A stretch of 29,839 bases of DNA from a virus. The position numbers and the translations under genes are program-made. The notes beneath the pieces were generated by a model, which saw only the letters and a program-made list of their open reading frames with translations, had not been told where the DNA came from and searched no databases. The stretch is from IMG/VR virus record IMGVR_UViG_3300031720_000015, positions 1 to 29,839 of that record, one strand, 5' to 3'. Positions within the stretch are counted from its first letter, which is position 1; each line of letters opens with the position of its first letter. Of this stretch, positions 1-29,839 are shown in pieces.

Positions 1-549
1 CGCCGTTCCTACAAAGCCATGCCAGTTGCAGCCGCCGATGAGCTGAATCGAGGGCGCGAGCTGCAGGTCATCGAGACTGGTGCCCCCGACGATCTGCCAG
101 CGCGTGTCGGCGCCATCCGAGCCGCGCGAGAGTGCGCCGGCGGGACAATCGCGACCCCCGAATCCGAGGTAGACGCCCATCCGATAACCGTGGGGGTTGG
201 CGCCGCAGGTCGCGCATGGGCAGTCGAAGCGGATGCCGTGCGCCTCGACGAACGCGCACGGGTGGTACTCATCCCGCGTCGGCGTGTCCGACCAGTACCA
301 CGGCTCGCCATGCTCGTCGCGCCAGAAATACTTGCCGCGCTCGTCACGCTCGCTGCTCGTGATGGTAACGACGCGCAGGAACTGCGCTCCCAATTCGCGG
401 AGCTTGAAGCTACGGCCGGCTGCGCCGATTGGGGCGGGGGGCGGCTGTGGCTGCGGTCCTGGCGGCGTCGTCCCAGTCGTTCTCGAGTCGGGTGATACGG
501 GACTCGTGGGACTGAACTGTCGCCTCGAGCCGGGCCAGTGATCCTGCAT
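1..549 (-). CDS. Phage protein with paired Cys motif, 3' end beyond window
   Basis: This frame stays open for 183 codons from an ATG at 549 to the left edge, so the stop is not visible. The N-terminal 45 residues are rich in proline and serine. A folded part follows, starting near KLRELGAQFLRV, with FDCPCATCG at about residues 110-118 and a C-terminal run containing W-Q-I-V-G-G, L-Q-L-A-P-S-I and C-N-W-H-G-F. The CPC..C plus C-x-W-H-G-F layout resembles a widespread family of small phage proteins of unknown function (DUF6527-like); I infer metal binding from the Cys/His spacing only. The start at 549 lies inside the preceding holin-like gene and is chosen because AAGGAGG stands nine bases upstream; the only other candidate is TTG at 393, which would cut into the conserved part. 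The protein is real by its residue pattern; its role is unknown. Confidence 0.72.
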   Translation of the reverse strand, partial: MQDHWPGSRRQFSPTSPVSPDSRTTGTTPPGPQPQPPPAPIGAAGRSFKLRELGAQFLRVVTITSSERDERGKYFWRDEHGEPWYWSDTPTRDEYHPCAFVEAHGIRFDCPCATCGANPHGYRMGVYLGFGGRDCPAGALSRGSDGADTRWQIVGGTSLDDLQLAPSIQLIGGCNWHGFVGTA

Positions 550-745
550 TGGGGACGACCTCCTTGATGTCGTGGACCTCGTGCTCGACGACGACGATGC
601 GGGTCCTGAGGGAGATGATGTAACCACCGGCGGTCGCGATGATCCCCGCGATAGTAAGGACTGAAGCGAGGGAGAAGTTCTTGCGTGCCCAGGCCCAGGC
701 CGGCGCAACACGCCTGAGAGTGATGGTGGCTGTGTGGTCTTCCAT
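410..745 (-). CDS. Small membrane protein, holin or inner-membrane spanin candidate
   Basis: A 111-residue protein with a basic N-terminal stretch, one clear membrane segment at about residues 25-46 (FSLASVLTIAGIIATAGGYI) and then a heptad-like, probably coiled-coil stretch at about 50-95 ending in a basic, alanine-rich tail. It starts one base after the lysozyme stop. The lysozyme has neither a signal peptide nor a SAR domain, so it needs a holin, and this is the only membrane protein seen in the lysis region; a single-TM holin is therefore the first guess. An i-spanin (Rz-like: one TM plus coiled coil in the periplasm) would look much the same. The last 140 bases overlap the next gene, as Rz and Rz1 often do, but the overlapping product has no lipoprotein signal. 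Confidence 0.6.
   Translation of the reverse strand: MEDHTATITLRRVAPAWAWARKNFSLASVLTIAGIIATAGGYIISLRTRIVVVEHEVHDIKEVVPNAGSLARLEATVQSHESRITRLENDWDDAARTAATAAPRPNRRSRP
550..565 (-). promoter_or_regulatory. Strong ribosome binding site inside the holin-like gene
   Basis: On the minus strand AAGGAGG (565-559) is followed by nine bases and then ATG at 549. It is one of the best Shine-Dalgarno matches in the window, yet it lies within the coiled-coil coding part of the 410-745 gene. This decides the start of the gene that runs off the left edge. Confidence 0.65.
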
Positions 746-746
746 T

Positions 747-1232
747 TCACGTGCTCACACCTGGCGGATAGACGCCGTCGCGGAGCTGTTGGGCGACCTG
801 CTGCGCACGGGCCGGCGTCTCCTTCGCCCAGTCAGACGCCATCGCCTGGTCGTAGGCCGTCGGCCAGTCCTGGTACGTGATCGCGCGCAGCATCTGGCTG
901 AAGCCGAGGAGTTTCTGCACGCCCATCTGGTAAGCCATGTCGATCAGCGCGTCGCGCCGGGCCTGCGCGAGCGCCGGCCACCAACTGAAGATCGAGGCGA
1001 GCTTCTGCGTGATCGCATCGAGCACCTGGCCTTCGAGCCAGTCGGCACCCGATTGCTCAATGTTCACGTCGATGAGCTGGTTATCGAGCAGGTACTTCCA
1101 CTCCGCTCCCGTGAGCGGCGCAGTTTCCAGGCAGCGACCGGTGGCGACGGTCCAGAGGCCCCGCGAGTCCTTGTACGGCGCTGCGCGATAGCCTTCCTGC
1201 TGGTCGACTTCCTGCTCGAGCGGCGTGTTCAC
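747..1232 (-). CDS. Endolysin, GH24 T4-type lysozyme
   Basis: A 161-residue muramidase expected to cut the N-acetylmuramic acid/N-acetylglucosamine bond of peptidoglycan at lysis. The catalytic block matches the T4 lysozyme layout: E13 in QEGYR, D22 in YKDSRG and T28 in LWTV (T4 E11, D20, T26). A second conserved block, LIDMAYQMGVQKLLGF, lies in the middle, and DWAKETPARAQQVA near the C-terminus matches the usual end of the family. The usual G-H after the active-site strand is G32-R33 here. There is no signal peptide or SAR segment, so release should depend on a holin. The start is GTG directly after the TGA of the 76-residue gene. Confidence 0.93.
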   Translation of the reverse strand: MNTPLEQEVDQQEGYRAAPYKDSRGLWTVATGRCLETAPLTGAEWKYLLDNQLIDVNIEQSGADWLEGQVLDAITQKLASIFSWWPALAQARRDALIDMAYQMGVQKLLGFSQMLRAITYQDWPTAYDQAMASDWAKETPARAQQVAQQLRDGVYPPGVST

Positions 1233-1463
1233 TCAGGTTACCCCTGTATCTGGCGGCGGCGGTTTGTCATCGCGCTGCGCCCGCTTCAAATCTTCCGCGC
1301 TCGCTTCGTCCAGGTCGGCCTGCTCTCGAAGCCGCGCGCGCCTCTCGGGGTCCTCTGTCCTCGAGGCCTCGAGGTGCGTCCGCACCACGGAATCCTTGAG
1401 CGCATCGATAGCTCGGCCAAGTGCACGAAATGGGACGCGTATCCATACAAATATGTCGCCCAC
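1233..1463 (-). CDS. Small charged protein of unknown function
   Basis: A 76-residue protein starting at GTG with AAGGA five to six bases upstream. The N-terminal third (WIRVPFRALGRAIDALKDS) could form an amphipathic helix; the rest is highly charged (EDPERRARLREQADLDEA) and ends in KPPPPDTGVT. I see no convincing membrane segment and no lipobox. It sits between the last fibre gene and the lysozyme and its stop abuts the lysozyme start, so it is probably co-translated with the lysis genes. I do not recognise the family; a lysis accessory or a peripheral membrane protein are guesses. Confidence 0.6.
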   Translation of the reverse strand: MGDIFVWIRVPFRALGRAIDALKDSVVRTHLEASRTEDPERRARLREQADLDEASAEDLKRAQRDDKPPPPDTGVT

Positions 1464-1481
1464 TAGATCCTTCTTCGCTCC

Positions 1482-2528
1482 CTAGTTGTTCAACATGTAG
1501 GTGATGACACAGCCCGGAGCGCCGAAGCCCTTCGTGCCGCTCGAAGTGAAGGCAACACCGGGAAGCGTCTTGAGGAAGGTGATCGTGCTGCTCGCGGCCG
1601 CGGTCTGAAAGTAACCGCCGACCGCCGCACCGCTGTCCTGAAGGCTTCCGCACACGACGCCACCATTCGCGATCGCCGGTGTGATCTCAGCCGGCAGCCC
1701 GGTCGCCGTCATCGTGGTCGCGTTGCTGGTGCCGGTCGCTGCGCAGAGGTTGAGGTAGACGAGGTTCCCCACGCGGTCCCACGTCGCCGTGCATGTGACG
1801 CCAGCGGTGAAGCCGGTGTAAGTGATCGTGAAGGTGCCGCGGTCTGGCGTGACGTCGGTGAAGCCGTTGATGAGGCCCCACCCCTTGATCGTGACCGTGC
1901 CGCTCGAGGTGCTGATCTGGATGCCCGGATAGCCGTTCGCTCCCATGTAGAGCGGCATCGTCTGCGAGGACGATGCTGTCTGAAGCTGCCCACATGGCGC
2001 AGCTGCGGCGCTTCCGAGACCTCCGCACGTTGATGAGCTCGCGGACGGCGGGATCGTTTGCAGCTGCACCGAGCTCCCCGCCTGGCTGTTCGACATCTGC
2101 AGCACGGTGGGCGTCGACGTCGAGGTGTTGGTGGTCGAGATCGGTGCGGCGTTGTTGCTCCAGGTATGCGAGCCGGTCCAGGTTGGCGTGATCGCCTGCG
2201 AGAGCGGTGGCGCGCCGTCGCTGCGTAGAAAGGTTGTTGCGCTGCCGTTGACCGTGGTGAGCCCGACAGTCCCGGTGGGATTAGCGCCAGCGGCACTGCC
2301 GCTCGGCGTTGAGCATGCTCCCGATCCCGAGAGGTAGCTGCTGCTGTTGCATGTGCCGCTCCAGAGCGAGATCACGTCCGCGGATGCTGCTGCCGTTGTC
2401 TGCGGCGAGCTCACATTGCCTTTGAGGATTCCCGTAGTGGGCCCGAAGAGCGGGTAAAGCTGCGCGATCGCGATGCTGGAGGTGATCGCAACGACGAGCA
2501 GCACCAAACGAAAGAGCAGCTTTTTCAT
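1482..2528 (-). CDS. Tail fibre-like protein with Sec signal peptide
   Basis: A 348-residue protein starting MKKLLFRLVLLVVAITSS, a textbook Sec signal peptide with cleavage predicted after AIA-22. The mature part is tail-fibre-like: LWSGTC...SGSGAC, then TVGLTTVNGSATTFLRSDGA and WTGSHTW, a repetitive Thr/Ser/Asn-rich shaft, and a C-terminal beta domain (TSNATTMTATGLPAEITPA ... SSGTKG). The mature protein has eight cysteines, an even number. I chose the ATG at 2528 because it overlaps the stop of the preceding fibre gene as ATGA and gives a normal MKK signal start; an in-frame ATG at 2540 would add four residues. A signal peptide on a virion fibre is unexpected because tailed phages assemble in the cytoplasm. 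Host-binding fibre is inferred from residue patterns and position; an exported, non-virion adhesin is possible. Confidence 0.8.
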   Translation of the reverse strand: MKKLLFRLVLLVVAITSSIAIAQLYPLFGPTTGILKGNVSSPQTTAAASADVISLWSGTCNSSSYLSGSGACSTPSGSAAGANPTGTVGLTTVNGSATTFLRSDGAPPLSQAITPTWTGSHTWSNNAAPISTTNTSTSTPTVLQMSNSQAGSSVQLQTIPPSASSSTCGGLGSAAAAPCGQLQTASSSQTMPLYMGANGYPGIQISTSSGTVTIKGWGLINGFTDVTPDRGTFTITYTGFTAGVTCTATWDRVGNLVYLNLCAATGTSNATTMTATGLPAEITPAIANGGVVCGSLQDSGAAVGGYFQTAAASSTITFLKTLPGVAFTSSGTKGFGAPGCVITYMLNN

Positions 2529-3283
2529 TCCATCACCCATGCGTTGACGGTGGAGTTGAAGCGCAGCGTTTTCGCCATGTACTGAAGCGAGAGCGCGATG
2601 CCTGCCGCGGGGATCTGGAGCTGGTGCCCCACTGCCGATCCGGTGAGGGACTGCAGCGTCACGGCGTTCGCGGAGCTGTCGACCTTGCGAATCGTGAGCC
2701 GCTGGCCGTCGCGCTGCGGCACGAAGCCCGTGATATTGATGGCGCCCGCATTGGCGTTGACGTCGTAGAGATAGTCGCTCGCGCCCAGGAGCACGATGTC
2801 ATTGCCGCCCGAGGTCACCACCTGGTTGAGCGGCTTCGTGCTCATCCAGCCGGTAGACCCGAGCGGGGACGCGGTGTCGGGGTTCGTGGTGTTCCCCGCG
2901 GTCATGTTGATCCACCAGGCGGTCGGGTCGGCCAGCTGCTGCAGCACCGCGCCGAGGGCGTAGCCCGTCATCGCGGCCTCGAGCGCCGAGGACCACTGGT
3001 ACTCCTGCCCGGCCTGCATCGCCACGATGTGCGCCGACAGCAGGTAGAGGATGCCGTTCATGTCGATGCCGAAGGGCGGCACGCCGCCGGCCGTGAGTAC
3101 CGTCATGTTGAGCGGCACGAAGCCATCGTTGAGCGAGGCCGCGCCCGGGAGCGTCGCGATCTGCGACGGCGCCGGGAATGGCGCGGTCTTGCCGCCCGCA
3201 ACAGGAGCGGACTGCGTGCAGATCGGCGCGTTTACCGCGAACGCTTCGACGAAGACCGGAGGTGTCGGTTGGCCGCCTGGCAT
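2525..3283 (-). CDS. Tail fibre protein, shorter paralogue
   Basis: A 252-residue protein whose residues about 50-145 match the N-terminal module of the neighbouring upstream fibre (3285-4454): both carry AGG.PPFG.D.NG.LY, an LS.HI...QAGQ.Y.WSS stretch, and NPD..... GW. This module is common in phage fibre proteins and probably forms the baseplate-attachment end. After it comes a short beta region (GFVPQRDGQRLTIRKVDSSA) that may be a trimer-forming or binding domain. It lacks the C-terminal tip domain of its neighbour. The ATG follows the upstream stop by one base, with AGGA about eight bases before it. Role as a fibre or fibre adaptor is inferred. Confidence 0.82.
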   Translation of the reverse strand: MPGGQPTPPVFVEAFAVNAPICTQSAPVAGGKTAPFPAPSQIATLPGAASLNDGFVPLNMTVLTAGGVPPFGIDMNGILYLLSAHIVAMQAGQEYQWSSALEAAMTGYALGAVLQQLADPTAWWINMTAGNTTNPDTASPLGSTGWMSTKPLNQVVTSGGNDIVLLGASDYLYDVNANAGAINITGFVPQRDGQRLTIRKVDSSANAVTLQSLTGSAVGHQLQIPAAGIALSLQYMAKTLRFNSTVNAWVME

Positions 3284-3284
3284 G

Positions 3285-4454
3285 TCAGTGTCCTATCGCG
3301 ATGTAGTAGCAGGTGCCGGCATTGATGCCGCCGACCGCCGCGTCCGCAGTGAATCCGGTCTTGGCGAGGTTGCTCACTCCGAACGGGTAGCCATAGTTCG
3401 CCGAGTCGCCCTGCGAAGGCACGACCGCATAGCAACCGTTCGGGAAGGCACCCCCGCCGAAGGTGACACCCACCGCTCCGCTCGCGGGCGCCGAGAAGCT
3501 TCCCCACTTGATGATGATCGGGCCGAGTGTGATCGAACCATTCGCGGAGTTCGTGACGCTGAAGAGCTGGGCGACGAAGTTGGCGAGCGAGATCTTGCGG
3601 AAGAAGCCATCCGCGCCGCTGTTCTGCACGACGACTGCGCCGATCGTCGGATTCTCGAGCGGGCTCGACTGGTTGTAGTAGACGCTGTAGCTGTACCCGC
3701 TGTTGTCGCGCTCGAGCAGCGTGAGTGGGGTGGGCGCGATCGAGATCGGAACGGAAAGCGGCGCCACCGTCGGGTAGATATTCGTACCATCGCCCCACAC
3801 CCCTACGGGGCTTGAGGGTCCGCCCTGTGGAATGGTCACGCCGGTCCCGGCGGCGGTCTTCGCCGTTGTCGTGAAGGCCCCTGTCGTGTTGTTGGTGATG
3901 AGCCATTGCTGCTGCGTGTTCGGCAGCACGAGCGAGAGGTTCGACGCCAGCGTCCCGTTGAGGATCAGCACATTGCGCCGGCTCTGCGAGGGCTTCAGCG
4001 TGACGACGCCGCCCGTCAGCCCCGAGATGGTTGTGATGCCGTAGGAGATCCCTGGCACCCATCCGGCAGCGGTCGGATCATTGTCCGGGTTCGTGACGTT
4101 GCCGGCGTTCGCGTTGAGCCACAGGCCGCTCCCGTCGGCCATCCCGAGAGTCGCGCCGGCTTCGTATCCCGAGATGATCCCTGCCAGTGAGGAACTCCAC
4201 AGATACGGCTGGCCCGCCTGTAGAGAGAAGATGTGTCCGGAGAGCGTGTAGAGGACGCCGTTGAAGTCCTGACCGAAGGGCGGCAAGCCACCCGCAATTT
4301 CCGGCTGCATCGTGATCGCAGGGAACCCGATGCTCCAGGAGGCGAGGTTGGCGGGCGACCCAGGTGGCGTTGCCGGGATAGGGAAGTTGATGTTGCCGCC
4401 ACTCGCAGAGGCTGCAAACGGTGAAGGTATGTTGGTCGGTGCCGGTGCGCCCAT
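3285..4454 (-). CDS. Tail fibre protein with gp53-like C-terminal tip
   Basis: A 389-residue fibre. Residues about 40-135 are the attachment module shared with the next gene. The middle is a Thr/Asn/Gly-rich shaft (PNTQQQWLITNNTTGAFTTT). The C-terminal 80 residues begin IIIKWGSFSAPASGAVGVTF and end CYYIAIG, the pattern of the phage fibre C-terminal tip domain known from gp53-like fibres (K/QWG start, Y-IAIG end), which contacts the receptor. The ATG has AGGA seven bases upstream. Receptor binding is known for the tip family; the receptor here is unknown. Confidence 0.88.
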   Translation of the reverse strand: MGAPAPTNIPSPFAASASGGNINFPIPATPPGSPANLASWSIGFPAITMQPEIAGGLPPFGQDFNGVLYTLSGHIFSLQAGQPYLWSSSLAGIISGYEAGATLGMADGSGLWLNANAGNVTNPDNDPTAAGWVPGISYGITTISGLTGGVVTLKPSQSRRNVLILNGTLASNLSLVLPNTQQQWLITNNTTGAFTTTAKTAAGTGVTIPQGGPSSPVGVWGDGTNIYPTVAPLSVPISIAPTPLTLLERDNSGYSYSVYYNQSSPLENPTIGAVVVQNSGADGFFRKISLANFVAQLFSVTNSANGSITLGPIIIKWGSFSAPASGAVGVTFGGGAFPNGCYAVVPSQGDSANYGYPFGVSNLAKTGFTADAAVGGINAGTCYYIAIGH

Positions 4455-4463
4455 GTGGCAGTC

Positions 4464-5345
4464 CTAGTTGTAAAACACGCCCGAGCCGAAGGGGTTGACC
4501 TGCGGAGCGGCTTCCTTAAAGCCGAAGAACTCCGTGTCGATCACGATGATGTTGAAGCCCACGCCGGCCGGATGCGGGAGCACTCCAGAGTCGGCCAGGA
4601 TCGCGTACTCAACGGTCGAGAGAGTGAACAGGAACACATACGTCATCTGCATGCCGCCGCGATCGACCGTGTAGCAAACGCCCCGACCTGGGAAGAGATT
4701 GCTGATCAGCGCGTTGAGTGCGGGTGCCGTCGTTGCGCAGATGTTGGCGAGCGCCTTCGTGAGAAGGAGCGTTCGGTAGGGGTCGTCGTTCAGCTTGTAG
4801 CTGTCGCCGGAGACCTGGCCGCTGTAGAAGGGGCCGCCGGCCGCAGGGATCGTGGTATTGCCGAAGTCCTGCCAATCCGGCGGCGTGTCGCTGTTCTCAA
4901 AGCCGAAGGCGCCGGAGGTCCCGGGGATCTGAATGACGCGCGAGACGCCAAGGATGCGGCCCCAGATGTCGAGACCGAAGCCCACGGCCGTGTCGATATT
5001 CCACACCGTGAGGTAGAAGTCCTGAAGATTGGCGGCTGGATCGAAGTACTGACCAAAGTTCTCTACCAGCGTGACGATCGTCGGGCTGTTGGCGTACTGG
5101 CTGATCAGCGTCGCATCGATGTCGAACTCGGGCACGATGTAGGAGATGCTGAGATTCACGGCACTCCCGCTCAGCGCCTGAGCTCCGGCGATCGGGCTCT
5201 GTGTCGAGACATTGCCCACCGCGGTGGCAGGATCGGTGACCGGCGTGAGCGTGCCGACGACAAGCCCCGCACTCGTGAGCGCAGCGGTCGCATCCGCAAG
5301 GTCGAGTCCCACGACGCTCGGGACGGTGACGGGGGTGACACTCAT
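4464..5345 (-). CDS. DUF2612 baseplate protein with N-terminal PASTA domain
   Basis: A 293-residue protein in two parts. Residues about 8-68 form one PASTA repeat: VPSVVGLDLADATAAL, SAGLVVGTLTPV, then STQSPIAG and SGSAVNLSIS, with the usual P.VVGL, AGL.VG, Q.P..G and G..V...S landmarks. PASTA domains of kinases and penicillin-binding proteins bind peptidoglycan fragments and beta-lactams. Residues about 75-293 match the DUF2612 family: LISQYANSPTI, VWNIDTAVGFGLDIWGRILG, a YLND-like KLNDDPYR and PHPAGV. DUF2612 proteins follow the J-like protein and appear to take the place of tail protein I in the baseplate. The ATG overlaps the J-like stop as ATGA. Wall binding by the PASTA part is inferred. 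Confidence 0.86.
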   Translation of the reverse strand: MSVTPVTVPSVVGLDLADATAALTSAGLVVGTLTPVTDPATAVGNVSTQSPIAGAQALSGSAVNLSISYIVPEFDIDATLISQYANSPTIVTLVENFGQYFDPAANLQDFYLTVWNIDTAVGFGLDIWGRILGVSRVIQIPGTSGAFGFENSDTPPDWQDFGNTTIPAAGGPFYSGQVSGDSYKLNDDPYRTLLLTKALANICATTAPALNALISNLFPGRGVCYTVDRGGMQMTYVFLFTLSTVEYAILADSGVLPHPAGVGFNIIVIDTEFFGFKEAAPQVNPFGSGVFYN

Positions 5346-6799
5346 ACCAGGTTCACCGTCACGGTGCCGAGCACCGGTGCCTGGTCAATGCCCACCTGCG
5401 CGGCCGTCGCCGTTGCGGTGCCCGTGATGACCTCAGGCGAGCTCTCGGTGATCGTGGCAGCGGCGCTCATGAGATAGGTGCCCGCGCCGCCCGGTGTCCC
5501 GGTGAGCTGCTCAACGATCTGCGTGTTGGCGGGGATCGAGCTCGCGGCGTCCGTGATAACGGTTCCGGGGGTGAGCGAGCCTGAGGTGACGCCCGTCACC
5601 GTGAGCACATTCGAGAGCGCCACGAGCGTGCCGTGCCCGGAGAAGGCAGATCCTATGAGGATCGACAGCACCTGCACTGGCACGCTCGGGCCCTCGCAAG
5701 TCGCCACGGGGCCGTAGAAACTGGCCGCCAGGAGGAGCGAGCCGATGCGCACCCGCTGACCATTGGCGTTGGTGCCGTTGAACTGCGCGGCGCACGCGGC
5801 CTGCACGTCCTGCACGATGGTCGAGGGGAGCGAGGACGAGTTCTTGATGTTGACCGTCAGATTGAACGAGACCGGGTTCGACGTGCAGTTGTTGAACTTG
5901 ATCGTGTAGGAGGGCTGCGGGAAGGCGTAGTTATCATCCACCACCGTCTCGGTGGTGTTGCCGTTCATGTCGCAGCCGAGGTCCTTCTTCGTCCAGATTG
6001 CGTTCGCGATCGCCTGCGGGTCGCCGCCGATCACTCCGACGTACACCGAGTGCGGCAGCATCGAGTAGTTCGTCGAGCCCACCAGGATCGTGGCGTTGGT
6101 GGTGTTCTCGTACACGTAGGCGTCAGTGACGCCCGAGAGGTCAATCACGGCGCCGTATATGGCCTGCGCGCTGCCGTGCGCGTTGGCGGCGATCGACTGC
6201 TCGCGCCGGTACTCGAAGGCCTGCGGACTCTCGACGTCGGCGCCCGGCACACCAGCCCCAGCGTTCGTGATCTGATCCCAGCCTGCCACCGCCTGATAGA
6301 TCGAGGTGAGCGTGCTCGGTGGACAGGGGATCGGACCGTCCACCACGTTGGCGAAGCTCAGCGTGATCGAGCCGCCGACCGGAATCGTGCCGCCTTGCAC
6401 GCAGTAGTAGAGATTGCCGGAGGTGTCCTGCGCCTGCGGCTGCGTGGGGCTCCCGGTCGGGATCACCGTGCCGGCGAGCCCCAGGCACGTGCAGCTCACC
6501 ACGGTGGCGGTGCCGGGGTTGCGGTTGAGGAAGTAGATGCGCGCGATGACGTCCTGCATGAAGCCGGCGTTGAGGTCAGGATCCACGCCGTTCACAAGCA
6601 TGGTGAAGAGCGCGTAGCAGTTCGAGATAGCAGCCGCCTGCGAAGTCGCGATCTGTCCTTGCGGAGTATTGAGCGCGAGGTTCAGGTTTCCGCCGAAAGC
6701 GGCGTTGAAGTCAGCCAGCACCCCCGCCAGCACGGCCGCTTCCGACGGCACCACCAGGCCGGTCGAGGTCCACTGAATTTGCGGGACGTTGGTGCTCAC
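5342..6799 (-). CDS. Baseplate J-like wedge protein (gp47-type)
   Basis: A 485-residue baseplate wedge protein. Family landmarks are the N-terminal TPQGQIATSQAAAI, DVIARIYFLNRNPGTAT, the central SPQAFEYRREQSIAANAHGS followed by AIYGAVIDLSGVTDAYVYEN, and the C-terminal VGIDQAPVLGTVTVNL. This is the J/gp47 class that, with the W-like protein, forms the wedges controlling sheath contraction. Residues about 396-450 look like an insertion: a glycine-rich beta repeat (VLTVTGVTSGSLTPGTVIT ... GAGTYLMS) splits the family C-terminal region. The same repeat occurs in the sheath and the cement protein. The start is GTG a few bases after the tailspike stop, with no strong Shine-Dalgarno. Confidence 0.92.
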   Translation of the reverse strand: MSTNVPQIQWTSTGLVVPSEAAVLAGVLADFNAAFGGNLNLALNTPQGQIATSQAAAISNCYALFTMLVNGVDPDLNAGFMQDVIARIYFLNRNPGTATVVSCTCLGLAGTVIPTGSPTQPQAQDTSGNLYYCVQGGTIPVGGSITLSFANVVDGPIPCPPSTLTSIYQAVAGWDQITNAGAGVPGADVESPQAFEYRREQSIAANAHGSAQAIYGAVIDLSGVTDAYVYENTTNATILVGSTNYSMLPHSVYVGVIGGDPQAIANAIWTKKDLGCDMNGNTTETVVDDNYAFPQPSYTIKFNNCTSNPVSFNLTVNIKNSSSLPSTIVQDVQAACAAQFNGTNANGQRVRIGSLLLAASFYGPVATCEGPSVPVQVLSILIGSAFSGHGTLVALSNVLTVTGVTSGSLTPGTVITDAASSIPANTQIVEQLTGTPGGAGTYLMSAAATITESSPEVITGTATATAAQVGIDQAPVLGTVTVNLV

Positions 6800-6802
6800 G
6801 CT

Positions 6803-8620
6803 CTAAAACTCGTAGGGCTCGACGCTGCGGATCGTGATCGTGTCGCCGGAGTTCGCGAGCTGCGCGTTGATGAGGGCGGTCAACTGCTGCGTTCCCACGG
6901 TGATGCTGGTGCCGCTCGTGCCGATGCGTTGTGCCGGGGTCCCGCTGTTATCCAGCGAGAGCCGGGCACTGTTCGCCTGGGCCGTCGCGCTCGCAGCGAT
7001 CGTCTCGCACTCCGCGATGAAGTCGCCCACCCAGATCGCATTCGTCGTGAGGCTACAGATGTTGGTGGGCGAAGGGCTCGAGCCGCTCGCGCCCTCGAGC
7101 TGCACGCTGATGGTCTTGGCGCCAGCAGTGCCCGACATATTGCCGTTGATGCGCACGCCAAAGCGGTGACCTTGCTGGGTGAGCTGCGCGGCATCCACCA
7201 CGTTGGTGAGCGTCGCCATCGTGGTGAGAGAGGTGCTGCCGGTGAGCGGATTGTTCGAGAAGCCGCTGGTGAGCGGTTGCTGGCCCCAGAGCGTGTTGAA
7301 CTGCCCGTCCCGGTTGAGCTCGTAGCAGCCAGAGTAGAGGAGCGTGTAGGGCGGCGTGCCGGCGAGCGTGTTCGGGCCAGAGGGGTTGTTGTTCCATGAG
7401 CTGTTGACGCGGCAGCGGATGTCGGTGGTAGCGTTGTGGGTGAGGGATGAGCTCACCGAGTCGGTACGCGACTTATCCACGATGTCGAAGCAGATCGGGT
7501 TCGTATCGCACGTCACATAGTTGGTGTGCCCGGTGCTGTTTTCCTGCATGAGGATCGCGGTCTGCGATTGGCCGTGAAAGTACGGACCAACGTTCGCCCC
7601 GTGGCCGGTGCCGGCGGAGCTGTCTTGATAGCCGAAGGTGAATGTGGTGCCCGAGATCATCGTGGCGCCGGTCGTGCCGCCCGATACATCGCCGCCATCC
7701 ATGAAGAAGCGCGACTGCTGAGCCTTGAGCGAAACGTCGTCGTTGATGAACCAGACATTCGCCGTGTACAGATCGGCAAACTGCTCGACTACGGCACCAA
7801 ACCAGCCCGAGGTTGACCACTTCTGGATCAGCAGGTCCTGGAGATAGAGGCTGCCGGCAATCGTGTAGAAGCCGAAGGTCGTGGTCGGCGCAGTGCAGCC
7901 GTCTCCAGGTCCACCACCGTCGACGATCGCTGTCGGAGTAAAGGGCCTCGTTCCGGCGGGTCCATAGACGCCGACGAGGTTCTGACTTTTGACCTTGAGC
8001 TGGCCGCCATTGCAGTAAGTGCCGGCGGCGAGCCGGATCTTCCACGTTCCGCCGAGGAGCGAGTTATCGGTGTACCAGGTGAGCGAGTCGAAGGAGTGCT
8101 GGATCGTAAGCATCGGATTGCCCGAGTCCAGCCCATCGTTGAGATCGCTCCCAGTCGTCGCGACGTAGAGCGTGTTGGTGTCGGAGGCGAGCGGCGTGAT
8201 GGCGAAGAGCGCCCCGGCGCGCTTGATGTATCCCGGGCCGTACTTGCGGATCGTCTGGAAGCCCGCGATGTTGCTGTTCGATCCGAAGACGCCACCGGGG
8301 AAGAAAATGCCGTTGGGATAGGTGGCGATGCAGTTGGCGATGGCCGTGGTGTTGTCGGTCACGCCGTTGTCGGGCACCGCGTGACAGTCGGTCTGCACAT
8401 TGCCGATCGCGAGCGCGCCCTGGATGTAGGCGAGGAGCTGTTGTGGCGTGATCTGGAAGCTCTGCGTCGTCGAGAGCGGCAGGAAGGACATCGGGATCGA
8501 TTCCTGCCCTGTCACTGGCCCCGGGTAGACCGGCAGCTGCGAGATCTTCTGTGCCGTTGCGGTGCTTACAAACGCGAGCGCCGCGAGAGCAATGAGTGCT
8601 TTTTTGAACATGCTGATCAT
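6803..8620 (-). CDS. Tailspike-like beta-helix protein with Sec signal peptide
   Basis: A 605-residue protein that starts MISMFKKALIALAALAF and has a predicted signal peptide cleaved after ATA-23. Residues about 25-66 (ISQLP...GQESIP...ITPQQLLAYI) look like a fibre attachment module also hinted at in the 15894-16463 protein. Then comes a pectate-lyase-like beta-helix start: DNGVTDNTTAIANCIATYPN followed by FFPGG, the counterpart of GDGVTDDT..I and the strand that opens phage tailspikes. LYVATTGSDLNDG and IRLAAGTY continue the helix. The C-terminal 150 residues form a separate beta domain. The mature protein has ten cysteines. A polysaccharide-degrading or binding role is inferred from the fold; no catalytic residues could be fixed. 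The ATG at 8620 overlaps the upstream stop as ATGA; the ATG at 8611 has a better-spaced AGGA. Confidence 0.82.
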   Translation of the reverse strand: MISMFKKALIALAALAFVSTATAQKISQLPVYPGPVTGQESIPMSFLPLSTTQSFQITPQQLLAYIQGALAIGNVQTDCHAVPDNGVTDNTTAIANCIATYPNGIFFPGGVFGSNSNIAGFQTIRKYGPGYIKRAGALFAITPLASDTNTLYVATTGSDLNDGLDSGNPMLTIQHSFDSLTWYTDNSLLGGTWKIRLAAGTYCNGGQLKVKSQNLVGVYGPAGTRPFTPTAIVDGGGPGDGCTAPTTTFGFYTIAGSLYLQDLLIQKWSTSGWFGAVVEQFADLYTANVWFINDDVSLKAQQSRFFMDGGDVSGGTTGATMISGTTFTFGYQDSSAGTGHGANVGPYFHGQSQTAILMQENSTGHTNYVTCDTNPICFDIVDKSRTDSVSSSLTHNATTDIRCRVNSSWNNNPSGPNTLAGTPPYTLLYSGCYELNRDGQFNTLWGQQPLTSGFSNNPLTGSTSLTTMATLTNVVDAAQLTQQGHRFGVRINGNMSGTAGAKTISVQLEGASGSSPSPTNICSLTTNAIWVGDFIAECETIAASATAQANSARLSLDNSGTPAQRIGTSGTSITVGTQQLTALINAQLANSGDTITIRSVEPYEF

Positions 8621-9120
8621 CCTTCCTGAATTCCGCCGCCGCTTTCGCCCGAGAGGATCTGGCCGCTTTCAGTAAACAGCGTGCCCAGCGGAATCACGGG
8701 CACGCCGGCACCCGAGGACACCGCGGCGCCGATCGCCACCGTGAAACTCACATCGTCCTCGGTCGTGAACTGCACCTGTCCGCTCGCCACGCGGTTCTGG
8801 AATGCCGATACCACGCAGCTCGCGCTCTTCACGTCCGGCACGGTGATCGCCGCGGCGGCGAGCGCGCCTTGCAGGATGTTGAGTGCCGGTGTGCGCCCGA
8901 GGAGCTGCGCGCCGGGGCTCTCGACGTTCTGCGTGTTGCCGAGGTAGGGAACGCCGAGGGTCGTGTCGTAGTACACCTCGCCAAGGAACGTGCGGCAGGC
9001 GCTCGCGACGTCCTGGGTGATCGCGTAAGGCGGTGCAGCCATCGCGATATTCCCCGAGGCATCCGCGGTCAGATCCCATGTGTCCACCGTCAGGTAGAGC
9101 GTGTTGAAGGGCGCACTCAA
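8617..9120 (-). CDS. Baseplate wedge protein, gp25/W-like (gp46-type)
   Basis: A 167-residue protein beginning TTG-AGT-GCG (MSAPFNTLYLTVDTWDLTAD). The pattern TWDLTADASGNIA, then YAITQDVASACRTFLGEVYYD and TTLGVPYLG is that of the small wedge protein found between spike and J genes in Mu-like and Pam3-like phages (gp25/W class). The last residues (SGQILSGESGGGIQEG) are flexible. The TTG start overlaps the spike stop as TTGA. No ATG lies near the conserved N-terminus, so the TTG start is well supported. Confidence 0.88.
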   Translation of the reverse strand: MSAPFNTLYLTVDTWDLTADASGNIAMAAPPYAITQDVASACRTFLGEVYYDTTLGVPYLGNTQNVESPGAQLLGRTPALNILQGALAAAAITVPDVKSASCVVSAFQNRVASGQVQFTTEDDVSFTVAIGAAVSSGAGVPVIPLGTLFTESGQILSGESGGGIQEG

Positions 9121-9770
9121 TTGGTGGGCCCTCCAGAAGTGCCGCCGCCCGTCTGAACGCCCGTGTGCTTGTGCGTCTCCCAGGTGATGCCGTCGAGGAC
9201 GATGCCGGCACTCGAGATCTGAAGCACCTTGCCGCCGCCGGTGAGTTTGATGACGGGCGCGGTGATGTCCACCTCTACCGGGCTGTCCACGACGATCTGA
9301 CCGTTGGCGAGCCACTGCAGGTAGGAGGTCGGCGCAGCGTTCAACATCCCGCCCACGTAGAGCCCGTCGGCATAGTTGAATATCCGGCTGCTCGCCGGTG
9401 GCCCGTGCTGCTGGCTCGCTATGACAGAGGAGAGATCGCGCGAGCCAAACACCATGAGCCCCAAGTCGCCGACCTGCGGGTCGAGGATGATGGCGTTGGC
9501 TCCACCCTGCACGCGCAGGTACGGGCGCCCGTAGAGCGTCACATGCGGGATGGCATTGCCGGCGCCGTCCACCTGGTCCACGAGCGGCAGCACGTCCACT
9601 TCTCCGACGGGCGCGAGGCCTCCGCCGTGCACCGCTTGCACCTTCACGAGAGTGGCGGTCTGCACGCGCAACAGACGCTGCAGGATGAGGAACTGAAGCG
9701 CCTGGTACTCGGTAGCCGCAGACGTCGGGCTTTGAAGGGGCGAGGCGACTTGCTCGGCGGGCGTACTCAT
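9117..9770 (-). CDS. Baseplate spike protein (gpV/Gp138-like)
   Basis: A 217-residue puncturing-device protein. Residues about 40-110 form an OB-like N-terminal domain of the Gp138 type (VKVQAVHGGGLAPVGEVDV ... DPQVGDLGLMVFG). A beta-helical stretch follows (VDSPVEVDITAPVIKLTGGG). The tip carries H200-K-H202 in ETHKHTGVQTGGGTSG, matching the HxH iron-binding apex of phage spikes such as P2 gpV. It sits at the distal end of the tail tube and pierces the outer membrane. The ATG at 9770 overlaps the preceding hub stop as ATGA; a longer in-frame extension upstream has no protein-like composition. Confidence 0.9.
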   Translation of the reverse strand: MSTPAEQVASPLQSPTSAATEYQALQFLILQRLLRVQTATLVKVQAVHGGGLAPVGEVDVLPLVDQVDGAGNAIPHVTLYGRPYLRVQGGANAIILDPQVGDLGLMVFGSRDLSSVIASQQHGPPASSRIFNYADGLYVGGMLNAAPTSYLQWLANGQIVVDSPVEVDITAPVIKLTGGGKVLQISSAGIVLDGITWETHKHTGVQTGGGTSGGPTN

Positions 9771-10660
9771 GCGCCCACCGTGGAAGCCGGAAACCGCATG
9801 CACTCGAGGTGCGAGAACCACCGCCCCTGCGGCTTGACGCTCTCCAAGGTGTGCTCGAACTTGTAGGGGAACCAGAGGCCGTTCGTGCCAGGCACGTCGG
9901 AGTTCTCGATCTGGACCGGGCTTCCGAGCTCGATCGCCGCATTCCACAGGCAGTCGAGTTCGATGCCGAACCGGGTGAGCGACACGTAGCCGACGAGCCC
10001 CGAGGTCGCCGACAGCACCACAGCGTTCTTGCCCTGCCGCGGCTGGTTCGATGGCGCGATGACGAGCGTCGACTTCGAATCGAAGTAGTAGTCGACCTTG
10101 GCGGCCGCGCACACCTCGCGGAACTGATCCATGAGCGTGCCCGAGAGGTAGGGCGTGTTGAGCTGGCCCGTGACACCGTTGTTCTCGAAGGCGTAGCCCA
10201 TCTGGCTCGCGAGCTGCTGACACAGCCCCGCCACGTCGGTCCCGCCAGAGAAGGATGACGGCGCGGCGGAGAGGATCTGCTGCCCCATCCCGGTCACGGC
10301 GTTGATGGTGAGCGCCACGTCGGGGAGTGATCGGTAGTCAGGCTGCGCTTCGGTGAACTGGCCCTCGAACACCTGCAGCCAGTTGCCGCTGTCGTTCGCC
10401 TCAAGGATGAGGATCGCGCGCGCGTTGATGTTGATCGGGTTGCCGTCCTGGCCGAAGAGCACGGTGGCGGCATTCATATCCACCTGCCGCATCCCGAAGA
10501 TCCGAAGCCCGCACTGGTTCGTGAAGTTGCCGGCGCCTGAGAGCACGGCCTCCATGCGGTAGTTCTCAAGCACGAGCGTGTTCGAGTCCGTGCCGGGGAA
10601 AGTGCCCTGCGGCAACACCAGGCTCGCGCGCAGGAGCCGCTTGACGAAGCTGCTGCTCAC
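9767..10660 (-). CDS. Baseplate hub protein
   Basis: A 297-residue protein between the plug and spike genes. Features are an early NTLVLENYRMEAVLSGAG stretch, ININARAILILEANDSGNWL, VFEGQFTEAQPDYRSLPDVA and a C-terminal EHTLESVKPQGRW. The F.G.I..A..DY...PDV pattern is shared with hub proteins of Pam3- and Mu-like tails, the ring to which the spike attaches. The GTG start overlaps the previous stop as GTGA. Family placement rests on pattern and position; the hub role is fairly sure. Confidence 0.78.
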   Translation of the reverse strand: MSSSFVKRLLRASLVLPQGTFPGTDSNTLVLENYRMEAVLSGAGNFTNQCGLRIFGMRQVDMNAATVLFGQDGNPININARAILILEANDSGNWLQVFEGQFTEAQPDYRSLPDVALTINAVTGMGQQILSAAPSSFSGGTDVAGLCQQLASQMGYAFENNGVTGQLNTPYLSGTLMDQFREVCAAAKVDYYFDSKSTLVIAPSNQPRQGKNAVVLSATSGLVGYVSLTRFGIELDCLWNAAIELGSPVQIENSDVPGTNGLWFPYKFEHTLESVKPQGRWFSHLECMRFPASTVGA

Positions 10661-11034
10661 GCGCTCACCAGCCCGGCCGCCTCGAGGTCAGCCGGCGAGA
10701 AGTAGAGCAGCTGCCAGCGCGTGCCGAGCCCCGCAGGCACCGGGTCAGCCGTAGGGACGTTCGGTCCGGCCTGCGTGTCGAGGAACAGAAGGTCACCCTC
10801 GAATCCGAGGTAATGACGCCCCGAGAGCATGAAAGGCGCCACCGTGTCCGGCAGTGCGCCATAGGCCCTCACCTCTCGGGCAGTGAAGATCGGTGTGTTG
10901 TTGGAAATCACATCGAGATAGAGGGCGGCGGCCGCACCGGCACCGAGCAGGTACAGCGCGAACTGCACCGCCTGCCCACCGAGCACGGCGGCGAAGGTCT
11001 GAGACGGCACGGCAGCGAGTGGTACGACCTGCAT
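10657..11034 (-). CDS. Baseplate plug protein, Pam3 gp18-like
   Basis: A 125-residue protein: QVVPLAAVPSQTFAAVLGGQ at the N-terminus, LYLDVISNNTPIFTAREV in the middle, then YLGFEGDLLFLDTQAG and GLGTRWQLLYF at the end. These are the landmarks of the cyanophage Pam3 baseplate plug gp18 family, a small beta-protein inside the baseplate. It starts with an ATG sharing one base with the upstream stop (TGATG). Confidence 0.88.
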   Translation of the reverse strand: MQVVPLAAVPSQTFAAVLGGQAVQFALYLLGAGAAAALYLDVISNNTPIFTAREVRAYGALPDTVAPFMLSGRHYLGFEGDLLFLDTQAGPNVPTADPVPAGLGTRWQLLYFSPADLEAAGLVSA

Positions 11035-11687
11035 CAGTAGAGCCCCGGGCTCTGCGAGGCGAGCGCCGCCTGACCGTCCTGGGTCTCCTGCGAGCTCGGC
11101 GTCTGCGGCTGCACGTTGCCGACGTTGCTGGTCGGCTGCGCGGCGTCCGACTGAGCGTTCGGGAGCTGCACGGCGGTCGTCGTGTACTGCGGCTGCACCT
11201 CGAGGATCTGCACGAAGTAGGCGTCGACCTCGGTGAGGAAGAAGGCGCCCTTGGCACCGCGGCGGATGACTTCGTAGCGCTCCAGGTTCACGTTGAGGTA
11301 CACACGCTCGGGCGTCGTCACGGTGTAGAGATCGAGCGAGGAGGCGAGGCTGTCGAGCTGCTGGAGGAACCCCGAGCGGTCGTCCTCGGTGCCTCCCTTG
11401 GAAAAGCGCAGCGTCACCTCGAAGGGGCGGATCACCTTGTTATAGGAGGCGAACGATCCCGCCTGTACCGGGAAGTTCGAGATGTCGTACTCCTGGCGGT
11501 TCGAGAACTCGAGCACGGAGTCGGGGAAGAGCACCTGGTTGCCCTGATCGTCGAACACGCCCCAGGCGGGCGGAGACTGTGCGGCCTGCCACAGGAGCCC
11601 GGAGATCGCCTCCGAGGCGATAAGCGTCACGACTGGCGTGGCAACGCTCGGCGGCAACTGCGGGATGCCGGGAATGGGAGGGATCAC
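11034..11687 (-). CDS. Distal tail/baseplate hub protein, Dit-like
   Basis: A 217-residue protein. The core (VLEFSNRQEYDISNFPVQAG, RPFEVTLRFSKGG, GFFLTEVDAYFVQILEVQP-like segment) has the appearance of a tube-initiator or Dit-like beta-sandwich that follows the tape measure in contractile tails. The C-terminal 40 residues are a Gln/Ser/Pro-rich linker (QPTSNVGNVQPQTPSSQETQ). The GTG start overlaps the tape measure stop as GTGA. Function is inferred from position and the beta-rich core. Confidence 0.72.
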   Translation of the reverse strand: MIPPIPGIPQLPPSVATPVVTLIASEAISGLLWQAAQSPPAWGVFDDQGNQVLFPDSVLEFSNRQEYDISNFPVQAGSFASYNKVIRPFEVTLRFSKGGTEDDRSGFLQQLDSLASSLDLYTVTTPERVYLNVNLERYEVIRRGAKGAFFLTEVDAYFVQILEVQPQYTTTAVQLPNAQSDAAQPTSNVGNVQPQTPSSQETQDGQAALASQSPGLY

Positions 11688-13063
11688 GACTGCCCCCCGT
11701 CAGCGTTCGACACGAGAAGCTTCCGCTGCAGCGCGCCGCCGATGCCAGTCGCGATTCCGTTGGCGTCCGTCGCGCGCGTGTTGATGTTGATCTCGTCGAT
11801 GTGCACCTGCGTGCTGGGGCCTGCGACCGCAGCGGCGGGAGTGCTGGTGCCTGCGGCAGCCGATTGCTGCGCGGCCGATCCGGGCCGCGGCGCGGTGGGC
11901 GTTGCGGGCGGTCGCTGAATGACGCCTACGCGGTGCTGGCCGGTCGGCGAGTGCCTGACGTCGATGTCGGACCCGGGCCCGATCCAGTCGAGGACCTTCT
12001 CGTTGATCTTGTCGAGAAGGCCGCCAGAAGGAAGAGCTGCGATCAGCTTGCCAAGCAGCACCCCACCACCGATTGCCGCAGCGAGCGGCGCCAGAAAAGC
12101 CGCAAGACCCGCAATGCCAGTGACGAGCGCTGAGCCGGCGCCCATCGCAAGCGTCAGCGCGCCGAGCGCGGCGATCAGCGTGCCGGTGGGCCCGAGCGCT
12201 GCCGCGAGCTCGCCGATCGCCTTCTCGACCGCCGCAAACCACGGCGGCGGGTTCTTGAAGAAGTTGAGGAGCGCATCGATCGCGTGGACGATCTTCGGCA
12301 GCAGGTCGTTGACGAGTTTCTGAAGCCACGAGACGGCCGACTCGAGGACCGGCGTCAGGCGGGAGAGGATCACCGAGGACTGAGCGGCGGTCGCGTTCTG
12401 AAGGCGCGTGATGTCCTGATCGAGCTTTACCTGCCCTTGGATCGTTTTCTCGGTGAGCGCCCGCTGATCGACCTGCGCCTTGCGCAGCGCCTCCTCGAGG
12501 CCCTTGCCGCCCTGCGCCACGGCCGATGCCACGCCGCCCGTGAAGCCGAAGGAGAGCGCCATCTGGTAGCGCTCGCCCTGGTTGAGGCCCGCGATCTTGG
12601 CCTGCCGCTCGATCGCACGCGCCGCATCGAGTGCGATGTCCTTGAAGTTGCGCGCGTGGCCGGCGGCATTGAGGTACGCGACACCGAAGCGCTGCAGCAT
12701 CGCGATCGAGTCGGCGACCTGGCCGCGGTAGCGCAGGTTGAAGACCGCGTTCTGAAGTCCCTCGATCGAGTCGGCGGCGTCCTGTACCTGGCCGCCGAAG
12801 AGCTGGCTCACTTCGCCAAGGCGTTTGATCTCCTGCCCGGTGAGCCCGAGGTTGCGCGACTGGAAGCCGACCTCGGCGAGCTGCGCGTGCAAGTCCTTGA
12901 AGTAGCCGACCACGTCCTCGATGCCGCGCACGGCAAGGAACATGCCGGCGAGGCGGCGCGTGAAGCCAGCGAGCTCCTCGGCCGAGCCCTTGACGCCCTT
13001 GCTGAACTCCTTGGAATCGAGCCCGAGCGTGACGACCAGACTGTCGATGACGCTACCGGCCAC
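11684..13063 (-). CDS. Tape measure protein
   Basis: A 459-residue protein that sets tail length and is ejected with the DNA. The N-terminus (VIDSLVVTLGLDSKEFSKGV) is the usual opening of short tape measure proteins. Helical, Gln/Ala-rich segments follow to about residue 260, then hydrophobic segments at about 285-345 (LIAALGALTLAMGAGSALVT and a second one) that may enter the host membrane. The C-terminus is a Pro/Ala linker plus VHIDEININTRATDANGIA. By the usual rule of about 1.5 A per residue the tail would be roughly 70 nm. It begins at GTG with GAGGAG about ten bases upstream and overlaps the end of the frameshifted chaperone by 11 bases. Confidence 0.9.
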   Translation of the reverse strand: MAGSVIDSLVVTLGLDSKEFSKGVKGSAEELAGFTRRLAGMFLAVRGIEDVVGYFKDLHAQLAEVGFQSRNLGLTGQEIKRLGEVSQLFGGQVQDAADSIEGLQNAVFNLRYRGQVADSIAMLQRFGVAYLNAAGHARNFKDIALDAARAIERQAKIAGLNQGERYQMALSFGFTGGVASAVAQGGKGLEEALRKAQVDQRALTEKTIQGQVKLDQDITRLQNATAAQSSVILSRLTPVLESAVSWLQKLVNDLLPKIVHAIDALLNFFKNPPPWFAAVEKAIGELAAALGPTGTLIAALGALTLAMGAGSALVTGIAGLAAFLAPLAAAIGGGVLLGKLIAALPSGGLLDKINEKVLDWIGPGSDIDVRHSPTGQHRVGVIQRPPATPTAPRPGSAAQQSAAAGTSTPAAAVAGPSTQVHIDEININTRATDANGIATGIGGALQRKLLVSNADGGQS

Positions 13064-13687
13064 GGTTGGCTCGCTCCTCGAGCACGCGGCGGTTGTAGGC
13101 GTCGACCATCACGATCTCGAGCGCGTCGTAGAGATCACGCACGCCGAGCGTGGTACTGAGTTCGCCGAGAGTGGCAGCGCCCGCCGAAACTACCGCGCCG
13201 ATCGCGGCCGGGACGTTCTGGTAGGCAAGGAGCCCGTCGGCACCGGCCGCGAAGGTGATGCCGAAGTCGATCGGCTTGCGGGAGAAAAAAAACCCGTGTG
13301 CAGCCTCAGCACCGCCATGCGCAGCTCGGTGACGGTGGAGATCTCCTCGATCTGGCACGCATCGCCCTGCATGATCGCCTGCGCTGCGTGGCGCGGGTCG
13401 TGTTGGTACTTGATGCACGCCCATGTGGCTTTGTCGATCTCCGGATCGTGCAGCGCCTTGAGGAGCGGCACGCCCACGCCCGCGAGCTGCGCGAGGCCCG
13501 CCATGCCGGCATCCTCGGTCGCACCCGTCGCCTCTTTCGGCAGCGAGATCCCCGAGGCCAGCACGAGCTCGGTGATGCGCCCGGCCCAGCGCTCGCCCTC
13601 CATCGCACTCATCTCGGTGATGACGAAGACCTTCCCCTTGTCGCGGCCTTCGTCCTCGATCGTGATGGTTTCGGTGCGTCGCCCCAT
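13053..13687 (-). CDS. Tail assembly chaperone, -1 frameshift fusion (gpGT-like)
   Basis: A 211-residue fusion predicted from a -1 shift at the T run: 134 residues of the short product, then FSRKPIDFGITFAAGADG and on to RRVLEERANRGR and a TAG at 13053. The extension has a protein-like composition (helices, DLYDALEIVMVDAYNRR), unlike the zero-frame tail. The layout matches lambda G/GT and many other long-tailed phages, where the two products in a fixed ratio bind the tape measure and bring tube subunits. No independent start with a good ribosome site was seen for the -1 part. A homopolymer sequencing error could mimic it, but the gene position makes a programmed shift much likelier. Confidence 0.82.
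13190..13687 (-). CDS. Tail assembly chaperone, short product (gpG-like)
   Basis: A 165-residue zero-frame product between tube and tape measure genes, the place of lambda gpG. The first 132 residues look like a real, mostly helical protein (ITIEDEGRDKGKVFVITEMS, QLAGVGVPLLKALHD). After a run of eight T the frame reads PASRSTSASPSRPVPTGS, a low-complexity tail that looks unselected. The real downstream sequence is in the -1 frame. See the fusion product entry. Confidence 0.82.
   Translation of the reverse strand: MGRRTETITIEDEGRDKGKVFVITEMSAMEGERWAGRITELVLASGISLPKEATGATEDAGMAGLAQLAGVGVPLLKALHDPEIDKATWACIKYQHDPRHAAQAIMQGDACQIEEISTVTELRMAVLRLHTGFFSPASRSTSASPSRPVPTGSLPTRTSRPRSAR
13285..13295 (-). 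promoter_or_regulatory. Programmed -1 frameshift site
   Basis: The minus strand reads ACG GGT TTT TTT TCT in the zero frame, i.e. GGG followed by eight T. This contains the perfect slippery heptamer T_TTT_TTT in the right phase for a -1 shift, after which the next codons are TTC TCC CGC AAG (F-S-R-K). A stimulatory stem downstream was not worked out. Confidence 0.82.
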
Positions 13688-13708
13688 TCATGTGACTCGT
13701 GCTGCTGC

Positions 13709-14143
13709 TCAGATCGGAGCCGCGGAAACCGACTGGAAGGTGATCTCGAACGTCTGCGGCTGCAGCACCTTCTTCCCCGGAGGCGCCGGCATGCCGCCCG
13801 TCAGGAAGCCGCCGACGAAGGTGAACACCTTGCCGATCGACGGGCAGATGATCGTCATGCTCGCCTGGTAGGCCTCGTGCGCTGCATCCATCGCCTGGCG
13901 CCACGCATCGAATACGGCGATCGACGGGGAGTCGGCTTGCAGCACGATCTTCTGCTTCACGGGATAAGGCGTGTAGCCGCCGGAGAGCGTGCCATCGACT
14001 CCCATGAGGGTCTCGTTTGGCACCACGTTCTCGGTGTCGAAGGCGTCGTCCGTGGCGAAGCCCTCGATCGGCACGGGCACCGGAAAGACGCCCGGGACGT
14101 TCAGGCTGAGCGATGAGTTGGCGCTGGTGATGGTGTTTGACAT
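13709..14143 (-). CDS. Tail tube protein (DUF3277-type)
   Basis: A 144-residue protein directly after the sheath gene. Landmarks of the DUF3277 family are PIEGFATDDAFDTENVVPNE, MGVDGTLSGGYTPYPVKQKI, DSPSIAVFDAWRQAMDAA and FLTGGMPAPPGKKVLQPQTF. It polymerises into the inner tube through which DNA passes. Length is normal for the family. It starts with ATG seven bases after the sheath stop, with TAGG about six bases upstream. Confidence 0.92.
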   Translation of the reverse strand: MSNTITSANSSLSLNVPGVFPVPVPIEGFATDDAFDTENVVPNETLMGVDGTLSGGYTPYPVKQKIVLQADSPSIAVFDAWRQAMDAAHEAYQASMTIICPSIGKVFTFVGGFLTGGMPAPPGKKVLQPQTFEITFQSVSAAPI

Positions 14144-14150
14144 GACTTAC

Positions 14151-15884
14151 CTACTCGACATCGATCGAGCCCATGTTGATCTGCTGAACGCTGCCGCCGT
14201 CCGTGTACCAGAAGGTGACGGTCGGTGAGCTGCGGGAGTTACGCGCGTTGGCGCCCGGGTCCTGCACCAGCAGGTACCAGCCCTGCGATGTCAGGATCGG
14301 GTCAATGACGCGCCCGGCGGCCGTGTTGACGGCCACCTTCTGAGAGCCGGAGAGCTGCACGCCCGAGACCCACGCGCCGAAGTTGCCCATCGCCACGATG
14401 TCGGGCATGAGCGCCTGGCGGATCATGTTGTAGCCCGCCTGGTCGTAGGGGATCGCCGGCACCTGCGTCAGGAGCTCGGCGAAATCGTTCTGGAAGCGCG
14501 CGTTCCAGTAGATCTGGTCGATGTACGGGTCCGCCCAGATCCACGGGCCCGAGATCTGCCCAGGCTGGAACCACTGGAAGGCCGCGGTGCGCGTGGCGAC
14601 GTTGCAGTAGCAGTTGTAGGCGTTGTTCTTGAGATTGAGATAGGTCGTGAGATTCGTGACGTCCGGCACGAGGCTCGGGCTCGAGCGGTAGGCGTAGGTC
14701 GTGCGCCCACCCGACTGGTTGAAGTTGATCGAGGCCGTGAGTCCGCAGATGAAGGCGGCGATGGACGGGCCCTGCGTCGCGCTCCAGATCGGAATCGTGC
14801 CGCTCAAGGTGTCCACGAGCACGGCAAAGCACGCGGGGTCCGTGAACTGCGTGGAGGGCAGCGGATCGGAGTCGTAGGCGACGTAGGCGTAGGCGTCATT
14901 CTGCTGCGAGCACCAGGTGGCAAACGCCACCTTGATCGGGCCGCCAGCCGCGCCGTTGTCCGGGTCCTGCACCGTCATGAAGGTCGCCCAGTCCTGGGTC
15001 TGCGCGACGACGGAGTTCATGAGCGTCGCCGGCACCGCAGCGGCTGAGCCCTGAGAGAGCACCGCGCCCTTGGCAGAAGTGAGGAGGAGCCCGGTGGTGA
15101 AGGCGTTGGTCGTCGGGAAGGCGATCGTGCTGAGCGCCCCGGTCGTCGGGCTGGTGATGACGAAGGCGTTGCGCAGCGGGTCGTACGTGCAGGTCGCGCC
15201 GCTCGTCACGGTCACCGCCCCGCTCCCTTGCGTGCCGCTGGTGCTGACGTTGTAAGTGCCCGTACCGCCGGTGCCAGTGCCGAAGGAAGTGATGGTGGCC
15301 GAGCCACCGAAGACGCCGGCGCCCGTCACGGTGTCGCCGACGTGCAGCGCACCAGATGCGACCGCCGAGATCGTCAGCACTCCCAAAGCCTGGGATCCCG
15401 TGCCGGAGAAGATGTCTCCCGAGGTGTCGAGTCCCGTCTGGATCAGCGCGGCAGCGTTCGAGAAGCTCGTCGCGCTCGCAAGGTTGATGTTGGCGCTGTT
15501 GACCACATCGCCGTTGATGTTGATCTGGATCGTGCCAGAGAGCGCCTGAAGCTGCGCGAGCGTCACGCCCGTGAGTGCTCCGCCGCGCAGGTATGCGGCC
15601 ACCGCCGCGGTGTTGTACTGCGCGAAGTACAGGACCGAGGGAAGACTCGTGCCGCCGTTGTAGCCGGCGAAGTAGAGCGCGGCGAGCGAGGCCTCGACGG
15701 AGTTGGCACCGTACCAGGAGGCAACCGCGGTGGCCGATCCGAACTGCGCGACGGTGCCGATCGGGATCGAGGTGTCGCCCGAGTTGTCGAGGAACACCGC
15801 ATTCATCGCGAGATCGGCAGCGCCCGCAGCGAGCACGCTCGGGATAACGTTGACGAATTGGCTCGCAGGTATCGATGGGTTCAT
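14151..15884 (-). CDS. Tail sheath protein (DUF3383-type) with inserted repeat
   Basis: A 577-residue sheath protein. It opens MNPSIPASQFVNVIPSVLAA, a typical DUF3383 start, and the C-terminal half shows GRTTYAYRSSPSLVPDVTN, YNCYCNVATRTAAFQWFQPG, WIWADPYIDQIYWNARFQND and GYNMIRQ. The core should form the contractile outer cylinder. Residues about 161-230 interrupt a region that is normally continuous (AALIQTGLDTSG before, CTYDPLRNAFVITSPTTGA after) and hold a Gly/Thr beta repeat (VLTISAVASGALHVGDTVTG ... FGTGTGGTGTYNVS), probably a decoration on the sheath surface. AGGAA stands six to seven bases before the ATG. Confidence 0.93.
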   Translation of the reverse strand: MNPSIPASQFVNVIPSVLAAGAADLAMNAVFLDNSGDTSIPIGTVAQFGSATAVASWYGANSVEASLAALYFAGYNGGTSLPSVLYFAQYNTAAVAAYLRGGALTGVTLAQLQALSGTIQININGDVVNSANINLASATSFSNAAALIQTGLDTSGDIFSGTGSQALGVLTISAVASGALHVGDTVTGAGVFGGSATITSFGTGTGGTGTYNVSTSGTQGSGAVTVTSGATCTYDPLRNAFVITSPTTGALSTIAFPTTNAFTTGLLLTSAKGAVLSQGSAAAVPATLMNSVVAQTQDWATFMTVQDPDNGAAGGPIKVAFATWCSQQNDAYAYVAYDSDPLPSTQFTDPACFAVLVDTLSGTIPIWSATQGPSIAAFICGLTASINFNQSGGRTTYAYRSSPSLVPDVTNLTTYLNLKNNAYNCYCNVATRTAAFQWFQPGQISGPWIWADPYIDQIYWNARFQNDFAELLTQVPAIPYDQAGYNMIRQALMPDIVAMGNFGAWVSGVQLSGSQKVAVNTAAGRVIDPILTSQGWYLLVQDPGANARNSRSSPTVTFWYTDGGSVQQINMGSIDVE

Positions 15885-15893
15885 GCCGGTTCC

Positions 15894-16463
15894 TCAGTGG
15901 ACTGAGCAGACGTAGTCGATCGTGTCGCTAGTGGTCGCCGAGCCAGAAGCGGTCTGTACCGATGTGGTGGGCGAATGCCCCGTCTGGCGAAAGGAGATGT
16001 TGGTGGTCTCATCATTGAGCCAGCAGATCCACCAGTTGGTGGCGGTCGTCCCGAAGGTCAGTGTCGGGTTGCAGCTCGTGGCACCGGCTGTGAAGTGCCC
16101 TGCGTTCGCGCCGCTCCCGGCTGCGGGAGTTGGCGTGCCGCATCCTGCAATCGTGGGCGCTGTTCCCGAGCCGCCGCTCGGGGCGACACACGCGCCGGTG
16201 TAACTGAGGATCGGCGTCGTGCCGCTGCATCCGCTCCAGAGCGCCGTGACGTTCGAGAAGGTCAGCTGGGTCAGGAACCAGGCGTCAAGCTGCGCCGGCG
16301 TGATGTTGACGGTGCTGCTGCTCTGATCCCCGAGAAGCCGCTCGGTGCCGCTCAGGGGCGTCGTGGCGTTCGGGTAGCTACCGACCTCGGAAGCTGAAGC
16401 CGATGACGAGAAGAGAAGCACCGCACAGGCGGCGACTAGGACCTTGAGTGAGGCGCGGATCAT
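15894..16463 (-). CDS. Small cysteine-rich fibre-like protein with signal peptide
   Basis: A 189-residue protein starting MIRASLKVLVAACAVLLFSS, with predicted Sec cleavage after ASA-24. The start of the mature part (YPNATTPLSGTERLLGDQSS ... NITPAQLDAWF) resembles the fibre attachment module of the 6803-8620 tailspike. LWSGCSGTTPILSYTGAC parallels LWSGTC...GAC of the 1482-2528 fibre. The C-terminal 100 residues (AGCGTPTP...SGANAGHF ... SCNPTLTF ... IDYVCSV) match a Cys-containing fibre tip pattern. The mature protein has six cysteines. It lies between tail completion and sheath genes, an odd place for a fibre. The ATG overlaps the previous stop as ATGA; a longer in-frame stretch upstream is a shadow of that gene. 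Confidence 0.78.
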   Translation of the reverse strand: MIRASLKVLVAACAVLLFSSSASASEVGSYPNATTPLSGTERLLGDQSSSTVNITPAQLDAWFLTQLTFSNVTALWSGCSGTTPILSYTGACVAPSGGSGTAPTIAGCGTPTPAAGSGANAGHFTAGATSCNPTLTFGTTATNWWICWLNDETTNISFRQTGHSPTTSVQTASGSATTSDTIDYVCSVH

Positions 16464-17005
16464 GTGGGCGGATACCTCTCTTCTACATCGACGAGCGTCA
16501 GGTCGAGCGCATCCGCGTACTGCTGCGGCGCCGTGGTGGTCGGGTTGTATTGGAAGTGCGCATCGAGCGACCACCGCTCTTCGTACTGCTCCTCGCCGGC
16601 GACCAGCGGGATCATGCGGGCGTCGTCGGCGTAGAGCGGCTGTACGCCACTCGGCAGGAGCAGGTTGCACCCGTACTCATCGCGCAGCGTGGAGGAGAGG
16701 ATCGTCGCCCAGTCCTCACCGCTCGGGCCGTAGCAGTCGATCTGCACGGCGAGTTCGACGCCTTCCTCGATGTTGACGTCGCCGGCGCTTGCGACCGAGT
16801 AGTCGTGGATGTTCGTGCGCAGTCGATGGCGCGTGATCGCCTGCACCACGATGAAGCCCGGTAGCGGCATCGATGCGCGGTTCTGGAGGCCCTGGATCAC
16901 ATTGGCCGCAGGCACGCCCGTCACCGCCATGATGAAGGGCACGAGCGCGGCGTAGACGCTCCCGGCCGCGCCGTTGAGTGTCGGGGTGACGGTGAGGCCG
17001 TTCAT
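16460..17005 (-). CDS. Tail completion/neck terminator protein (gp12-like)
   Basis: A 181-residue protein with LVPFIMAVTGVPAANVIQGL near the N-terminus, MPLPGFIVVQAITRHRLRTN, EEGVELAVQIDCYGPSGEDW and ERWSLDAHFQYNPTTTAPQQ. This matches the LIC_12616-type or neck terminator family (gp12-like) found just before the sheath in myoviruses, which caps the tail tube. The ATG overlaps the previous stop as ATGA. Confidence 0.84.
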   Translation of the reverse strand: MNGLTVTPTLNGAAGSVYAALVPFIMAVTGVPAANVIQGLQNRASMPLPGFIVVQAITRHRLRTNIHDYSVASAGDVNIEEGVELAVQIDCYGPSGEDWATILSSTLRDEYGCNLLLPSGVQPLYADDARMIPLVAGEEQYEERWSLDAHFQYNPTTTAPQQYADALDLTLVDVEERYPPT

Positions 17006-17592
17006 GAGGTCACCAGCACTGCGCCCTTCGAATCGGTGATGAAGTTCCCCGCCTTGTCGGTCAGGTACTTCGACTTCGAGCTGAGCACCGGCCGTCCCTC
17101 GGAATCCTCCACAAACTGCCCGGAGCTGTCGTACACGAAGTCAGTCGGCGGATCCGTCTGCAACGTGAGCCAGAGCTTCGTCCAGCCGCTTGTGGGCGGG
17201 CTGGCGGGCAGATCGGCCGAATCGATGTTGTTGGTGCCGACGTTCCAGCGCTCATCGACGCGCGTGACCAGCCAGTTCTCGGGCGGCGCTCCTACAAAGC
17301 TCGAGAACTGAAGGAGATCTCCGCCTCGCGCGGTCACGCGACCGATGCCGCTCGGGTTCGAGTAGAGGTAGCCGACGCGCGTCGCGCCCTGGATGTTGAG
17401 GAACTCCATGTGCCGCAGGTCGCGCCCGGAGGGTGGCTGGGCCTGGAGCTGCACGAAGATCGGTGGCGCATAGCTCGGCGTCTGCTGGCCCGCCGCGTTC
17501 GGCGTGTTCCCGAGCGACTTGAGGTAGATCGCCGCGACGTCCGGGTTCACGGACTGGATGGCTCCTCGGACGGTGGCGTGGAGGTTGAGCAT
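17002..17592 (-). CDS. Neck/head closure-like protein with C-terminal D-G repeats
   Basis: A 196-residue protein in the neck gene cluster. The first 150 residues (PSYAPPIFVQLQAQPPSGRD, HMEFLNIQGATRVGYLYSNP, ENWLVTRVDERW) look like a head-tail joining beta-protein. The C-terminal 46 residues carry four short units: FVYDSSG, FVEDSEG, YLTDKAG and FITDSKG, each an aromatic-aliphatic pair followed by D-x-x-G, with VL.S between pairs. The ATG follows the upstream TAA directly. Head closure or connector role is inferred from position. Confidence 0.75.
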   Translation of the reverse strand: MLNLHATVRGAIQSVNPDVAAIYLKSLGNTPNAAGQQTPSYAPPIFVQLQAQPPSGRDLRHMEFLNIQGATRVGYLYSNPSGIGRVTARGGDLLQFSSFVGAPPENWLVTRVDERWNVGTNNIDSADLPASPPTSGWTKLWLTLQTDPPTDFVYDSSGQFVEDSEGRPVLSSKSKYLTDKAGNFITDSKGAVLVTS

Positions 17593-18063
17593 TTACTCCA
17601 GCACCTCAAAGTCGGTCGAGCGCTGCATCACGCCCTTATCGACCAGGCCCTTGTTGAAGCCCTTGCGCGCGACTGTCGAGGGCGCGTTGTCGGCCGGCCA
17701 GCGCGCGATCTCTTGAGTCAGCGCGTCCTTCACATCGGTGCCAAGAAGGCCGAGTGCGGTGTCGGAGTTGAAGTCGGACGCCTTGAGGAACTTCCCGAGC
17801 TTGTCGCCCCAGTCGCCGAGTTCGCGGTCAATCATCCCGCGGAAGAACGGGCGCGCCGGCGCGCGGCTCGTGCCGAACTCGTTCCAGAAGGCGACCTGTG
17901 CAACGTGGAGCGTCGGGCCCCTCTGCGCCGTTTCAGGGGGGTAGGTCGCATTCTCGAGGAACCCGACGCGGACACCACGCGCGGCGCCCACCGCTTCCTG
18001 CACCGCCGCCAGGTAGCGCTTCATGCGCTCCCCGCCCTTCACCGTGAGGTTGACGGCACTCAT
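17593..18063 (-). CDS. Head-tail/tail completion protein, HK97 gp10-like
   Basis: A 156-residue protein: VNLTVKGGERMKRYLAAVQE, GVRVGFLENATYPP, VAFWNEFGTSRAPARPFFRG and a C-terminal KGFNKGLVDKG. The V-x-V-G-F, NEFGT, P-A-R-P-F-F-R arrangement is the signature of the HK97 gp10-like/minor tail completion group, in the usual place between DUF4054 and the neck proteins. The ATG at 18063 overlaps the preceding stop as ATGA; a much longer in-frame opening upstream is a shadow of the DUF4054 gene. Confidence 0.87.
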   Translation of the reverse strand: MSAVNLTVKGGERMKRYLAAVQEAVGAARGVRVGFLENATYPPETAQRGPTLHVAQVAFWNEFGTSRAPARPFFRGMIDRELGDWGDKLGKFLKASDFNSDTALGLLGTDVKDALTQEIARWPADNAPSTVARKGFNKGLVDKGVMQRSTDFEVLE

Positions 18064-18530
18064 TGCGGCCACGCTCCCCAGGGGATTCCGTGGTCGTCGC
18101 AATGGTGCGGCGGCACATAGCGCCCGGTGCGGTACTTGACGGTGGACGTCCAGTACTGCGCGCCCCACGGCGTCTGCTGCCAGTAGGCGGCGGACTCGGT
18201 CTTCGCGAGCATCTCGGTCGAAACGCTCACCGAGCCCTGTTGCGCCTGGCTGATGCGCCCGACGATGCCCTGCGGAGGCTGGCCGTTCACACCGTTCAAG
18301 AGCGCGGTGATGTGCGCGGTGATGAGGTTGAGCAGCTGCGCGCGCGTCGGTGCATCGCACACCACGGAGCAGCACGAGTTGTCGAGCATCAGCGTGGCGA
18401 AGCCGAAGTTGGCCGTGAGGGCCGCATCGGAGACGCTCGCGAACATCGGAAACGCCTGCTGGAAGGCGTTGGGGTCGAACGTGACGACCCCAGGCGTTAT
18501 CGGGTTCGGCGTGCACGGCGAGATGCCCAT
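18060..18530 (-). CDS. Head-tail connector, DUF4054-like
   Basis: A 156-residue protein with VTFDPNAFQQAFPMFASVSD at the N-terminus, ATLMLDNSCCSVV, LLNLITAHITALLNGVNGQP and the end TGRYVPPHHCDDHGIPWGAW. The family pattern (F...FP.F......L......A..L.D, then LL.LLTAH) marks the DUF4054 group of head-tail adaptors that bind the portal. It contains paired Cys residues (CC at about 52-53). Confidence 0.85.
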   Translation of the reverse strand: MGISPCTPNPITPGVVTFDPNAFQQAFPMFASVSDAALTANFGFATLMLDNSCCSVVCDAPTRAQLLNLITAHITALLNGVNGQPPQGIVGRISQAQQGSVSVSTEMLAKTESAAYWQQTPWGAQYWTSTVKYRTGRYVPPHHCDDHGIPWGAWPQ

Positions 18531-18548
18531 TCAAGCTCTGCGGGTGAC

Positions 18549-19010
18549 TTACGCGGCCGCGCCCTGCGCGCGCGCGATCGACTCCGGATCGGGCGTGGTT
18601 GCGCTATGCGCCGCGCCCCGACCGAGGGCCGCGAGCCGCGGGTCGGTGCTCTTGCCCTTGGCGTCCACCCCGAGATCGAGCGCTTCCATGCCGGTGCGCT
18701 CGGGCAGCCGCTCCTTGCTCATCGACCTGGCGTCGGCCTCGCTCTTCGCGATGAAGACCAGGCCGTTCTTCACGAATGGCTCGCTCTGGTAGCGCGCGAA
18801 CCAGCGGTCGGCGAAATCCTTGTCGACCGATGTGACAGCGTATGGGAAGGAACCCTGCGCCGCGTTCGGATTGGTGCGCAGTGAGTTGGCGCCTTTCAGG
18901 ATGACGCGCTGACCCACGGGCTTCGGGCGCAGCAGGTCGCCGACGTCGGGAATCTCCATGATGAGCCCGTGCGGCAACTTGCAGCCGATCAGAACCTGTT
19001 CTTTCGCCAT
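18549..19010 (-). CDS. Small head-region protein of unknown function
   Basis: A 153-residue protein starting MAKEQVLIGCKLPHGLIMEI at the ATG at 19010, which has GAGGA eight bases upstream; an in-frame opening up to 19235 is a shadow of the gene upstream. The N-terminal half (PKPVGQRVILKGANS, KDFADRWFARY) looks folded; the C-terminal 50 residues are polar and end in an Ala-rich tail. The GCKLPHGL opening recurs in a set of small phage proteins located next to the capsid gene, whose function is not known to me. A head-associated role is inferred from position. Confidence 0.75.
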   Translation of the reverse strand: MAKEQVLIGCKLPHGLIMEIPDVGDLLRPKPVGQRVILKGANSLRTNPNAAQGSFPYAVTSVDKDFADRWFARYQSEPFVKNGLVFIAKSEADARSMSKERLPERTGMEALDLGVDAKGKSTDPRLAALGRGAAHSATTPDPESIARAQGAAA

Positions 19011-19026
19011 GACTGGTTTCCTCGTT

Positions 19027-19551
19027 CTAATTGAAGGGACGCGTAAAGCTCGAGATGCGGCATCGCTCGTTGCAGCCACCGCTCTGCATGACTGTCCACC
19101 CTGTCGGTACATAACCACCGGGGTTGCCGCTGTAGGGCAGGCCCGTCGCGGGATCGGTGAACACCTGCTGCCCGGCCTGCGCGCCGAGGGGGAAGCGAGT
19201 GAGGAAGTCGCCCTGGGAGGCGAGGACGACCTCAAGCCCTGGCCGGCGGATCAGGAGCGGGGGAGTGCCAGGCGCGCCGCATTGACGATAGACGCCCTGC
19301 CAGTTCCACATCTCGAAGATCGGCAGCACGAAGCCGAGTTGCTGCCCGGAGCCTTGGACGTTGGAGACTTGCCCGGTGTTGGGGTCCGCCCACCCGAAGA
19401 TGCCGAGCGCGACGCCGTTAGGTCCGGCGGTCAGCCCTCCCCGTCCGGCGAGGAGATTGGTGAACGGCTGGCGCGAGTAGCCGAGTGCGGTCGGCCAGTC
19501 GAACGGGGTGCCGGCACCTGAGAGAAGTCCCGGATAGGTCGCACCTCGCAC
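19027..19551 (-). CDS. Second cement-like capsid protein
   Basis: A 174-residue protein following the major capsid gene. It matches the cement protein on the other side of the capsid gene in order: GVALGIFGWADPNTGQVSN against GVNIGVGGWANPATG, ASQGDFLTRFPLGAQAGQQV against MDQGEFW...GATPGQKV, and the end CRISSFTRPF against GKISSWTTPL. It is therefore a paralogue without the inserted repeats. It starts at GTG with AAGGAGG about ten bases upstream. A decoration or minor capsid role is inferred. Confidence 0.78.
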   Translation of the reverse strand: MRGATYPGLLSGAGTPFDWPTALGYSRQPFTNLLAGRGGLTAGPNGVALGIFGWADPNTGQVSNVQGSGQQLGFVLPIFEMWNWQGVYRQCGAPGTPPLLIRRPGLEVVLASQGDFLTRFPLGAQAGQQVFTDPATGLPYSGNPGGYVPTGWTVMQSGGCNERCRISSFTRPFN

Positions 19552-19579
19552 CGTCCCCCGCCTCCTTCAACGCGAGCCC

Positions 19580-20743
19580 TCAGGCAAGCATCCCGACCTG
19601 CATGACGGGCCGGTACCAGATCGACCCGTAGCCGCCCGATGTGCGCTTCTGACGCCAGGAGCTCGTGTCGACCACCATGTTGTGGGCCATGAGCTTGGTC
19701 GAGAACGCGCACTCGACGCTGCGGTGGCCCTCGACTTCCTCGACGATGAGCTGCACGAGCTGCCCGGCCGCGTTGTAGGGCGGGCCGTACTCAGGCGCGG
19801 TCTCGATGCGCAGGTTCGGGAAGTTGGTCTTGAGCAGTGCCGCCACCGTGTTGGTGTTGTACTGCGTGATGAACTGCAGCGCGACCGACTGCTCGGGAGA
19901 GAGCGCGAGCACCATCTTGTCGTCGATGCGCACGGTGCCATTCGTCTGCGTCTGCAGCTGAATGAACATCCGCACCACGTCCTGGTAGATGGTGTTGGCC
20001 GTCGCCGAGGCGTTGGTGAGCCAGGCGAAGGTGGCGGTGAGCGGCGGCGGGAGCGCCGGGTCGTTGATGAGGCCGTAGTTCTGGAGGTTCGCGGCCCCGT
20101 AGAAGTACAGGTAGTTGAGCGCCTTCATCAGCGTCAAGGCGTTGGCCTGCTGCTGCTGGCTCGCCCAGTCGATCTTCGCGAGCCCCATGCGGCCGAGCTC
20201 GCGCTGGCCGTACTGCATGAAGCACTGGAAGAGGATGTTCTGGCGCTGCGGGAAGTTGACGTTGACGTTCGATGAGCCGCTCTGGCTGTAGTCGCCGTAG
20301 ACCGACGTCTCGCCGAGCGCCTCAGCGGTGAGGAACATCGCCGTCTCGGTGAGCCAATCGCCCTTGAGCGACTCGCCCGCAATCTTCGCCGCCATCATCG
20401 GCGACACCAGGATCGGGATCAACTGCGGGTCGATCCAGTTGGCGAGGAACCAGGGGATGCCGGCGCTCGTGACGGTGACGAGCTCGGCCTGCACGTCCAT
20501 CGCCATGCCTGTGTCCATGGCGATCGGGCGCCCGCCCTTGCCCGCCATCTCTACGAAGCGCAGGTCGCTGGAGAGAACGCGCTCCCCGCCGCCGCTGTAG
20601 TTGGGCACCGTGAAGGTGCTCCCATTGCCCAGGCTCGCATCGAAGCCGATGCCCGATTCGCTGGCGAGCATCGCGAGCACCTGGGGTGTGAGTCCCGCGC
20701 GGACTGCTTGGGAGATTTTGGCCGTATCAGCTGTGCGACGCAT
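19580..20743 (-). CDS. Major capsid protein (DUF2184-type)
   Basis: A 387-residue HK97-fold type capsid protein of the DUF2184 family. Landmarks: VLSSDLRFVEMAGKGGRPIA, the E-L-V-T-V-T-S-A-G-I-P stretch near residue 90, a long helix-rich middle (GQRELGRMGLAKIDWASQQQ, NYLYFYGAANLQNYGLINDP) and the C-terminal EYGPPYNAAGQLVQLIVEEV, ending in SGGYGSIWYRPVMQVGML. The DUF2213-type protease/scaffold gene stands three genes upstream, as in related phages. The ATG has GAGGT nine bases before it. Confidence 0.93.
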   Translation of the reverse strand: MRRTADTAKISQAVRAGLTPQVLAMLASESGIGFDASLGNGSTFTVPNYSGGGERVLSSDLRFVEMAGKGGRPIAMDTGMAMDVQAELVTVTSAGIPWFLANWIDPQLIPILVSPMMAAKIAGESLKGDWLTETAMFLTAEALGETSVYGDYSQSGSSNVNVNFPQRQNILFQCFMQYGQRELGRMGLAKIDWASQQQQANALTLMKALNYLYFYGAANLQNYGLINDPALPPPLTATFAWLTNASATANTIYQDVVRMFIQLQTQTNGTVRIDDKMVLALSPEQSVALQFITQYNTNTVAALLKTNFPNLRIETAPEYGPPYNAAGQLVQLIVEEVEGHRSVECAFSTKLMAHNMVVDTSSWRQKRTSGGYGSIWYRPVMQVGMLA

Positions 20744-20755
20744 GACGGGTCTACC

Positions 20756-20779
20756 TCAGTGCTTCAGTGCTTGAGTGCT
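20756..20779. repeat. Three tandem 8-base repeats before the capsid gene
   Basis: On the plus strand TCAGTGCT, TCAGTGCT and TGAGTGCT follow one another without gaps, in the 44-base space between the cement and capsid genes. It is just upstream of the capsid Shine-Dalgarno. Its function is unknown; it may be a replication slip product. Confidence 0.7.
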
Positions 20780-20787
20780 GTCAGGGG

Positions 20788-21786
20788 TTAGGTGAGCGGC
20801 GTGGTCCAGCTCGAGATCTTGCCGAGCTTGCCTTGCGTGGCGACGAAGGTGGCGGTGCTGGTCACCGTGTAAGCCACGTTGGTCGTCAGGTAGGTTCCGG
20901 TCGACCCGGCGGTACCGGTGAGCTGCTGCAGGATCTGGACGTTTGCCGAAGCCGGCAGTCCGCCGCCGCCCGTGGCCGACAGGTATTGCCCGGCAGCCAG
21001 TACTCCCGCGGCGATCGCAGTCACCGTCAAGATGCCGTAGGCCGTGCCGCCCGCAGGCAGCGCGAGGGATGCGGTGAAGGTCGTATCGGCCGTGACCACC
21101 GAGGCGACGTAGAAGTCCGTCTCCTGGATGCCGGCATATGAGAGGCCCGAGCCGACGGTCGGGATCGTGGTGCCGTCCACGTTCGCGAGGTTGTACGTGC
21201 CCGCGCCGCCCGAGCCGGTGCCGAAGGAAGCGATGTACGTTCCGGGAGGGACTCCGACGCCGGTGATGACCGTGCCGACCGTCAGCGGCGTACCCGTGAT
21301 GGTCGTGACCGTGAGTACTGCCGGGTTGCCCGCGGCGATGGAGGCGGTCGTGATCGTGCCGCCGATGGTGCCACCGCTCGCGGCCGCACTCAGCGCGCCG
21401 TTCTGAGGGTTGAAGTAGACCTTCTGCCCGGGAGTCGCGCCCGAGTTGAAGAGGCCCCAGAACTCGCCCTGATCCATGAGCGTGACGGGATCGCCGCCTA
21501 CGATGAGCATGGAGGCAACGCCGAGGAACGTCGTGATGATCGCCTGGCCCTCGCGGTGCACGAAGCCGGGGATCGAGCTCGGCTGGAAGTACTGCGAGGC
21601 GATGCCCGTTGCCGGGTTCGCCCAGCCGCCCACGCCGATGTTCACGCCTCCGGGCGATGCAACGAAGCCCCACGGGCTCGCGATGACGTTCGCGCGGATG
21701 TTGGCGCCCGCGAAATCGCCGGCGACGCCTGGCGGAAGCTCCTTGTTGACGAAGCTCTGGAAGCCTGAGGTGAGTCCCGGTGGCAT
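20788..21786 (-). CDS. Cement/decoration protein with two inserted repeats
   Basis: A 332-residue capsid-associated protein. The core has GFQSFVNKELPPGVAGDFAG, GGVNIGVGGWANPATG, GFVHREGQ, GGDPVTLMDQGEFWG, ATPGQKVYFNPQNGAL, then QETDFYVASVV and finally GKLGKISSWTTPL. That order matches head cement proteins placed next to DUF2184 capsids. Two Gly/Thr-rich beta repeats (about residues 157-201 and 251-303, each ending GTY-L) split the core; its paralogue at 19027-19551 lacks them. The ATG has AGGAG nine to ten bases upstream. Surface decoration by the inserts is inferred. Confidence 0.82.
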   Translation of the reverse strand: MPPGLTSGFQSFVNKELPPGVAGDFAGANIRANVIASPWGFVASPGGVNIGVGGWANPATGIASQYFQPSSIPGFVHREGQAIITTFLGVASMLIVGGDPVTLMDQGEFWGLFNSGATPGQKVYFNPQNGALSAAASGGTIGGTITTASIAAGNPAVLTVTTITGTPLTVGTVITGVGVPPGTYIASFGTGSGGAGTYNLANVDGTTIPTVGSGLSYAGIQETDFYVASVVTADTTFTASLALPAGGTAYGILTVTAIAAGVLAAGQYLSATGGGGLPASANVQILQQLTGTAGSTGTYLTTNVAYTVTSTATFVATQGKLGKISSWTTPLT

Positions 21787-21840
21787 GTGATCTGACTCCT
21801 ACAACTTGCGGTGCGCGAATCGTTACCTTGGGTCGGGTGG

Positions 21841-22089
21841 CTACTTCGTCTCCGCCACCGTGGAGGCCGCCTGCTCAGGCGCAGCAGCCGGTTCGGCCGC
21901 AGCCGGCGCCGGCGCAGCCGCCGGCTCCACGAAATCGAACGGCACGACGCCGCCCACGACGCCGGGCGTCTGGCCCATCTCTTCCTGCACCGCGGCTTTC
22001 GCGTCAGGGTGCGTGAGGAAGGGGCCGAGGAACTCAGGCGTGCCGCCTTCGGACGGAACGATCAGCCCGAGGTAGTGGACGTGCTTCAT
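21841..22089 (-). CDS. Small Ala/Pro-rich head-region protein
   Basis: An 82-residue protein with AAAGGA eight bases before its ATG. The first 50 residues (HYLGLIVPSEGGTPEFLGPF ... HPDAKAAVQEEMG) may be folded; the last 30 are Ala/Pro/Glu repeats (AAAPAPAAAEPAAAPEQAAS). It lies between the DUF2213 and cement genes. I do not recognise the family. Confidence 0.68.
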   Translation of the reverse strand: MKHVHYLGLIVPSEGGTPEFLGPFLTHPDAKAAVQEEMGQTPGVVGGVVPFDFVEPAAAPAPAAAEPAAAPEQAASTVAETK

Positions 22090-22125
22090 GACTGGGATCC
22101 TTTACGTTGCCCGGGGCTGGTCGAT

Positions 22126-23004
22126 TCAGGCCGCTTTCACGGTCGGGAAGAGCGAGTCCAGGCTGACGAGTCCGGCGTGCTGCGCATCCATCGCCACATG
22201 CGGCAGGGCAGCCGCCGACTGCTTCTTCTGCCGCACGGCCATCTCGACGAGAGTGCCGAGCGCGGACTCGTGCACGCCGTCGGTCTTCACGCCGGCATGC
22301 TTGAGCGCGAAGCGGTAGATCTCGGGCGCCGAGTCCATCGCCATCGAGACGACGCCGACCAGGGGGCGCACGTCTTCGCGGGCCTTTGCGGCTTCGCGCC
22401 CGCGCTTCTCGGTGGCTTCGACGGCCGCTTTCACAGCGGCGCTCAGTTCGTCCTTCGTCACAGAGTCCTCCCCGGAGCGGAAGTCCCGGCGGTGATCGGT
22501 GTTGTCGGGCAGCGCGTCCTGCCCGCGGTCGTGGGCGCGCTTGTCACGCGCGGTCTTGCGGGCGTCACGGGCGCGCTTGCGGTCCTTCGCCTCCTCGTCC
22601 TCCTTGCCCTCGTCCTCGGCTGCTTCGCGCGCGTCCATCGCTGCCTCGCGCTCATCGAGCGCGGCGTCACGTGCGGTAGCGTCCTCGGCGGCCTTCGCGT
22701 CCTTGGCAGCTTTGTCCTTGGCATCCTTGGCCTTCTTGTCGCGGGCCTTCTTGTCCTTGGCGCGCTTGCGATCGCGGGCCTTTTCGTAGGCCGCCTCGCG
22801 CTCCTCGTCGGTGAGGTCTCCGCCCTTGGCATCGCGCGCAGCGTCTTCCGCCGCCTTGCACTCCTCGGCATCGAGTGTGATCACCGACTCGGCCGGCGTT
22901 TCCCCGAGCATGCCGTCGAGGGCGACGGCTATGAGGTGAGAGTTGGGATCCTTGCCGAGGTAGGGCTTGATGGCGAGAGCGACAGCAGCGGCGACAGACT
23001 TCAT
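22126..23004 (-). CDS. Possible nested scaffold product from an internal ATG
   Basis: An in-frame ATG at 23004 (residue 201, KPMKSVAAAVALAIKPYLG) comes right after the DUF2213 domain and has GGAG nine bases upstream. It would give a 292-residue product holding only the charged coiled-coil and C-terminal part. Lambda C/Nu3 and similar protease-scaffold genes use the same arrangement. The site is visible; its use is inferred. Confidence 0.35.
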   Translation of the reverse strand: MKSVAAAVALAIKPYLGKDPNSHLIAVALDGMLGETPAESVITLDAEECKAAEDAARDAKGGDLTDEEREAAYEKARDRKRAKDKKARDKKAKDAKDKAAKDAKAAEDATARDAALDEREAAMDAREAAEDEGKEDEEAKDRKRARDARKTARDKRAHDRGQDALPDNTDHRRDFRSGEDSVTKDELSAAVKAAVEATEKRGREAAKAREDVRPLVGVVSMAMDSAPEIYRFALKHAGVKTDGVHESALGTLVEMAVRQKKQSAAALPHVAMDAQHAGLVSLDSLFPTVKAA

Positions 23005-23604
23005 GGGCTTCAGCTCCGGAGGAAGTTCATCAGCAACGTGGACGTCGGGGCCTGCTCGACCTTCCGACACGATCGCGACGTGATTGCCGCGGATGTTGAC
23101 CATGCGGCCGTCATACTGCTGCCCGCCCCAGGCGCCGGGCTCCATGACGGCATCGTAGCGGTACGCTGCGGAGAGCTCGCGCTGCTCGCCGCTCCCGATG
23201 AGGTCGATGGCCTCCTTCGTGAGCACCATGAGCGGGCGCGTGACGAGATACGGCGGCTCGAACGTGCAGGTGCCGACAGTCCCGACCCACAGTTCCTTGC
23301 GCGGAGCGTCCGCATCGATCGGGACGTGCCGAATGAGGAGCGGCTTGCCGTCGAACGTGCCGGCGCCCTTCTCGAGCTCCTTCGGATCGCGAAAGAGCCG
23401 ATACGTCTTGTCGGGTTGAAGCCCGAGTGCCTCCCAGTTTGGGATTTCCCGCCCGAGATATGGGCAGACGTTCGCCTTCGAGATCCGCGACTCTTCGACG
23501 CGCATGTGGCCGTCCGAGTCGATCGAGCGAAGGGAGCGATCGAGCGCCAGCAGCACAGCGGCTGCTGACACCCGACCGCGAGTCGATGGCGAAGGTCTCA
23601 ACAC
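22126..23604 (-). CDS. DUF2213 protease/scaffold-like protein
   Basis: A 492-residue protein. Residues about 20-195 are the DUF2213 domain: ALDRSLRSIDSDGHM, FDGKPLLIRHVPIDADAPRK, GEQRELSAAYRYDAVMEPG (Ser145), YDGRMVNIRGNHVAIV (His175) and EGRAGPDVHVAD. The Ser and His lie where related phage prohead proteases keep catalytic residues, so it probably matures the head. Residues about 245-360 are a highly charged Ala/Lys/Asp/Arg/Glu stretch, almost surely helical coiled coil, as in scaffolds; the C-terminal 100 residues are helical. The start is uncertain: GTG at 23604, or in-frame GTGs at 23571 and 23559; none has a good Shine-Dalgarno. It is preceded by the only sizeable intergenic space. Confidence 0.85.
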   Translation of the reverse strand: MLRPSPSTRGRVSAAAVLLALDRSLRSIDSDGHMRVEESRISKANVCPYLGREIPNWEALGLQPDKTYRLFRDPKELEKGAGTFDGKPLLIRHVPIDADAPRKELWVGTVGTCTFEPPYLVTRPLMVLTKEAIDLIGSGEQRELSAAYRYDAVMEPGAWGGQQYDGRMVNIRGNHVAIVSEGRAGPDVHVADELPPELKPMKSVAAAVALAIKPYLGKDPNSHLIAVALDGMLGETPAESVITLDAEECKAAEDAARDAKGGDLTDEEREAAYEKARDRKRAKDKKARDKKAKDAKDKAAKDAKAAEDATARDAALDEREAAMDAREAAEDEGKEDEEAKDRKRARDARKTARDKRAHDRGQDALPDNTDHRRDFRSGEDSVTKDELSAAVKAAVEATEKRGREAAKAREDVRPLVGVVSMAMDSAPEIYRFALKHAGVKTDGVHESALGTLVEMAVRQKKQSAAALPHVAMDAQHAGLVSLDSLFPTVKAA

Positions 23605-23765
23605 TCACGCTTCACATCGCACCTTGCTGAGGGGATTGCTCAGTTGGTTCGGGCGCGATAGAACCGAAGTCGCGTGCGAGGATCAAGCACTTTCGTGCGG
23701 GATCTGGGCACGCTGTCACATACGGGGTGTTGGGTATTGATCCTCACACCCGAGGCGGGTAGAAG
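23605..23765 (-). other. Structured intergenic region (161 bases)
   Basis: The largest gap in the window. On the minus strand it holds the perfect 9-base inverted repeat GAGGATCAA (23745-23737) with TTGATCCTC (23686-23678), and directly before the latter the hairpin GCAC-GAAA-GTGC (23698-23687). Further down are GGTTC/GAACC (23665-23646) and CTGAG/CTCAG (23643-23627). GGGTGT/ACACCC (23751-23725) crosses the 9-base stem, so it is either an alternative or a pseudoknot. No U-run typical of a terminator follows, and no convincing sigma70 promoter was found. It may be a leader that controls the DUF2213 gene, a processing site or a small RNA. Confidence 0.5.
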
Positions 23766-24956
23766 CTACGATCTTTTCCCGAGTCGATCTGGGATCACGG
23801 CGCGAGAGGTGCACCGGCAGTTGATGAGCTCGCCCGGCTGCACGTTCTTCTGCTCCGCCGAGTCGTAGAGCCCGTCCGCAATCTTGAAGCGCTTCCCGTT
23901 CATCGCGACGTGCGTCGGGCGTGGCTCCTTGCCTGCGCTCGAGTGTTGCCACACCGCTTCCGTGATGCCGAGGTCGGCGCGGCGCGCGTTCTCCATCACC
24001 GCCTTCGATTTTGCTACCTGGTCGCGCGCGATGAGCGCGGCGCGCCGGTACGTCACGCCGTACTTCGCGCGAATCTCGGTCGAGAGCTCCGACATCGAGC
24101 CGCCGCGCATCACAGCCGACCACACCGCCGACTCGACGTCCTTGAGGAACTCGCGCGGGATCGAGCGGATCAGGTTGACGTTCTCGGCCACGACCGCCCG
24201 GTAGGCGCTCACCATCCGCTCGGTCGGCCGGAAGCGCACTGTGAAGCCGGCGTCCTTGAGGCGTTTGCGCATGGCGACGTCCAGGTGGCGCTGGCTGCGA
24301 TCGGCGAAGAGCGCGGCGATCTCCTTCGCCATGTCGTCGAACCGCTTCTGCCAGAGACGGCCCCAGACCTTCATCACCGTGCGCAGCGTCACGATCGGAT
24401 CGTCATCGAGCGCCAGCCGCTTACTAGCCGGCCGATAGAAGCGCTTCATGAGGCGCAGGATGTCGCGCGCCATGCGGCGGGACATCACCTGCATCTGCTC
24501 CTGATACCAGGCGCGCACGCCCTCGTTAGGGATCACGGCGCGCAGCACCAGGTCGTTCGAGGGCTGCCGCTGCTTCGCATCGAGCGCGATGTGGAGCGCC
24601 GCCTCGGTGAGGGGCTTGGGCCACACCACGAGCTCCCGCTTCATCAGTCCACGCCCGAGCGGGTTTGGCTCATGCCGCAGCGTCCCGCCGCGCATCAGGA
24701 CGATGTGCTCGTGCCCGAAGTAGCTGATGCCGAGCTCGAAGTAGTAGCCGGGCGGCACGAAGCCGATGGGCTTCTCGATGAGCTCGAAGCCGCGCTCGCG
24801 GAAGAAGTCGACAAAGGCTCCCTCGGCGTCCGGGAGCTTGATGAAGTTCGGCACCCGCTCGAGCGGCAGCTCGAGGAAGGAGGCCGCCGCGGCCTGCATA
24901 CAGTTGCCGACCTCGGCGCCCAGGGCCTCGATGTCAGTTTGGTGGACGGGATTCAC
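23766..24956 (-). CDS. Head morphogenesis protein (Mu F-like) with N-terminal Cys/His domain
   Basis: A 396-residue protein in two parts. Residues about 250-390 hold the Mu F/SPP1 gp7-like domain: RRAALIARDQVAKSKAVMEN, then RPTHVAMNGKRF and the Cys motif INCRCTSRAV near the end. It is the minor head protein usually found after the portal. Residues 1-110 are different: GNCMQAAAASFLELPLERVP (Cys19), then GHEHIVLM (His82, His84) and RHEPNPLGRGL. This N-C-x-Q-A ... GH.VL ... H-D/E-P-P order is seen in stand-alone phage proteins with a papain-like peptidase appearance (C39-like). Whether it cuts anything is unknown. The GTG start overlaps the portal stop as GTGA. Confidence 0.86.
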   Translation of the reverse strand: MNPVHQTDIEALGAEVGNCMQAAAASFLELPLERVPNFIKLPDAEGAFVDFFRERGFELIEKPIGFVPPGYYFELGISYFGHEHIVLMRGGTLRHEPNPLGRGLMKRELVVWPKPLTEAALHIALDAKQRQPSNDLVLRAVIPNEGVRAWYQEQMQVMSRRMARDILRLMKRFYRPASKRLALDDDPIVTLRTVMKVWGRLWQKRFDDMAKEIAALFADRSQRHLDVAMRKRLKDAGFTVRFRPTERMVSAYRAVVAENVNLIRSIPREFLKDVESAVWSAVMRGGSMSELSTEIRAKYGVTYRRAALIARDQVAKSKAVMENARRADLGITEAVWQHSSAGKEPRPTHVAMNGKRFKIADGLYDSAEQKNVQPGELINCRCTSRAVIPDRLGKRS

Positions 24957-26452
24957 GCCGCGCGCGCTGCCGGCTCATCCTGCTGCTGCTCGCCGCCCTC
25001 CTCGCCTGGCATCGGTTCGGGCTCCGGCGGCTCGGGAACCTTGTCGGGATCCAGGTTGCTGAACCCGCTCTCCGGATCTGTGGCGACCTGTTTGCGCACT
25101 TCCTCGGCACTGACAACCCCGGCGTCGATGTACGCGACGGCCATCTCGCCCTGCGTCTTCTTGACACGCGAGAGCGCCTCGCCGGTGAGCTGCTTGAGGG
25201 GCACGTAGTCGAAGATGATCTCGTCGTCCACGGTGCCGAAGAGGTGTAGCTGCACCAGCTTCAGAATCTTCGTCAGCGGCTGGGTGTACAGGTGCTCCTG
25301 CATCGAGTTGATCCAGTCATGGAACACCTCGATCTCGGAGTCGCTCGAGGCGTTGAGGCCCGCGGGCGTGATGCCGGTGAGCACGACGAGCGGCAGGTGG
25401 GTGGGTGCTGCCATGTGCTCCTGCGCCTGGGCCTGAAGCTCGGACAGCCCGGAGAGCGTCGCGTTGAAGATGTTGAGCGCCTCGGTCTCCTTATCCGTGA
25501 GGAACAGGCCCTGGTTGTCGCGCGTCTTCGTGAAGAGCTTCGCGCGCTTCAGGACATCGGAGTCCGCTTCGCCCTCGAGCACTGCGGCCATGTCGGTGCC
25601 GAGGTTCACGATCGAGAAGTTGTTGACCAGCCGGTTGACGCTATCGACCGTCTTCAGCCACCGCGTCACATAAGGCTCGATGAGCTGCGAGAGCGAGATG
25701 CCCCCGAAGTTGTAGGCGGGCTTGATGATGTCCGGCACTTCGCGCGATATGAAGTTGATGAGGCGGGTCTGGTCGGTCTCGCGACCTAACACCATCCACT
25801 TCTCCGGTTTGTAGAAGGTGGGGAGCGTCGGGTCGGTTGAGTTCCACACGAGCGGCGTCACCCACATAGGCTCGATCACCACGAAGCCCTCCAGCGCGCC
25901 CTTCTCCACCGTGTTCTCGTCGATCAGCAGCGGGTCCGTGTGCTCGTCCTGGTCGCGGATCTTGATGAAAATCTGCCCCATACCGTAGAAGCCGTCGAGC
26001 TCGGTGACTTTGCGGAAGAGCGCCTGGACCTTGAACTCCTCGAAGGCCTTCTCGATGTCGGCGATCTTCTTGCTCTTGTCGCCGAGGCCCTTCGTCTTGA
26101 ACGCGATCCATTTGCGCGTCATCTCCTTTGCGGTGGTCTCGACGGGCTGCCGGAATTCCGAGCGCTGTGCGAGCTGGGCCAGGTACGGGTAGCCCGGGAA
26201 GTACAGGCCAAACGCGCCGAGGCCGGCGATGCTGTTGATGAACGGCAGGAACGGGAACGGACCAGCGTCGTCCATCGCGAGCTTCGGTTCGCGGTTCTTC
26301 ACCTTGAAAGGCAGCGCGGGGAAGTTGACCGTCCTCGCCCGACGGTAGCCGTGCAGATCCTCCCCCGAGGAGTCGGCCGCGACTGTCGCGTTGATCGTGA
26401 GGCGCTTGCGCGCGGGTTTACGCGCAGGGGCGCGGGTGGCTTTGCGAGTCAT
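24953..26452 (-). CDS. Portal protein (DUF1073-type)
   Basis: A 499-residue portal, the dodecameric ring through which DNA enters and leaves. The first 35 residues are basic and disordered. Family landmarks: EMTRKWIAFKTKG, DGFYGMGQIFIKIRD, the GGISLSQLIEPYVTRWLKTV stretch, LGTDMAAVLEGEAD, and VVLTGITPAGLNASSDSEIE followed by FHDWINSMQEHL. DUF1073 portals stand between terminase and Mu F-like genes, as here. The tail is acidic and Gln/Pro-rich. Members of this family are sometimes labelled Acb1-like in databases; no second domain follows here. The ATG overlaps the terminase stop as ATGA. Confidence 0.92.
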   Translation of the reverse strand: MTRKATRAPARKPARKRLTINATVAADSSGEDLHGYRRARTVNFPALPFKVKNREPKLAMDDAGPFPFLPFINSIAGLGAFGLYFPGYPYLAQLAQRSEFRQPVETTAKEMTRKWIAFKTKGLGDKSKKIADIEKAFEEFKVQALFRKVTELDGFYGMGQIFIKIRDQDEHTDPLLIDENTVEKGALEGFVVIEPMWVTPLVWNSTDPTLPTFYKPEKWMVLGRETDQTRLINFISREVPDIIKPAYNFGGISLSQLIEPYVTRWLKTVDSVNRLVNNFSIVNLGTDMAAVLEGEADSDVLKRAKLFTKTRDNQGLFLTDKETEALNIFNATLSGLSELQAQAQEHMAAPTHLPLVVLTGITPAGLNASSDSEIEVFHDWINSMQEHLYTQPLTKILKLVQLHLFGTVDDEIIFDYVPLKQLTGEALSRVKKTQGEMAVAYIDAGVVSAEEVRKQVATDPESGFSNLDPDKVPEPPEPEPMPGEEGGEQQQDEPAARAA

Positions 26453-27987
26453 GTTAGGTCCTCATCGTCTCCGAGTAGGCGCTCATCAATCCGCATCGGC
26501 CGGCGGCCGGGAGCGTAAACCATCATCGTGCCGTCACCCAAGTTAGGCGACGGGGAGCCGTCGGGCTGCTTGTCGATCACGAGCTTGCCGGCGGGGTTCT
26601 GTGAGTAGGTCGGCTGCGAGAGTTCCATCATGAGCTTCACACGCACGGCCTCGGGGATCTCGGAGCTGATCGACATCAGCGTGTCCGGGTCGTACTTCTC
26701 GCCGTGCACGACGGCGCGGTAGGTGCGCTGCGCACGCTGCCTCAGCGCCCACCAGCCCTGCGCCTTGAGGTTGAGGAAGAAGTCCTCGTTCTTGCGCCCC
26801 TCGACCATTTCGCGCGTCGGGTCCATGACAGCAGCGGATCCGCGAAACGGTGTCACGCGGATATGGAAGGCGGGGTTACGCTTCTCGTTGACCTTGCGGG
26901 CATCGCCCCGCACGCCTGCCCCCACGCCGTCGGCGTCGTAGCGGAAGGTGCGCACGCCGTGATTGTCGCAGACGAGGAACGCCCGCTCGGTCGTGGCGTA
27001 GATGTCCGAATCCTTGCCGGCCCACACCTCGGCCGCCTCGAGCACGATGCCGTGCGCGACGATGAAGGCGTTTTTGTCCACGCCCTGGTCGGCAACGTCG
27101 AGGGCCCCGCGGCGCTCGCCGGTGGGCTTGATGCCGAGCTTCACATGCGCATCGAGGCAGGCGTTCACCCAGAGGGCGGGGATCACGATGCCCTCGAGCG
27201 AGGCCTGGTAGTTGATGTCGAGCTCCTGAGCGGTCACGACCGGGCCCCAGGTCTCGAGGAACTTGTCGTAGTCGGCTTGGCTGAAGCGCGGGTTCTCGCG
27301 CCAGTGGAAGGTGAACTTCCGCACGCCGGCGCGGTGCGCCCGCTCGGCGAAGGTGTTGGTCATACCCTGCACGCTGCTCACGTCCTGGCGGCAGTTGGTC
27401 GTCTTCGAGAGCGCCATGTCGACCATCTGGTCGTGCTCGAGGTGGGCCGTTTCGTCCACGAAGTAGAGCGAGGTGCGGCCGCCGCGGCCGATGTTGTCGC
27501 CGATCTCACCGATGATCGAGCCGCGGGGCTCGGGGAAGAGCAGCCGGCGCTCGGTGCTGTGGCCTTGCTCGGGGTCGTGGCCGCCTTTTAGCTCGCGGGG
27601 CAAGGCCTCGAGGTACGCCCGCCCCTTCTCGAATAGGGACCCCATGTCCCCGCGCCAGTCCACCTTCTCACGCTTGAACGACCCCCACCCGATCGCCGCG
27701 TCATCGAACAGCGTGCAGATACCGATCGAGAGCCCGACGATGAGCCAGGACACGCCCACGTCGCGGCTCTTCTCGGTGAGCCCGTACTCGCCGTCCTTCC
27801 AATTCTGGACCGTGAACTCCACCCACTCGCGCTGGCGCTGATCGAGTAGGAACGGGATCACGACCGGCAGTCCCAGGCGGACGTTGCGCGGATCGATCGT
27901 GATGCCCCAGTCGTTGATCCAGTCCGCCAGATGGTTGCGGTAATAGGCCCGCAGCCCAGGCAGCATGTCCGGGTTGGCCCGCAGCAC
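26449..27987 (-). CDS. terL: Terminase large subunit
   Basis: The DNA-packaging motor: ATPase plus nuclease. With the GTG at 27987 it has 512 residues. The ATPase part shows a Walker A-like EKSRDVGVSWL (about 72-82), a Walker B SLYFVDETAHLEH (about 173-185) and the following QGMTNTF motif. The nuclease part shows ALDVADQGVDKNAF (about 295-308) and FRYDADGVGAG (about 348-358), with acidic residues in the places expected for RNase H-like metal binding. The start is doubtful: the frame is open for at least 25 further codons to a CTG at 28062, and these (TLRDVYASAWRERARRLK) look coding. No ATG, GTG or TTG lies in that part. The 27987 GTG has no clear ribosome site. Confidence 0.92.
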   Translation of the reverse strand: MLRANPDMLPGLRAYYRNHLADWINDWGITIDPRNVRLGLPVVIPFLLDQRQREWVEFTVQNWKDGEYGLTEKSRDVGVSWLIVGLSIGICTLFDDAAIGWGSFKREKVDWRGDMGSLFEKGRAYLEALPRELKGGHDPEQGHSTERRLLFPEPRGSIIGEIGDNIGRGGRTSLYFVDETAHLEHDQMVDMALSKTTNCRQDVSSVQGMTNTFAERAHRAGVRKFTFHWRENPRFSQADYDKFLETWGPVVTAQELDINYQASLEGIVIPALWVNACLDAHVKLGIKPTGERRGALDVADQGVDKNAFIVAHGIVLEAAEVWAGKDSDIYATTERAFLVCDNHGVRTFRYDADGVGAGVRGDARKVNEKRNPAFHIRVTPFRGSAAVMDPTREMVEGRKNEDFFLNLKAQGWWALRQRAQRTYRAVVHGEKYDPDTLMSISSEIPEAVRVKLMMELSQPTYSQNPAGKLVIDKQPDGSPSPNLGDGTMMVYAPGRRPMRIDERLLGDDEDLT

Positions 27988-28058
27988 CTTCAGGCGCCGC
28001 GCGCGCTCGCGCCACGCGGAGGCGTAGACGTCTCGCAGCGTGTTGGAGGGCTCAGCGC

Positions 28059-28457
28059 TCAGATCTCCTCCCGACAGAGCCGCAGGTAAGTCTTCATCGC
28101 GTCATCGTCTGAGATCGCGACCGCGGCGGCCGCAATCGGGATGGCGCCGCCGTCCGGGCCCCCGTGCTGATGGCGCAGCGGCAGCGGCTTCCACTCATCG
28201 CCCCCGCGCATCGAGAGCCAGTGGATCATCGCCTTGGTGTTGCCTGCCATCCCGGCGTTGAAGAGCCGGCCGCCCATTTTGAGCTTGGCCTTCAGGCGTG
28301 CGGTTCGCAGCTCGCGGTGATATTCCCGGCGCAGCGTCTTGATGCCAATGCCGAGCACCCGCGCGATCTCGTGGTGCGGCATGGCATTGGCGGCACCGAG
28401 TTCCACGAGCTCGCGGAAGTCCTTAGTTGGCTGGTGTCGCGGCCGGCCGGCCGGCAT
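28059..28457 (-). CDS. terS: Terminase small subunit-like DNA-binding protein
   Basis: A 132-residue protein. Residues about 13-50 (FRELVELGAANAMPHHEIAR VLGIGIKTL as two pieces) look like a helix-turn-helix, followed by a basic helix and AGNTKAMIHWLSMRGGDEWK, a block frequent in small terminase-like proteins. It should bind the packaging start site and feed DNA to the large subunit just downstream. The ATG has AAGGAGG about six to seven bases upstream and lies within the last 35 bases of the methyltransferase gene. Confidence 0.8.
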   Translation of the reverse strand: MPAGRPRHQPTKDFRELVELGAANAMPHHEIARVLGIGIKTLRREYHRELRTARLKAKLKMGGRLFNAGMAGNTKAMIHWLSMRGGDEWKPLPLRHQHGGPDGGAIPIAAAAVAISDDDAMKTYLRLCREEI

Positions 28458-29709
28458 GGCGCTCCTCCTTTGCCTGCGACCAGCTCAGCGCGTCCGTCGT
28501 GCCCGTGCCGAGGAACGCCTGCTTGCCGCTCGCCTTCTCCCATCGCTCGAGGATCACGTCGGCGAAACGTGGTTCCATCTCCATCATGGCGCAGCGGCGC
28601 CTGGTCTTTTCGGCCGCAATCAGCGTCGAGCCCGAGCCGCCGAAGAGATCGAGCACCAGGTCGCCTGGCTCACTCGAGTTCTCAATCAGCCAGGCGAGGA
28701 GTTCCACGGGCTTCGCGGCGTTGTGCTGCCGCTCCTCGCCCGTGACGCGCGAGGCCTTGAAGATGTTGGCGCATCCCAACACGGGCCGCTGTCCGCGTTT
28801 GTTGCCCGAGGTCATCGCCTTCTGAGGCGGGAGCCGCGCGAAGAACGCCACGAACTCGTGCGCGTTGCCGTACATGCCCCCGAGCCCGAAGTGGCCCTTG
28901 TCCCACACGATGCAGTTCTTCGGCGTCAGGCGCGCGGACTTGAGGCCGTGCCAGAGCGTCGCGTAACTGCGCCAGTCGCAGTGCACGTAGACGTGCGCAA
29001 ACTCCGGCACCCGCTCGATGATGACGGCGCCGAGCTTCTCGAAGAACGGCCGCACCATCTTGTCATCGGCGATGTCCGCTGAAATGCCGGTGCTCGAGCC
29101 GTAGATGGCGAACGGCGGATCGGTCAGCACCATGTCAGCGAGGTTGCCCTCGAGCAGTCGATCGACGTCCTCACGGTCGAAGGAATCGCCCACGAGCAGC
29201 CGGCGATCACCGAGCAGCCAGAGCTCCCCGGGACGCGAGGTCGGCCGCTCGGGAGGCGGCGGCGCGTCGTCTTCGTCCGCATCGCCGGCGCCAGGGTCGG
29301 GCCCGAGGATGTCGTCGAGCTCCCCGATCGAGAACCCGGTGAGCGACAGGTCGAACCCGTCGGCCTTGAGGCTCCCCAGCTCGAGCGCGAGGAGCTTCTC
29401 GTCCCACCCTGCGTTGGCCGGGATTTTGTTATCGGCGATCGCGAGCGCCCGCTTCTGCTGCGGCGAAAGCCCGCGGACCTCGATCGCGTCGACGTGCGTG
29501 AGTCCCTCGGCCATGGCAGCGAGCCGGCGACCGTGGCCGGCAATCAGCAGGCCCTCCTCGTCGATCACCAGGACGGAGGTGAAGCCGAAGGCCCGGATCG
29601 ATCCCCGCAGCTCCTCGACCTGGGCCCTCGAGTGGGTGCGCGCGTTGCGGTCGTAGGGCTTGAGGTCCGCGAGTGCGACCTGCTTGATTGCGTGTCGAAA
29701 TTCGCTCAC
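28423..29709 (-). CDS. ParB-domain DNA methyltransferase (N6-A/N4-C type)
   Basis: A 428-residue protein from the GTG at 29709, chosen because GGAAGG stands about seven bases before it; a GTG at 29724 would add five residues. Residues about 10-95 form a ParB/Srx-like domain (LADLKPYDRNARTHSRAQVE, FGFTSVLVIDEEG, IAGHGRRLAA). An acidic/proline linker follows (about 135-160). The methylase has motif IV TDPPFAIYG (about 196-204) before motif I LDLFGGSGSTLIAAE (about 353-367), the order of beta-class methylases, and a target-recognition part between them. It has no restriction partner in view, so it may be an orphan enzyme protecting phage DNA or marking the packaging site. Target sequence unknown. 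Confidence 0.92.
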   Translation of the reverse strand: MSEFRHAIKQVALADLKPYDRNARTHSRAQVEELRGSIRAFGFTSVLVIDEEGLLIAGHGRRLAAMAEGLTHVDAIEVRGLSPQQKRALAIADNKIPANAGWDEKLLALELGSLKADGFDLSLTGFSIGELDDILGPDPGAGDADEDDAPPPPERPTSRPGELWLLGDRRLLVGDSFDREDVDRLLEGNLADMVLTDPPFAIYGSSTGISADIADDKMVRPFFEKLGAVIIERVPEFAHVYVHCDWRSYATLWHGLKSARLTPKNCIVWDKGHFGLGGMYGNAHEFVAFFARLPPQKAMTSGNKRGQRPVLGCANIFKASRVTGEERQHNAAKPVELLAWLIENSSEPGDLVLDLFGGSGSTLIAAEKTRRRCAMMEMEPRFADVILERWEKASGKQAFLGTGTTDALSWSQAKEERHAGRPAATPAN

Positions 29710-29727
29710 GAGGGAACCTTCCACGCG

Positions 29728-29839
29728 CTACTGCGGCGAATCTGTGCCGCCCGTCGCGGTTTCGCCATTGGGAGGCGCCGGCGCATCGTTCGCTGCTTTG
29801 GCAGGCTCCGGAGCCTTCGCCAGCTGCGCCATCAGGCGG
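29728..29839 (-). CDS. C-terminal end of an unknown upstream gene
   Basis: The frame is open from the right edge to TAG at 29730-29728 and reads RLMAQLAKAPEPAKAANDAP and on to TATGGTDSPQ. The composition (Ala/Pro/Glu/Thr-rich) suggests a flexible C-terminal tail. It stops three bases before the longer methyltransferase start. Only 36 residues are visible, so no function can be given. Confidence 0.5.
   Translation of the reverse strand, partial: RLMAQLAKAPEPAKAANDAPAPPNGETATGGTDSPQ

What the first reader, a model, noticed from the sequence alone, without database searches (positions are those of the whole stretch)
1482..16463. Three fibre-like virion proteins carry Sec signal peptides
The proteins at 1482-2528, 6803-8620 and 15894-16463 all begin with a basic start, a hydrophobic core and an A-x-A cleavage site (AIA|Q, ATA|Q, ASA|S), and continue with fibre or tailspike sequence. 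All three have an even number of cysteines after cleavage (8, 10 and 6). The two other fibres (2525-3283, 3285-4454) have no signal. Tailed phages assemble fibres in the cytoplasm, so export is not expected. Possibilities: the proteins are exported and oxidised, then join virions at lysis; they act outside as decoys or receptor blockers against superinfection; or the hydrophobic end anchors them in the baseplate. I know of no description of such a set. Caution: sheath and J-like proteins also contain cysteines.
Basis: partly seen in the sequence, partly recalled or inferred. Interest (0 to 1): 0.72.

Follow-up and report, generated by a model that had tools for sequence, protein, structure and literature searches.

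The report
Secreted, disulfide-bonded phage tail fibres
Some uncultured tailed viruses of bacteria encode tail-fibre proteins that carry a standard bacterial export signal and an always-even set of cysteines, which suggests that, unlike other known tailed-phage fibres, they are sent out of the cytoplasm and disulfide-bonded before release.

Summary
P1 (1482-2528), P2 (6803-8620) and P3 (15894-16463) begin with textbook Sec signal peptides (SP). Each overlaps the upstream tail gene by ATGA. Mature cysteine counts are 8, 10 and 6.

It is more than a curiosity of one contig. A search of IMG/VR with only the mature N-terminus of P1 returned 28 loci. All 28 have a signal peptide ending in a signal-peptidase site at the same place. 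All 28 have an even cysteine count (20 of 20 non-redundant members, window included; SP-less control fibres 20 even to 17 odd). The family occupies a fixed fibre slot, J / DUF2612 / fibre A / fibre B / SP-fibre, in 19 loci.

In a separate scan, fibres with FLRGDG-x-C have an SP in 22/22 cases and fibres with FLRGDG-x-W in 4/67 (P = 4e-17).

The bodies are fibre-class: a sigma1-like head, the endosialidase chaperone domain in two orthologues, and tailspike homology in P2.

Best reading: trimeric receptor-binding fibres exported by Sec, cleaved and oxidised, then released at lysis with or onto virions. Export is well supported. Whether they end up on the virion is open, because the family occurs with different tail types. 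I found no prior description. Acetobacter phage phiAO1 offers a cultured SP-tailspike.

The parts
1482..2528 (-). P1: SP-bearing fibre, 348 aa, mature 326 aa with 8 Cys; conserved family
2463..2528 (-). Sec signal peptide of P1, cleavage AIA|Q
2304..2363 (-). Cys module of P1, LWSGTC-NSSSYLSGSGAC-STP (counterpart of FLRGDG-x-W)
2525..2528 (-). ATGA overlap of fibre B stop and P1 start
   Evidence: -4 overlap in 19 relatives
2525..3283 (-). fibre B (P4), tail fibre without SP, directly upstream of P1
3285..4454 (-). fibre A (P5), tail fibre without SP, Gp53-like C-terminal domain
4464..5345 (-). DUF2612 baseplate protein with PASTA domain, part of the syntenic block
5342..6799 (-). baseplate J-like protein, part of the syntenic block
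6803..8620 (-). P2: SP-bearing tailspike, 605 aa, 10 mature Cys, inserted between wedge W and J
8552..8620 (-). Sec signal peptide of P2, cleavage ATA|Q
8617..9117 (-). baseplate wedge (W/gp25-like), overlaps the P2 start by 4 nt
14151..15884 (-). tail sheath, downstream of P3
15894..16463 (-). P3: short SP-bearing fibre, 189 aa, 6 mature Cys; tip shared with SP-fibres L216 and L208
16392..16463 (-). Sec signal peptide of P3, cleavage ASA|S
16188..16241 (-). Cys module of P3, LWSGC-SGTTPILSYTGAC
747..1232 (-). endolysin (Phage_lysozyme) just downstream of P1: lysis cassette

Best explanation
P1, P2 and P3 are receptor-binding fibres or spikes that are made late with the tail genes, exported unfolded through the host Sec translocon, cleaved by signal peptidase I, and folded outside the cytoplasm as trimers locked by disulfide bonds. 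The lysis genes then open the cell and the fibres are released together with the virions, most likely docking on them at that point as accessory receptor-binding fibres. Shown by comparison: signal peptide, invariant cleavage position, cysteine pairing signature, fibre architecture, fixed place in the fibre gene cluster. Inferred: actual export, disulfides, trimer, docking on virions.
For: An unbiased mature-N-terminus search gave 28/28 with an SP. A signal-peptidase-I-like A-x-[AG]-type site sits directly before the conserved mature start in all of them. Even Cys counts in 20/20 non-redundant members, P = 2e-6, against 20:17 in SP-less fibres, 9:7 in fibre A and 6:3 in fibre B. FLRGDG-x-C has an SP in 22/22, FLRGDG-x-W in 4/67, P = 4e-17; non-redundant 14/14 vs 4/49, P = 8e-11. 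Cys content is 1.7% vs 0.54%. Mature N-terminus conserved (57%), SP diverged (40%), last 100 aa very diverged (32%), as expected for a cleaved leader and a swapped receptor-binding tip. Syntenic J/DUF2612/fibA/fibB/SP-fibre in 19 loci, with 4-nt start overlap in 19. Peptidase_S74 chaperone in orthologues L198 and L199. The P1 head model matches reovirus sigma1 heads and phage tail proteins. P2 body matches isolate tailspikes, one of which lies in the same place next to wedge and J genes (Dolphis gp27). Cultured SP-tailspike in phiAO1.
Against: No SignalP run and no experiment. The MS-verified Cellulophaga virion proteins checked have no SP, so virion incorporation of exported proteins has no precedent here. 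The SP-fibre N-terminus occurs in myo-, podo- and sipho-like genomes, which argues against docking on one specific baseplate. Nearest cultured relatives by fibre A (Bcep781, XapPhi1) go from fibre A to lysis genes or hypothetical genes and lack an SP-fibre, so it is not essential to the tail. In the wider set of SP-fibres cysteine parity is not universal: L008, L012, L018, L023 and L047 are odd. Model confidence is moderate (pLDDT 62, head region 73-90).
Confidence: 0.7

Rival explanations
1. The fibres are exported and oxidised but never join the virion. Released at lysis as free trimers, they occupy receptors on debris or neighbouring cells, protecting progeny from unproductive adsorption or blocking rival phages.
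For: The same SP-fibre N-terminus occurs with three tail types and with no common upstream partner. Most genomes inspected also have SP-less fibres that can serve the virion (fibre A and B, or ISQLP-type fibres). The mature protein starts almost at once with a shaft repeat (GILKG...), without a separate docking domain. The gene is next to lysis genes in the window.
Against: Translational coupling and fixed order with virion fibre genes. The first ~15 mature residues are strongly conserved, which a free decoy would not need. P2 sits where an isolate keeps its virion tailspike.
Confidence: 0.35
2. The hydrophobic N-terminus is not cleaved and anchors the fibre in a membrane or in the tail.
For: Hydrophobic segment at the N-terminus of all members.
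Against: An A-x-[AG] type site at a fixed place in all 28 homologues, even cysteines, and no reason for coupling to Cys modules.
Confidence: 0.05
3. The exported fibres act inside the envelope before lysis, for example binding outer-membrane receptors or glycans from the periplasmic side (exclusion, like T5 Llp) or weakening the envelope.
For: The periplasm is where Sec delivers them in a diderm host; a weak lectin-like Laminin_G_3 match occurs at the tip of L189.
Against: Tips are as variable as receptor-binding tips (32% identity). Fibre tips usually recognise outward-facing structures.
Confidence: 0.12
4. Start-codon artefact: translation begins downstream and the hydrophobic stretch is not made.
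For: The predictor used is simple and starts are inferred.
Against: ATGA overlaps fix the starts in the window and in 19 relatives. SP sequences diverge yet keep their form.
Confidence: 0.03

Closest known systems
Tail fibres and tailspikes of tailed phages (FLRGDG-x-W shaft repeats, Peptidase_S74 chaperone, Gp53-like and pectate-lyase-like bodies)
   Same: Shaft repeats, tip domains, chaperone domain, gene position and late operon.
   Different: Known members are made in the cytoplasm without signal peptide and carry Trp where the SP-fibres carry a Cys with a second Cys upstream.
Tailspikes of Pseudomonas phage Dolphis, Rhizobium phage RHph_X2_25, Sinorhizobium phage NV1.1.1
   Same: 27-30% identity to parts of P2 between residues ~74 and 403; in Dolphis the gene lies between wedge and J genes as in the window.
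   Different: Their N-termini have no SP.
Acetobacter phage phiAO1 BCZ75793.1
   Same: SP, tailspike-like body, 4-nt overlap with the upstream fibre-region gene, two mature cysteines.
   Different: No detectable homology to P1-P3; the prophage was predicted to be incomplete (PMC8566455).
Exported virion proteins of filamentous phages (pIII, pVIII; from memory)
   Same: Virion proteins made with cleaved signal peptides; pIII has disulfides.
   Different: Those virions assemble in the membrane; tailed phages assemble in the cytoplasm.
Exported superinfection-exclusion proteins such as T5 Llp, and secreted or SAR endolysins (from memory)
   Same: Tailed-phage proteins that use host Sec.
   Different: Small lipoproteins or enzymes, not fibre-class proteins.

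Membership tests
Tailed-phage receptor-binding fibre/tailspike | Shaft and tip or spike domains homologous to virion fibres | tested here: met
   phrog_27277 tail spike for P2; isolate tailspikes; sigma1-like head for P1; Peptidase_S74 in orthologues
Tailed-phage receptor-binding fibre/tailspike | Gene in the tail/fibre cluster | tested here: met
   J-DUF2612-fibA-fibB-SPfibre in 19 loci
Tailed-phage receptor-binding fibre/tailspike | Present in the virion | not testable with these tools
   no proteome for the window or its relatives
Tailed-phage receptor-binding fibre/tailspike | Synthesised and folded in the cytoplasm (no export signal) | tested here: not met
   SP in window and 28/28 relatives
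Sec substrate cleaved by signal peptidase I | Basic n-region, hydrophobic core, A-x-A type cleavage site | tested here: met
   rule-based predictor and invariant site; SignalP not available
Sec substrate cleaved by signal peptidase I | Export and processing observed | not testable with these tools
   needs fusion or proteomics
Disulfide-bonded extracytoplasmic protein | Even number of cysteines, conserved as pairs | tested here: met
   20/20 non-redundant vs controls
Lipoprotein (surface-displayed, as bacterial DGR targets) | Lipobox L-x-x-C at the cleavage site | tested here: not met
   cleavage sites are A-x-[AG]|Q/A/G/S type
Filamentous-phage coat protein | Membrane-assembled inovirus virion | tested here: not met
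   window has sheath, baseplate and terminase genes

The most novel reading that the evidence does not exclude
Tailed phages use the host periplasm as a second assembly compartment: receptor-binding fibres are exported by Sec, oxidatively folded and disulfide-locked there, and loaded onto cytoplasm-built virions once the holin opens the inner membrane.
Probability: 0.4. Interest if true: 0.9.

Novelty: new variant of a known kind. Interest (0 to 1): 0.76.

Why it matters
Tailed-phage morphogenesis is taught as wholly cytoplasmic. A widespread class of fibres with export signals and paired cysteines means either that part of the virion is made in another compartment, or that phages secrete receptor-binding proteins as weapons or shields. 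It gives a simple sequence rule (FLRGDG-x-C predicts a signal peptide) for finding them. It suggests that such fibres may misfold when expressed in the cytoplasm, which matters for host-range prediction and for use of fibres as tools. It makes the question testable in a harmless cultured system.

Tried and rejected
P2 and P3 gave no relatives in single-sequence scans of viral contigs, and a tip-profile scan for P3 returned only the L216 contig. A scan of 84,980 bacterial and archaeal genomes for the Cys module gave two hits, neither in a fibre-like ORF with SP, so no host was found. Sequence search against solved structures gave nothing. Cellulophaga phages with MS/MS-annotated virion proteins were examined for SP-bearing structural proteins: none among those checked. 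Isolates related by J, terminase or fibre A were checked for an SP-fibre in the same slot: none in Bcep781, XapPhi1, Amjad_SA or Magia (two rule hits there are in DUF2612-type proteins and are regarded as false). P1 has only a 48-residue match in 50,697 phage records. Literature searches found no description; PMC6199706 even notes that phage DGR targets lack signal peptides. Rejected: a start-codon artefact, an uncleaved anchor, and a lipoprotein.

Full report
What the window is. The window is a 29.8-kb uncultured viral record from IMG/VR with terminase, portal, tail sheath, tube, wedge, J-like and DUF2612 baseplate genes, two ordinary fibres and a lysis cassette, nearly all on the minus strand: a tailed phage with a contractile tail. 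A 20-kb DNA query gave no match among 50,697 phage records. The closest cultured relatives by single proteins are mostly proteobacterial phages: terminase 53% to Burkholderia phage Magia, J-like protein 46% to Acetobacter phage phiAO1, fibre A 40% to Burkholderia phage Bcep781.

The observation. Each of the three genes starts inside an ATGA overlap with the stop of the preceding tail gene, so the hydrophobic leader is very likely translated. I had no SignalP; I used a transparent rule (basic n-region, uncharged core of nine residues, A-x-A-like site). It recognises standard E. coli signal peptides and rejects T4 and T7 fibre N-termini. It fires on 2 of 88 neighbouring baseplate and fibre genes and on none of the MS/MS-confirmed Cellulophaga structural proteins tested.

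Test 1, the P1 family. I aligned only the mature N-termini of P1-like proteins (no leader in the query) and searched viral contigs. All 28 loci returned have a signal peptide, and in all of them a signal-peptidase-type site stands directly before the conserved start [QGA]-x-[FY]-x-x-[FY]-x-P-A-x-G-[IV]-L-K-G. Clustering at 60% identity leaves 20 groups, window included. Between groups the leader is 40% identical, the first 48 mature residues 57%, and the last 100 residues 32%: a diverging cleaved leader, a conserved mature start, and a replaceable tip. Mature cysteine counts are 6 to 14 and even in 20 of 20 groups (P = 2e-6). Fibres without SP are even or odd about equally (20:17; fibre A 9:7; fibre B 6:3).

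Test 2, the Cys module. Ordinary phage fibres carry a shaft motif FLRGDG-x-W. P1 and many SP-fibres have a cysteine in place of the tryptophan and a second cysteine 11-13 residues upstream ([LF][WF][ST]G-x-C...FLRGDG-x-C). A scan of all IMG/VR viral contigs for the Cys form gave 22 complete ORFs, all with SP. The scan for the Trp form gave 67, of which 4 pass the rule and only 2 look real. Fisher P = 4e-17, or 8e-11 after removing redundancy. The modules sit at very different positions (67 to 1434) in proteins with different leaders and tips, so simple common descent of one protein does not explain the link. Cysteine content of the mature proteins is threefold higher (1.7% vs 0.54%). An oxidising folding compartment explains both tests; a membrane anchor or chance does not.

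What the bodies are. P2 matches a tailspike family and isolate tailspikes at 27-31%. In Pseudomonas phage Dolphis the homologous spike lies between wedge and J genes as P2 does; the isolates read have no SP. Two P1 orthologues end in the endosialidase chaperone domain Peptidase_S74, above the curated cut-off. An AlphaFold2 model of mature P1 (mean pLDDT 62; head region 73-90) matches the reovirus sigma1 attachment head, the virophage protein Zav_19 and phage tail proteins. The P3 tip is homologous to tips of two P1-family members, cysteines included, so the SP-fibres exchange tips among themselves. These are therefore fibre-class, presumably trimeric, receptor-binding proteins. That they are in the virion is not shown.

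Genomic setting. In 19 loci the order is J-like (where the contig reaches it), DUF2612, fibre A, fibre B, SP-fibre, with exact 4-nt overlaps at the SP-fibre start in 19 loci. The family also occurs in podovirus-like (L192, L203, L204, L210, L213) and siphovirus-like (L209) contigs (tail types judged from neighbouring genes). P2 is absent between W and J in the relatives that cover that stretch. The Cys module is absent from genuine fibre genes in 84,980 prokaryote genomes, and the P1 family is essentially absent from 50,697 phage records, so the carriers are uncultured and rarely integrated. One cultured phage with an analogous SP-tailspike is Acetobacter phage phiAO1. Its host was among strains giving myovirus-like particles on induction, though the prophage was predicted incomplete (PMC8566455).

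Mechanism. Best supported: late synthesis coupled to tail genes, Sec export, signal peptidase I cleavage, disulfide-locked trimerisation outside the cytoplasm, release at lysis. What happens then is open. Docking on virions (my preference, about even odds given export) is favoured by operon position, translational coupling, the conserved mature start and the tailspike locus of P2. A free decoy or shield is favoured by the spread over tail types, by the presence of separate SP-less fibres, and by the near absence of a docking domain in P1.

Limits. The SP rule is crude; the P values treat sequences as independent after a simple redundancy cut; the host is unknown; cysteine parity is not universal in the broader SP-fibre set; IMG/VR contigs are fragments; the paper library covers only open-licence papers, so 'no prior description' means none found there.

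Noticed in passing
window 4464-5345 (-): The DUF2612 baseplate protein carries an N-terminal PASTA domain (PF03793, E 3e-11), a peptidoglycan-binding-type module unusual in a baseplate.
   Followed up: no
window 5342-6799, 14151-15884, 20788-21786 (-): J-like, sheath and a head-region protein share similar G/T-rich beta modules (..GTGSGGAGTYNLS..), apparently a repeated decoration domain in three structural proteins.
   Followed up: no
L203:2752-3354 (+): A second, P3-type SP-fibre (ISALPAGAALGGTEPIP start, 2 mature Cys) in a podovirus-like contig that also carries a P1-type SP-fibre.
   Followed up: partly
L209:7149-8564 (+): A second SP-bearing 471-aa protein directly downstream of the SP-fibre in a siphovirus-like contig.
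   Followed up: no
L222 (Acetobacter phage phiAP1, LC644972) 6305-6625: A small SP-bearing ORF related to the phiAO1 spike N-terminus, followed by a signal-peptide-like segment that is out of frame with the annotated spike: a broken or frame-switching SP-spike.
   Followed up: partly
L007, L013, L023, L025: SP-bearing fibre-like proteins with few or no cysteines, with leaders that look like those of Bacteroidota; a second type of SP-fibre to which the disulfide argument does not apply.
   Followed up: partly
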